Below are positions 1-64,000 of a stretch of DNA of 64,000 nt, one piece after another. Below the pieces are notes generated by a model. That model did no database searches. It had not been told where the DNA came from and was given only the letters and a program-made list of their open reading frames with translations. Origin of the DNA: Bryopsis sp. KO-2023 (Eukaryota; Chlorophyta; Ulvophyceae; Bryopsidales; Bryopsidaceae); contig BSYQ01000010.1 of the NCBI GenBank assembly GCA_030272585.1, forward strand, positions 1,488,001 through 1,552,000, read 5' to 3'. The translations under genes and the position numbers were made by a program. The first letter of the stretch is position 1, and every line of letters starts with the position of its first letter.

Positions 1-887
1 CTCGGGGAAGCGGTGCGAAACTTTCTGGCAGGGACGTTACAACAACACTTTACTTACGGGAGCAGTTCCCCCTCCTTTTCCGATATCTTAGTTCGAATGA
101 ATTCGAGTGAATTTGGTTTGAGATTGTTAAATCATCAAGCTGTTCAACTACAGGTTGTACAAGAATTCAACCAGACACATTTTGTATACTTTGTGGACAA
201 AACAAAATGAAATTATGTTTTTTTTTTCTGAAAACAGAATTGGACGGACAAAAGAATCTCCTACGAAAGCGAAACGCTAGCTTCACCAATTCCGTAAGGA
301 AAAAACATGAGCCTTCCACAGGGATCTTTTTTTCTCGATATTCTTGTCGAACACCGATCTAAAATGAAAGCAATCGCTCTTGGGGTTTGCCAGACACATT
401 CGAATTTTCGGGCTTAAGATTGAACCTGAACCTGAAACTGGCTTTAGCCAGTTGCCACTCATCTCATCAAGACAAATAACAATATGCCGCAAACCACATT
501 TCGCCCATGTTTGTTGTACAACCACCACACTAAACTGGAGGAGAGAAGCATAGAGTAACAACGACCTCTCCGTCCTTTGTTTCACACAGAAACACAGTTC
601 GCACCAAGTGCAGGAGGTCGCAATAGGGAATGAACACGCCCCAGAGTCTTCTCCTAAATGCCACGGCTGCCTTGCGGCCCTTCAGCATTATAAGTACATG
701 CTGTAGCAACGACCCACTCCTCGTTACTAAGACCCAAATCCTCGATATAAAAAGATGCATACAACAGCAATTACCACTGAAAGCTTCCTCATGGAAAAGA
801 GGTTGTCGATGGCAGTGTCCTTGTGTTGCTGTTGCGTTTATTCTTAAGAATTTAAGAAAAGCTTTGTGTCACGACGTCACCTGGAGA
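1..887. other. No supported gene
   Basis: Only short reading frames are present, none with a recognisable domain or a convincing splice structure. The stretch ends at the TCG (888-890) that is duplicated on the far side of the adjacent CACTA element. Confidence 0.5.
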
Positions 888-906
888 TCGCACTAGTCTC
901 AAAACG

Positions 907-1290
907 ACCCTTTTCCCCTATTGTTTTCCCCTATTTTTCCCGTACTTAAGCACAAGAATCGATTTTCCCCTATTCTTCAAAAATGGGGGAAAAGTCCACG
1001 CTTTCCCCTATTGTTTTCCCCTATTTTCATTTTCCCCTATTGTTTTCCCCTATTTTCAAAAATGGGTGAAAAGTCCACGCTTTCCCCTATTCTTTTCCCC
1101 TATTTTCATTTTCCCCTATTGTTTTCCCCTATTTTTAAAAATGGGTGAAAAGTCCACGCTTTCCCCTATTCTTTTCCCCTTTTTTCATTTTCCCCTATTG
1201 TTTTCCCCTATTTTCAAAAATGGGTGAAAAGTCCACGCTTTCCCCTATTCTTTTCCCCTTTTTTTATTTTCCCCTATTTCCTCCCCTGGA
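907..1290. repeat. Left subterminal array of element 1
   Basis: Imperfect tandem copies of TTTTCCCCTATT, organised in a higher-order unit of roughly 100 bp that also contains AAAATGGGTGAAAAGTCCAC. The same modules recur in the opposite orientation at the other end of the element. Likely role, by family analogy: transposase binding during excision. Confidence 0.85.
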
Positions 1291-1301
1291 CATACACAAT
1301 A

Positions 1302-1344
1302 GAGGCTAGCTCAGACTCGAACTGAGCTTGTTCCAATTAGCCTC
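1302..1344 (-). ncRNA. tRNA-minihelix-like hairpin (copy 1)
   Basis: On the minus strand a 7-nt strand GAGGCTA is followed by a 10-nt spacer, a 6-bp stem GCTCAG/CTGAGC closed by the loop TTCGAGT, and then TAGCCTC, which pairs perfectly with the first strand. This is the acceptor stem plus T-arm of a tRNA without D- and anticodon arms. Three other loci in the window have the same layout with different stem bases. It lies just inside the left subterminal array of element 1. Expression and function are unknown; it is a structural prediction. Confidence 0.55.
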
Positions 1345-2209
1345 AATTCCTTAGTATGCATCAGCTTGACGGTGTCCAGCTCTAATATCAGGGTCGAAAC
1401 CATTTCGATCAGTTTCTTGTACAGGTGGTCTGGCTTCTCGCGCTTCCGCAAACCTCAGCCAGCAAATGCTCTTGGATTTAAACCTTTCCTCACCATCCTC
1501 TTTTCCAACAGCCTTCATGACTGCTTTCCCAACATCTGATTTTCCAGACACCCCAATTGAGGGGCATTTCATTGCAAGGCGAGATAGACAATACCATTAT
1601 TTGGAGATCTTGTTCTGTGTCGAAAGAACGACGCTTGTGCTGAGCCTCAAGGCACACTGTGGATCCAGTCTGTGCAGTGTCTCCAGCAAGACCTCTGCCA
1701 ACAAGAATTGGACTCGTGATGGCGCTATCTGGAGCAATGCACTTCATCTCTCCTGGCTGAACGATATACACATATACTGCTCTGGTCTGAAGAGCAACCA
1801 TATCAATTCAACGAATGCAGAATCATTGGGTCCAGGCAGCTCTCAACCGAACAAAAACATCAATTCTGGATGGACAGATGACAGCCTGGATGAATATAAC
1901 ATCTAATGACAATGTATTTGCTTGTCCCAAAATCAGGACTCATGGAGTTCACTCATTGGAACTCTGCGCTTCAATTTGGACACCGTTATCAACGCTTCTG
2001 ATAACAAGAAAGCCGGAAAGGCTGCCAAGCAGGGATTTTCCGCAAAGGTAAAACTGAAAGTTAATACAAGTATGCATTCGAAGATACTCCTATATATTGA
2101 GGGGAAAAATAGCAGAGGTGAAATAACCAACACCCCGACTTTCACTGACCTTCATGCTCTTCGCAACGAGCCCAGTTTCCAATTCCTCTCCGCAGCCAGC
2201 AGGGCTCAC

Positions 2210-3232
2210 CCCCCCATGTCAATGTCAATCCTCAAATCATCATTCAGGGTCAAATCAATCGCCATATCATCTTTGCCCATTTCCATGTTCTCTTCCGACG
2301 TGTCTGGTTTGGGACCGCTGCTATCATTTTTTCCATGTGCTTCTTCAGGCACTTCAGTTGAGGGTTGTTCACTACAGTTTTTCTCATCGAAGCCTTCGGT
2401 TGACCGGAGCCTCGTTGCATGTTTTCGATGAATTTAGCCTTCGAAGCAGTTTCGTTGACGAGGTTCCGGAAATGCTTGAGGATTGAGGCTTCTTTTTTTT
2501 CCACATCGTCTCCGTTCACACCCACTGTCGGAATAATCTGACCACCCAGATCACAGCTTCAAAATTAGCAATCCATATATCTAGCACACACACAGAGAAT
2601 GTTGATACTGCCAGAAAGTGTACTTTCTAATTTCCATCCTTCGATTTCAAAATAAATAGCATACAACACACCAAATGTAGAGGCGTCACCTTCTCAGGCT
2701 TCATATGCTTGACGAACTCTCTGAGTTCGGTGTAAGTGGAATGCTCGCTGAGGGCACCAAATGGACCTCGCATTCTCCCTTTATACGTATAGGAAATTCA
2801 CCAGTATGTTTGGTGGTGTGAACCCACCCAGTCGGCACAAACCCAATCACCTAAAACAAGAAATTCAATTTTCAGCTCTCAATGACAACCTCTTGCAGTC
2901 TGTCAAAAAAAAAAAATCCAAAAAAATCTACCTGGCAAGTTTACAGGAGCTTAGCATTGTAGGTAACAGTATCTCCACTCGAATGGAGGGCATCCAGTTT
3001 CACTCTCTTTTCCTATTTCTCACCTTATCAACTCCGTTTTCCACTCTGGCCGATTCCATATTGACAAAGTTTGGTCTGAAGTAGGACCAGGTTTCTCCAA
3101 GGACCCCCCACTTAACAACATGAACGTTCGAAACCTTCATATCGGTAGTGAAAATGCTCTCAAGTGGTCCCAATCCAAACAGCCCATGACACCTAACTTC
3201 CTCTGTTTCTTCGATGAAGGATAAGATGAGAC
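2210..3232 (-). pseudogene. LIG6-like beta-CASP nuclease fragment, frameshifted, inside element 1
   Basis: Minus-strand exons at about 3232-3024, 2850-2690 and from 2537 downward encode the C-terminal part of the SNM1-like metallo-beta-lactamase/beta-CASP module at the N-terminus of plant DNA ligase 6. Signature pieces are HVVKWGVLGETWSYFRPNF, IGFVPTGW, SEHSTYTELREFVK and IIPTVGV. Introns keep GT-AG ends (GTGAGA donor, TTTTAG acceptor; GTGACG donor, GATTATTCCG junction) and phase 0. The middle exon is 161 nt, not a multiple of three, and the frame breaks exactly between the VP and SEHS motifs, a one-base loss. A second frame change into an acidic tail (EENMEMGKDD..) may follow near 2400. No ligase catalytic domain was seen. 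The fragment was probably captured by the transposon and is decaying. A host full-length copy would lie elsewhere. Confidence 0.75.
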
Positions 3233-3966
3233 CTGAGTAACTAGGCCTGGGGGGTGCTGAAAACACCGGGAGCGAACTATTTCTCGTGGATCATTGTTGG
3301 GATCAGTGCCTAGGCCGTGGCATCGTGGCTCTCTGGAGCAATTTAAGCGACTAATTGCAAGTCTGGATTGCTCCCTGCAATGTTCACCAAGGTTTCAAGA
3401 GCCTGATGAGGGTGCGAGTCAGACATCATACTGACGCACTGCAGTACCCTATTTAGATTTGCAGCCACTGCCCCTGAATCCGCACTGCCCACCACAATTC
3501 ATTGCAAATTTTATAGTTCGTCAAAGAACCCCTTGCACAGTACCGACACATTCATTTCCACCCTTATTTTTGTTATTTTTTCCTTTCTTTTTCCAGAATT
3601 GAAGAAAAAGAAAGGCTATGCTGCTGATTTTTCTTTGGCAGGGAACTGCACTCCCAACACCAGAAGCAAAAGAGGCGAGGAATCTCTGCAATCAGAATGC
3701 GTACCCTCGTCTATGGCGCCGCCGCTGTTCGTCGTTGGAACGCCACTACCACAGGTGGGCGTCGACACGACGCCAAAACGTCCCCCATTCAGATCCCACA
3801 ATAGTGTAAAGAGGTAGGACAGTCACGCCTCAGAATCAAGAGAAAACGAAGGCGAGTTGGCGGAAAAAAGCGAAAGAAGCTTCGTTCGTTGCGTTGTTTC
3901 ACCTCAAGGTCCTAAATATGAGCACTTGCTCCCAACTTCCCGCCAGGCCGGGAGTGATAAGGGAAC

Positions 3967-4031
3967 AAAGCATAATCATAATCATAATTACAACCCACAG
4001 CAAAAGAGAGCCATCACCCTCTATGATGCAA
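3967..4031 (+). repeat. Dispersed repeat R, copy 1
   Basis: A short ATAATC-type microsatellite is followed by a conserved core of about 40 bp containing CACAGCAAAAGAGAGCCATC and ending in ATGATGC. Three more copies are at 4498 (minus), 12186 (plus) and 27177 (minus), each next to an ATCA/TGAT microsatellite. Confidence 0.6.
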
Positions 4032-4119
4032 AGCAAACGACTGGGTTTGCGGCGAATCAGACGCAGATATTCACTCACGTTATGAATTTGTCATGGGATA
4101 CGATTTGGCTGCTGCCTGA

Positions 4120-4320
4120 AAATAGGGGAAAAATTGTAAAATAGGGGAAAAAAAAGGGAAAATAGGGGAAAAAGAGACAAAATAGGGGAAAAAGAGACAA
4201 AATAGGGGAAAATCAATGTTTTTCCCCTATTTTGAATAAAAAGGGTGAAAACGGACCAATTTTCCCGGTTTTCCCCTATTATCGCAAAAAAATAGGGGAA
4301 ACAATAGGGGAAAACGGCCG
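4120..4320. repeat. Right subterminal array of element 1
   Basis: About ten copies of the TTTTCCCCTATT module, mostly as its complement AATAGGGGAAAA, with a few in the opposite orientation near 4216-4285. This mirrors the left array and supports the element boundaries. Confidence 0.85.
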
Positions 4321-4337
4321 TTTTGAGACTAGTGTCG

Positions 4338-5715
4338 ACTTCCTCTGCAACACCGTTACACCCGTGAAGTGCGCGTGCTCGTGATTTCTTAGATTTTTTT
4401 AATTTTTTTTTCTTTGGAACAGTGGGATTTTCTTTGTCCAGGGAGCTTTCTTTTGGGTGGGTTTTGTTTTTGTTGCTCTTACCTTGTATTACTCTGGCAT
4501 TATGGGGGGTGATGGCCTCTTTTTGCTGTAATTGATTGATTGATTGCTTTCTTAGAATCTTTTTGGAATGTCTTTCGGTGTACTTCACCGGCTTGCAATT
4601 GATTCTATGGGAATAGATTGGATCCTTATATATTCGTTGTAATAGGAGAGCGGCATCTCCTACACAATGTAAATGTTGTTTGTTTGTTTGTCACCGGCTT
4701 GCAATGCTCTGACACAATGTGTTCAATCTTATTGAGCTATTTTCTCTGTGCATCGACTCGCTCCGCAAGTAAAGTGAGTCAGTGAGTGTAGAAGTGTTGA
4801 GGTGAAGGATAACTCCTTTTATTATTTTTGAGGCCCTGTAACAAGGGCATGTTGATCGTTGTCTTTTGCAAGGTCAATTTTCGACAGATAGCCATCGATC
4901 GCTGGTCGTTTGGTCGGATATATGTTTCTGTGGAAGTACATGTGGTGCTCGACTCTAAGGCGAGGATGGCGTGGGAAAACAAGCATCATATCAAAAAAAT
5001 ATATATCCGTGGGTGCGTCGAATATTACCTCGAGACAGAACGGTAGGACGGTGCATTTGTTTCTTACAATCCCACTAAAACAAAAAAAATGAGAGGTCAA
5101 CTAACATAAACAAACCTTGTTTCGAGCATAGTTTCCCCAGGCAGTTCGGAAAATGCCACCCAGTCAAAACCAAGCAGAGAAAAGTCAGATGCAACATCAA
5201 CATTCAATCTAGAAGGCAAAAGAAAAAAGAAACAGATTCATGTTCAAAAACAGCACCAACTGAAGAAAGAAAAAACTGGCAGTCCCAACCAGGCCACATG
5301 GAAATGCATGCAGCAATTGTACCCAGTTCCGGCCGGCATCCTCATCGATCTATACAACACCAGAGCGAACTGGTTGGTTTATCGTGGATCGATTTGGGTT
5401 GGCTTTGCTATGTAATGGTCCGTCATTTTCTTCCATAATGCTACATGGTTTGCCCTGACATATTATGTCAGCATTTTGTCGGTTTTGACTTGCAATATCT
5501 TTCCTGGTTTTCTTTGGTGGACTCATTTCCAACAGTCGGGCAATCCATCAGCAATTGTAGTTTGCGACAAGGTTTGGCACAGTTTCAACGAGTGCGACGG
5601 AGGGTGTCACGTGATATCTGGCGCTCTTTTTGAAGGGTGGTTGCACCCGCTTCCCATGCACACAGAAGGACAAAGCTCCCTTGTCGACTTGGTGAGGCCG
5701 TTTTGCTTGCAGAGC
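4338..5715. other. Intergenic, no supported gene
   Basis: It holds repeat R copy 2 (4498-4560, minus, with a TGAT microsatellite) and two copies of CACCGGCTTGCAAT (around 4587 and 4691). Only short reading frames are present and none has a recognisable domain. Confidence 0.5.
4498..4560 (-). repeat. Dispersed repeat R, copy 2
   Basis: Reads on the minus strand as an AATC microsatellite followed by ACAGCAAAAAGAGGCCATCA and then CCCCCCATAATGC. It lies 160 bp outside the right end of CACTA element 1. Confidence 0.6.
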
Positions 5716-5905
5716 ATACCTTTCTCGGCCTTTTGGCTAAGATCAAGTGTAGTATCTGTTCTTGTCAGTTTGATCGCTGATATGGGATTCATAGAATCCC
5801 TTCGTCGATTAACCTGAATTTTCATGGGGTGTGGGATAACGGGTGCTTGCACTCGCCCTGCGCGGCATGGTCACGGTTCTCCACTACCACTGTGATTGTG
5901 CACCC
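5716..5905 (+). ncRNA. U2 spliceosomal snRNA gene
   Basis: The first 50 nt follow the universal U2 sequence: ATACCTTTCTCGGCCTTTTG, then the branch-point pairing segment around GTGTAGTATCTG, then TTCTTGTCAGTTTGATCGC. Stem-loop IIa is closed as GGGATTC/GAATCCC. An Sm-like site AATTTTCATGG lies at about 5816-5826. Two further stem-loops follow and the RNA ends in TGCACCC, about 190 nt in all, the usual U2 length. The 5' end ATACC is typical of plants. U2 pairs with the intron branch point in the spliceosome. No plant USE or TATA element was recognised upstream, so a non-canonical promoter or a diverged gene copy cannot be excluded. A tRNA-like minihelix begins 14 nt past the end. Confidence 0.9.
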
Positions 5906-5919
5906 ATGAAATAAAAACA

Positions 5920-5960
5920 TAGTGCGCTGGCCTCGTTCAGGTTCGACTCCTGAAGCACTA
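5920..5960 (+). ncRNA. tRNA-minihelix-like hairpin (copy 2), downstream of U2
   Basis: TAGTGC (5920-5925), a 10-nt spacer, then TTCAGG, loop TTCGACT and CCTGAA (5936-5954), then GCACTA (5955-5960), which pairs with the first strand. Stem bases differ from the other copies while the pairing and the loop are kept. It lies 14 nt after the U2 end and could act as a 3' processing signal, as in tRNA-like 3' ends cut by RNase P and RNase Z. That role is inference. Confidence 0.5.
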
Positions 5961-6185
5961 CTACTCTTGACTTTTTCTATCACAGGCTGTAATCCACAGC
6001 CGTCTCAATACCACAAAAGTAGCTTTTTCCACAGCGAACCTCCACCATAATATTGATTGATTGATTGATTGATTGATTGAACCTCCACCAGACTCCTTTT
6101 ACAGAGAGGCGTGTTATTGCTCTTTGTGTTTTTTTTTTGTTTTTTTTTGCGCGTGGTGCACGAAGCAAGCAGCATGAAAAACTTT

Positions 6186-6421
6186 CGCGGGCCACTTGGC
6201 TGGCAACGTTTTAGGAAGAAGCATCTTGAAGAGCATGCTCTTTGGGTTCCGCGGGTGCCTAATAAGCACCTCGTTACGCGAGAGCCCGGGCTTGCAAAAA
6301 CCCCGACCGGTATCAACAGGTCGATGGGGTTTTGGAAGCCCGGGATAACAACGCCCGAGGTCGCCGTATGGCACCACACTGGTTTACAAGTGTGGTGTCG
6401 AAAAATACGCCGGTGGGCCAC
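6186..6421 (+). ncRNA. Candidate structured RNA of unknown class
   Basis: A run of strong hairpins: AAGAGCATGCTCTT (near 6229), GGTGC/GCACC around a TAATA loop, CTCG/CGAG, and a long interrupted stem CCCGGGCTT..CAAAAACCCC..GACC pairing with GGTC..GGGGTTTTG..GAAGCCCGGG. Last comes CACCACACT/AGTGTGGTG. The pieces GCCTAATAAG and AAGCCCGGGATAA resemble core stretches of twister ribozymes, and GGTGCC/GGCACC could form the enclosing stem, but conserved twister positions were not all matched. No ORF in it is convincing. A T-run follows at 6431. The strand is uncertain because hairpins are symmetric. Confidence 0.4.
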
Positions 6422-6693
6422 ATTCAATTCCTTTTTTCCTTAATTTCTTGTTTTTATTTTAATGTAATTTTTGGTTTTAATTACTTAATAATTTCGAATC
6501 TAAATCGAAAACTGTTATTTATTAAAATCTTGATCAAATGATCAAGTTAAATCGAAGATCTTCTTTTCTTATCGAATTTATTTGGTTATGATAGTGAAAA
6601 TGTCTTTAGATTTTTTGTGACGTTTAAGGTTTTAGCCCTTGGTTATTGGTCGCCACTGCGAACCACAGAACTCGGTTCAAACAATAAATTTAT

Positions 6694-6737
6694 CGCTTGT
6701 GCACGGTACCTGTACGTACAGGTACCGTGCACAAGCG
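6694..6737. repeat. Perfect 44-bp palindrome
   Basis: Two 22-bp arms with no spacer (left arm starts CGCTTGTGCACGGTACC, centre between 6715 and 6716) form a perfect inverted repeat that could extrude as a cruciform. No gene overlaps it. Nearby sequence is AT-rich spacer upstream of the secreted-protein gene. Confidence 0.9.
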
Positions 6738-7066
6738 TTTATACACGCCATCGAGAAACAGAATCGATCGACTCAATCGCGATTGGCGAATATTGGATCT
6801 GAGTGTCAGCTTCTCTCTGGGCCACGTCTTTTAGTGCCGTGTCGACCAAAAGCACCGAGCTCTCTCCTAACTTTTGGTTTCCTTGTTGGGGAATGTCTCA
6901 CCCCCGCCGGCGGTTTCTGTTACTTTTGAACCGGTGGTCCGTAGAATTCTTAAAATTTTAGTAAAACCCTGCGGGCCATCAATACTGAGTGAAAGTTTCT
7001 GCAACCAGATAATTTCCAGAGTTGCGACTGCAGGGGTGTCCATTTTTCATCTACTGGAGCTCCAAG

Positions 7067-8435
7067 ATGCGTTTCTTTAAAGGGAAATTTCCCTTCCTGG
7101 CTTTGTTCCTCGCATTTTCGGCGGCTCAAGACACGACGCGAGCCCCGTGCGAGAGGAGCACGTGTCTCACGGGCACCAGCGCAGGGTGCGGAGGAACCTG
7201 CTTTATCGATATCGATGTGGCGAAAAAAAAAAAAAAAACAAAAAAAAACCAAAAAAAAACAAAAAAACCAACGACTCCGACAGAGAAACAGAGAGTTTGG
7301 GGCTCCTATGCAGCGAGGAGTGCGTCGCCGGCTGGTCGTCCGACGCTACTTTAGACTGTCTCAGGAATGAGCAAACCGAGTTTTCGCTGGGAGTTCTAGA
7401 GGTACTCATATGTCGCGAAACGGCACACCCCAAGAAGCTCGAAAGGCAGCCCAGGAACGCCGTTTCGCCTCTTTTCGTCGCGGTTGAGTCATATAAGACG
7501 TTTCACGAGCAGTTTTGCTCAAGACACGCGCGCGCGTGCATTCTCAGAAACCATTCCTTGTGCTAAAAACGTATACCTGACGTGCTCTCTATTTTAACGC
7601 ACTTCAGACAAGACACGAAAAAATGAGCGCGAAACTTCGAAATGCTAAAAACGTTGTCGACCACTTGGTGGAGTTCAAATTTTTGGAGTTTGGTGGAACC
7701 CGGCACTTATCTTGTTTTCGTGCGCTCCTGCGTTGAGAAAAGTTGCGTTCCTAAAGTCAAAACTTTGCGTGTTGCAGACAGGGGCGGGTGGGGGCTGGGG
7801 GCGTAACCGGTAACGAGTAATACTCGGTTTTAGTAGTCACACGCATCAATTTTCCAGCGAAAGAGCAGCATGCATCCGCGCGTTTCCGCTTGCTTGATTT
7901 GCCGTCGTGGAACAGCAAAACTGCGAAACTGACAGATTGGCTGGTTGACTTGTAGCTCGTCGAACGACTTACGAAAGAAGTTTGCCCCCTCGTTTGTTCG
8001 GTTGGTGTCGTGCCCCCCGAGATAGAGGAGGATTGCCTCGCCAACGAAACTTGTTCCGAGAGGTGCAAAGCCGCGTTGTTGAACTTGAGTCGAGCCTGTC
8101 GAAACGTGCTGGTTCGCTCCACGAACCCAGATTTTAAAGAGGCTGCTTTGAGAATCTTTACTGGATGCGGCGTGGAGTTTGATCCGGTGAGACTGTGACT
8201 TGTTCGCAGCTGAATGCATCCCATCGCAGGGGGGGGGGGTTCACTTTGTTTTTGTTTCTTTTTGCTAAATCGCCAGAAAAAGTCAAGATTTTCCTCACAC
8301 GAGCTGAAACGGAAGCAGTCTTGATTCCATGGTTTTCTTTGTCGACGGGAATTTTTGTACCCTTTTTGTTTGCAGGAAGTGGAGGCGCTTGAACCAACGG
8401 AAAGTCCATCCAAAGAAGGTGGCATCGATGAGTGA
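7067..8435 (+). CDS. Small secreted cysteine-rich protein, function unknown
   Basis: Four exons, all phase 0: 7067-7216, 7294-7401, 8022-8186 and 8376-8435, giving 160 aa. The start MRFFKGKFPFLALFLAFSAA is a clear signal peptide, probably cleaved near AQD. The mature part has 12 cysteines in pairs such as CSEEC (exon 2) and CSERC (exon 3). Each of these two is followed by a Cys 11-12 residues later (CVAGWSSDATLDC; CKAALLNLSRAC), so two related Cys-helix modules are likely. It ends in an acidic tail EALEPTESPSKEGGIDE. Donors GTGAGA (exon 3) and acceptor TTTGCAG (exon 4) are strong. The first donor (GTGGCG), first acceptor (CAGAG) and second donor (GTACTC) are weak, so those boundaries are less certain. 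No known family recognised; probably extracellular or lumenal. Confidence 0.65.
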
Positions 8436-9543
8436 GCCACTCGCTCATTTAATTCAACGTTGGTAGAATTGGTAGAATTGGTAGAATTTTATCAACTGTT
8501 TTGGTTCCAGTGTTCGGTTGTTTGCGGTTCATGTCTTGAAAAGAAAAATCGAAAAAAGCAAGCTTTAAGCTACAAGTTGTCCAGTCTCTCTCTCCCTGAT
8601 ATTAGTCCCCAGCAGAAAAACCGCCAGGAAAACCGAAGCGGCGGCCAGGGAATTTTTAATCATGGGCACCTGATTTATCGCAGGGGGGACCTGTTTTTCG
8701 ACTGCTGGGGCCTTTTTTTTTTTCTTGGTGCTGGGGGTGTTGTTTTTGTTTTTGTTTTTTTTTTGGATGTGACATTATAATGACAAATGGTCCAATGTCG
8801 GTCTTCGATATGACCTTAGGGTTAAAAAAGACCTGTAATAAACAACCATTAACACACACACCTGATTTATCGCAGGCCCGTTTGACGGCCTGATCATTCA
8901 ATCACCTTTTAATCACTGAGGCTCTTGGTGTTAACACCTGGCGAACTCTACTTTGAGGGCTGGGAATCATCAGTCCGCAACTCTAACATTCTCTAGCGCC
9001 GCCATTCATCGCACAGAACCCAAAACAATAAATGCTCTGAAGCCACCTCTCGTATGTCCTCTATGCAGTGCTGTAGGGGCACAAGGCAGCCCTGTTGCTT
9101 GAATCTGAGAATTTGTCCGAATTCGCACTATTCCCCTCGAGGGGAACGACGAGCTCGTCGTTCTGCGGACACGTTATCCGAACGAGGTTCTGTGGTGGTG
9201 CGATTTCCTGGCCGTGGCGTTCACGACTATGGCAGAAAGTGGTCTTTGAACACAAAAAAAAACTTGAGTCAGGTTCGAACACCAAAGGTTGGCTCTTTGC
9301 ATTGAAAGCCAAGAATTCCAGCCGACGACTCATCGAAGGGGCGTGTGGGAAGGACAGTGGCTTCTTTTATGCTCGGTTGGGAGCGAAACTCAAACATCTT
9401 TTCAAAGAGGTCTCCCACCTTCCCATTATGACAACGCACGACAACGCTCACCGTGAGCGACTGACTCCAGTGACTGGAGTCATTTGCCTGCTCCATGGAT
9501 TGGAGAAAATTCATATGGAGGGACCGATTTTTTTGAGGTTAAA
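8436..9543. other. Intergenic with direct repeats and palindromes
   Basis: CACCTGATTTATCGCAGG occurs twice (about 8666 and 8859). Two overlapping palindromes are at 9131-9163 and two adjacent ones at 9445-9482. Reading frames on both strands are open for up to about 200 codons but show no recognised domain or splice logic. Confidence 0.4.
9131..9163. repeat. Overlapping double palindrome
   Basis: TTCCCCTCGAGGGGAA (9131-9146) and GAACGACGAGCTCGTCGTTC (9144-9163) are both perfect and spacerless, and share the three bases GAA. Pairs of palindromes at unrelated sequences occur at five other loci in the window. Confidence 0.85.
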
Positions 9544-9904
9544 CACAAGACGAATGGAGTGGCCAACGACGCCGTCGTTGGAAGTCTCCAAGGATCGGTC
9601 TTGTCAAATCGTCGGCGATAACTGCTCGCCCTGTGCGTTTTCTCACATGCCGAGCACAATAGCGTCGGTGGAGCGTCGTTGTGTTTATCATCACACACAC
9701 TGCGCAGTTTATGTGACGAAAAACACGACGACGCTCTGCCGACGCTACTAACAATCGCCTGCAGCAATTGCAATTGCAGATTCCAGTGAAACAACTTCAC
9801 TCTGCACCTCCCTAGAGAGATCTGTGATCCAATGTGCGACTTTTTTTGTTGGGAGAGGAGGAGCAGACGAGATGGAAGGTTTGACTCAAAAGCTTCGTCG
9901 TGGG

Positions 9905-9928
9905 CAAACAACGTCGACGTTGTTTGCA
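9905..9928. repeat. Perfect 24-bp palindrome
   Basis: GCAAACAACGTCGACGTTGT plus its last four bases (to GTTTGC) form a spacerless perfect palindrome inside element 3, built on the same AACGACG-type module as its subterminal repeats. Confidence 0.75.
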
Positions 9929-10097
9929 CCTCTTTCAATAATGAAAGCTTTTCATTTGCGGCGAGGATATCCCCGCTATCGAGTGAACCGTTTGCCTCTC
10001 ATCTACGACCAGTGGGTTCGACAGTGCACTTTGTTTCTCTTGTGCTCTTGCGCTGTTTGGCTGTAGCTGTTTTCAAAGTTGGTTTTCACATTTCCAG

Positions 10098-11350
10098 TAC
10101 GGAAGAACGAGGACACATCTTCCGAAGTCAGGAGAGCTCGCAACGTGCTGCAAGAAGCATGACATATTTGAGGAAGTCGTCAGCAGAGTCGGATCCAGGA
10201 ACACGAATGCCCAAGTGGCTATGGAGACATCAAGACCAAAACAGGTATTGGCTCGTTTTTTTTCTTTTTTAATTGTTTGTGTAGCTTTTTCCGGATGGGT
10301 GCCCTCTTTCAACTTTCATATAAGAAGTATGGTGCTCATCTCTTAAGAGATTCTTCACGCTTGTACTGATTTTTCGCAAACAAACAAATTAAGAAGATCT
10401 ATGACCAACTGGAGGATGCTGTGGAGGGCAATTTTGAATTCGAAAGCAGGGGCAAAGATTTTGTGGGGGGAGTGTTTGTGGAGCAGATTCAGGTGAAAAA
10501 AAGTTTAATAAATCTGCCGTTTTCTTTTTTTTTTGGGGGGGGGGGAAGTGTAGTGTTCGCAAAATTCACACTGGCTTCTTCACCGATACGAGCCGACCCC
10601 TTTTTCGAGACATTTCAATCTGAATTACCGTACTGCGCCAAAAAAAGGTCGCACCAGAAAAAAGGTCGCACGATCCTGAAAAATTTCGAAAATCAAAAAA
10701 GAGGTCGCACAAAGAAACAGAATTTTCAGGTGTTTCCTAAAAAAGGTCGCAGAGACCCTGTTGGTCAGTAGTAACGCCACTGTGTGCGATATTGGCGCTT
10801 CAGGGAGCTCCGAAGTCACAGCGCAGAGGCACGTGATTTTCATAAAACGCGGAAAAAAGGTCGCAAAATCGTACATAATTTTCAAAACGCCAAATAAAGG
10901 TCGCAGATAAAAATTAAATATTTATTTTTTGCGACCTTTTATTAAGCGCAGTACGGTACATGCATTTTTTTTTTCATGGATTTTTGAGGTGAGGACTCCT
11001 TCCGAACATTCAGTGCCCAAGGATGCAGGCTTGAATCCCTCAGCCGCTGGCTCCAGCGAAAGAGGTGGGAACAGCGCTTGCAGGCTTCCTTCACTGGTTT
11101 TCCAACAAGTCGGGATGAGCTGACGAGGAACAAATCAAAGAAGGGAACAAATAAACAACATCTGGGTTCAACCAGGAGGCTGTGCATTTGTGAAGGCTTG
11201 GACCAATCAAACGCACTCCGAAGACACAAGGATTTGAAGAAAAACAAGCTCGAAGAATGAGAGGGTAAGTTGGCAATTCCTGGGACGGATGGAAAGGGAT
11301 GTGTGTTCTGGCAGGAAATGAACAAGGTGCTGTGGGAGTGCCGATTCCAG
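10098..11350 (+). CDS. Exons of an unidentified gene carried in element 3
   Basis: Two well-bounded exons with coding-like composition are visible. The first, 10098-10244 (49 codons), includes CCKKHDIFEEVVSRVGSR; the second, 10394-10492 (33 codons), includes IYDQLEDAVEGNFEFESRGK. Both are exact multiples of three with phase-0 ends. A third exon probably begins near 11006 (DAGLNPSAAGSSERGG) or 11007 in another frame. A strong donor GTAAGT lies at about 11262, and another open stretch with CVFWQEMNKVLWECRFQEV lies near 11295-11350. A MITE sits in the intron between 10492 and 11006. Frames after the second exon do not join uniquely, so the gene may be broken. No family recognised. Confidence 0.4.
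10628..10956. mobile_element. MITE with TA target duplication and GGTCGCA modules
   Basis: Terminal inverted repeats begin CCGTACTGCGC and are flanked by TA on both sides (10626-10627 and 10957-10958), as for Tc1/mariner- or Stowaway-type insertions. Inside, the module AAAAAAGGTCGCA is repeated about seven times, reversed at the right end. The element is 329 bp with no coding capacity. It interrupts an intron inside element 3, so it arrived later or was carried with the exons. Confidence 0.75.
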
Positions 11351-12113
11351 GAGGTCAGTTATTTCGTAACCAAAAAAGCTATATTCTGATGGGGAATTCT
11401 TTCTTCCCCACAGTGTGAAATTTTCTGCAACTCAAACTCTTGCCAATTCTTGCATAGATTTTCGTATTCATGAAGCTCTGCTCGTTTTCATATCAAATTG
11501 TAATCTTTTTTTTCTTTCGGGTTCTTGCGAAAATAAGTAAATTTCTATCGAGCAGTTGCCTCGAGAAAAATCCCATTGATACGAAAATTACCAACTGAGG
11601 ACTTGATATTGGTTTTCCAAATTCAAATATTCTCATTCGCTGAAAACCTTTGCATCAGCCCCAGTGCTTGAAATAGATTTGCAATGCATTATCATTTTTG
11701 GATCAAAGCATACTTGCGACAGCGCTCAGGAACTGAAGCGCTGCTGGACCATCATTTTGCCCACTGGAGGAATTTAATCCTCCATCACATTGTTGTTTTA
11801 CAGGCCGTGATGCTGCCTGGGATGGTGGGTTTCGACGATTGTGATGTGGATTGTGATGATTGGGAAGCGAATGACACCGATGATGCATCCGTCGACTAGT
11901 GTTGATGAAGACATTGACAATGAGGATGAAGGTCTGCACTCCTTTGCCCGGATCATTTGGGGCTGGGAATTCAGACGTGAATGAGTGGAGCGAAGCTGAA
12001 GCCCCTGGCAGTATGGGGAATCATTGACGGGAGGATCTTAAGTTCAGCCAAAATGTGATGTTGTGCCCCATAAACCAAAAGAAAACTGCAAAAAGAAAGC
12101 TGAAAAGTATTTC

Positions 12114-12173
12114 CAGGGCTGCTGGTCGCCAGTGGCGACTCGCCACAGCCTGGTTCGAGTCCAGGCAGCCCTG
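12114..12173 (+). ncRNA. tRNA-minihelix-like hairpin (copy 3, long spacer)
   Basis: CAGGGCT (12114-12120) pairs with AGCCCTG (12167-12173). The T-arm-like hairpin GCCTGG, loop TTCGAGT, CCAGGC lies at 12148-12166. The spacer is 27 nt and itself contains a perfect hairpin GTGGCG-ACT-CGCCAC. At 60 nt with three stems it resembles in size and shape the tRNA-like mascRNA cut from vertebrate MALAT1. It lies just internal to the right subterminal array of element 3. Confidence 0.55.
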
Positions 12174-12185
12174 ACAAAAAGGGAA

Positions 12186-12245
12186 TCAATCAATTATATT
12201 GTGGCAAAAAGAGGCCATCACCCCCAATCAATCAATCAATCATCA
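12186..12245 (+). repeat. Dispersed repeat R, copy 3
   Basis: GGCAAAAAGAGGCCATCACC followed by an AATC microsatellite; the core resembles the copies at 4498 and 27177. It is placed between the minihelix and the subterminal array of element 3. Confidence 0.5.
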
Positions 12246-12247
12246 AA

Positions 12248-12510
12248 CACACCGTCGGCGCCACCAACGACGAAACGTCGGTTTGCAACGACGAAACGTC
12301 GGCGCCATCAACGACGAAATGTCGGTATCACCAACGACGCAACGTCGGCGCCATCAACGACGTAACGTCGGTATCACCAACGACGAACCGTCGGTGTGTG
12401 CCGTCGATTCGTCGGTACACACCGACGACTCGTCGTTGGTGCGCCGACGCTCGATACCGCGATATCGACCGTCGTTGGAGCGTCGTCGACGGCGTCGTTG
12501 GCCACCCCGT
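12248..12510. repeat. Right subterminal array of element 3
   Basis: Seven or more units of about 24-27 bp, each carrying a short near-palindrome such as CAACGACGAAACGTCGG separated by CGCCAT or TATCAC. The array ends in larger nested palindromes around 12400-12490. Confidence 0.75.
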
Positions 12511-12520
12511 TTGTCTTGTG

Positions 12521-14111
12521 AAGGAATTGGCGCTTTTTGAATTCCCTTGTTAAACATGAAAGAAAGTTTCGTTTTATTCCTGTGTTTTATTCTTTTTTCG
12601 ATTTAGTCTGCAAATGATACATACATTGCATGGTTGGAAAGCCAAAATACGAATTGTTGGGGGGTTACCAACTCAAAACAGAAATCGCTTGAATATCAAC
12701 AGAAACGAACTTCGCTTTTTTTCAGTGGTACTTTCAGAGAAAGCTGGAATGCCAGGAACCACTAATGTTGGGTGGTATGCCATAGAGTTTGAAAGAATTG
12801 CAAAGTCTTATGCAGACCAACATGCATTCATTGGTTTTGTCCCCATTCAGGTTTCCGACTGGAGAATAAAACTCCAATTATACCATTCATCTTCTCTTTC
12901 TTTTCGGTCTTCTAAATCGCGACTGATTAAAACCAACTCTAACCGAAACTGTAACAGGAAAAAGCTCAGTTGCCTACAAAAGCCACATCTGTGGCAGGAA
13001 AAACACTTGCTTTCGAGGCTACAAGAAATTCTTGACCATCAGAGCAAGTTTACTATCTTTTGCAAACAGAAGAACAGAAACAATGGGGAAAAACGGATGG
13101 CCTTCAGGCCATCCGTTACTCACCAGCTGGTGAGTAACTGGCGCTGCTATTGTGAGTTGGGACGACGTTCACGTTAGAATGACTTTGAAAGGAGACGTCT
13201 TTTTCCGTGCTCTCAGAACCAATCTTCATTCACGAAAAACTCGTGCACAAATTGAGGGCGCATCGGATTCGACGGAGGGATGGTAGAGCGCCAATTGGGG
13301 TGAAAGAATTAAAACTGAGGCCCTTGGTTCTGGCAGTCTGGTTTGGTTTGGTCTGGCAGTCTGGTGCATTCCTTTCACTCGTTCATGCATTTAAGCAACA
13401 TGAAAACTGATTGTCATTTTTGTGTGTTGAAAGTTCAGGGCCACCCTTCAAACTGAAGCCTAGAGATTTCATGGAAGTTGATGAGGTTGGTAGTTGGATG
13501 GATGACCCCATGAATTGGAGGCCCACAACTAGAATCAATGTCCTTGGACAATTTTATGTCTATATGCCTCTGCTCGGTATTTTCTCCTCATCCAACCACG
13601 TTCTTCCACTTCCAACAGCAACACCTTCCTTGGCACCCCCTCTATCTGCGCTACCAGTGTCTGATTTTTGTTTTGAGGTTCAAAAACAATTCGTTATCCG
13701 AGTACAATCTTGTTGGAATTCATGAAAAAGTAGGGGGGGGGGGAGGGGGTATTTGTAGTTTCCGTTTCACCACCACCGTCGACGAATCCCGAGGGGCAGG
13801 GCATGGACAGGCTGACGATCACCAATGCAGCCAATGTCGAGATGCCAACGGAAGAGGATGCCATGCCATTCAAAAACTACACCCTGGAAACACCGACTTG
13901 AAAACTCGACTTGACTGTGGAGCACCGAACGGATTCTTCCTTCCAAGCGCCTCTATCGACGCAGCCTTCCACAGACTGTGCTCTTCTCGCACCCACCCCC
14001 CAGCTTGCAGTGCACTGGACGCCCGAACTCAAATTTTGTGGGAAAGCGATCTTTTCGAAAGATTGCCACAACGACCTTGGGTCTGCAGTCCGCCTTACCT
14101 AGCGGATTCTC
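12521..14111. other. Spacer with open frames, no identified gene
   Basis: A 187-codon plus-strand frame (12614-13177) and short frames near 13411-13725 and 13815-13910 have coding-like patches (for example DRLTITNAANVEMPTEEDAM at about 13804) but also stops and no consistent splice sites. They may be upstream exons, or a decayed copy, of the BTB gene that follows. Confidence 0.35.
13092..13138. repeat. Overlapping double palindrome
   Basis: AACGGATGGCCT, two bases, then AGGCCATCCGTT (13092-13117), followed by the spacerless perfect GTTACTCACCAGCTGGTGAG..TAAC (13115-13138). The two share GTT. Confidence 0.85.
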
Positions 14112-15191
14112 GTTACAGGACTTGCTTTTCACACGTCATATCGGCTATCAAAGAAAGCCTGGGCGAAGCAGACATTTTTCTTCCGACTTCGGATTCCTGT
14201 TTGGCAGTCGCAGCAAGCACAATGACTGCGAAACTCAAGGATGTGTAAGTCACCCGCAAGCGAGCCAAGCGTTTCCGCTTTGCTTCGGTTTGGAAAAAAT
14301 AAAAATAAAAAATTGAAATCCCGTATGGACAGCCGTCAATAATATATATCAAGAGCATGAAAGTTCGTGAAAAAAGGTGCTGAGCAAAACTGTATTCAGA
14401 AAAAGCTCCCACACGTTTCCAATATCGGAGGATGAGATGCTCCCCCCCCCTCCGGGTTTCAATGAATATAATTCTTTTCGGATGAAGGTTTCTCCACGAG
14501 CAAACAAACAAACAAACAAACAACACGAGCACCAAACTTCTCGCGCACTTGACCGCGAAAAAAAATGAAAATGAAAAAAGTGTGGCTACGATTAACCAAA
14601 GTCCACCCTGTCTGCTTTTGCAGAGAGCGTCTCTCGTATTCGAAGGATTGGACGGAGGAGTTTCACAATCAAGCTGATGTCGAGCTGGTGGTTGAGGGAA
14701 CAGTGCTTCCAGCGCATTCGCCATTCTTGTGTCAATCGCAAGTTCTCTCAGGGGCGATTCACGACACAGCGAACGGAGGCAGCAAAATTCGAATCGAGTC
14801 GCTGTTCAAGGACGTTGAAACGGAGGTGCTGGATTTGTTACTGGGACAATTGTATGCTTCTGAACGGATGTTGAGGCCAGAGGAGCTGGACACATCGCAA
14901 AAAGTCATCAATCTAGCCATCAAGTGCGGATTCGATGGGATCGCGAAACGACTTCTCAGCAGCTTGGTCAGCGATGGACGAGATATGAAGCAAGCTCTGA
15001 AAGTCCAGACTGCCGCAGGCCTTGAAATCGAAGCGAACCTGGCAATGATTCTGGGTTGGGTGAACATCTGCAATCTCACATCCCACCCAGGCCTCGAGGA
15101 TGCGCTCCCTGGTATTTGGGACGGACGGCGCCTTCTCCGACATAAGAAGGGCCGTGGCAAGGTGCTACAGCCTGCTGCAACGAACGCTTAG
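14112..15191 (+). CDS. BTB/POZ-domain protein (partial model)
   Basis: The main exon is 14624-15191. It follows a TTTTGCAG acceptor and reads ERLSYSKDWTEEF, then DVELVVEGTVLPAHSPFLCQ, the hallmark start of a BTB/POZ fold (D-x-E-L..AH..L), and a helical region ending near KRLLSSLV. An upstream exon ending at 14244 (..TMTAKLKDV, donor GTAAGT) joins in phase and may start near 14116 after GTTACAG; earlier exons are not resolved. BTB domains mediate dimerisation and often tether substrates to Cullin-3 ubiquitin ligases; which role applies here is unknown. The frame ends at 15191. A second open stretch with a TTTTCAG acceptor follows at about 15208, so the C-terminus may be wrong. Confidence 0.65.
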
Positions 15192-16913
15192 TCTCATCTT
15201 TTCAGATTCAGATGCATCGTATCAAAGACTGCGTACAGAACTCCGACGTTGGGAAAATGGGGATTGTTACACTATTCGTGTCGCTTGCCACAGTTGCGGC
15301 GGCGGCTACAGGAGGCAAGGATGAAAGAGTTTCTTATTTCGAGGACTGCCGCAACGGATGCTGTCGCAGTGACTCGGATCGGAAAGGATCACTTCGTACT
15401 TTGATATTGTGTTTGGGAGCTTTTTTTCCCGTTATTATCCGTTTGGCATTGTTTGGGTGGGGGCCCTTCTGGTAGTTGACTGAAAGTGGGTATTTCTGTC
15501 AGACAAGCAGGCAAAGTTTTTAAGGTGGTATGTATTACATTGCAATAGTATGGGTGGATTATTGTAATTGTATGGGTGCAATTTATGTTTGTTTGTGATT
15601 GTATGGGTGGATTCTCTTCACCTCGAGCTGTCATTAAAAAAACAAAAGGTGAAGCGCAAACAAACAAAGTTGCAACTGCAACTGCAATTGATCAATTCAG
15701 CCAAGGTAGGAATCAACTCATCTATCTGATAATGAAGCAACCGCACTTAATGAGATTTTCAAGACTGAGGAGCTGTTTGTCGTCCCGATTTCCTGTGAGT
15801 TTTCTTGTTCTGAACGGTAGCTTTCGAACAGGACCTTTGGGATGAATTTTTCGACTCAAAGAAAACTTCGAGTTGAGCCAGTGCTTTACTTAAGACTGGG
15901 CACATTCGTTGACGTTTTTTCTTAAAATGGTAAGAAATGGTAGATCTACCATTTTTTCCAGAAAAGAAACACAAACACCCTCCTTGCTTGAAGAATTGGA
16001 CAAAAATGGTACAACGTATGACTAAGTTATGGGATAAGCCATAACTTTACAACATTGGATACCCATACTTTGAACTAGTGCAAATAAACCCCCCCTTTCT
16101 GACCATGAGAACAAAAGCAACACATCGAATCGGGGCTTTCTTTTCTTTTCCAGAGAAAAATCTGATAATGCTCATTCCCGCGTGAAGTGAAGCTTGATTG
16201 CAATGCAAACAACACTTGATTTGGTATGGACCCCAATTTTTTCTTTAAAAAAAAAAAAACAGATGACAAAAATAAGAGGGCGGTGCAAAACCCCAGGTCC
16301 CCCCTTATTCAAACCCCATTCGTTACTCTTTTCGATAAAGTCGAGAATAAAAAGCAAAGCACCACCACGCTGACAATCCCGTCACTGATGGCTACTTTTC
16401 CCCACACGAAAAACAAATGCTTTACTGTTGAAATTCGAAAAACAAATGCTTTACTGTTGGTCCGAAAAACAAATGCTTTTACTGTTGAAATCCCTGTTGG
16501 CTTGATGCTTGGAATTTTTCTTTTTTTCGGAAAGATGGGCCTGGGGCATCTTTCCAAATCCTCTGCTCCTAAACTAAACCAAGGATCACGCCCTGCAACG
16601 TATTGCCAAGGAAAAAAAGAGGGGCTTCGTCAGCCGTACATTTTCTGAAATGAGAAGTGTGGACCGCTTTCCACAAAATAATAAAAAAAAATAACAGGTC
16701 AATATGCAAATTTGTTGTAAATTTTATGGGTAAATAAGGAAAAAGCGTGGTTTTTATCCAGCATTTAAACCTGTATTTACAGAATAAAATCCAGAACTTT
16801 GTTCAACGTGTCCCTTCCACCCAACTCAAAGACCCCAAGAAAAAAATATCGCCATTAGATCTTTTTTCTTATTTTCTCAAGCCACTTTTATTCCTAAAAG
16901 TAGCGTTTCCAAT
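15192..16913. other. Spacer, no supported gene
   Basis: Holds a short frame at 15212-15475 that could be a further exon of the BTB gene, a double palindrome at 15918-15954, the hairpin AAGTTATGG..CCATAACTT at about 16024-16047, and three copies of AAAACAAATGCTTTACTGTT-like sequence near 16408-16490. T-rich and A-rich runs throughout. Confidence 0.4.
15918..15954. repeat. Overlapping double palindrome
   Basis: TTTCTTA, six bases, TAAGAAA (15918-15937), and the spacerless AAATGGTAGATCTACCATTT (15935-15954). They share AAA. Confidence 0.85.
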
Positions 16914-19383
16914 TCACCTTTTCCCTTTTTCTGCCTCCCTCTCCAGAACCACCTTGACGTTTTCGAACGCCACGTACGAAATGCTGATGGCCGGCAGAGC
17001 TTTGAAGAAGTTTGGACCCAGCCCTTTGTACAGGCCAGTCAGACCGTCCTGTCTGACCACCTTTCTGAAGCAATCCAAAATTCCGGAATACAGTACGGGC
17101 CTTCCTTTCGTCCCCTGGGTTTGCAAGCGAGTTCTCACCAATTGGAGAGGGTAGGACACCAGCTGGCCGGCGGTTGAAGAGGCCGCCCCGCAAGCTAGCA
17201 AAGTCAAAGTCCCTGGATTTCTGTCTGGGAATGCATTTGTGTAGGTCTCCTTCAGACCGGAGTAGAGGGCCAGGTCGACACCTGATTTAAAAGAAATTAA
17301 TCAAAATAAATCAAAATAAAATAAATAAACAAAATAATAAGGAATCAGGAAGGAATCCTTCAGCTGAAGATTTGGCATCGAATGTACGAAATTGTTTCCT
17401 TATTCATGGAAGAAATAAGATATCAACTCGGAATTGAAAAACAAAAAGTCCAGTTACAAAAAGCACACGGAATTTGATATCTTCTGGATTTACCACTTTT
17501 TTTCTTCTGAGCAAATGAAATGTATTCCAGCTTTGACGAAATTCGTTTGTGAGAATCTCCACTTCTACTTTCTAAAAAACAGTACGGGCAAGCAAACAAG
17601 GAGGAAAAACCTCAGCTTTTCCCTGACCCTCCTTTCATTTTTTTTTTAATTATATAAAAATATATATATATATATAATCACTTACCAGCATAGGGAATGA
17701 TCCCTGCCAGTGAAGCCCCCAACCCCTTGTACAAAGCTCTGAATCCTTCCCTGGAAACCGTTTCTCTCAAGCAGCCAGTAATTCCAGAGTATTCGCCCAG
17801 CCGGCTGGCAGCGAGTCGAGTTTTGGCAATTTCCAAAGGGTAGATCGCAGTCTTGACACAAAGAGGCAAAAACATCAAAAAATTGAAAAACTCCACCATC
17901 CTTAGAAAATAAAATAGAAAATAAAAACTAAGAATAAATCAAGGAACACATGTAATTTCTATTTTTTGAATTATTATTTTTTAAATAGGTGATAAGGGTA
18001 AAAAAAGAAACAGCAAAGATTTAAAGGTTTATATATACCTGAGAAACGACTCCTGCCGATGAACCAGCGGCGAGCCGCTCGATCGCTGTCGGGGCATCCT
18101 TGTCTTTAGCAATCAGGTTTCTAAAAGTGTCGAATGCCCAGAATTTTATAGCTGTTTCTGGAGCTATTTTTAGGACATTTGCTCCGTTTCCACGGAAAAA
18201 ACTCTTCCAGCCGCCATCGCTGTAAATGGAACGCAGCCCCCCAGCCAGCCCTGGATGATAACCACCATTATTACAACGAGCATAAAAAAGCAAATCCCCG
18301 AATGTAATGGAACGTCCGGAAAATAAAACCCAGTGGCCTCTTGTCAAAGATTTTTTGTTTACAGTATGGTGCTGGTGGGCATTTTCAGATTAAAAAAATC
18401 ATAAGAAAAAAAAAAATCAGGCAATACTCGAGGTTCGAAAAAATGACCCTGATGGACTTTTCAGCAGAAACAGAAACCCTTGTCTGTTCAGAATCAGATA
18501 TTCTGAAATTGCATGTGGGGCTGAGGGCTCTCATGTCAGTCTCACCTGGATATTTCGAACTCTCGGTCGAAGCCTGCAGAATCGTCTTCAACCGATCCAG
18601 AGGGGCCGTCGAGCTTCTGGACACCGCCCCCGCAACCGCCCCGGAGCACAACGTAATCCATGGAGCCTTCATTCCCTGAGTATCGTCCGGAATCAGCATG
18701 CTTTCCCCGATATCAATGGCCGCCGCTTTCGTCCACACTTCGAAAATCGCTCGGATGTTGTGGGAGGGCAGCAGCACCAGGAAATCCCTGAACTCCGCAA
18801 AAGAGATCGTTCCATTCCCGTCTTTGTCCATTTGTTTCACCAAAGTGGAGCATTCTGCTGCTGTGGCTTTGACCCCTAGGAGCTCCAGGGACCTCCGGAC
18901 TTCGCCCACCGAAAGGGTGCCGTCGCCATCCTGGTCGATGTCCGAAAAGACTTTTTGGAGCTCTGCTTCTCGTTGAGAAACGAAGCTGCAGAATTCGTTG
19001 AAATCGATCGTGCCGTCTCCATCCTTATCTCCGGCAGCTATTATCGATTCAACCTGAAAACATCAGACAGTGAGTGTTGCTCATGAGAATATTTCTTTGG
19101 ATTTTTTCTTTTAAAAAAATTGAAAATTTGATTTTGATTTTGGCAAGATTTTGATGTCCCGTTTCCCCCCACACCCGCAGAGAAAAAAAACGGCGAGGAG
19201 CTGAATGTATGTAGAAAATACAGCCAGAGTTCGGAGGTGAAAACGTACGATATTCTTGCTGACGGGCAGCTTGAGCATTCGCAGTCCTTGCTCCAGCTCT
19301 TTCGCGTCAATCACGCCATTCTTGTCCGTGTCGAGTTGGTCGAAAACTCGCTTTGCCACACGGACCTCCACCCGTTCTGTCAT
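16914..19383 (-). CDS. APC: Calcium-dependent mitochondrial ATP-Mg/Pi carrier (SCaMC/APC)
   Basis: Five exons, phases all consistent: 19383-19249, 19053-18546, 18250-18039, 17851-17686 and 17281-16914, giving 462 aa, the usual size. The N-terminal half has four EF-hands with intact 12-residue loops at about 18-29 (DTDKNGVIDAKE), 54-65, 85-96 and 121-132. Three mitochondrial-carrier repeats follow with signatures APLDRLK, YPLEIAKTRL and YPLQLVRTRL, each with a G-x-x-x-L/F-Y/F-K/R-G-L/N-G element (FFRGNGANVLK, LYKGLGASL, LYKGLGPNF). The family exchanges ATP-Mg for phosphate across the inner mitochondrial membrane, gated by cytosolic-side Ca2+ through the EF-hand domain. It is divergent from the BUD31-like gene, with 459 bp between start codons. 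No defect was seen. Confidence 0.95.
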
Positions 19384-19842
19384 CTTTCAACAGACTGTTC
19401 CGCTTGTTCGTGAAAGAATGAGAGAGCGCAGGCACAAAACCCCACACAAGCTTCAACCTACGGAGCAACCGATCCAGGAAAGAACGTCTTGTCCCCAAAG
19501 ATCCGAGAGGCCATCGGCATATAGGTGCCGAATTCTTTCCAGCGCGTTTCTTGCGTCTTTTTTTTTTCCTGTGGTTTGTTTGGTGGAACGCTATGTTGTG
19601 GAGAGGGTGGTTTTCTGCTGTGCGCTCACGTGGGTGACTAATAGGACATCGATTAGTCATTTGTGCTGATGTCAGTCACAGTGTCTCGTACAGTACCGCT
19701 TGTTTTTCTGTTTTTTTTCCTGCCCCCGAGAAACGAAAAAGATTTCCTCTTTCACCACCCCGTAGCGGAAATTCGAGCGGACTCCCGACGAAAAGAGCCC
19801 AACCTTTCGTAAATCAAAACCGTTGGTTAAAAAAAAGGTTCA
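19384..19842. promoter_or_regulatory. Probable bidirectional promoter region
   Basis: The 459 bp separating the start codons of the divergent carrier and BUD31-like genes must hold both 5' UTRs and promoters unless an upstream exon was missed. It contains pyrimidine-rich stretches (around 19557-19570 and 19705-19720) and no TATA box that could be assigned with confidence. Confidence 0.5.
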
Positions 19843-21715
19843 ATGTCTTTTCGCCGGAGATTGAAAGGGAAAAAACCACCGGAGGGATGGGAGCTCATAG
19901 AGGACGTGATAGAGGATTTCGAACAGCAGATGAAAGAGGCGGTGAACGAGGAGCATGAGGGAAAGCGTCGAGCGGAGCTGACCTATAAAATCCATAGGAT
20001 ACACTGGGAGAAGAATAGGTTCATTTTCGACCTGATGTATCAGAGGAAAGTTATGTCAAGGGAACTGGTGAGTAAATGCCTATATAAATATAACTGTGTA
20101 ATAATAAATAAACAAAAAATATCTAAGATATATATGTAATAAGCCCAATCAGTAAAATTTGGACATAGAGTGTGTTTTTCACACTTTTTTTCTTCAGGTG
20201 AAGCATGCTGGTAGTGTTTTTTTATGAGAGGATTTTGCTTTGAAATTTACTTCTTTTCCTGCTTTCTTTTTATAAATCTTTTTGAGGTTGTAAAAACGCC
20301 TCATGCAGCACACCCACTTTTGAGTTTACTTTTTGTTCTTTAAATGTGCAACTGCAAATTTTTTTTCTCCTTTTCTTTCAAATTGAGAAATTATGGCATT
20401 CTTGAAAATTACTGGCCAAAAATACACATGTGGTTCCAGAGCTGTGATTTTCATACAGCCTTTATCAGAGGGAACAGAAAAATATTTTTGCTCGACCTTA
20501 GACGGAAAAAAAATCCTAAACAATCGATTTGACTTGAAGAATTCGCATACGAAAAAATATGCATATGCTGCTGCCATTTCTTTCCTTTTCGCTCCAACTT
20601 CATCCGAAACACATGCCCCAAAAAAATCTCATCCGAATTTCGCCAAGTGCTGTGTTATTCACACGACCTTTATGGAATTCTCTCGACCCCACAGTTCGAC
20701 TACCTTGGTCGGGAAAAAATCGCAGACGCCTCTCTGATCGCCAAATGGAGAAAACCCGGCTATGAAATCCTGTGCTCCATGCTGGCCATCCAAAAAGGCA
20801 ATCATAACTTCGGAACGACATCCCACTGCAGAGTGCCTCTCCACGTCCGATCTTCCCAACAGAGAATCACTCCAGACGTTCAAACAGGATGCATTTCGTG
20901 TGCTTCTGGGGACGGCCGATTCGGTGGTCCCATTTGGTGGAACACCCCTCTGGAGGAAGGGGTGGAAGAAGCCGATGATAACAGGTGTGGTGGAGTTTTT
21001 CGAAAAATATGTGTTTTTTTTGCTTTTTCTGGTCGGTGGAATGGTGAATTTGGGATGTCAGGGTGGTTTTCCTGCAAACGAAGGCGGTGTTCTGAAGATG
21101 TTGGGTTCAGTTAAGGAAGGGGGGGGGGTTACGAAAGAAAAGGGGAAAGGACGTGTAATAGAATTTTGCTATGGTTTTGAGTTTTAGGAGGAAGAGGGGT
21201 TGATATTTATTTTATTTATTTAGTATATTTAGTGTTGGAACAAACAAATGCCCCGGACGGAAATATAGACAGAAAGCTCCATATGTTTGAACCTCCCATG
21301 TGAGGAATCAAACAACACTGATATGTTCGTGTAGGAAAATCATTTTTTATCATGGAATCAAACTTTCAAAAAGGAGGTTGGGGGAGGGGGGGGGGAAGGG
21401 GAAATCGAAATATTTTTACGTACATATTTTTATATGTTCTTAATTTTTTTTATAATATTAATTTTACTTTTCTTTGTCAAACAAGAGCTGATGGGCGTGC
21501 GTGTGTTTGTTTTTTGTAGGGCTCAATGGGCACAACCGTCGTCTCGAAGGGAAGAGGGTGCTCCTGTCGATAAAAGACAGAGAGCTGATGAGGAGGGGGC
21601 CGATATTGCCCGGAGCAAGGACAGGGCTGACGATGAGGACGAAATTCCAGCAGAAGTTCGAAAAAGACTCAATGCGTTGAAAGACAGCGTGAGAAAAGCG
21701 CAATCTGTCGATTAA
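19843..21715 (+). CDS. BUD31: BUD31/G10-like spliceosome protein with extended C-terminus
   Basis: Three exons: 19843-20067, 20695-20984 and 21520-21715, giving 236 aa; junctions are phase 0 and 2 with GTGAGT and GTGTGG donors. Residues 1-75 follow the BUD31 N-terminus (PPEGWELIEDVIEDFEQQM, EHEGKR, FIFDLMYQRKVMSREL). Exon 2 continues with LIAKWRKPGYEILC and NFGTTSHCRVPL. BUD31 is a core factor of the Bact/C spliceosome. Typical BUD31 is about 145 aa and ends in a Cys-rich zinc cluster. Here only a few cysteines remain (LC, HCRVP, CISC), and about 90 extra residues, rich in Asp, Glu, Arg and Lys, are added (RSKDRADDEDEIPAEVRKRL). It may be a diverged paralogue alongside a canonical copy elsewhere. 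Confidence 0.85.
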
Positions 21716-24054
21716 TTCACCTCCGTATGTCCGACCTGCTGTCTGACATGAGGGGCAGTCCCGTTTTCTTCCCTGCTCTTTCTGTTCCCTTTGCTTTTTC
21801 GGCCCGTTTTCGGTGGGAGGAGGGTTAAAAAAGCAATTGAAAGTGAGAAGCCACAGGATTTTTGAAGTTTCAAAATGACAACAGGCAAGGCATGGTTGAA
21901 AATTTGAAAGGAGGTTAGGAAACGGAAAGAATACCGTGTGTGGAAAATCGTGGGTTGGATTTCGATTCTTTTGTGTGGAGCCCGTTTTGCCCATGAATTG
22001 GATTGGTGCAAGGAATTTTCCGATTTTCTGATGGCTTTGCGGGTAGTTGGGGGAAATATGTGGGATAGCACTTGGAAAATGAATTGATGACTAATATTTT
22101 ACAAAGGGGGGGGGGGGGGTAGCCATGCTGCACAGACATCCGAGATTGAAAAGTGAATGTTTAGTCTGTGAGTGAATGTAAAGTAAGGATGAGGGTTTTG
22201 AACAGAAAGTCACCTTGCCAGCACAAGATAAGAGAGGCTCCTTTGTTAACCTTCAATGAGCATAGCAGGAAGGTGTGTGTGTGTGTTTTAATGTGTCCAA
22301 CAATGAATTAACCGTCCTTATTGCATCGATGCTCTCCACCAGAAAAGGATAGAGATTTCTTCCCATTTTTTTGTTACAAATCATTGAAAAAAGCAATAAA
22401 TTATGACTTCATTGATGCATGTGGAAACTTCACTCTTGTCTAACACAGGTCATAATGAGTCTGACTTGAAACAGCAACAGTTGAGGTGCTGGATGATATG
22501 TGTTCGTTACGGGTTTGTTTTATCCACTTTGGATATTTGGATTGGAACAGTAAGGTCATCTTTTCAGTTTCAGTGTTAATCGTGCTGAGATTTCTTTGCC
22601 CTGTGCGAAATGTGGTGAAAAAGGAGAGTCGATAGTTAGATGAGAAGGGGAAATGGGACGAAATGAGACGCGTGGGTGTTTGCGGCTGAATGGCCGAGTT
22701 GTGATGACGGGAGGAACTTGTGGTTGTGGTGCGTTGAACGTTTGTGGTCGGAAAGTGAAAGGGGCGATACTTATAGGGGCTGTTGTTGTTGTAAAGGATG
22801 CCTTATTTGCTTTGAGTTAACGGAGCGACTTGTCTGCGAACGTTTCGTTTCAGTGTACCAAACAGTTTGAAAAAACTTTATTCCACAGAAAACAAAAAAA
22901 AAGATGTATGGGTGTTTACCCTGGAAAGATAGAATCAGCTGAGTTGAATTTCATTGGTTAGGAATCACTCATGTTGATATTTACAGTGGAATTCGACCTA
23001 ATTGCTTGGAAAGAGCAGTGATTCCACCCCTATCCAGCAGAATAAGATATCACAGTCCTTTCATCCAGAAAAAAAAAAAACTTTTGGGAAAGTACTCAAC
23101 AACCCCCCCCAAAAAAAACAACGAAGAATTGACCATGAGCAATGCATTTCCTTTTTCCCTCCCATAGCATGCTGATGCGTTCCATTCTATTCTTTTTCAC
23201 AAGCAATTTTTGTTGGATCGTTCAATCAAAACGAACATTTCCAGGTTTACATTGAAATTACATAACATAAAGTAAAAAAAAAAAAATCGCTAAGAAGAGT
23301 CAAGACAATGGTGGAAAGAGAATCAACAAAGAAAAAGAAAAAGGAAACTAAAATAGCCTACATACATTGATTTTGCATAATCTCAAAGCATCAAGACTAA
23401 ACTAAAAAAACCGAAGAGGGGTGCATAACGCTCTGTGATGCTGAGATCGATTCAACAATTAAGAAAAAAAAAAGACAGTATACCTAGATATCCTAAAAAT
23501 CTTTGATGGTTGCGGGTGGTCCGATTTCGAATTATAAATTAATTAACTGGTTGGTGCTGCTAACCCCTGCTGTCGACCCGAACAAAGGCCAGTTTTTGTG
23601 GATGCAACTGCTCTGTTTCTTTTTCCTCCTACCCTACCCCTACCCCCCTACCCCCTCTTGTCAAAAAAATCCAAACGAAAGGGGGGCCCACGAGTGTCTG
23701 ACAGGCTCTGCCTCAATGAAGGAGAAAACGAAAGAAAAAATCGGCCTGCAAAAAAAAAAAAACGGACAGACAGTTGAGCAACAGTTCGGATAGAATATGG
23801 TTTCACTTTCCTGTTTCTTTCCTCCAAAAAATTCTAAAAAGCCAGTCGGAAAAAAAAAATTGACTGATAAATAGTCACTTTTTTGAATGGGGGGAGGGGC
23901 AGGCTTAACCATTATATTTTTGATCCTAACCAAAATATGCATGATTGGACGACCTGTTGCTTTTGTTGAATCCAATTTCCAGGATCCGACACATGAACAC
24001 AGCTTCTCGGAAGTGGGGCGATTGTCGGAAATTTTACCTACGAGACAAGAATCA
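21716..24054. other. Convergent 3' spacer, no supported gene
   Basis: Lies between the 3' ends of the BUD31-like and bZIP genes. Contains homopolymer runs (for example G13 near 22107 and A12 near 23069), CCCCTACC repeats near 23630-23655 and short frames only. Both flanking 3' UTRs must lie here. Confidence 0.5.
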
Positions 24055-25012
24055 CTACTCCAGCGGCCAAACCATGCCCCGCTTCTGCATTTCGACGACC
24101 AGCATGTCGCGCTCCCTCCTCAACATGGATAACTCCGCTTGATGTCCGTGCACCTGTTGACAACCCCACCGTGTCGCTCACGTCTGGACGAAGTACTTGT
24201 ATTTTTTTCAATACAGGAGAAAAAAAAAACGCCACAAGGAAGCAGTTACGGGTTGTCATACTTACTCGAGCCGTCAGGTCCACCACTTTTCCTTGCAGGC
24301 TGGCGATTAGGGCTTTCTGTCGCTCCCTGAACCTTTTCTGTGCTAAACGGTTGCGTTCTTTCGCCGTCAAAGGCGTCGTGTCTTGGATGATGCAGGCCTT
24401 GTTCTTTTGTTCCGAGAAGTGAGAGTCGGAGGGGGTTACATCAACCGGAAGCCTTTGCGGAACGAAAAAAAAAGAAAAAAACAAACCGATCAGCGCCACC
24501 ACGGCCAACGCAGAATAGTAAGGTGGTCCATGCGCACGACAAACAGGTCCTCACCGGTGTGTGACAATTCTATGTCCCTCGATATCGTTTATATTCAGCG
24601 GACGAGTGACATCAACTCCATCAACGCCCCGCACCGCAGGTGCCCGCGAGATAGGCATAACTTCCACGCTATCGAGAAGCGTGTCGTTCTGGCAGCTTCC
24701 CATTGTCGTCGTCGAGTACGTTTTGGACGAATGTGAAGCAGGCACTGTGAGCAACCTCAGCTGGGGCAACACTTCGACTTCCGCGAATTGGTTTCGATCT
24801 GGCGGCGTTCCGAGATCCTCGAGTGGCGCCAACGACACCGGGAGTTGGGTTTCCAGAACTCGCCTCTGCTGTGAGTACACCCTTTCGGCAGCACTCTCCT
24901 GTAGAATGAGAACTCGGTTTCCGTTGTCGAGCGTGACGATACGGGTGGCGCCGCTGACGGGCAAGTCGCCTGCCTCGTACAGCCCTTCGTAGGGCAACCT
25001 GCTCCCTTCCAT
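24055..25012 (-). CDS. bZIP transcription factor
   Basis: Three exons: 25012-24555, 24452-24266 and 24153-24055, giving 247 aa with junction phases 2 and 0 and donors GTGAGG and GTAAGT. The N-terminal 150 residues carry no recognised domain. The second exon holds a basic region RNRLAQKRFRERQK with the N-x7-R signature, reminiscent of AP-1/Yap-type bZIPs. A leucine zipper (L-L-H-L-L at heptad spacing, LQGKVVDL .. LSMLRRERDML) continues through the last intron, and the protein ends MVWPLE. It should bind DNA as a dimer in the nucleus; the target site and pathway are unknown. The position of the intron inside the zipper, phase 0, helps confirm the model. Confidence 0.9.
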
Positions 25013-26845
25013 TTCGCCGTCTGAGCTGGAAACTTACTCCGAGTGACTTTGTAAAAGAACTTGGTTTGGAAGAGTGGAATGCTCACAGCAACACAAGTCT
25101 TAGTGAGAGTGTACTAATTCACTGTGGTTTACTCCAGCCTGGTGTCGTATGTTAGAGTGGATCAAAATGGGTTGGGGGCTCCCTGACCTGGGAACGTTGT
25201 TGGCATGAGTTTCTGATCGGCTTCGTAAAACACAAAAAGTGGTGGATTCACAGTTATAAATGTAGAATTCTGACGCTGAGAATTCAAATAACGGGTGACT
25301 CAATTCATTTGTAACCAAAAGGGGCAGACTCGAACGCGCGTAAATACAAGAGAAGCAGGCCTGAAGCGCAAAAACAAGAATCTTTTGCATCCAATTGGTA
25401 CAAACAGACCAAGAAATAGTTATCTGTGAGATAAATCCAGCTGCAGAAAGCACTGGATTCGATGTTCTCTACCACAGCGTCACTGACGCACATACTGGAA
25501 TTCCTGATGCGTTCTTCCAGAATGGTACACCAGAATGCCACGCCAAGAATAGCAGCTTTAACTCCACAAGGCCATTTCAAGACTGAAAAAACCAAATTGG
25601 AAAATGAACATCAGCTCGTGTCAAGGACGTCTTCTTCCCGCTATTTGGATGCTTGCTATCGATCCAAGAAAGGGAAAAAACACTGGAGAGCGCCCCCTGC
25701 TGTTCGAGGGAGCAGGGGCCGCCATTAGCAGCGATTTCTTGAGCAATAACACCAAGATAGCTAATCGGCATTTGACCAGCGCTGGTTATCGCTCGATAAC
25801 GTGGGGGACCCCCAATTACCATCGCAACCAGTCTGAGCGCCTTCAATAAAGGCGCCCCAACTAAGTGTGCAGTTTCGTCAACAGAATGGGTGCGATTTTT
25901 TTGTTTCCAGGCACCCGTTGTGGAGCGCTCTCTAGAGCTGCTCTTTAGTTCAGGTGTCCCTGAGCCAGTTCGTGTGTTGTCGTGAATGGCTAGAGTATTG
26001 TGCGTCCGATACCATTCGAATTCGACAAACGCCGTCATCAACGAATACGGGCAAGGCTTGGGTGTTCCGCCACGAATACATGTATGCAACAGTTCATATC
26101 TTTCGTGTGGAGGTCTCCTTGAACGGCGAGGCCAACGGAACGCCCCCCACTGTCGTTTACTGTGTTGAGCGAGTGTGTATAATTTGTGCGCAAAGAACGA
26201 TATGTGAGGTTTAGTGTCTATGACATATACTGGGCAGTGGGGCAATACATACGTGGTAGTGCATGCCTGGCTGGGCGCTGGTGATCGTTGTATTGCTGGA
26301 GATGGCTCTTCGTTCGACGAGCAACGGCCGTGAAAACTGAACAGCTTTTAGGAAGCGCTTGCCAAAGAGCGACTTCCTGTTTCGGCCGACTTCTTGTGTC
26401 GAAAAGAAAAGTTAGACAGCAACTGAACTTAACGTCGGTACGATGAAAGCGCGGCGCGTCGTTCGGTGCAGCTCGTTTTCTCTGATACGCAGAGTTTTCA
26501 CAACTTCTGAAGACATCAGTTTGAAACTGGCAGCGTTCCAGCCTGGAAAAACTGTTCGTCTAGATGGTGGAACACAACACAACACCCGAGCAGCGTCCGT
26601 TTCATCGAAAACGGCCCACGTGATTTTTTCGATGTATGTATTGCTTTGTTGTGTTTCGCGCGTTCTGAATTAGATGATTCGAACCTGCCTTCAGGTCAAC
26701 CTGGGGAGAAACGCACAGAAGCAACACACAAAAAACAAACCCAAAAAACCCTTAAACTACAAACTCTGTGCGTATCGCCGTAACTTTATCTCCAGTCTCA
26801 GCCGCAAGCAGTAACGCTTGCTACATACCCACTATATTTTAAAAC

Positions 26846-26897
26846 ATATACATACATCCGATGTATGTATATTGAGAGGGGGAGTCCCCCTCTCAAT
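26846..26897. repeat. Overlapping double palindrome
   Basis: ATATACATACATC-c-GATGTATGTATAT (26846-26872) and ATTGAGAGGGGGA-g-TCCCCCTCTCAAT (26871-26897). Both have perfect 13-bp arms with a single central base; they share AT. Confidence 0.85.
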
Positions 26898-27176
26898 GAT
26901 TTGAGGTTTCCCTTTCAGGACCCAGTGTATATATTAATTCGGTGGTGTTCCCGAGCTGCTAGTTTCAGATCGGATGGATGTGGGTTGAAAGTTGTAATTT
27001 CTTACAGAGATGGGGCATTTGACGTGATTTTGCCGTGGCAGTTCTTTGCGGTGCAATACATTGAATCGAGTGGTCAAATTGTTGCTCAAACCACTTTGAA
27101 TGCAATGTTGACAAACAGAACAGAACATGAGGTTTACATTCTAAGGGGCTTGTTTTCCTTGTTGTGTCTATTCCAG

Positions 27177-27238
27177 CATCATGGAGGGTGATGGCTCTCT
27201 TTTGCTGTGGGTTATATTTAGCGATTGATTGAATGTCG
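27177..27238 (-). repeat. Dispersed repeat R, copy 4
   Basis: On the minus strand: an AATC-type microsatellite remnant, then CCCACAGCAAAAGAGAGCCA and CACCCTCCATGATGC, almost identical to copy 1. Lies about 260 bp outside the left end of CACTA element 2. Confidence 0.6.
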
Positions 27239-27540
27239 AGTAAAAGAAACAATGTCATTTTCGCCGCTTGTTCAGGCCGGGCATCTGAAAGAGAAAGGTT
27301 GGAGCATGTGATAAGTGTTCATTTTTGGACAAACGCGAATGGGGGATAAGAAGTCCTCAGGAATTTCCGGCTTGTCGATGTTGGAGACCTCTTCGAACGG
27401 ATGTCATACGGAGGTCAACTTGAGGAAAAGAGAAGCGAGAATGGAGATGTCTTTATACAATATGCATTTCTTCTCTTACCCTCGATAGGGTTGCACTATG
27501 GGAAATCGCGCTCTGTGCGGGGTGTTTTGGCAACCCCGCA

Positions 27541-27904
27541 CAGAACCCTGAACAGTCACGCACAGAGTTAAAAACACCCCGCACGGCTCTGTTCCCCGGT
27601 TTGGCCCCGTATTGTGCGGGGTCCCGATTTAACCCCGCACAGACTGGAACCCCGCACACAGAACCTGACGTCTTTCCCGTTGTGGGACCCCGCACAGATG
27701 AAACATAGCCCCGTACAGTGTGCGGGGTATCCTATTCTCTGTACGGGGGTGCCGTGCGGGGTGGATATGAAAGACGTCGGGTTCTGTGTGCGGGGTTCCA
27801 GTCTGTGCGGGGTTAAATCGGGACCCCGCACAATACGGGGCCAAACCGGGGAACAGAGCCGTGCGGGGTGTTTTTAACTCTGTGCGTGACTGTTCAGGGT
27901 TCTG
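27541..27904. repeat. Long inverted repeat in the left array of element 2
   Basis: Arms of about 135 bp (27541-27675 and 27770-27904) are nearly perfect reverse complements around a 94-bp centre. They are built from CCCCGCACAG modules, giving the same peptide on both strands (SSLCGVKSGPRTIRGQTGEQ). Confidence 0.85.
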
Positions 27905-27919
27905 TGCCATTAATGAAAC

Positions 27920-28154
27920 TGTAACGGGACGCACACAGCCTCTAGCTGAGAGGACCTGCGTCTTGGGTTACTCCTTGTTCTTAGGCTCTTTTCAGTGGTG
28001 GTCACGTTCGTTCGGTCAAGTTCGGTCGAGAATCAGTCAAAATGTTACAAGTCGAATCTAACAAGTCTCTCTCTACCCCCCAGAGGATCGCCTAAATACT
28101 TGGGATAGTCGGACCTACAACCCTCACTACATCCACCTCATCAGTCCTATTACA
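27920..28154 (-). repeat. LTR (3' copy in element sense)
   Basis: 235 bp, begins TGTAACGGG and ends CCTATTACA on the plus strand. It appears identical to the copy at 31708-31942, which implies that insertion is recent relative to the substitution rate. Confidence 0.92.
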
Positions 28155-31100
28155 ATCCCCTCCACATCACCGCCTAAACTCCTGTCCGGCGGATGATGTC
28201 ACAAGAAAGAAAAAAACAAAAAACGTGATCCTGAAGGGTGTAGAGTTACTGTCAAATTGAACAAGTCCCATTGTCCGTCAATCAGCTGAACTAATATAAT
28301 CCGTCAGCCAATCCAAATCAACCCAATAAATGTTGTCAATAACCCATGGATAATATTGTCGGAATAAGATCCAATAGCAACTCACTCTGGTGATCCAATC
28401 CAACCAATCGGTAAAATATTCAGCTCACCTCTAAGAGTAGTGCTAATCCCAAATAAGTAAAATCAACTCAATCGAAATAAACTCAATCAAAGAAAAGAAA
28501 TACGTACTGAATTCTCAGCCCCTTAGCCCATCCAACCTCAAACCAAAAGGGCTGGCTGTGATTTCAAAGCAATATAAAATTTTTGTCGAATGAAAATCAG
28601 TCCAAGTCAAAAAGTAAAGTCTATCAATAACTGACTGCCGCTCCCCTCCTGATCTAAAGAAAATCAGTGAAATCGGCATCCCATACTACCCATCTCTGAG
28701 ACAAGAGCCAATCAAACTATTGATGTCATGAAAGTCAATTTCTTGCCTACTTCAATAAGCAATGTCCAAAAGAAAAGAAAGAGAAGAAAAGAAAATGTCT
28801 ACTCAGTTCCACTACTCAGTTACTCACTCCCTCCGATCTCACCATCAGTGGAGCTAATCGGAATAAAGAAAATCAGTGAACCAGAACTAGAAAATATCCA
28901 CCTCTGATCCCCTCATAATCAATCATATTATTCTCCCCTCCAGTTTGGAGATCCAGGGACTGAGGCTGAAAACAATGTCCCAAATACTAGTCAAAAGAAA
29001 TCCTATCAAATCAGAAATCCAGGGCTGGCCATAATCGAAAAACTAGACTTTCAATCAAGCTACCAAATGCCTAATGGTTTTGCTTCTTAACATCTTAAGT
29101 TGATTGTAAGTTGTGCAAGCACACAAGCAAAACTAGACTGACCTATCCATCCACAAGGAATCGTTCAGAATACTCACAAAAACGATCGCATAATGACCAC
29201 TGGCTAATCCTACTTGCTCATGTCAGGTCCAACCCGGACTACCAAATCAGTCAAGAAAACAGAATCAAAGAAAATCAGACCCTAGCTCCCCTCCAGTCAC
29301 AACATCTTTGGGGCTGGCTGGAGATCCAAGAATAAATATCAAGTAATGCAATGTCAGAAATTCCAATCTGACCTACAATCCATCCAATCCATTACCCCCC
29401 TCCCAACTGAAAACTGAAAACTGGGGGTTTAGGGCTGAAAATTCCATGTCAAAATAAAAATAAAAAGTTAACCACTCTTGAGCCAATAATATAGTCATTT
29501 TTTTCACCTCCAGCAACCCAAACAGATTTTTCTGGGACCAACAAAACCAAATTTCAATTCAAAATCAAAAATCAGATTCTAAATTAAGAACATCCATTCA
29601 CCTCAGACCGAGCTCTATCGCCTGTCCCAAAGCGTTAAGTGGCAGCTTGGCGACATTTTCTCGACACTCACTCCAGTTGCCGCCCCCTCACTTGCCAACA
29701 AATCGTGGGCCTTGTGTGGCATCAATCCCTTCGGTCGTCAACTGAATCTTCACCCCGCAAAAGCTTCGCCTTGGAAGGTGACGCCCCCTCCGTCGGCTAA
29801 TCCCTCACGTGATGGCATGCCTCCACCTTAGTGCTTCGCCAGAACTCATTGGTGGCCTTCGGGCGTCTGTCTAGACATCTGCCCATCATGCAGTCACACT
29901 TTCTTCGATATTCCGTTTACCGAGCGTCTCCTGCCCACCGACCGTGCAACTCAAGCTACTGTCATCGATGTGTTCGGCATTCGCTCCTCGTTGGATCTGT
30001 AGCATTTCGCCTCTCGAATAGCTTTTCTTCGCCCGCAAATGGTTACTGACATCTCTGACGTCCAAGTCGTGAGACGCCTTAGCTTCACCACTGGGTTACT
30101 GCCTATTCTGTTTAGGCTGCATATCCAGTCATCGGCTGCAAAAGACCATTTTTGCAGCGAATCGTGACACTTTCCAAGTGCCCTTGACGCAACTGCATGC
30201 TCTCCCGACTCCAGTCGATTTTCGGAATTATATTTTGATCATTAATTGCACGTTTGGTCACAAGCTCCTTTCGCCAAGCAGATGGGGCTCCTCCTTTTAT
30301 TTCTGTCTCATTCCCGAATGCAACCGACGCGGAATTACCAGTTGCGTTGCTCGCTCGACAGATTCGCATCACTCTGGGGTCCCTTCGGTTTCCCCACGAA
30401 TCACATTTCCAATATCCTTTGGATCGACCCTTAATTTCGAGCAAAATCTATTCAATTCAAGAGTTCCACTTCACCCATTGTCGAGATTTCGGTGTCTACA
30501 TCCACAGTGTGACTCCCTCTCAACGTGAAAATTATTACTGGAAACTCTGTTGGGATTTCTGTCAGTTCGAGCCACTTGGCCTCAAAACCAACCAACAGCA
30601 ATTTTACTTGAGTCTCTCATCAGTCAAAATCAAAATGTGGTTTCATTCATCACCCTCATATGGTTCCGAATTTCGATTATATCCGTCTCTTCGCCACTGC
30701 GTCGCTCCTCCGACTTCGTTCGGCAATCCTTGCGCCCAGTTTTGTTTGACATCGCTAATCAACATCTTTTCCTCGGACCCCAATCCACGGTTCAAATGTG
30801 CTTCAGCTTCCACACCATCAACTTCGATTGACCTGTCCATGGTCGCAGCCCAGCCGACGACCAGACCTGTAGCTGTTGTGAGACAGCGAGTCGCAAAATC
30901 GATTTTCGATTCGCCCCCCCCCATGGAGGCCAGGGTTTACACCCCGCGATCGACTCCTTTACCACTATCGACTTCGATACGCCAATTTCGATTCACCTTT
31001 CGAATCCATTCGTGAAATCCCCCAGGATTTCTCCAGAACTCAATCCCCAAATTCTGGCGACAACCCCCAGCCTACCACGCATTGGCTGGGTCCGAAGGCC

Positions 31101-31707
31101 TCGTGACAAATGGCTACGCCTACGTCCACCTCTTCCCCTTCGGTCGATTGTCAGCGCATCTTGACGACAGTACCTTTCGCCGCATCACCCACGCGACGTC
31201 CGAATCCCAAAATCTGTATCTCGGTCCTCAGACCGGCGCAAAATCCTGCTTTTACTCAAGCAAAGTGTATTTTGGCTCACCAACTGCGAGACAAACTCGC
31301 CACACCTTCTCCAACGTTTTCGCACCTCCCTGCGCTATTTCCCCACCGATCTTCGATGGTCGCACATTGGAGTCGTCACTCACTTTGAACAAAACCTCGT
31401 CAAGCTTTCGATCTACTTTCTTTTTCAACACTTTGGGCTACAACAACCCTCAAGACGTCGTTTATAACCGTTCTTCGTTTGTCTTTCGAATTCTGTGGAA
31501 TTCTGTCCGCGACGTCCAAGTTTCGCGCCCAGTTGATCGTCTCACAAGTCCACACGAGTCAGCTCACCCAGACTACTCCTCAAGTTCGTGGTACTTCGTT
31601 TTCCTGGTTGTGTCGTTACTACGTTGGTGGCCTTTTCATTGTCCTTTCGCGTCCCTGCCCCACTTTGGATCATCCTCGTATTAGAGGTCCCTTCGCTCCG
31701 AAACCAT

Positions 31708-31942
31708 TGTAACGGGACGCACACAGCCTCTAGCTGAGAGGACCTGCGTCTTGGGTTACTCCTTGTTCTTAGGCTCTTTTCAGTGGTGGTCACGTTCGTT
31801 CGGTCAAGTTCGGTCGAGAATCAGTCAAAATGTTACAAGTCGAATCTAACAAGTCTCTCTCTACCCCCCAGAGGATCGCCTAAATACTTGGGATAGTCGG
31901 ACCTACAACCCTCACTACATCCACCTCATCAGTCCTATTACA
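31708..31942 (-). repeat. LTR (5' copy in element sense)
   Basis: 235 bp identical partner of 27920-28154. The primer-binding site lies directly inside its left edge, fixing the element on the minus strand. Confidence 0.92.
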
Positions 31943-32160
31943 GAAACACCCCGCACAGGAGGGCCAGACCCCCGCACAACTGTGCGGGGTCTCTGTGCGG
32001 GGTGACTGTGCGGGCTCCTTTTGTGTGTGTACGGGGTGATTGTGAAAGGCGTGTGCCGGCGTATTTCGTTCCTGTGCAGGGTGATCATGACAATCGTGTG
32101 CGGGGTTCTAGTCTGTGCGGGATCGCTGTGCGGGGTTCTACTGTGTGTATGCTGGGTGAT

Positions 32161-33290
32161 TGTAGAAACACATCTGTGCAGCTTCATGATGACAATATGG
32201 TTGTTACAATAAAACAACAATGACAAAACCCCTTTTTAAATGTACACCCCATTTTATGATCGAAGACTTGCCCATTCCCACTTATTCCAAAATAGAAATA
32301 GAAACTAAAAAAATAGCCCAAAACCATGAACTCTGATCCTGCCATTCCGACCCTGCGCTTGTCTTTCAATAATACAGAGCTCGTTGAACATATAAATACC
32401 CATCTGACCCACTTCTAACCATTTTTTAATTGTTTTATCAGCAAAGCAGAATAAGGCACATGAGGTGCAATTGTTCAAATGTTCATAATAACTGCAACAT
32501 ATGTTGTCATATGCATATGAATCCAGGTTCACTGAGGTTGGAAAAGTCTTGATAAAGTCCGTCTCCTGAATCAAAACCAAATACTAAAAACGTTTTTTAA
32601 GAAAACAATGCGCACGTATGATACCAGAAACAAAACAAGCATGTTGCACCTTGATCGAAAAAAGGGGGGGCGGAAATCACCCTATCCAGCTTCCCTTTGC
32701 AATTGTTGTTACCTTTTTTTCATGGGGTGGGCAGGCTGCCCATTCTAACACACCTCCATCTTCCTTTTTCTGCTGGGATTGGTCTTTTTGATCCTTCGAC
32801 CGAGCGGGCTGGCATTCTCGAATGATCTTCACTGTACCTCATCTTTACGGACAAAAGAATACATCCCCCCTCCCATAGACCCATGAGCTGATTAGCCCGG
32901 CCATCGAATCCCTCACTGCCTGGCAGACAAAACCAGGTGTCAACCCCCCCCCCCAACCCAATGGAATGGCCTGCCCAATCAACAAGAACTAGGATCTGGT
33001 GTGTGCCGTATCATGCGAATTTTGTACATTTCCTGCGTCCAAGGGTTGGAATAAATCAGTTGTTTCAAGAAAAGTAAAAGCCACCTCAACATGTTTTATT
33101 TTCTGCCTATTTCCCTTACTGCAAAAGAAGGTTCCTGCTACATGAAATGCATCTTGCTGACGCACCCACAGCATAATTCCCTGTAACACACCAGGGCATT
33201 TTTTTATGTTTTATAACACACTGTCCATGTTTTTTAACACACTGGGGACTGTCCATGTCGACCCCATGCAAGACCAAGAGCCTCCCCTGG
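32161..33290. other. Body of element 2 without identified coding sequence
   Basis: Short frames only. It must contain the 5' part of the SWIM gene if that gene is more than a fragment, but no upstream exon could be fixed. Contains a run of C at 32946-32955. Confidence 0.4.
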
Positions 33291-33294
33291 GTGT

Positions 33295-34265
33295 GTGGAT
33301 GAAAGCAACTACGAGGTCACATTACAAGACATCAAAGGAATCGAAAAAAGAGTTCGATCAAAAGCTCAGTTGAAGTACACAGTTCTGGGGGGAAAGTTCA
33401 ACAAACGACTTGATATTCTTATATCCAAACTGTTGACAAATGTGAAAGACTTATACCTCAGCAAATCAGGGAACAACGATCAGGAGAACAACCCACGACT
33501 GAAGAATCAAATATTTGAGAGAGAAACGAAGGTGATAATGATGATTTTCTGCTTGTACATACTGAAATCAGACTATGTTCAGAGATCCGTTATATTTTTT
33601 TGTGTTCTTTGACGCAGGCCAAGGCAATATGGGAAAACCAAGACAAAATGATTGATATTATTTCACCTGATGAAGGGCTTGCAACAGTTCTATCCAGCGA
33701 TGGGATTGAGACATATCAAGTCGATATGGGGCATTCCACGTGCACATGTAAGGACTCCGCGGGCATTCTCTGCAAACACCTACGTGCTGTTGCACGTTCT
33801 TTGGGAGGGTTGGAGGGGTGGGGACTGAACATTGATTCAATGAGGCCGGGAACCATCACCATCGAAGACGCTTCAGCGGGAGACTCACAGGGAGAACTTC
33901 GTGTTGAGGATCGTGAACGGGTCGCCCTGGGGGTTCCTACAAATCCACCAAATCCTCAAATTTTGGGAATGATGCACAGTGCACTTGACAGATTAGATGA
34001 TCTTCCAGCATCAGAAAGAGATGAAACCCTTAGCCAAATGAGAATAGCTTTGATACACAAGACCCAAGAGTTCCAGAAAAAACTCAGACCGAAGGAGGGG
34101 ACTAGACCGAAGGAGGGGAGTAAACCTGCGACAATAGATGGGAAGAAATGGCCAGGAAACCAAAAAAAAAGAAAACAGGGAAAAGAGGACTACCCTAGAC
34201 CTCTAGAAGACAAGGAAAATGTCAGAAAAATAAGAACAGTGGCCACATATTATCAAGCCCTGTAA
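33295..34265 (+). CDS. SWIM zinc-finger protein carried in element 2
   Basis: Two exons with a phase-0 junction: about 33295-33531 and 33618-34265; the 5' end is unresolved because no upstream ATG or acceptor is clear. The second exon has a SWIM motif C-x-C-x7-C-x-H (CTCKDSAGILCKH), followed by RAVARSLGGL, an acidic/Pro linker, the duplicated RPKEGTRPKEGSK and a Lys-rich tail (KKRKQGK). SWIM domains bind DNA or protein and are frequent in MULE transposases and in host genes derived from them. No DDE catalytic core is visible, so this is either a captured host gene or the tail of a former transposase. The second intron end GACGCAG is good. Confidence 0.65.
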
Positions 34266-34433
34266 ATTGTAAACCTGGACTCTTTGGGACAAGTACAGCA
34301 CTAGTCTTTTTGCTCCTGCATATCACGAAACTCAAGCGTAAAACTCACCATCCGCCAAAATTGTCCCGAAAGATCCTTCCGCCTCTGATAACCCTGCTCG
34401 AGAAATCGAACAGTGCAGAATCGTTCCAGGCAG

Positions 34434-34452
34434 GAGGAGGAATTGAACCTCC
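34434..34452 (-). other. Isolated T-arm-like hairpin
   Basis: On the minus strand AGGAGG, loop TTCAATT, CCTCCT. It has the geometry of the T-arm part of the minihelices and a tRNA-like loop, but no acceptor-like strands pair around it. It lies within element 2, 423 bp from copy 4. Confidence 0.35.
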
Positions 34453-34724
34453 TTTTTTCCACCAGACCTAGCGTTGTTGCGACGACCACGAAAAGGTTGC
34501 GGCCGTTGAATGTCCTCATTTGCGGTATCTCAGGTACGCCAGGTGCAAGGCCGTCCACGCAACACGCCCACGCGCGTCGCTTCCACTTGAGTCAGGGAAG
34601 GGCACTTGGTGATTTCTGTGCGTGCATGCAAGGGAATGGTGACTTGGATGCTGACGTCGGCCAGTCTGACTTTTTTGCACGCGTTTGGGTGGATTTGGTA
34701 CCAGACCCTTCGCGATTCGGTGAC

Positions 34725-34794
34725 GTCAACCCCGCACAGGATAGTAACCCCGCACAGAGTCCTGTACGGGGTTACTGTCCTATGCGGGGTTGAC
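34725..34794. repeat. 70-bp near-perfect hairpin of CCCCGCACAG modules
   Basis: GTCAACCCCGCACAGGATAG plus TAACCCCG pairs with its complement ending at GCGGGGTTGAC, with a 14-bp centre and few mismatches. Part of the right subterminal region of element 2. Confidence 0.85.
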
Positions 34795-34874
34795 TGTGCG
34801 GGGTTGATTTCCGCGGTTTCATCCGTCGCTGACGACTTCGCCAGCGACTACGTTTTTCCGCCCCAGATCGTGAC

Positions 34875-34917
34875 GGGAATGCCTGGGAGTCGAACCCAGG
34901 TGTTTCCTACCATTCCC
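34875..34917 (-). ncRNA. tRNA-minihelix-like hairpin (copy 4)
   Basis: On the minus strand GGGAATG (34917-34911), a 10-nt spacer, CCTGGG, loop TTCGACT, CCCAGG (34900-34882), then CATTCCC (34881-34875). Both stems are perfect (7 and 6 bp). It is located between two parts of the right subterminal region of element 2. Confidence 0.55.
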
Positions 34918-35012
34918 TCTCTCTGTCGCGTCGGTTTTCGCGACTCCAGTTTTCGGCGGAAATCGACGGTGATTTTACTACCCCGCACAGAGCGGGTTTT
35001 CCCATAGTGTTG

Positions 35013-36744
35013 CAACTTGCAATTAACACAACCAGCTGATTGTGTTAAGCTGCAGCTTAACCATCCGTCACCGTGAACACAGTACAGTCTACTTTTTTCT
35101 TTGGGCTTTCCCCCAAGCATGTGTTCTTGAGCCAAGAATTCTTGCCCTCTCAGTTCTCCGAATTCACAAGTCTAAAATTATTCACCTTGCAGACGCACAC
35201 AAGAAGGACGTTGTGACCCTACACATAGTTGTTTTTAGCAACAAAAGCAAAATGTTTAAACATCCAAGCAAAACTTCTATGCTTCTCGATTTCACAGACA
35301 TAGGAACAAACTTTGGGAATGAGCTGCGGCTGGCATCGCCGCCGGGATATTTGTTGTCGTTACAAATGTGGCCGTCGAAAACAGAGTGCGGTCGTGGGAA
35401 CGTTTCTCTGTGGGGCGGGAAAGTACTTGCTGGGGGGTTGGTGGTTGGTGAAAGTAATCTTTTATTCTTTGTTTTTACAGTGCTTTGTCCGCTAAAACCC
35501 ATCATGGAGAACAAACAGTGCTGAGTTGATTCGATTAGAAGCAGTAGATTGAATCGGTGAAGCCAGTGGAGATCGATTCGAGTCAATGCTCGGAAGCAAT
35601 GCTTTTGATTCCGAAGAAGTTAAGTAGTTGATAACGATAACTACTCCAGAGGAATATTTTGAAAAGGAATGGATGAAGTCGGTTTGTGTTTTTGATCTAA
35701 AACAGTGAGCTTCTCAATTCTCCAAACCATAAAAGTCGGCGGTCATTTTGTGTAAATAAATATGGCCTGTTCAAAATACATAGTAAAGACACTTCATCTC
35801 TTATTTATGGGTCGCCCCTGACAGGAGCCAGTTCCAATTCAATATTAGAACCGATTCCAAAACAAACTTCACCACCGCCGCCATCTGCTTATGACTCCAG
35901 TAGGCCAACATTCGACTTTTCGTTAATGAGAAACGAGCTCCTGCGTCTCCATCATATAAAAGACCTCAATCCCAAACAAACGCTTCACCAAAAACCCGAC
36001 CGAATCACAACACAAAGAGCTCTCCTCCACCATGGATGGTAGCTGCAACAAAAGTTTTCGAGAAGGACGAGGATGCCCGAGGCGACCTCACCCCACGGCA
36101 CGACATGAGATGTGACGAATCTCCCATCAACCTGAATCACGACACGCTCCGCACACACATGCCGATGAGCAGTGGGGATCTCCACAGCACGCGGGGCAGA
36201 GCAACCAGATCTGCCACTCTCTGCCGCGAACAGCACCTTCCCAATCAATTCGCGCGTGGATAAGGAAAAGGCCACCCTCCGTTCGACGATAAGCAAAGGT
36301 AAGATCAGCACATGTCGGAGATCAATCGTGTGTTGCGTAGATATGACACGCAATGTGTTGGGATGGGGGGCCCGGGGGGTAACGTGGAAATGGAAGGTTA
36401 GGACTGGGGGTTTGTTTCGAACCCGTGTATCGTTCGAGTGAGAATCAACAGGGGGTCTGGGGTGTGTTGTTATTGGTAGAATCGTTTCTCGCTCGCGGAA
36501 CGCCCCAACGAAAACCATTTTCCGAGTGATTCGTTTCTGTGACTCGACACTCTTCGACATGAACGTAATCTTAACTTCAGTGTGGGGATGCTGGAAAAAT
36601 TCGAATCGAACCATCGTCAGCATGTTTCCTCTGTTTTCGCCAGGAACTAACACATATCTGATCAAAAAAAAAGAAAAAAAAAGAAAAGAGTCGCGGACAG
36701 ATTTGGGTCTGTATGAACATTTCTGTAAAACAAACACCAATTGG

Positions 36745-36777
<33 letters not shown>

Positions 36778-36849
36778 TCCAGCCGAATGTTCAACTTTTT
36801 CCTTCCATTTTGCTTCAGGGATTGCGTCGCATTCTCTGTTTGATCTACC
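35013..36849. other. Spacer upstream of the membrane-protein gene
   Basis: Starts with a double palindrome at 35023-35061. Long frames on both strands around 35985-37085 lack a domain and mostly mirror each other. A (CA)n(GA)n microsatellite is at 36742-36776. Promoter and 5' UTR of the downstream gene lie at the right edge. Confidence 0.4.
35023..35061. repeat. Overlapping double palindrome
   Basis: TTAACACAA, eight bases, TTGTGTTAA (35023-35048) and the spacerless GTTAAGCTGCAGCTTAAC (35044-35061). They share GTTAA. It begins 14 bp past the right end of element 2. Confidence 0.85.
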
Positions 36850-39361
36850 ATGACAATGGGGGTTTCTCTGTTTATCGCTTTACCCCTATTTTTAGTCATC
36901 GGATCGGTGCAAGGTCTGGGTGAAGTGCCCAGAATTCCAGGTGTGGATACCGATTGGGAGGATTTTTTGGAGGAAAGGGAGTTGAAGCTGGTGCCGAATA
37001 AGTGCAAAGTTTTCAAATTCGACTCTAAAAAATCGGAGTTCAAGATCACTTTGGATGTGAGCGATTTCGACGGCTGTGACCCCATGGATATCGAGTAAGA
37101 GAGAGAGAAAGACTTCTTGAAAAAGGATTCTGCCGTTGTATTTTGAGTATTTTATTATTTATTTGTATATCATTTATATTTATATATGTTTCAGTTGCTC
37201 ATCAGAATCCAGATGTTTTTTTTGCTTTCTTTTCGCATATTTTTTTCCCGAAACTATGTTCAGTTGCTTCTCAGAATCCAGGTATTTTTTTTTATATTCT
37301 TTTTGCATACGTTTTCGAAAACACTTAAAGCACTGGAGTAGAAACGCAACAGATAGCAGCCAGCAAATCATGAACACTGTTTAAGAAAGGTCCAAAACAC
37401 TTTTTTTTCTCACTTATTCGTATTTGTTCACTTGGCTTCTCCTCTCTTTCCCCAGTCTTCCCTCCAACGTATCGATCCCACACGATTATGTGAGTGTTCA
37501 AATTTCGATTTTGGGCAGTTGGATGAGGAAAGAGACTGGAACAAACCATCTTTTTCTCTTGTAATACGTGTATATATCCAAAAATATTTGTCCAATTATT
37601 TTTATTACTTTTCTTCTGTATGAATTCGTATGTTTTTTGTTTTTTTTCAACTGTGATTTGGTGTGAGCAGATTGAGCAAAGTGTACTATGAGGGTCAGTG
37701 CTTTAAAAGAGAGTCGACCGTCAGTCTGACCTGCGAAGAGCCGGGAAAATATGGAGTTGAAAGAAAGGCGGATATCTGTGATAACGTGAGTTAGCAAGCA
37801 CGTGAGGCAAGGCCCCCCCAAACGAAAAGTGCCGGGTTTTTTCTTTTCTTTTTTTTTGAGAAACCTTTTTCCCCACGACATCTATGAAATTCAAATCAGT
37901 TCTTCTTTCAACAAAAAAATAAGATTTCCGCCCAAAAATGAAAATTTTGAAATTTTGGATTCGTCAGTGGAAATAAATGCGGTGGGTTGTAACGATTGCT
38001 TTATGGATTTTGTAAGCGTCGGTCCTTTCTGTTTTTTTGTTTTTTGGAAAACAGAAAAATGGAAGAAGAAAAAACCTGGATATATCTCCCCATCTGTTCC
38101 TGGTTTGGCAAAAAAAGATGTTTCAGTTTTCTTAATATTTTTTTTCTTGTTATATCCACAGTTTGCTGATTTGAGCACAGAAACGTTTGACCCAGATGAG
38201 ACGGACGGAACGACCAAGGATATCCAAGGTGCATATAAATAAATCCAGATATGGCAATAACAATTAAATTAAAAATTTAACTGCCTGTTTTAATTCCCGT
38301 TTTATTTTATTCGTGTTATTTTTTTGATGAGAAGAGTGTAAGAGATACATAAACAAGATTTCTTTTTTGATTCTTAAAAAGAAACTCTGGTCGAGGCATG
38401 GGGTTTTGCTGAAAGGAAAAACGCACACCCTTGTGGCAAATGAGTTCAAATCATCATTGTCTTTTTTATTTTATTTTATTTGATATGTGTATTACTAAGC
38501 CACACACGCACAAAACGTATTTTTTTTTCTTTTTAATCATTTTTTTCAAAGTCGTAAAGTCGCACCCCTCCTACAGAATGCACATTGCATTGCATTGCCT
38601 TATTTTATTGTTTATTTGTTTCTATTTATTTTTTTCAGGGAATGTTTGCTTTGAGGAGAGCAGCTACTACTTTGCCATGAAATCTTCGTGCAATGAAACC
38701 TCCACAGTCAAAATTTCTGTGAGTCAGATCGTGAAGGGGGGGAGAGGAGGAAAAAATCTTGCATTCTAAATCATCAAAAAATATATATGGTCGTGCTTTT
38801 TTTTTACCCTCCTCCAAAAAAAACACGAAATATTAAAATAAATAATGAGTAAATAATCGAGTCCTGTCCGGAAAAAAAAAAAAAAAAGAACAAAAATCAA
38901 GACTATTAACATCATAAAATAAAACAAGATCCATCAGTCGTCCTGTTATTCCTGTTTTGAGTAGAAACAAACAAATGCAGATTTTACAGAAAGAAGAAGT
39001 TTTTTTTTCTTCCTTTTTTCATTCTCAAGTTTTTTTTGTTGTTGTCTAAATCCCTCCCGATTCCCAACAGGTGGACCAACGATCTCTGACTAAAGTGGAC
39101 GATGCCACATGCCTCGGGCTGTTCAGCTTCAGGGAAGGAGAGAAATCCTTCGGCTACAAACTCACCCATGAATATCTGTGGCTCTTGATCCTGGTGCTTG
39201 TTGTTGTGGTGATTCTCCTCCCAGCCGCCATCACTCTGTGCGTTTGCTTCTGCGCCTGTTGCCAGTGCTGTGCCTGCTGCGTGAAAATCGCAAAAGCCCC
39301 CTGCAAGTGTGCCGAGTGCATTCTGAAGCCGATCAAGAAAATTCTGTGCTGTTGCAAATGA
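36850..39361 (+). CDS. Type I membrane protein with Cys-rich cytoplasmic tail, function unknown
   Basis: Exons 36850-37094, 37456-37560, 37671-37785, 38162-38228, 38639-38718 and 39071-39361 give about 300 aa. A signal peptide (LFIALPLFLVIGSVQG) is followed by an ectodomain with spaced cysteines (NKCKVFKF, EGQCFKRES, SLTCEEPG, NVCFEESS, SSCNETS, ATCLGLF). One transmembrane helix (LWLLILVLVVVVILLP) comes next, then a short tail with about 12 cysteines and lysines (CACCQCCACC .. KKILCCCK) that is a likely palmitoylation region. The second exon is uncertain. A stronger donor GTGAGT at 37490 would end it early but then breaks the frame into exon 3; the weaker donor at 37561 keeps the frame. No family recognised. 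Confidence 0.75.
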
Positions 39362-40948
39362 GGGGGGGGGGGCCTTTTCGAGGGGAGGGGGGGGATTTCC
39401 AAGAATCGAATCGACCAAGGAGGGGGAAGCTCCCCCCCCCGGGTCTTCCCATCCCTTCCTTGTCATGATTGATTGATTCCTTGTTTTTTTTGAAAACCCT
39501 TTTTTGTGCGTTTTGTGTGTTTTTCATTGTTATTTTTTCCTGCGAATCGTGCATTGATGAGCCCAATCCTATTTGTCAAGACAAATGACTTGTTCTTTTT
39601 CTGTCATTGATTTTTTTTCTTGTATCAAGCGCAAAAGGATGTTTGGTTGGACTGTTTTTTTTTACCCCTCCGATTTTCTTGTTCACTCCATAAGTGAACT
39701 TCTGTGAGGGGGTGACAAAAGAGTATATATATCCGATTGTAAAACTTGATGATTGTTCCATGACATCCGAATTTCCTGAGAAGACCCACTTTTTCTGAAA
39801 TAGCATTTGATTGTTTTCTGGTGAACAAATCCTACCAATCCTGATGGTGGCTTTCTTTTTTTTTGGAAAAGAAAGCCACAATTAATCTTAATTCAATCTC
39901 TCACAAAGATTAATTCTGCAACAGGTCTTCTTTGTTTTGCGATGTCTGACTGCAACCAATCCTTGATTCCGCAAAACACACACACATGCACATGAAAAAA
40001 GCAATGGATCCAGTATTGAACCAACAAAATTCTTTACAGGATGCTGCTACTTTTAAATAACCTTTTTCCTTTCGTCTCCCCAAAATACACTTTTTCTTTC
40101 TGTGGAACACCATTAAAGAGAACTTCCACGGCTTCTTTGCAGATGACAAAAAAAAACACCAAAACGAAAAAACAGTCTTCACAAAATTGAACAAGAAAAA
40201 GAAACAACCAAAACCCCCTCAAAACTCGTCGATGCTTCTGACGATGTATATACCCCCACTCCCTTTTTCTTGTTTTTTGAATTTGTTTTTCAGATTTTTT
40301 TTTTTTCAGTTTCTAAGGATTTGCCTTTCCCCCAGAAAAGACACTCCGATGAATGAGCAACTTCCAATTCTGGCAATTTATGATTCCTTTTTCCCTTCTG
40401 CAGATTTTTGTTTTCAAGATCTCTACCTCTCTGGGCAAAACTGGATATGGCTTCACAGATAATCCTTCACCAGACCCATGCCACCCTTTTTTTTTTTTTT
40501 TTTGACCTCTTTGTTGGGGAGAAAGGGGGGGGGGAGTGGAGCAAAATGTAAAAACGAAACGATGGTCAAAATCGCCCTGCTGAAGGTGTTTCTCGTCTTA
40601 ATAGTTGGCTTTCATTCAGTCCCAAGATTCATAACGAAAGCATTTTCTTGATATATGTAAATATCTAAAACTTTTCCTTTCCCCCCTCCCGAACTTCTCC
40701 CAGCGGCTCCACCACAAATTCTCCACTTCCCATTCCTTTTTTTTCCTTTCGCAATTCCAAAAAGAATTTTGCTTCTTCCTTTTTTTCTTTTTCTTGCCCC
40801 TTCTCTATCGTACTAAACCCCTCATCTCATTCTTTTTACCCTTTCCGGCTTCGTCCCAGTCAGTCACACATCTCCTCCCCTCACTCTTTTTCCTCACTCT
40901 TTTTTTCCTCACTCTTTTTTTCTCTCACTCTTCCCCCCCTCTTTCTTT
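39362..40948. other. Spacer between convergent genes, no supported gene
   Basis: Follows the membrane-protein gene and precedes the 3' end of LSF1. Contains G and C runs (39362-39392, 39430-39440), T runs and a hairpin-like AGTTCACTTATGGAGTGAAC pair near 39685-39705. Short frames only. Confidence 0.5.
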
Positions 40949-43900
40949 TCACCTTGCATCCCGTTTCGTTCGGAAAGCAACCAACGCAGCTTCGACTCTC
41001 ATCATATCCACAGGGCTCATTCTTTTCGTCCGGCACTGTGCGGGCTTCACTTTCAGAATGTTGTTCCAATTCCCCATCTTGTCCATCGCCTTAGGCCCCA
41101 GGAAATCCACTTGCCAGGCCCCATCCACAATGAATTTGTAATTGTAGAGGCCGGGTTGCAGCCCAGTCAGACGCACGAAATGAGTTCCGTGAGGGACGAA
41201 TTGACAAGGAGAAGGATTTGGCGGGCATTTTTTCAAGGAAGATCTGAGAGGAAAATCCCGGTGGTTGTTAGGAGAGGAAGGGGAAAAAAGCATTTCAGAG
41301 AATTATCTTTTCTGTTTTTTTTCGCAGCGTCTTTGCATTTGTTGCAAAAAAATTTAACCTCCCTTTCCCCCCCACGGAAAGCCAACAGATAGGTATGAGG
41401 TTTAGTCAGCTTCACCCGGGTTTTGACAAAAAAGAAAGGGGGGAGAAATTGGCACTTTTTAGGGAAAATTTGAGACAGGTTTGCTTAGAAGAGAAGAGAC
41501 TGACTTGATTAGAATAGCATGACTAATTTACCTGTGATCCCAGCCCCCCACCAAATCTCCTGCGACCTCGACATTTTTGCCACCGTATCTCCAAGCCACC
41601 ATCACTCCAGAGTGCCTTTCTAATGCTTGTTGATTCAAAAACGCCGTCCCTTCTTTCACTATATCCTGTGTAAAAAATAACAATCAAGAAAAGGGACATC
41701 AAAAACATGCAGCATTCCAACTCTAAAAAAAAAGAAAAGAAACTCTAAAGAAATCCCATTTCTGTTCTTTTGAAACAATTAAGAAGAAAATGCATTTCCC
41801 ATCTTGTAAAGAATATTAAGAATATTCTTCCATTACAAATTATACATATTATTATTATTATTCCAATATATTTTATCTCTTTCATTTTTTCTATAACCAC
41901 CTCTCTGTGATAAAGACCCCCCCCCCAAAAAAAAAATAAAAAAAAATGAAAAAAAATGAAAAAACAAACATCTTGTGATATGACTCATTTTTAGTTTTAA
42001 TTATTCAAGTTTTTATTCTTAATTTTTTTCTCAATCCCCCCCCCCTTTTTGATTTTACCCTCGGTACGGGAGCTTGCATTACGATTTCAGCCAGCTGTAT
42101 GGATTCGTCGAAACCCATTAATCCATGCAAGAAACAGTAGGCGGCGATCAGCCCCGCCACCGGCACCTCCATCCCCTCACAGCAATGAATCAAAACGCTG
42201 CAATTGTTGCACCCCTTGCTCGAATCCCTCAAACAAACTTCCCGTCTGACCCAAAAAAACCCAAAGAAAAAATGATTCACCCCAAAGAATCCATCAGAAA
42301 ACACTCAAAAAATATCCTCAAAAAAAAGAAAACACGGAAAAAAACCCAAACACGCACACGAGAAAAACAAACCTTACGACAAGCCTGTGGAGGGCTCCGA
42401 CGGCTGCGACGAAAGCATGGACTCCGGAGTTTACACCACAGGAGCCCACCACTGCTAGGCTGCCCTGGCAGGGCTCCAGACGGAGTTCCAAAAGGCACTG
42501 CAAGCCACACCTTCCAGCGAAATCGACGACATCTGAATGGGACAGACGGGCGTTGGAGACAAACAGCCAAGGGAAAATTGGAGTGACCTGAGAATGGGTC
42601 GAGGAGGAAAAAAAAAGAAAGTAAGAAAATTACATTAGTGCTGCAACGTATCCATGATCATTGAGGTGGAAGAGTATTTTGAAAAAAAAGAAAATTAAGA
42701 TCTGAAACAAAAATGATGGAATAAAATTAAAAAAAAAATGCAGATAAAATAGTTTGACCAGCATATGGGAAGAAAAACGTACGGCATAACATAATCCTGC
42801 CAAAAAAAACAGCTTTCGAAATCACGATTGTGAAATAAATATGGGTTTTGTAAATAAAACATATTATTCAGCATGTGTTTTTTATTCTTGGATTATTGTC
42901 CAGAAGCTTCCCTACTCCACGATGCCCCCTGAAAACCCCAGATTCTTTGGGAAAAAAACTCCCCATGCTGGATGGCCCCAACACATTTCCACCCTATACG
43001 ATACATATCCATATCATCCCTCGAACAAAGGAAAACCCCACTCACCAACTTGCTTCTCATCTCGCTGTCGCTGCTACTGTTGTTATTTTTCCCAGCTTTG
43101 TGGCTTCCGTTTCCTTTCCTGCTCCTCTCAATTTCTTTAGTAATGCTTTCCTCCTTTTGCCCCTCCTGGGTACCATTCACAGCCCAGTTCCGATTTCGAT
43201 AGGGGACGGAATTGGAAACCACAGAGGGGGGGACGGAGCCTCCCCATTTTTGTTCTTGGACGTTTGCGGAAGAGGTGGATCGCTTTTTTTTGACAGGACC
43301 CCCGCTCAAATCGAAGGAAGCCATGCTCAGGGCTTCCATCAATTCCGCTCGCATTTTCGCAGCCTTTTCCGATCGGTGGGATTCTCGAGATTTCCTGTTG
43401 TCCTGGAGATGGGTCAGAAAAAAAAACAAAAAAAAATAAAGATTCAGATTATGTGTGTTTTATGTCGTATAAAGTGAAAAAGAAAAGCAAAAAAAAAAGC
43501 AGCAGAAACTGTAATACTTTCAAGATGAGGATATGTTCATTTTTTTGGTTTTATATTTCATTTTCTTTTTTATTTTCCCCCCTAAAAGGAAGGGAAAAAA
43601 AGTTGGCTTGGCCTCAAACAATCGGCAATTCATTTACGTTGTATTTTTTACATTTATTTAATTCAACACACCCCTGCACCTATGCTTCCATACACAGTCA
43701 TATTTCAAAATCAAACTTAAAACGAATGGATGGATCAACAACACATGATATTTTTTCTGAAAATAAAAACCACAGAACAAACAGCTTGGTAGGATGAGAA
43801 AAACTGACCTCTCCAAGCACAGTTCGATGGAAGGTCGCGTAAATGGGTTTTCCGTTCCCTGGGGTCATCCACCTCTGAAAACCACCCCCATTGAACCTCA

Positions 43901-44440
43901 AAGGTCGGTGCAAACCGCTCTCCTTAGTGCTAGCCTGAGCATTTTTTCCCGATCTATCATCCACACAATTGCACAATTTACCAAAAATTGGGAAAGAAAT
44001 AATAAAAAATAAATCAAACTAAATTGAAAAAAAAATAAAAAAAATGAGAATTGAAGAAGGGGGGGGGGAGAGGACCTACTGGATATTATTTCAATGGACC
44101 AAAATGATGTGTGCATGGATCAACTGTTTTTTTGGGGGGAGGGTGAAATAATTGTTTGAACAAATCAAGTGGACCCCTTGCACGGTGGATGCATAGTTTT
44201 TGGGTTTCTCGAAGTAAGATAACCTCCATTTGAAAAGCGATAATGAAAAAACCCGGTGCTGTTACCTCACCTGTGCCACTGGGGAGGTGGGTGTCTGCCC
44301 GGCGGCCGCCTCTCCAAAAGCAGTTTCACCTAATAAATCCCCTCTTTGATCAGAGTGATGTCCAGAAAGGCATTTCATTTCATTCAATCACAAGTTTGAT
44401 GATCGGGGGTCATTCATTCCTCATCACTCCTCCCCAAAAA

Positions 44441-44485
<45 letters not shown>

Positions 44486-46349
44486 CACACACCCACCAAA
44501 AAAAAACACAAGGAGCAAATATCTTGACAATTTTGCAAAGTTTTCCGAGTGTTTTTGTCTGGAAAAACAGATTCTCAGGGAATTACGATGCTCAACGAAA
44601 AAACAGAATCAAAATCTGACCAACCAATGTGCTTTCGATTTTTTTTAATATTTCTTAGAAAGGGAGGGGGTCCAAATTCGAAAGGAAAATCACGGTCATG
44701 AAAACAAATGTGTTGCGGAACAAGCAAGCCCCATTATCACACACATGCTTTACAAAAGTTTCGTGAAAAAAGAAAAAGTTAAAAACTCTATGAATTTCTG
44801 CAGACTGTCCCCCTCCTCCTTGATCAATCATGCAATCCATTATCTTGGATAGTTTTTGCCAGCTTTTTTTTCTTTCAAATTTCGGATTGACACACCTTTC
44901 CTTTTCGAATCCGAATGGCCCATTGAACATGTTTCAAATCGGTGCACTCCGAAAGAAGGTCGCCCCATGCCCCACTGCACTTTCTCAAAACGTCACCTTC
45001 CTAAGGCATTTTCAAAAACATACAAAAGAATCAAAAACTGTCATTTAATCACAAAAAAAAACCCGAGTCACACGATTCTCATTTTTTTTTAATTTCTGTC
45101 ATCATATCAGCATGACCAGCAACACACTTTCCACCAGCAACATCTATGGATTCTTGTGAATCTTATCCTTTGCTAATCATTCCTGAACAAAAAAAGTACA
45201 GACGAAATAAATATGCTTTTTTTTGCTCTCACCAGAATTACTCGATTTGAAGCCGCTGGGGAATCCTCATACACTTTTGCCACGTAGATCTGAATTGAAA
45301 ACACAGTGAATTCATGAAGAAACGTGCCTTCATTAAATAAATAATATTCAAAAAAATAAAATAACAAATAATAAATAATAGTAATATGCAAATACCATTC
45401 CACAATTCTCAGCTTTAGTACAAAAACAGGAAGAAAATCAGAAACAAGCAAGCCAATTATCCACTCTTCAAGATTTCAGAGGAAAAAAAAAAAGATCAAA
45501 GGACTTCACATTACTATCTAAATTCTCCAGAACGAGGAAAGCCTGTCGAACACACTCCTTTTTTTTCCCTTCAAAATGAACATAACTTTTTTTTCGAAAT
45601 TCTTGCATGGCGGATACAATCAATACAATCACTCTTTTTCAGTCTCACCTGTCCTTTCAAATCAGGTGCAAGTGATAAACCCAAGGGTTGGTCCAGCTCC
45701 ACCAAATACTCAGCCAGGTTGAAATCATGCTCGTTATGATACTTTAGCTCTTTCCATGCCCTTCAGTCAACAACCACCCCCAAAAAACAAAAAAAAATTA
45801 AAAAACAAATAAATAAAGTTCAATGCATGATTTGACACACTTAGACTTTGTGTGAAGTGTTCAGCATGGCTCTTTGTTTCAAATAAAAAATTTCTGTTTG
45901 TTTCAAATTCGATCAATGGATATTTCCTTGCACCTGAGAAAAAGCAAAAAAACATCATATGCACTGAACAATCGAGAGTACCGTTAGAATACCAAGAGCA
46001 GTTTTTATATTTATTTATTTTAAATGGATCCTGCCATAAATATATATATATTTATTTATATCTATAGTATTGTTTTCAGACATTTCAAATGAAAAGACAA
46101 GAATTTTCACTGTTATTTGAGTGTACTACGAATTCTAATCACTGATTTAATTATTATTTATTTTATTTTACAATTTTTATTTCTTTTTTTGTTTTTTTGG
46201 GGGGGGGGCTTGCAATAAAACCAATACCAGAGCTGTCGTTTTGGAAGGAGCTTCGGTCTCTTCAAGCGCTGTGGAAATCGAGTTTTCGGCCTTCCGTTGA
46301 AATGAGCGAAAGTGGGGGCGGGTTTTCCCACACGCTGGTGTCTCAGCAT
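40949..46349 (-). CDS. LSF1: LSF1-like starch scaffold: PDZ + inactive dual-specificity phosphatase + CBM48
   Basis: Eleven exons found: 46349-46228, 45760-45649, 45289-45233, 45000-44896, 44329-44271, 43934-43809, 43402-43046, 42587-42373, 42245-42059, 41665-41532 and 41243-40949, about 590 aa, matching plant LSF1 (about 591). Every junction is in phase except 44896/44329, where a small exon or another splice site was missed. The N-terminus (MLRHQRVGKPAPTF..) is basic with no acidic residue in about 40 aa, fitting a plastid transit peptide. PDZ at about 57-130: VELDQPLGLSL, IYVAKVYEDSPAASNRVIL, EGDVL. Phosphatase domain at about 313-446 starts VTPIFPWLFVSNARLSHSDV; its P-loop HCCEGMEVPV has Val where HCx5R needs Arg, so it should be inactive. 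CBM48 at about 465-560: VMVAWRYGGKNVEVAGDLVG and GLYNYKFIVDGAWQVD. In plants LSF1 binds starch and tethers beta-amylase. Confidence 0.92.
44441..44494. repeat. (AGAC)n microsatellite
   Basis: About eleven AGAC units followed by ACACAC, inside an LSF1 intron. Confidence 0.95.
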
Positions 46350-48014
46350 CTACCTTCCTCGAAGAATCTTTCTTTCAAACTCACGTTTTTTCTTTTTTTT
46401 TTTCCGCCCTCCTTTTTGGAAGAAGGGGAAAGGGGAATCTTCCACCCAATAGACAATGGCCAGCTGTCTTTTTTGGGAGGGTTTCAGAGAAGCGTGCCTG
46501 CTTCTTCGAAGAACTTAATTTTCCCACCAAGTCCGCGGAAAAAACAAACAAACAAAAGATACGAAAAAGGGCTGCTTTCTCGAAAAGATTTTTCGTGAGG
46601 ATTGATCAAAGAAGATGCAGCAACTCGCACGGCGCCAGGAGAACAAAGAAAGAACAAAGAACGACTGCCGTAAAAAAGACAGGGAAAATCGCGCGCTTCT
46701 TTCTGGGACTTCGCACGAAAGCACCAACAGCCAGCGGGTCGACCGCTACGGAACAAACATAACATTACATAATATTTTGTAAGATATAAAAACCAGGAAT
46801 CGACCCACGTGAAGAATTCTGCACTCTTTGTTCCTGCATGTACTGTTTTCTGTGATTGTGGCAGGGACAGCGTTCTGGGGCGTGAGTGGAAATGTTCAGA
46901 CGATCGGCAGATTCTTCCAAATTGTTCTTGTCAACCCATGTCAGACATAGGGCCCACAGTTGTACATGCAAACATGTACATGTGTGCAGATATTCAGAAA
47001 GACGCCTGTCCTATCAATCACGATCTAACAAACATCACAGTACAATAACACAACACCTTTTTTTTCTGTTTTTTTTGTTCGTATTTTTTTTGTTCCCTTT
47101 CTTTTTTTTATGCATCAACTACCCACTCCAGCCGAAAATATTGCCAATGCCTCGGAGGAAAAATATCGCGAGAGTTCGTTTATATAGCCTTGGCCCGATG
47201 GCGGGGAGAGAAAAAAAGAAAAAAAGAAAAAAGAAAAGAAGGAAAAAAAAATCAAAGAGAATCAAAGAAAACTTTTTTTTGTTTTTTTTGGTCATTAATC
47301 TAGGCGAGTGGTCATTCGCAACAGCAAATTTTTTTTTCTGTTACCTGTCTTTTGTTTCTTTCTTGAGATGATAACAATGAACCCCCCCCCCCCCTCCCAC
47401 CTTCAATTCTCTATCGATTTCTTTTTTTCGGGTGCTTTTTTTTTTTTTGCCCGTTAACCACCCAGATCCCATCCCCTCTTCGAAAAAAAAAAAGAAAAGA
47501 AAAGAATTAAAAAAAAAACTTCGAAAAAATGGCACTACTTCACTTTTTTTGTTGAAATATCGAGCAATTTTTCCACCTAAACCTCTTCCCCTCCCAATTT
47601 CCCCCCCTTCTCCCCCCCCAATCCACTCTTTTCTTTGTTTCTAGTTTGCTTTGGGTCTATTTTTGTCCCTCCTTCTCCTTTTCCTTTTTTTCCCCTTTTT
47701 TTTTTTTTTGCTACCAAAGTCAGGTACATTTTTTTCCCCCAAAAAAAGCAAATGGGGAACCGATTGATTGTGTCGCTTCCCGTCAAAACCTAGTGTTTTC
47801 TAGTACAAAAACCAAAAGATAAGAAAAAGAAGAAGAAAAAAAAATGTGTGTGGTTTTTCCTCAACTTCTCGAGCAAAACCGGAAATATCGCGATAAAGTG
47901 CCTCCTCCTATTTCCCCCTCCCCCCCTTTTCCCATTGTGAAATGTAGAGCGAGTGTTTGGACAACCTATTCTTTCTTTTTTTTCTCCCATTTTTGTCTTG
48001 AACTGTCTGGAACG
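46350..48014. other. Spacer upstream of LSF1
   Basis: No supported gene. Frames at 46484-46765 (minus) could be a 5' leader exon of LSF1, since a donor-like GTGAGT lies near 46384, but an in-frame TAG directly precedes the chosen LSF1 start. Homopolymer-rich, with C12-type runs at 47382 and near 47600. Confidence 0.4.
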
Positions 48015-49558
48015 CTACCTGCCAGGGTTTCCTTGGCAAGCCCTGCATTCCGGCTCCCACGGAGTCTTCTTACACCTGGACCGCAACACCCCCAAGAAAA
48101 AGGTCAAACTCAAATCATACTTCAGCAAGAAAAGTTAGAAAAAAAGGGGTGCTGCTACCCTCCTTTTCCAAGCCAATTTCGAAACCAAATCGATTTCAAT
48201 CTCAATTTCGAAAAGCTGATTCTCCTTTCAGAACATCCCCATCTACTCATGTTTCACTCACAAAGAAAGAGGCGTGAGGACCCCATGACTATATATCCTA
48301 TGACTGACATTGCTGGCATGCGATCAATTACATTATTAATTATTATTGTCAGACCTTCATGTATATGTAATTGAACAAACTGTTCACCAGTTCCAAAAAC
48401 AATAACGAAACTCACCGTCTCAACACATTGTGGCAACCAGAATCAGTCCAGCTCTCCGAGTGATCGTCCTCTTGGTGTTCTTCTTCATGCTCCAATGTCT
48501 CTTTCAGCGCCAGCACATCCTCCGAATAACCTTCCTCGGCAGTTGCCTCCGGCAGCACTTTGTCCAGAAATCGAATCAGTGGGAGGGGTATGGTTGGATT
48601 GGCTTTGAGTCTCACCTTCTCTTTGATCGAGTCCGGAACAGAGAGGACCTGGAGGGAAAACACAGACGTAAAAACACGTAAAAAACCACACCGCACCTCC
48701 ACTGTCTTGGTTTTTTTTCCAAAGGGAACTTTTTGGATGTTTTTCTTTTAATGTTTTCAGCACCACCGAGTGCTGGAGTACATTCTTGTGTATTGTCAGG
48801 GTGTTTAAATCACAATATCTGAAACAGGAGAGAAATTCTTCAAAACCCCAATTGGAATTGCCAATATATCAGCAACGGTTTTTCCTTGTGGCCATTTCTC
48901 GTTTCGGAGATGCTGATTTTTGGAAAGCCTTGTTTGTTTATATATGAATTCAGGCAAAAAATCATCAGCAATTTACCTTCACGACTGGGCATTCATCGAG
49001 GTTCACGCCATCCACTGTCCATCTAATATCATCGTTACAGCAACAAAATATGCAGATTGCGTTGGGGTTGGATGGGCAAAAGAGGCTGTCGCATGGGTTG
49101 AAATCTCTACATGTTTCTTCACTGGAGCATGTGCTACCCTCACAGAGCCCTGACAGAGAGAAAAAAAAAAAGAAAAACAAGTCAAAAAACTGGTGGTTTG
49201 ATAGATTTTCACAGATTCCCAAGCCACTCCACATTACTCCACATATTTTCCAATAAAGAAATCCTTCCAACTCAGCCTAGCAGCTCACCTCGAGAGAGTG
49301 TGTTCAGGGACCGCACTGCCTTATTGATTAGCCTGCAACGAAGCACAACAGGCGTTCAGGATTCGTGTTTTTTGCTTTTTGTTTTATGTTTTTTAGATGG
49401 GGAAGGGTTCGGTGGTGCGTGTTCTTGCGTTTGTGTTTGAAAATTCTCACTCACGTTACGTCTCGTTGCCGCCGATGTCCCGCAGCGTGAAGAAAACCAA
49501 GCGTGCTGAGTAAAACCACCATCGGCAACGCCTTACGAAGTTGAAATAAGTGCGCCAT
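48015..49558 (-). CDS. Secreted cysteine-rich protein, function unknown
   Basis: Five exons, every junction in phase: 49558-49455, 49332-49289, 49149-48977, 48648-48416 and 48075-48015, giving 204 aa. It starts with a signal peptide (ALPMVVLLSTLGFLHAAG). A Cys-dense segment follows: LCEGSTCSSEETC, FNPCDSLFCPSNPNAICIFC, CNDDIRW, DECPVVK. The middle is a Pro/Leu and then acidic stretch (LEHEEEHQEDDHSESW), and the end is a second Cys cluster (SGCHN .. CKKTPWEPECRACQGNPGR). The start was chosen because the signal peptide lies only in this frame; a longer overlapping frame lacks one. Donors are GTGAGT, GTGAGC, GTAAAT and GTGAGT. An extracellular or vacuolar location is likely. No known family was recognised, and its sequence does not resemble the 7067-8435 protein beyond Cys richness. 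Confidence 0.8.
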
Positions 49559-52500
49559 GGAGCTGCTAAAAACCAGGCGAACGCTGCCAGAAACCAACCT
49601 CTGTGCACATTAAAAAAAAGCATGGATAAAATGAGAATCGGACACACGTTATGACGAACTTCCAACGATCCCCAGAACAGAGCTTAAAAACGGTGTCCTC
49701 GGCAGGGAACCGCAAAAGGGCCCCTCAGAGTTGCGAAAAGAGATCGCTCTTGCAGGACAAAGTTCCCAGTCAAATAGATTCGCAGATGAGCTTTACAGCA
49801 CTTCGTGATGCATGCACCCCTTATAAAAGCGTTGAACTACTGACCTGGTGCAGGAGCGTGTTGAGCTTTATGATTTCCTCTCTCGAGGAGGCCTTGTGCT
49901 TTCTGTTTTATGACTTGAGAATTCGCCCTCGTAGGAATGCGTTCCACTAGGTCAACCACCCCCGTACAACACTTTTCCCTCCTTTTTTTTTTTCCTTTTC
50001 CGTTCTCCTATGTCACCGCCTCGTCTCCGATTCGCAGGAAGCCGTACCAGAGTCAAAAGAAAGGAAAGAGAGTGGGGGAGGGGGAAATCCTCCACAACTT
50101 GTGGTCACCACTCACACAGGAAAGACTGAGATCAGGCTCTCTCTCGCTTTCGTTTCTTTTGTGCGTTCACAACTTGTCCCTTATCTCTTCCGGACGTCGG
50201 ATTCTTTCCATCTAGCAGAAAAAGTGGCGCGAAGTGGGGTGCGATAATCGGGCGCTCCATGTCCAAGTTTGCTAAGTTCTCGCTGGGTCGCAAACATCAC
50301 ATAGAAGTTCTCGCAGTGCTGCGCTATTGGTTGGTCCGCAAAGGCGGATACCGTACTGTACGGTCCAAACTTCCAACAAAAACACGCAAAGCGGCTCGCA
50401 ACAAGGATCGCCCCCCCCCCAGGAATTCAAATTCAGAAAATCGCAAGAAGCGAGAGGTCGTTTTCTCCGCTCGTTTGTGCTGTGATTTACGGCTCCGATT
50501 GCGAATCGAAAGCATGGCGTTCGGTGTCGCCACCTGTGTGTGAAATTCCAGCATGTTGAAGAAATGAAAGACATGCGAACGTCGAGACACCGAATTGGCA
50601 ACTGTGCCAGTTCGAATGATTTTTCCCCCACGCCCTCGTGGGGTTGTACCAAGGATCGATTGGGGTGGTGGATGCGGTGTTTCGAACGCTTGCGCGAGTC
50701 CACTGTCTGTAAGAGTAACCGCTCGCATCCTAGCGCTGAAATCTTAAAAAAGCTGCACAGTCCTGAAAAACCATGCGCGCGCGCAACACGATTGCGGCTG
50801 TTGCACGTTTGTGACAGACTCGCAGGTCAAAGCTGGCAAAAACTTAGCAGCCGTCAAAGCTCGAGGGGACTGTCTTTGAGAAACACAAAGGGAAAAGACA
50901 GAGCCCGTGGGACGTTCCATCAAAAACACTCGCTCAGTCATCACAGACACGCAAGCTCAAATATTGAAAAGAAACCTCGTTACAGAAAAACAGGAATGTA
51001 CAAGGTCCCTTCATCCCACACTTTCCTCAAAATTGTTGCTCCTCGACTTGAGCGAAAAAAAAAAAAAGTAACCGAGTCGGACTCCGACTGCTTTATTCTT
51101 ATTGTTATTTTTGTGGACGTATTATTATTTTTTTAAACCCCCCTTTCTGTCCCATCGTTGTTTATTGTGTTTTTCAAAAAGTTCATTTCCTATTTTTCTA
51201 TTGAAAGGGGGTTTTGAACATTTTATTCATACATGAGTCGGACTCTGGCAGAAATTATAAGAAATATTTTTTCCTTTTCTTCTTTCCAGATCACCACATC
51301 ATAAAAAATTGCAAAACAGCACACTTCCATCAAATTAAAACGAAAAAAAAAACCAAAAAAAAAAACAACGAAGAAAGAAAGAAAAAAAACAGTAAGAAAA
51401 AAATAATAAACTCGTTCAGATTTATCCGGCTGTATAGGTGTATGTTTTTTTTTTGTTTTTTTTTTAATAAAATCTTTTGACCGATCCCGAAAAAGAAAAA
51501 AAGAGAAAAAAAAAAGGGTTAAGAATAGAAACAAAAAAAACAAAAACAGACCCATTCATTTTAATTGGTTTCTTGAGCGTTTTCTTCAAAAGACCCCCCC
51601 CCCACCCCTTCCTTTATGAATATTGACCAACGCTTTTTCTTCTTTTTTGAACCGATTTTTTTTCTTTTTTCCTTATTGTTTGTTCGATTGTAACCGTTTT
51701 CCTTCTATTGCACCGCCAGCGAAATACCTATGGGCTCATTTTCTTTGCTGGAAATGAAACAAACTGATTAAAACTCCCTTCACAGTTAAAAAAACAAAGC
51801 AAAAATAATAAAAAAAACATATGCTGGAGGAACAGAAACACCAGACGTTTCCGTTCCCCTACTCAAATTTTTCTTTTCTTTTTTCATAGATTTTTTTTTT
51901 TTTTACTACTTTTTTGTTTGCTTTTTTTTTTGCTTTTCGAAAGAAACTTTTTTTTGTTTTCACGTTTGGAAAGGTATCTATCATATACAAAACACAAACA
52001 GAAAATGGATCTCTCTATACATTTTTGTTTTTCTCCCTTCATAATAATAAGAAAAAGCACCGGTTTCTTTTTTTGTTTGTTTTTTGTGTTTTTGATCCAG
52101 TCATCTATGTCGACTTTCACTCCAAAGGAACCCGGCAATTGAAAAAAAAAAAAAAAAGTAAAATCGTTCCTTTTTTTTTTTGATTAATCCGTTTTTTTCT
52201 TTTTCTGTTTTTTTTTTCTTCTTTCACTCAATTTTCCTCCATTTTTCCCAAAAACCACACTAAAAAACATTGGAAAAAAAAAACAACCCACAAGATAAAA
52301 ATAAAAATAAAACCTACTACACAAACTTCAACTGTCAAAAGCATGCAGCCATACAAAAAGCATTTAAATTCACCAAAGAAACACAAACCCAGAGTTTTAT
52401 ATCATCTTCGGGCTTTCCCCAACAGGGAAAACAAAAAGACTGGGGAAGAAAAAAAAACCCACACACACACACACGCAAATACATTCAAATAGAAAAGGCA

Positions 52501-55500
52501 AAAAAACCCACATATCGACCACGATTGCCCATTAATAAGGAAAGAAATGAAAAAAATGAAAAAAAAAAAAAAAAACGAAACAAAGAAAACTGGTTTCTTT
52601 TTGTCCGCCGCTTATCCGGATTTCATCTTTCCCCTTTGTACAATTTTGTCGAATTCGTTCTCACCCTTTCTTTTTTTTCTTATAATTTTTTTTTTCGTCC
52701 ATCAAATGCAAATTGATTTTCGCGTTTCCTTCTCTTTTTTTTTTTAATCAATTCCCCAAAACTCTTTTTTTTTGTTAATTTGGTTGTGTTTTTCGCTTTC
52801 CTTTCAGTATACAATTCCGGTCCAAAACGGAAAAAAAAAATGGTTTCGATGGATTGCCAACGAAACTGGGAGGATTCCCTTATGCAAAAAAAACGAATAG
52901 CTTGCTTATTTTTTTCTTTTTTTTTTTCCTCACAGGGGGTTATTTTTTTCTTTTTAAACCCCCGACTTCATAAAATAAAAGTCGAAAAAAAACACACACA
53001 AACATATTCCAATTGCATTCCCCCCGCAGTCAGACTGAAATCCTCCAGAAAGGAAACGCCCTCAATAAGAATTTTTTGCCGCTTTTTCCGAACCAAATCC
53101 TCAATTCACAAAACCCTATGTTTACTTTTACATGATTTTACATGTAATTTTTCTTTTTAATAAATGGGGGTGGACCTCCACACAAAAAGAAATCTACCCA
53201 GAATGAAAGGAAACCCAGGAAACTTTTCAATTCAAAAGAAAAAAAAAAAAGATTTTTTTTCTTTTTCTAATATGCACCTCTTTTTACTTAGTCACCTTTT
53301 TTTCCCAACTCACTCTTTGCTTTTCGAAAAACAAATTATCTCGAGATACAAATTATGACTCATCCCTATTTTTTTTCCCAATATCCCAAAACCCACACCC
53401 CCCTTCTCCCTCAAATTCCCAAAGAGATAAGTTTTGAAAAAAAAAAAAAAAAAAAAAGATATGAGAAAACAAGTCAATTCAATCCAATTAAATCGATTCG
53501 TCCATTCTTTTTTCCCGTTTTTTTTTCGTTTTCCCCCTTTTTTTTTTTCCTTTTTTCAAACTATCCCCCTGTACCTTTTTTTCTTTTCCAAAAACAAACC
53601 AAAAAAAAAGCAATTCTGGAAAGAACATTTTTCCTCCATAAATTTCCCACACTCCCCGAAATCGATCAACAAACTGATCCATTATATATATGTGCAAACT
53701 TTTTATATATATATATATATTTTTATATATTAATATAGAGCCTCGATATCTTGCTCTCACCCAATCAAAACAGAACCCCCAAAACCAAAAAAAAAAAAAC
53801 AAGAAAACAAGAAAAACAAAATCATTACTACAGAACGCAAGATAAAGAAAAATACACCACTATCCAACAACAAAAATACAAAACCACCCCCACTACCACA
53901 TCCTCGAAAAATTAAAATATCTGCCTTTTTTTTTCCTTCTGTTTTTTTTTTCCTCCTATCAAATTCTTTTTTGTGATTTTCCTCAAAACCACAACTTTTT
54001 CAGAAACCAGTTTTCAGATTTTAGTCCCCCCCTCCCCCCCAATCATAAGGGAAACACACTTATTCGATAAGAGTCGTCAGAGATCCAATAAACTTTTACA
54101 TATATCTTTTTTTTTTTTCTCTTTTGGCTTTTTTTTTTTTCATTTTCCCTCAGTCATCAACTGTTAACTTTCAAAGACACGAAAGGATCGACACACACAC
54201 ACACATATTTTTTTTCCTTGGCATTTTTTTTTTTTTTCTTTTCTTTTTTTTTTTTTAAAGACACCACCTGTTTCATTCTTTTTTTTTTTTCGTATCTCTT
54301 AAAAATGTATGAATATATGTATATATATATATGTTCTTTTAAGTATATTTTTTTTTTCCTTCACTCTCAAAGCATTCCCTCGCTTTTTCTCTTCTTTTTT
54401 TTTCTGGCTTTTTTCTGCTTCAAGCGATTTTTTTTTTTTTCCTTTTTTTTGAGGGGATTGGGTTTTCCCCCCTTCACACCGTCCCTTAAATGCCTGACTT
54501 GAGTTTTCGAAATTATTTTTCTACCATTTCCAGAAAGAAAAACCATTTAAAAAAAAAAAAAAACACCGAAAAAAACCCGAAAAGTCACTGGACCCTGAAG
54601 AACCCTCATTTTGAGGAGCTACATAGATGGAGTGAAAAAAGAGTGAAATTTGAAATATATTCATAATAATATCAAAATTTTCCGAAACGCATTCGGGGCA
54701 CCCACTTGGATTCAGTATGTCAAAACTTGAAATCATGCTCTGGGATGACCCAAACGCTTCGAATTATTTGATTTATTCGAAATATCCGGAAAAATGCCCA
54801 ACAAACACACACACACACACATTCTTTTTTTCTATACATATTTATATATATTTTTTTTTCCAAACCTCCCAACCAACCCTTTCGTTCCATTTCCTTTCGA
54901 AAATCAATCCTTCTTTTTTCTTTTCTTTTCCATGACCATAAGGTTTGTTTGGCACTGGGGGCAAAAAAAAAGAAAAAAACCACCCTAAGAATGAAAGAAA
55001 ATAATAATAAAAGAGTCATTGGAACATTTGCTGCTAAAAAAAAAAAAACGAACATCGGCTCATGTATGTTGATATAATCCTACGAATGTTAATTGGGCAC
55101 TTTTTTTTTTCCCTCCCTCATATTTTAAGTCAAAATAACAGCAAGGCTGTTTTTTTTTTTTTTCAAAACCCCTCTCAATATCAAGGGTTAACAGGGGTCT
55201 AATCAATCAATCCCATATATGGAAATAATAAACCATTCTTTTTAAGATTTTTTTTCGTCTTTTTTTTCACGCGCATTTTTGGCTTTTTTTTTTACCTTCA
55301 TAACACAATGACCAAGAGAAAATCCCATAAAAAAAAAACTCACTCTTTTTCTTTTCGCTCTCTCTCTTTTTTTTTCCTCAAACCATCGCAGCTCTTTTTT
55401 TTTTCCTCGATTTTTTTTTCTTTCTTTAAAATCCTTTTTTCCCGATCTCTAAACTTTTGTCCCTTTTCCCTGGGGGGGAGACAAATATATTTTTTCGACT

Positions 55501-56035
55501 CTTTTTCTTTTAAAACCACTTTTTTTTTTCCTGAGGGGGGCTTTCTCCTTTCTTCTTTTTTTTTTTCCTTTCAATCCCCATCCCCTCCAGTCATTTTCGT
55601 TTTAGTTGTCGAGGAGATTCACAAAAAAAAAAACGGATGCTTGTCTAAAAATAGTACCACACTTTCCCACAAATTTCTTCTCCTTTCCCTTTTTTTTTTT
55701 TTTAAACCCTCTTCAAATCAAAACCCCAACCCCCTGACTTTCCAGCCGTAAAATTCTTTCGCTTTTTTTTTTTTTTGGAAACAAACACCCATTCCCATTC
55801 CCACTTTCTCCCTCCCAACCCCCCCCCCCTTCCGAAAATCCCAATTTCACAATTACGGTCCTTTTAAAAAAAAAACAAAGACGTATATTTGAAGAAAAAA
55901 AAAAATCGATCGATTCCTTCCCTTTCTTTTTTTTTTTTCGTTGAATGAGATTTTAATTTTTTTTTTCTTTCCTTTTTCACAAGAAGAAAAAAAAAGAAAA
56001 AAGAAAAAAAAGAAAAAAAAAACAAGACGTAAACT
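49559..56035. other. Homopolymer-rich spacer, no supported gene
   Basis: The first 1.5 kb (49.6-51.0 kb) is more GC-balanced and may hold the promoter of the secreted-protein gene. It has a 94-codon basic plus frame (50259-50543) with no domain and a TACCGTACTGTACGG palindrome near 50349 that resembles the MITE terminus. From 51.1 to 56.0 kb nearly every line has runs of 8-20 T or A, and frames there encode only Lys/Phe-rich low-complexity peptides. Confidence 0.55.
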
Positions 56036-59000
56036 TCACAGAAGCTCGTCAAGAACCCGCATTGAATCGCACCCCTGAGCAGAAACGTTGGTTTGGATCA
56101 CCTGCTCATAGGGATACTCCCCCTCCACATCATTACAAAGGTTACCGCCGAATTTCCTGTCGTTGATCGAGCCTTTCTCCTTGGAGGGCACATCCCTCCA
56201 CCCGAAAGGCTCCATGCAATTCACATAACCCGCAATCTCCACATCGCTGTCCGTAAACAACCCCCTCCTCTGCCAAGACGCCCGTTTTTTCGTTTCCCCC
56301 TCCCTTTTCTTCTGCCAATCCTCCATCATCGGGGAGCTTCGAAATATCCCCTCCCCGTCCGAAAAATACCTATCCGAGGAAAACCGAAGGCCGAGCCTGC
56401 GCACGTCGTTTCTCTGCTCGTTGTCGAGTCTGCCCAGCTGCCAGATGTCGTTATCCAAATCCCTCTCCCTGAATTTGACACCCTCCGGTTTCTCGGCTTC
56501 CTCGCTGGAGTCCCAATCGGGTCTGAACGCATCGATATGGGCTCCCCATTCCACCATCCCTTTCCCTTTTTCGTTTCCCCCCTTTCCCAAACCCCCACCT
56601 CCGTTCCATCCACCGAAAAAAATGCTTTTCTTTATCGCAACCTCATCAGGCTCCACTTTCGACTCTTCGAACTTGTCAACGTTGAAGGGACTCACGTACT
56701 CCGAGAAACACCCCTCCCCACCACCCCCCTCGATCATTTCGTCCCCCCCCACCCCTCCTCCTCCTACTTCCTTACAGATCTTCCCCTCGCACTCGCCGAC
56801 ATCATCCACGACATGCTCGAGGCTGGACCATCTGCGAATGGGTTGGGGGGGCAGCAAGGTGGCGTTTTTCACCAGGGTCTCGTCGCAACACGAGTAAAAA
56901 TCCTCAACCGACGACTCGTCAAAAGACTTCGAGCTGTGGATCACGCTAAAGAATTCGTCAATTGTGCCCTCCTCCTCCTCCTCCTCCTGGTCAAAATCGT
57001 TGGAAGAAGGCCGCGAGGTGTAGCGTCTGACTGGAGTGAATGCTGAAGGGCGGAATTCCTCCTCCGAGGTCCCCAAGGAGTCCAGTAGATCCTCAGTGAT
57101 GTCGAACAGAGAAATGACACTCACCTCCTACACACAGCAAGAAATTACTGGAAAACATCTTGCACGGTGGACAGACTGCATGGGGCATTTAATCTGGATC
57201 CATTTCGAGGGAAAAAAGCAATTTAAAAAATATACTTTCGTGTGTCGTATTTACCATCGATATATACCAACAACAGCAAGAACAAAAAAAATTTAGCCAC
57301 GAAATTTGGAAATGATGAACCCACTTCAATAAGTGAACTCACTTTGCATGTTTTTGCACACCTCTTAATTCATTTGCGAAACCCTCCAACAGAGAGAGAG
57401 AGAGAGAGATTGTCCAATAAATATGAATTGAAAAAAGTATATGTGCATTAGAGCTAGTCCATTTCGTTCTCCTGATCTCACAGTAGGTGTATATTTGGCC
57501 CTTTCACAATAATTTTGGTCAGACTCCAATGGAGCAGGTCTCTGGATGCAGTGGTGCAGACCAATTTCATGTCTGCGTTCCAGCGTTCAACACAGTCAAC
57601 AGATATTTTTTTGAATAGTAAACTTTGTTTCTATTTTCAGTCTTTTTTTAATGTGCCCCCATGAGAACTTCTGCTTTGCTTAGACAAAACTGCTTCTGTT
57701 TTCATAAATACAGCATTCTGTGTTTGAAATCGGGGTTGGGGTGGGGGTAAGGGTAGGAAGAGCGCAGATGACTCATACTCTTTTCTTAAACAGAAAGCAG
57801 TCGACTTTCCCCAACAATATCCAAACACAGAACACCATCCCGTACTGACAGAGATTTTCTAGTGACACCCGACACATACTGCCAGCTCCCTGCCCCTCAC
57901 CACATCCTCTGGACACATGGGTGCATCCTCTGGAATCCCCGCCGGGAACTCCTGCTCGTCTGACATGCGGAATTCCTGCATTTCCGCCAGATCGAGCTCG
58001 GAGGGGGACGTCCAGAACATTTCCTCCTCACTGGACTCTCGGCTGGGGAACTCGGAGGAGGCCGACCAAAACTCCTCTCCTCCAGATGCTGACTGGCGGG
58101 GGTACTTGCAGGTGAAATCCCCCCTGCAGCCCCTCCTCTTCATGAGGCTGGAGATTGCAGACGGGGATAAAACTGCGAAACGGTAGCACCACAGCCAGAC
58201 GATCAGATGTCTCTTTCACAGTCAGACTACATAGACTCAGTGGCAGACATGGAGGTCTATCCAGACATCGGAAATGATCCTGGTAACCCAGCATCCTAAT
58301 ATAGTCGAAGATTCCAACCGCCGTTTTTCGTTCAAAAACAATATCTATCTATCTCTATATCTATGTATAATATGTATCAAAGAATGCATTTATTGGTCTG
58401 AACTTCACACTCACCAGGTCCCTGCTTCTCCCCGTCGTATTGCCTCCCCCCGCCGCAATCTTCGGAGGGGGCCAGCCAGCTTCCACACTCGCTCAGGGGG
58501 GGGTCCATGCCTTCGCTGCTGGACATGGACATCCCACCCCCCCTCCTCCTCCTCCAGCTCCGTCCTCGGGCAATCGCCGGGGCCACCTCCACACCATCTC
58601 GCATCAGCCTCCTCCCCACGCTGCCCTTGCACAGCTCCTGGATGTCCTCCACAGGGGTGGAGGTTCGACGGAGGGAGCTGTGGGGGTTGAAGAAGGGGTT
58701 CCCCCTGCTCAATCCATCCAAAGGCAATGGATATGGGCTGCCCAAAGGCTCGTCCCAATCCATGCTGGATGAATAGGCAGGGTTTGGGTGGTACCCTTGC
58801 ATCCGCAGCAAAAAGATAATGAGATTCCTGATTGTGATTCGCATTGAGAAACCATTCCATTTAATAGGTGAAACTGCATGTCAGCAAGTCAGAATTCACT
58901 TTTGGTGGTGATGGATGGTGATTCAATCATTGCTTGGCGATTGGATGCTCTTTTGATTCAAAATCAGATTGAAATGACCAAGGAAAAGATTGATTTTCGT

Positions 59001-60344
59001 TCTTAATCATTGGACGCATTCCCCAGCAGTGCCCTGGATCCTCCCAAAAACCGCAAGAAAGACACCAATCAAACATTGAATCAAAAAAACCAAAATTTCC
59101 CCACACCTTCAGACACTGTCGTCGGGGTCAGCGGAGGATCTCCCATGAAGGAGCCCTGACCGAAGCTGCCCACCCGCGAATGCCCAGATGAGCTCCGTCG
59201 AGACCTCCCGGAAAACGACCCACACCGAGAATGCCCCACGGAAGACGGACCCTTTGAGGGCCACTCCAGATCTGAACACCGGTCCCCCCACTGCGAATCG
59301 TTCAGAGCCTCCACGGCATCCTGAACGCCAGCCCTTTGAATCCAATCGACCACCCAGGAGCGCACACCAGGCCGAAGTCTCCCTGCATCCAGCTCGCCGC
59401 TTTCGGCCATCCAAAAACCCACCTCCCGTCGAACCCATGATGGTTTCAGGGATTCGCCCTCGCCCGCCTCGTGCCGTAGTCTTTGTAACTCCAGACACAA
59501 AAGCTCCCTGGCGATCCACAGAAAAAACCGAATTTCAAAAATAGGCAAGGGAATAAGATATCTGAAAGTGGAAAAAAAAATCGGGGAGCCACTTCACAGA
59601 TCGCTTGCATGGGTCACCCTCTTTGATTTCTCAAGCTTCAACCTATTCCCTCCAGCATTTGAGTTTTTTGAGTTTTCTTTTTTTTTTTTTTGGGGGGGGG
59701 AGGGGTGATTTTCAGCTGGTGACTCCATGAGAAGCCCTCCATTGAGAAGCCCTCCATTGAGAAGCCCTCCATTGAAAATGCAGTTGCAGAAAGAGGCAGG
59801 GGCATTTGATTCACCGTGTGGCCATGAACTGTTTGGGATCCCATGTTCGAGTGAGCGGTCCTGGCGGATTTCCCTCGATTGCTTTGCTGCCCTCCGACGC
59901 CGCTTCCAACCGATTCTCAATGTCAGTTATTATGCCCCTGATTCCGCCCCAATTGGGGGGATTCCACGGCTCTCTCCGTTTGCTGGCGAATTCTGGCGAA
60001 TCTCCCAACCGTTCGAAGAGGCCGACGAGTGCCCTGAGTTTGGCGCTCGGTTGCCTAGAAAAAGGCGTTTTATTCAAACCGCCGCTGGAGGAGGCAGCGG
60101 CTCGCGGAGACGGAGCAGGACCCACCATGGCGAACTTTTCTGGAATAACGATTTTTGAGATTTTCCTTCCGAAAGCACGGCACAGTCGAGGCTGAGGAGA
60201 GTTTTGGGCCGACTCGTTGGTTGGTTGACGTTGTCGACGTTGGGTAGGGTCATCCCCAGCCTGGAGGAGCGACGGAGAGCGTTCCCCACCGCTCGTTCGA
60301 TCGTCGGTGGTGGTGGCCACGGAGCAGTCCCCACAATCTTGCAT
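56036..60344 (-). CDS. Large acidic, low-complexity protein of unknown function
   Basis: Five exons, all phases consistent: 60344-59815, 59561-59107, 58795-58415, 58172-57901 and 57127-56036, giving about 909 aa. The protein is rich in Ser, Gly, Glu and Arg. A Ser/Arg/Gly segment (SRCGSFSGRSRRSSSGHSR) follows a possible helical region around WIARELLCLELQRLRHEA and RSWVVDWIQRAGVQDAVEAL. Acidic patches such as EEEEEEG and SRESSEEEMFW lie further on. The last exon has Gly-rich runs and ends RVLDELL. No signal peptide or transmembrane helix. No domain could be named. The consistent five-exon phase pattern is the main argument that it is real. Probably cytosolic or nuclear and largely disordered. 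Confidence 0.75.
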
Positions 60345-63300
60345 ACTTATTAGCGCTTGTTGCTTGATGCCTGTTGGTGAAAAAGAGAATCAAGACGAAC
60401 CGAACAAAAATTGCTCGAGTCAGCGACAGCTGCGGGCATTCCCGGCGCTCTTTTCTGCGACAGAGTCAAAGGTCGGGCACTGGGAAGAACGAAACATAAA
60501 CTGAACAAAGGGCGAATAGCAACGACGTGCCAGAAACCCATCCAAAAGAGTGTTCAGGTCAAAGATTCCCCCCCGCCCCCACCCAACGCAAAATATCTTT
60601 GGTCGAACCAGGCGAGACGCTGCACTTCCGTGCGAGTCTGACCGACCGAAAGTCAATATTTTATTGAAAAACACCCCCGTGGTCAACGGGCGCAAAACCA
60701 TCGGAACCCGCAGAACATCACAGCAAACCGCTCAATAAACCCATCACGGCGCAAACAGGGGACGAGCGATGTCGCACGACAGCATCGACCACGCGCGAGC
60801 CCCTTTTCCGACAAAAACTAGGCACGAAGGTGGCAGCCAGAATGACACGATGGGCGGAATCAGCGGTCTCGCACCGGGAGTTGACTTCCCTGCTCCTCGC
60901 GCTCGAGGCACCGGTCGCGCGGGTTCCGCGACTCCTGCAAGCCTCGTCGTTTCTAAATCCATCAATGACAAGTGCAGTGCGCGTCTGGCGCACTTCAGAA
61001 TCACGTCGTTGTGTTCACCCCAAGCCGAACTGGCACGCCTGGCTCGCTCGCTAACTCGTCGAGGTGCGAAAACTCCAAGAATAGAAAATACCCTTCCCCC
61101 CCCCCCGTAGTTTCCCTGGTTGAATGCGTGACCTCAAAATGGTTGGTTACAAACGCTGGCACTTTCGTGCATCACGTTGCGAACACCGCCGACTTGGTTG
61201 CGCGCGAACAACGAAGAAAAAACCTCACCACGCCCCCTCGTGCCCTTATAACATCGTTGCAACGCGCGAGACGCTTCGTACCATCCAAGCAAACGCCGAC
61301 AAGACAACCCCAAACCAATCAACCTCGTAGAATCAGCAAGGAAAAACGACCCTTGCCGAGAAAAGATTCCCCTCCTTGCGCAAAACCGACCTAACTTTCC
61401 GCGCAACACAGTATTTGCATGCACGAAGCCCCAACCCACCCCCCAACTCTCCCCCCACCCCCACCCCTTTATTCACCTTGTTGATCTTGAAAGGTCATGC
61501 GTTTTTCCTTTTTTTTTCCCCGTCAAGCTAAGCAATTCTTCGGTTCAGCGTTTTCCGACATAGAGAAATCCTTCGTGTTTTTTTTTTTATCCCTTTGTTT
61601 TTACGGGACAAACGAAAGATATCAGAACCCTGGTGAAAGGCCAGGTCATGGTATGAATTCCACGCACGCCAGAGTTTGGACGGAATGACAAAGCCAATAC
61701 GTACGACGGTTATCCACCAGCGAGAAGTAACGGTCACACCCACACCGTGCGTTACTGCTTGCACGCGGCGAGCGCCAGATCTGTTTGGCCCTTCGTTTTG
61801 CATTTGTCAGAACCTCGGGCAGGCCAGGCTCTGACAACTGAGAGTTGCCTTCCGCGGTCACTTTCTGTTGCGTTCAACGGGTGTAACGTATTCATCCCGT
61901 TCAGATTTACGAGCTTGGTGTCGTTCCAACACATCCGCCGCCGTTTTGCATGCGATACAGAAGCAAGTACCGAATTCGCTCGGCTGGACTTCTTTATTCT
62001 CCTTTTCCTGTAAGCTGACTCGTTTTCATCCGTACAGCGAGGTACCACCACCCAGTCTGGGATCCCAAAAAAAAACGATTTTTTTTGTGCCTCGTTCGCT
62101 CTTTCTTTGATTTGACTTACTTTTTTTTTTTTTAATTGTTCTAAAAAAAACAATCAGGTGACGATCGCGAGTTGCGTTGTGGAAGAGATAAGGCAAGCTC
62201 AAGTTTTTCACAAAATACTAGATATTGTTTTGTAAATATGGTTGACCCCTCTTCTTCCCTCTTCAAAGATCCGCATCAACGATCAGGTGCATTCTAAAAA
62301 TAGCACAGGGACCTCACGGAACCCACATTTAAAAAAAAATGGCTCCCCAATCTTGTTTCGCCAAGGCCAAATTTCCCCAGCACATGTCCAATAGGATGAA
62401 AATTCAAAAACAAGAGGACGATTGAAAGATGACTAATCATTGAAAACATGTGACAGTTGGCTTCATCATCTCTGAAACACAAATTTGACAACTTGTGAAA
62501 TCATGGCAATAGGATTCACAATACTCCTGAATGGTGAAATCTATTCTACAGAGAATCATAAAGACTTTTTTTTCACATGCTTCCCAAAGAAAATCCATAA
62601 ATTTGGAGCTGAAAATTTCCCCAGACCCTGTGGACAATAGATATGAAGTGCCCTCATTCTTTTTTTTTGTAGCCTCTCACTCTCTTTTTTTTTTTTTTTC
62701 ACCCTTCGTCAAAGCCTTATCGATAAGATTTTCCACGAAAAAAAAAAGAAAGAAGAAAGAAAGAAGAAAAACCTCGAGCCTCTACCAAACGACGACAACC
62801 TAATATTCCCTCCACAGGACTTTTTATATTTCTCTATTTTAAAAAACGACACTTTGATTTTTCCTTTTTTTTTCCTTTTCTGACTTCCCTGTCTGACCAC
62901 CCCTCTTTTTTCACCCCCTTTTTCCTGGAATGTTATTTCTGTAAGGTTCAAAGAGCAAAACGATAAATAAATAAACATCCATTTCATTTGAACGGAAAGA
63001 AAACGACCGATGGAGGAAGGAAGCGGATTGGACATTATTTCAAAATATGCATCTAAGTTTTATTGATTCTTTTTACGGTTAGGGGCTCTTTTTTCGATTG
63101 CACGTATTTCCTTTTTTTTTTGCCTCCTCACACAGGTCCTCTTTGTTAACAAAGAGATTCTTTTTTTTTTTTTTGATTTAAAAAAAACACCCCTCTTTTA
63201 AACCAAATTATGCCCTACATGTCCATTTCAGTTTGGTTTTTTTCCCCACACTACCCCCCTTTTCAGGTTCCAAAACAAAACACAAAAAATCTGACTTTTT

Positions 63301-63572
63301 CGTTCCGTTTTTTTATCTCTCTCTCTCCCCTCCGTTGAATCACAACTTTCCTACAAAAAAAAAAGTAGAAAAGAACTTTTTCTTTTTCAACTTCCTCATA
63401 CATTCCCCTTGAGCCCTCTTTATCTAAAAATCAAAAAGATCCAAAAAAACACCTCCACCCACCCTATACAAACGTCGCATCACAGAGAACAGGGGGTGTT
63501 TTTTTTTTAGCGATTCTTATATAACACATACCCCCTCTTTTCCAAAAAAAGGGAAGGAAATTCAGAGCCCTA
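60345..63572. other. Intergenic region, GC-richer then homopolymer-rich
   Basis: 60.35-61.5 kb is GC-richer with overlapping frames on both strands but no domain, so a promoter region is the simplest reading. 62.6-63.5 kb returns to T and A runs. A perfect palindrome CTCTTTGTTAACAAAGAG is at 63139-63156. Confidence 0.45.
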
Positions 63573-63727
63573 CTATGAGGATTTCTTCGGGGAATGCTGT
63601 GGCCTCTTTCGTGGCGAACCGTCCTTTCTGGAATCGTTCGGCGCTTGATTGTTGTAAGTAAGCTCCGATAAATCCTCGTCATCCTCCAGGGCGAAATTTT
63701 GGTCGATTTCAGATTTCATGCCAGCAC
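63573..63727 (-). CDS. C-terminal exon of a gene running off the right edge
   Basis: After a CAAAAGCAG acceptor at 63728 the minus strand reads AGMKSEIDQNFALEDDEDLS and then a basic tail (RKRPQHSPKKSS) to a stop at 63573. Acidic-then-basic composition suggests a disordered nuclear or RNA-associated tail. Upstream exons lie beyond 64000 or in the T-rich stretch and could not be placed. Family unknown. Confidence 0.5.
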
Positions 63728-64000
63728 CTGCTTTTGTTTTCCCGGCACCCAAAAATAACACTCAATAACAGAAAAATAAAATAAAAAGAACATGGGAAAG
63801 AAAAAAACCAAGAAAAAAAAAAAAAACTTCTTGAAAACAACTTCTTCTGTGAGAGATATTTCCAAATGATATTTGTAAAATCCCACATTTTAGCATGAGC
63901 ATGCATGTCTGTCCATTTTCGTACCATAATTTATTTTAGTTTCAGTTACTTTTTTTTCTCCCCACAAAATCTGTGTCTTGATATCTTTTGAGCAAACTCA

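Follow-up and report, generated by a model that had tools for sequence, protein, structure and literature searches.

Every U2 spliceosomal snRNA locus in the genome of the coenocytic green alga Bryopsis sp. KO-2023 (n = 29, all above the Rfam cut-off) has a hairpin at its 3′ end, on the same strand as the gene. Judging from its sequence, this hairpin is most likely a tRNA mimic without D arm or anticodon arm, and we think it fairly probable that RNase P and/or tRNase Z act on it and thereby form the 3′ end of U2. The window, a stretch of 64,000 nucleotides of contig BSYQ01000010.1 that was analyzed as a whole, contains one of these genes and four hairpins, from which we built a model (R1):

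1302..1344, minus strand: hairpin A, minihelix (53.2 bits; one of the model's four sources)
5662..5673, plus strand: PSE-like upstream element of the window's U2 gene, at −54 (assigned from where it lies and from its resemblance to the L024 row)
5716..5908, plus strand: U2 spliceosomal snRNA gene (Rfam RF00004, 144.7 bits, model positions 1-192 of 192)
5920..5960, plus strand: hairpin B, minihelix (45.8 bits; one of the model's four sources)
12114..12173, plus strand: hairpin C, minihelix (44.3 bits; one of the model's four sources)
34875..34917, minus strand: hairpin D, minihelix (54.0 bits; one of the model's four sources)

The preliminary description of this DNA had reported these hairpins, and its coordinates, strands, stems, bulges and loop all agree with ours: an outer stem of 6-7 bp, an inner stem of 6 bp, the loop TTCGA[C/G]T, and a 5′-side bulge of 10, 10, 27 and 10 nt in A, B, C and D, respectively. 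Hairpin B, which starts 11 nt past the end of the U2 gene, consists of 6 bp, a 10-nt bulge with GG at 5929-5930, 6 bp and the loop TTCGACT; in hairpin C, GG stands at position 4 of the 27-nt bulge. Neither the U2 gene before hairpin B nor the bulge GG had been noticed previously. The z-scores of folding alone were −2.9 (A), −0.7 (B), −3.5 (C) and −1.9 (D), and the predicted best fold of hairpin B differs from the minihelix. No Rfam family matched the hairpin in the window at E up to 5, nor did any at gathering score in 18 loci chosen by the B box, GGTTCGANTCC. Full tRNA genes were considered and rejected, because ARAGORN reported none, either in the window or at 30 B-box loci.

R1 was run on the window, 59 U2 and B-box loci, and 29 U1 and U4 loci, which include 13 of 16 U5 places. 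It reported the hairpin at 28 of the 29 U2 loci, 27 of them at 23.8-45.8 bits and L025 at 16.9; hairpin B and five identical U2 copies match by construction because the model was made from the window hairpins. The 29th locus, L013, gave no report and was recognized by eye, with a 1-nt insertion in the loop and intact stems. At L036 the match extends into the final bases of the U2 match, and at L037, where an insertion splits U2, the hairpin (34.8 bits) lies 4 nt past the displaced U2 end. The linker between U2 and hairpin is about 4-12 nt and varies in length and sequence. Acceptor stems are imperfect in L025, L026, L028 and L037, and the U2 hairpins stand in several diverged flank families.

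A strict descriptor (perfect stems, at most 3 G-U pairs, bulge 5-30 nt) was applied to 272,537 bases, made up of the window and those loci that had not been picked via GGTTCGANTCC. Eight of these loci, L001-L008, had been picked via their TTCGAST loop, and the U2 loci are similar to one another. It returned 30 matches: 21 behind U2 genes and 5 in the window (the window's own U2 hairpin being counted twice), and one each in L001, L037, L078 and L079, the last of them weak. Ten Markov shuffles gave 0-2 matches each, and four altered loops gave none on 285-461 sites, versus 1061 sites for the real loop. One perfect hairpin in the window (19325-19364, minus strand) was discarded as a chance match, as it lies inside an EF-hand exon and has no GG at bulge position 3-5. 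Separately, one exon was compared with known proteins, and no close named match emerged. A model-free descriptor that requires GG was satisfied at 22 of 29 U2 loci, 1 of 21 U1 loci, 0 of 8 U4 loci and 2 of 4292 background windows. A loose minihelix rule passed 18 of the first 30 B-box sites on contig C1; this count alone is weak proof because with shuffled upstream sequence an average of 9.94 of 30 pass (maximum 13). By eye, some of these sites (L045-L048, L051, L052, L060 and L061) look like SINEs derived from tRNA.

Pairing was tested on the full set of 19 distinct U2 hairpins; the remaining 10 loci carry identical copies. Paired cells made up 95.6% (89.1 in shuffles), 8 pairs had changed on both sides (3.2), 21 cells showed a change on both sides (5.5), and covariation was 0.392 (0.249); none of these four values was reached in any of 500 shuffles, which do not model the kinship of the related U2 copies. 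Structures slid along the same hairpins pair in only 37-53%. In a smaller set of 15 (omitting L013, L025, L028 and L037), 97.2% of cells were paired and covariation was 0.337 versus 0.224 (0 of 500 shuffles). This set had 3 pairs with a change on either side, a number that 24 of 500 shuffles attained, and 12 further pair types, which 182 of 500 attained. In several U2 copies a rival hairpin is the predicted best fold, with similar or better energy: the minihelix has −5.8 kcal/mol versus −9.8 for the best fold in L020, and −5.9 versus −11.6 in L036. The covariation among U2 copies strengthens the earlier argument for selection on RNA pairing.

Every one of the 19 distinct U2 hairpins has the bulge GG. 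In a wider set of 22 families, 19 have GG at bulge position 3-5, whereas shuffles average 5.6 and reach 14 at most. The 22 rows and the bulge limits were set by hand, and a choice of 7+5 instead of 6+6 pairs shifts the position by one. In this test L038-L040, L043/L044, L053/L055, L056/L057 and L062/L063 were each counted once; left out were the SINE-like L045 and L046 (both satisfy the loose rule, with GG in position 4), as well as the relatives of C and a copy of D at L065. Among the families from the strict finder, GG is present in 8 of 10, and genome-wide TGG stands at the canonical distance before GGTTCGACTCC 62 times, compared with 7 at a control distance.

The hairpin thus combines an acceptor-like stem stacked on a T-arm with a T-loop, conserved pairing, and residues of the tRNA elbow, GG from the D-loop and TTC from the T-loop. 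The bulge GG sits where G18-G19 of tRNA would meet the T-loop and could rebuild the elbow. According to a review (PMC10941002), PRORP makes contact with the G18-Psi55 and G19-C56 pairs through its PPR domain, and G19-C56 is also read by RNP RNase P. A single PRORP match (135.9 bits) is present in the genome; it may serve organelles only. Together with the U2 covariation, the conserved GG and this match lend weight to the suggestion of the preliminary description that the hairpin resembles a tRNA minihelix and may engage tRNA-processing enzymes.

Based on these observations, we propose the following mechanism. RNA polymerase II would transcribe U2 and the hairpin in one pass. The mimic would comprise an acceptor-like stem of 6-7 bp, a 5′ linker, usually 9-15 nt long, that has its GG around position 4, and a T-arm of 5-6 bp with the loop TTCRANY, giving a stacked helix of about 12-13 bp with a rebuilt D-loop/T-loop elbow. 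RNase P, probably the genome's PRORP, would cut at the acceptor-like stem, on its 5′ side, leaving a pre-U2 with a 3′ tail of about 4-12 nt for trimming, while tRNase Z may cut the other side of the hairpin. DNA transposons and subtelomeric repeats would have picked up this cassette as well, and it may serve them to cut transcripts, either their own or those that read through.

The hairpin is not the general 3′ signal of snRNA genes, because it occurs at 1 of 21 U1 loci (L078) and 0 of 8 U4 loci (11 and 6 of which, respectively, are above the Rfam cut-off), and none was seen in the 3′ flanks read by eye at U5 (7 of 16) and U6 (5 of 5). By eye, a different hairpin or a T run occupies the corresponding place in several U1 and U5 genes. 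This would suit a structural terminator or exonuclease barrier for snRNA made by Pol II, in the manner of the Integrator 3′ box, which would need no tRNA enzymes and make the T-loop likeness incidental. We regard such a barrier as unlikely, as TTCRANY and the GG near bulge position 4 are kept across unrelated stems, which is unexpected for a generic barrier.

The T-loop sequence also raises the possibility that the hairpin acts as DNA. A downstream B box, bound by TFIIIC, serves Pol III transcription of yeast SNR6. The hairpin could likewise be a B box (GGTTCGANTCC) that binds TFIIIC and directs Pol III to U2 from downstream, or could work like the upstream boxes of Leishmania, where U2 transcription is described as directed by a tRNA-like stretch that contains an A box and a B box (PMC4950102). 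In hairpins B, C and D the T-arm contains the B box, and among the 19 distinct U2 hairpins it does so in 12. Genome-wide the B box has 3677 sites, compared with 187 for the reversed pattern; its exact form is missing from hairpin A and the other 7 U2 hairpins. A B box also requires no acceptor stem, yet the stem is paired and has compensatory changes. A motif at a mean position of −54 (sd 1.1) is common to 30 upstream regions of U1, U2, U4 and U5 genes, a hand-picked and partly related sample (10 U2, 10 U1, 4 U4 and 6 U5, excluding the window's own U2) whose four shuffled controls ran fewer restarts, and nearly all of the U1, U4 and U5 genes have no hairpin. TATATAA or TATAAA was found within 50 nt upstream of none of the 29 U2 genes; TATATAA lies near −30 in all four U6 upstream regions read. 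All five U6 genes end in TTTTTT, and the one SRP RNA seen ends in a T-run. Near U2 hairpins, T5 within 50 nt is at background (5 of 28; background 0.176), the window's own U2 having TTTTT 10 nt past the hairpin. Because U2 shares the −54 element of U1, U4 and U5 and shows no excess of T-runs, a role as Pol III promoter is unlikely, and we assign the B-box explanation as a whole a low probability.

If the hairpin is transcribed, it could instead be retained as a tRNA-like domain at the 3′ terminus of U2, perhaps with CCA added, and protect or localize the RNA. The short distance of about 4-12 nt would permit this, and CCA addition is described as possible on the t-elements of plant mitochondria (PMC11658184). 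We consider retention decidedly improbable, given that the linker varies in length and sequence and that the hairpin also occurs in transposons and in a subtelomere.

The transposons of the window that bear on the hairpin are as follows:

891..4334, no strand assigned: CACTA-type element A (terminal repeat 13/13; 3-bp target duplication TCG)
27494..35009, no strand assigned: CACTA-type element D (terminal repeat 12/13; 3-bp target duplication TTG)
33519-34265, plus strand: ORF with SWIM zinc finger in element D (26.2 bits, cut-off 19.6)
34431..34470, minus strand: weak minihelix, the second in element D (18.2 bits, three non-pairing positions), possibly a decayed copy

Three of the four hairpins had been placed beside the subterminal repeats of different CACTA-type elements. 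This is borne out for A and D only, whose elements have CACTA ends and 3-bp target duplications; hairpin C adjoins repeats, and no CACTA ends were found for it. Element A has tandem repeats at 963-1278 and 4119-4212. The end of element D with its hairpin is present in 40 scored copies at 91-100% identity (from 106 candidates, window included); in the L065 copy, the hairpin is identical in 43 of 43 positions and the end is 93% identical. For hairpin C, 7 matches (window included) span 185-222 bases at 90-100%; a further 5 are diverged, with 73-78% over the hairpin, and 20 short ones match the downstream repeat. The five diverged relatives have bulges of 13 nt (three) or 11 nt (two), each with one mismatch in 13 pairs by eye, so the 27-nt bulge of C is a local expansion. 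A sequence with inverted repeats of no assigned class and a subtelomere also carry the minihelix. The transposon link is therefore real, since two CACTA elements and a subtelomere carry the hairpin, but secondary to its most regular home, the 3′ flank of U2, and it no longer stands as the main story. That the hairpin is a conserved CACTA part, as first supposed, and was brought to U2 by insertions is very improbable: two elements with CACTA ends have one, and D exists in at least 40 copies, but several diverged flank families of U2 have the hairpin a few nt past the gene and in its orientation, one U1 gene is followed by it too, and its place and direction differ between elements (411 nt from the left end of A, reading outwards; 92 nt inside the right end of D, reading inwards).

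The proposed tRNA mimic has partial parallels in known systems. The t-elements of plant mitochondria are homologous to tRNA genes, fold into a typical tRNA-like secondary structure and lie on mRNAs and rRNAs, whereas the Bryopsis hairpin is nuclear, lies on a spliceosomal snRNA, and shows neither such homology nor such a fold, having no D or anticodon arm and, in the window and 30 B-box loci, no ARAGORN tRNA. In plant tRNA-snoRNA precursors, which are nuclear and join a tRNA unit to a small RNA, a true tRNA lies upstream of the snoRNA; in Bryopsis the mimic lies downstream of U2. Plant PRORPs are reported to process this precursor and to mature mitochondrial mRNA ends at tRNA-like structures (PMC10941002). 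MALAT1 and NEAT1 likewise pair a Pol II non-coding RNA with a downstream tRNA-like structure (mascRNA, menRNA) matured by tRNA processing, and are described as the sole lncRNAs so matured (PMC12941219); Bryopsis differs in its many loci, smaller structure and snRNA context. In Giardia, a 12-nt motif near many ncRNA 3′ ends, including those of snRNAs, mediates 3′-end formation (PMC3510501); it is a linear sequence, and "tRNA-like" and "RNase P" are absent from the text of that source. The Leishmania unit also stands beside U2, as an upstream Pol III promoter part (PMC4950102). In the literature covered, which included few subscription papers and preprints, no title or start of an abstract concerned a minihelix behind U2 or in CACTA elements.

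More tentatively, and with less than an even chance in our estimate, the hairpin represents a nuclear form of tRNA punctuation: a portable elbow cassette of about 40-45 nt, seen by PRORP via GG and T-loop, that would form the 3′ end of U2 and of one U1. Several DNA transposon families and telomere-facing subtelomeric repeats would have acquired it, probably giving hundreds of copies in this one genome, and would cut or release non-polyadenylated RNAs with it.

The known routes to the 3′ ends of spliceosomal snRNAs are Integrator-type cleavage and Pol III termination. If U2 is handed to tRNA maturation in Bryopsis, this would be another route of snRNA 3′-end formation, linking tRNA processing to splicing capacity, and nuclear RNase P would gain a new client. 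The minihelix would be a naturally evolved small tRNA mimic whose GG directly tests what PRORP must see, and its presence in transposons would show how an RNA-processing signal can turn mobile.

All four minihelices claimed in the preliminary description are present in the window, each with a 6–7-bp outer (acceptor-like) stem, a 5' bulge, a 6-bp inner stem (T-arm) and the tRNA T-loop. They and the features discussed with them are as follows:

891–4334: element A, with CACTA ends and a 3-bp duplication
1302–1344, minus strand: hairpin A
5662–5673: promoter-like element at about −54, also found in the upstream regions of loci L009–L093
5716–5908: full-length U2 snRNA
5920–5960, plus strand: hairpin B
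12114–12173, plus strand: hairpin C
27494–35009: element D, with CACTA ends and a 3-bp duplication
34875–34917, minus strand: hairpin D

The covariance model R1 was built on these four hairpins, so their own scores of 44–54 bits hold by construction; the rest of the window contained only one extra match (18.2 bits). Using a descriptor independent of R1, we found 30 perfect minihelices in the 272,537 bases of the window and extracted loci; U2 genes precede 21 of these. The same search of ten Markov-shuffled sets gave 0–2 minihelices each, and four altered loops gave none, though with fewer sites than the real loop. The design is not a product of chance, though one isolated perfect hairpin can be. 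One of the 30 matches, in the window, was dismissed because it sits in an exon. A protein assembled by splicing exons of the window aligns over its whole length, at 96% identity, with BSKO_11015 of Bryopsis sp. KO-2023 (Ulvophyceae, Bryopsidales).

The preliminary description overlooked the U2 gene beside hairpin B, whose snRNA (Rfam, 144.7 bits) ends 11 nt before the hairpin. The genome has 29 U2 loci, and at 26 of these R1 matched at the U2 3' end on the U2 strand (23.8–45.8 bits). At L036, one of the 26, the match overlaps the final bases of the U2 match. L025 also matched, at 16.9 bits, and at L037, where an insertion splits U2, the hairpin (34.8 bits) lies 4 nt past the displaced U2 end. 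L013 had no R1 match and by eye shows a 1-nt loop insertion with intact stems. The L037 insertion is in the 3' half of U2, with the downstream minihelix kept, and a second, unrelated minihelix (1938–1982, minus) lies near the inserted sequence. A separate descriptor requiring GG matched 22 of 29 U2, 1 of 21 U1 and 0 of 8 U4 loci, vs 2 of 4292 background windows. The lone U1 case (L078; R1, 22.1 bits) has the same design with unrelated stems, and no minihelix was seen by eye in the 3' flanks read for U5 (seven) and U6 (five). Several snRNA genes form same-strand linked pairs, U1 then U5 or U5 then U4, about 85–132 nt apart by coordinates (L069–L075, L079, L089, L091–L094); perhaps they are co-transcribed, or merely duplicated together.

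Nineteen distinct sequences occur among the 29 U2 hairpins, and their pairing strengthens the case for selection on RNA structure. With 6+6 pairing, 95.6% of cells were paired (89.1 in shuffles), both sides were altered in 8 pairs (3.2) and in 21 cells (5.5), and covariation scored 0.392 (0.249); none of 500 shuffles, which ignore the kinship of U2 copies, attained any of these four values. Slid structures paired in 37–53% of cells. The commonest U2 hairpin family is also compatible with 7+5 bp, the tRNA geometry. Thermodynamic folding was less clear, with several copies having a rival hairpin of similar or better energy.

Among 22 families whose stems are unrelated, 19 have a GG that starts at position 3–5 of the 5' bulge, vs an average of 5.6 and a maximum of 14 families in 10000 bulge shuffles; the exon match, a weak match and L053 lack it. 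Every one of the 19 distinct U2 hairpins has this GG without variation. Genome-wide, TGG stands at the canonical distance before GGTTCGACTCC in 62 places, a total inflated by repeats and including 10 U2 flanks by coordinates, vs 7 at a control distance. D-loop G18 and G19 of tRNA contact T-loop Psi55 and C56, forming an elbow that RNase P and RNase Z recognise (PMC4810234); we infer that the bulge GG rebuilds it.

A B box lies inside 12 of the 19 distinct U2 hairpins and might be taken for the U2 promoter. Across 30 chosen upstream regions, U1, U2, U4 and U5 share a degenerate 12-nt element at −54 (sd 1.1), scoring 217 vs 138–143 in four shuffles, whose position sd was 18–23. TATATAA or TATAAA is absent from the last 50 nt upstream of all 29 U2 loci, and T5 occurs within 50 nt of 5 of 28 U2 hairpins, the window's own included, which equals the background of 0.176. 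U6 has TATATAA near −30 in all four upstream regions read and TTTTTT at its end in five of five. By the shared element, the lack of TATA and the background level of T5, U2 resembles snRNA genes transcribed by Pol II, which makes the B box an unlikely promoter for it.

The hairpin had been read as a part of CACTA-type transposons; elements A and D each carry one, and hairpin B follows a U2 gene. The hairpin-bearing end of element D has 40 scored copies (106 candidates) at 91–100% identity; in L065, the hairpin is identical and the end 93% identical. Hairpin C has seven long matches, the window included, and five diverged relatives, each with a single mismatch; their bulges measure 13, 13, 13, 11 and 11 nt. 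The search with hairpin C also returned 20 short matches to a repeat of GAGGCCATCACCCCC beside TGAT runs, seen at window 12185–12240 and about 4498–4545. Five plus/minus pairs 3.8–3.9 kb apart occur among the 62 TGG-GGTTCGACTCC places, including L056 and L057 (C1:826658–833478), whose hairpins face each other in a common 693-nt inverted repeat (99.6% identical); such pairs, grouped by spacing and not by sequence, also occur on contigs C2, C4, C10 and C11. Several subtelomeric minihelices at one end of contig C1 (C1:3142–7833, L038–L044), three of them in tandem, face the TTTAGGG repeats and read towards them, the sense of telomere-repeat RNA. GGTTCGAATCC sites on C1 are often minus/plus pairs about 207 nt apart (e.g. 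964743 minus, 964950 plus), with flanks that look tRNA-derived (SINE-like) by eye.

Our literature search found no snRNA client of such tRNA-like 3' signals and no reduced minihelix retaining elbow residues. According to a review (PMC10941002), PRORPs in plants act at tRNA-like structures to mature the ends of mitochondrial mRNAs and also process a nuclear tRNA–snoRNA precursor, and the PRORP PPR domain contacts the G18–Psi55 and G19–C56 pairs. Given these elbow contacts and substrates and the one PRORP match in the genome (135.9 bits), PRORP would be the leading candidate enzyme for a putative processing step at the U2 hairpin. Rather than a transposon part, the hairpin appears to be a tag at the 3' end of U2 snRNA genes; it mimics a tRNA elbow, is found in transposons as well, and is similar in kind to t-elements of plants and to the 3' end of MALAT1.
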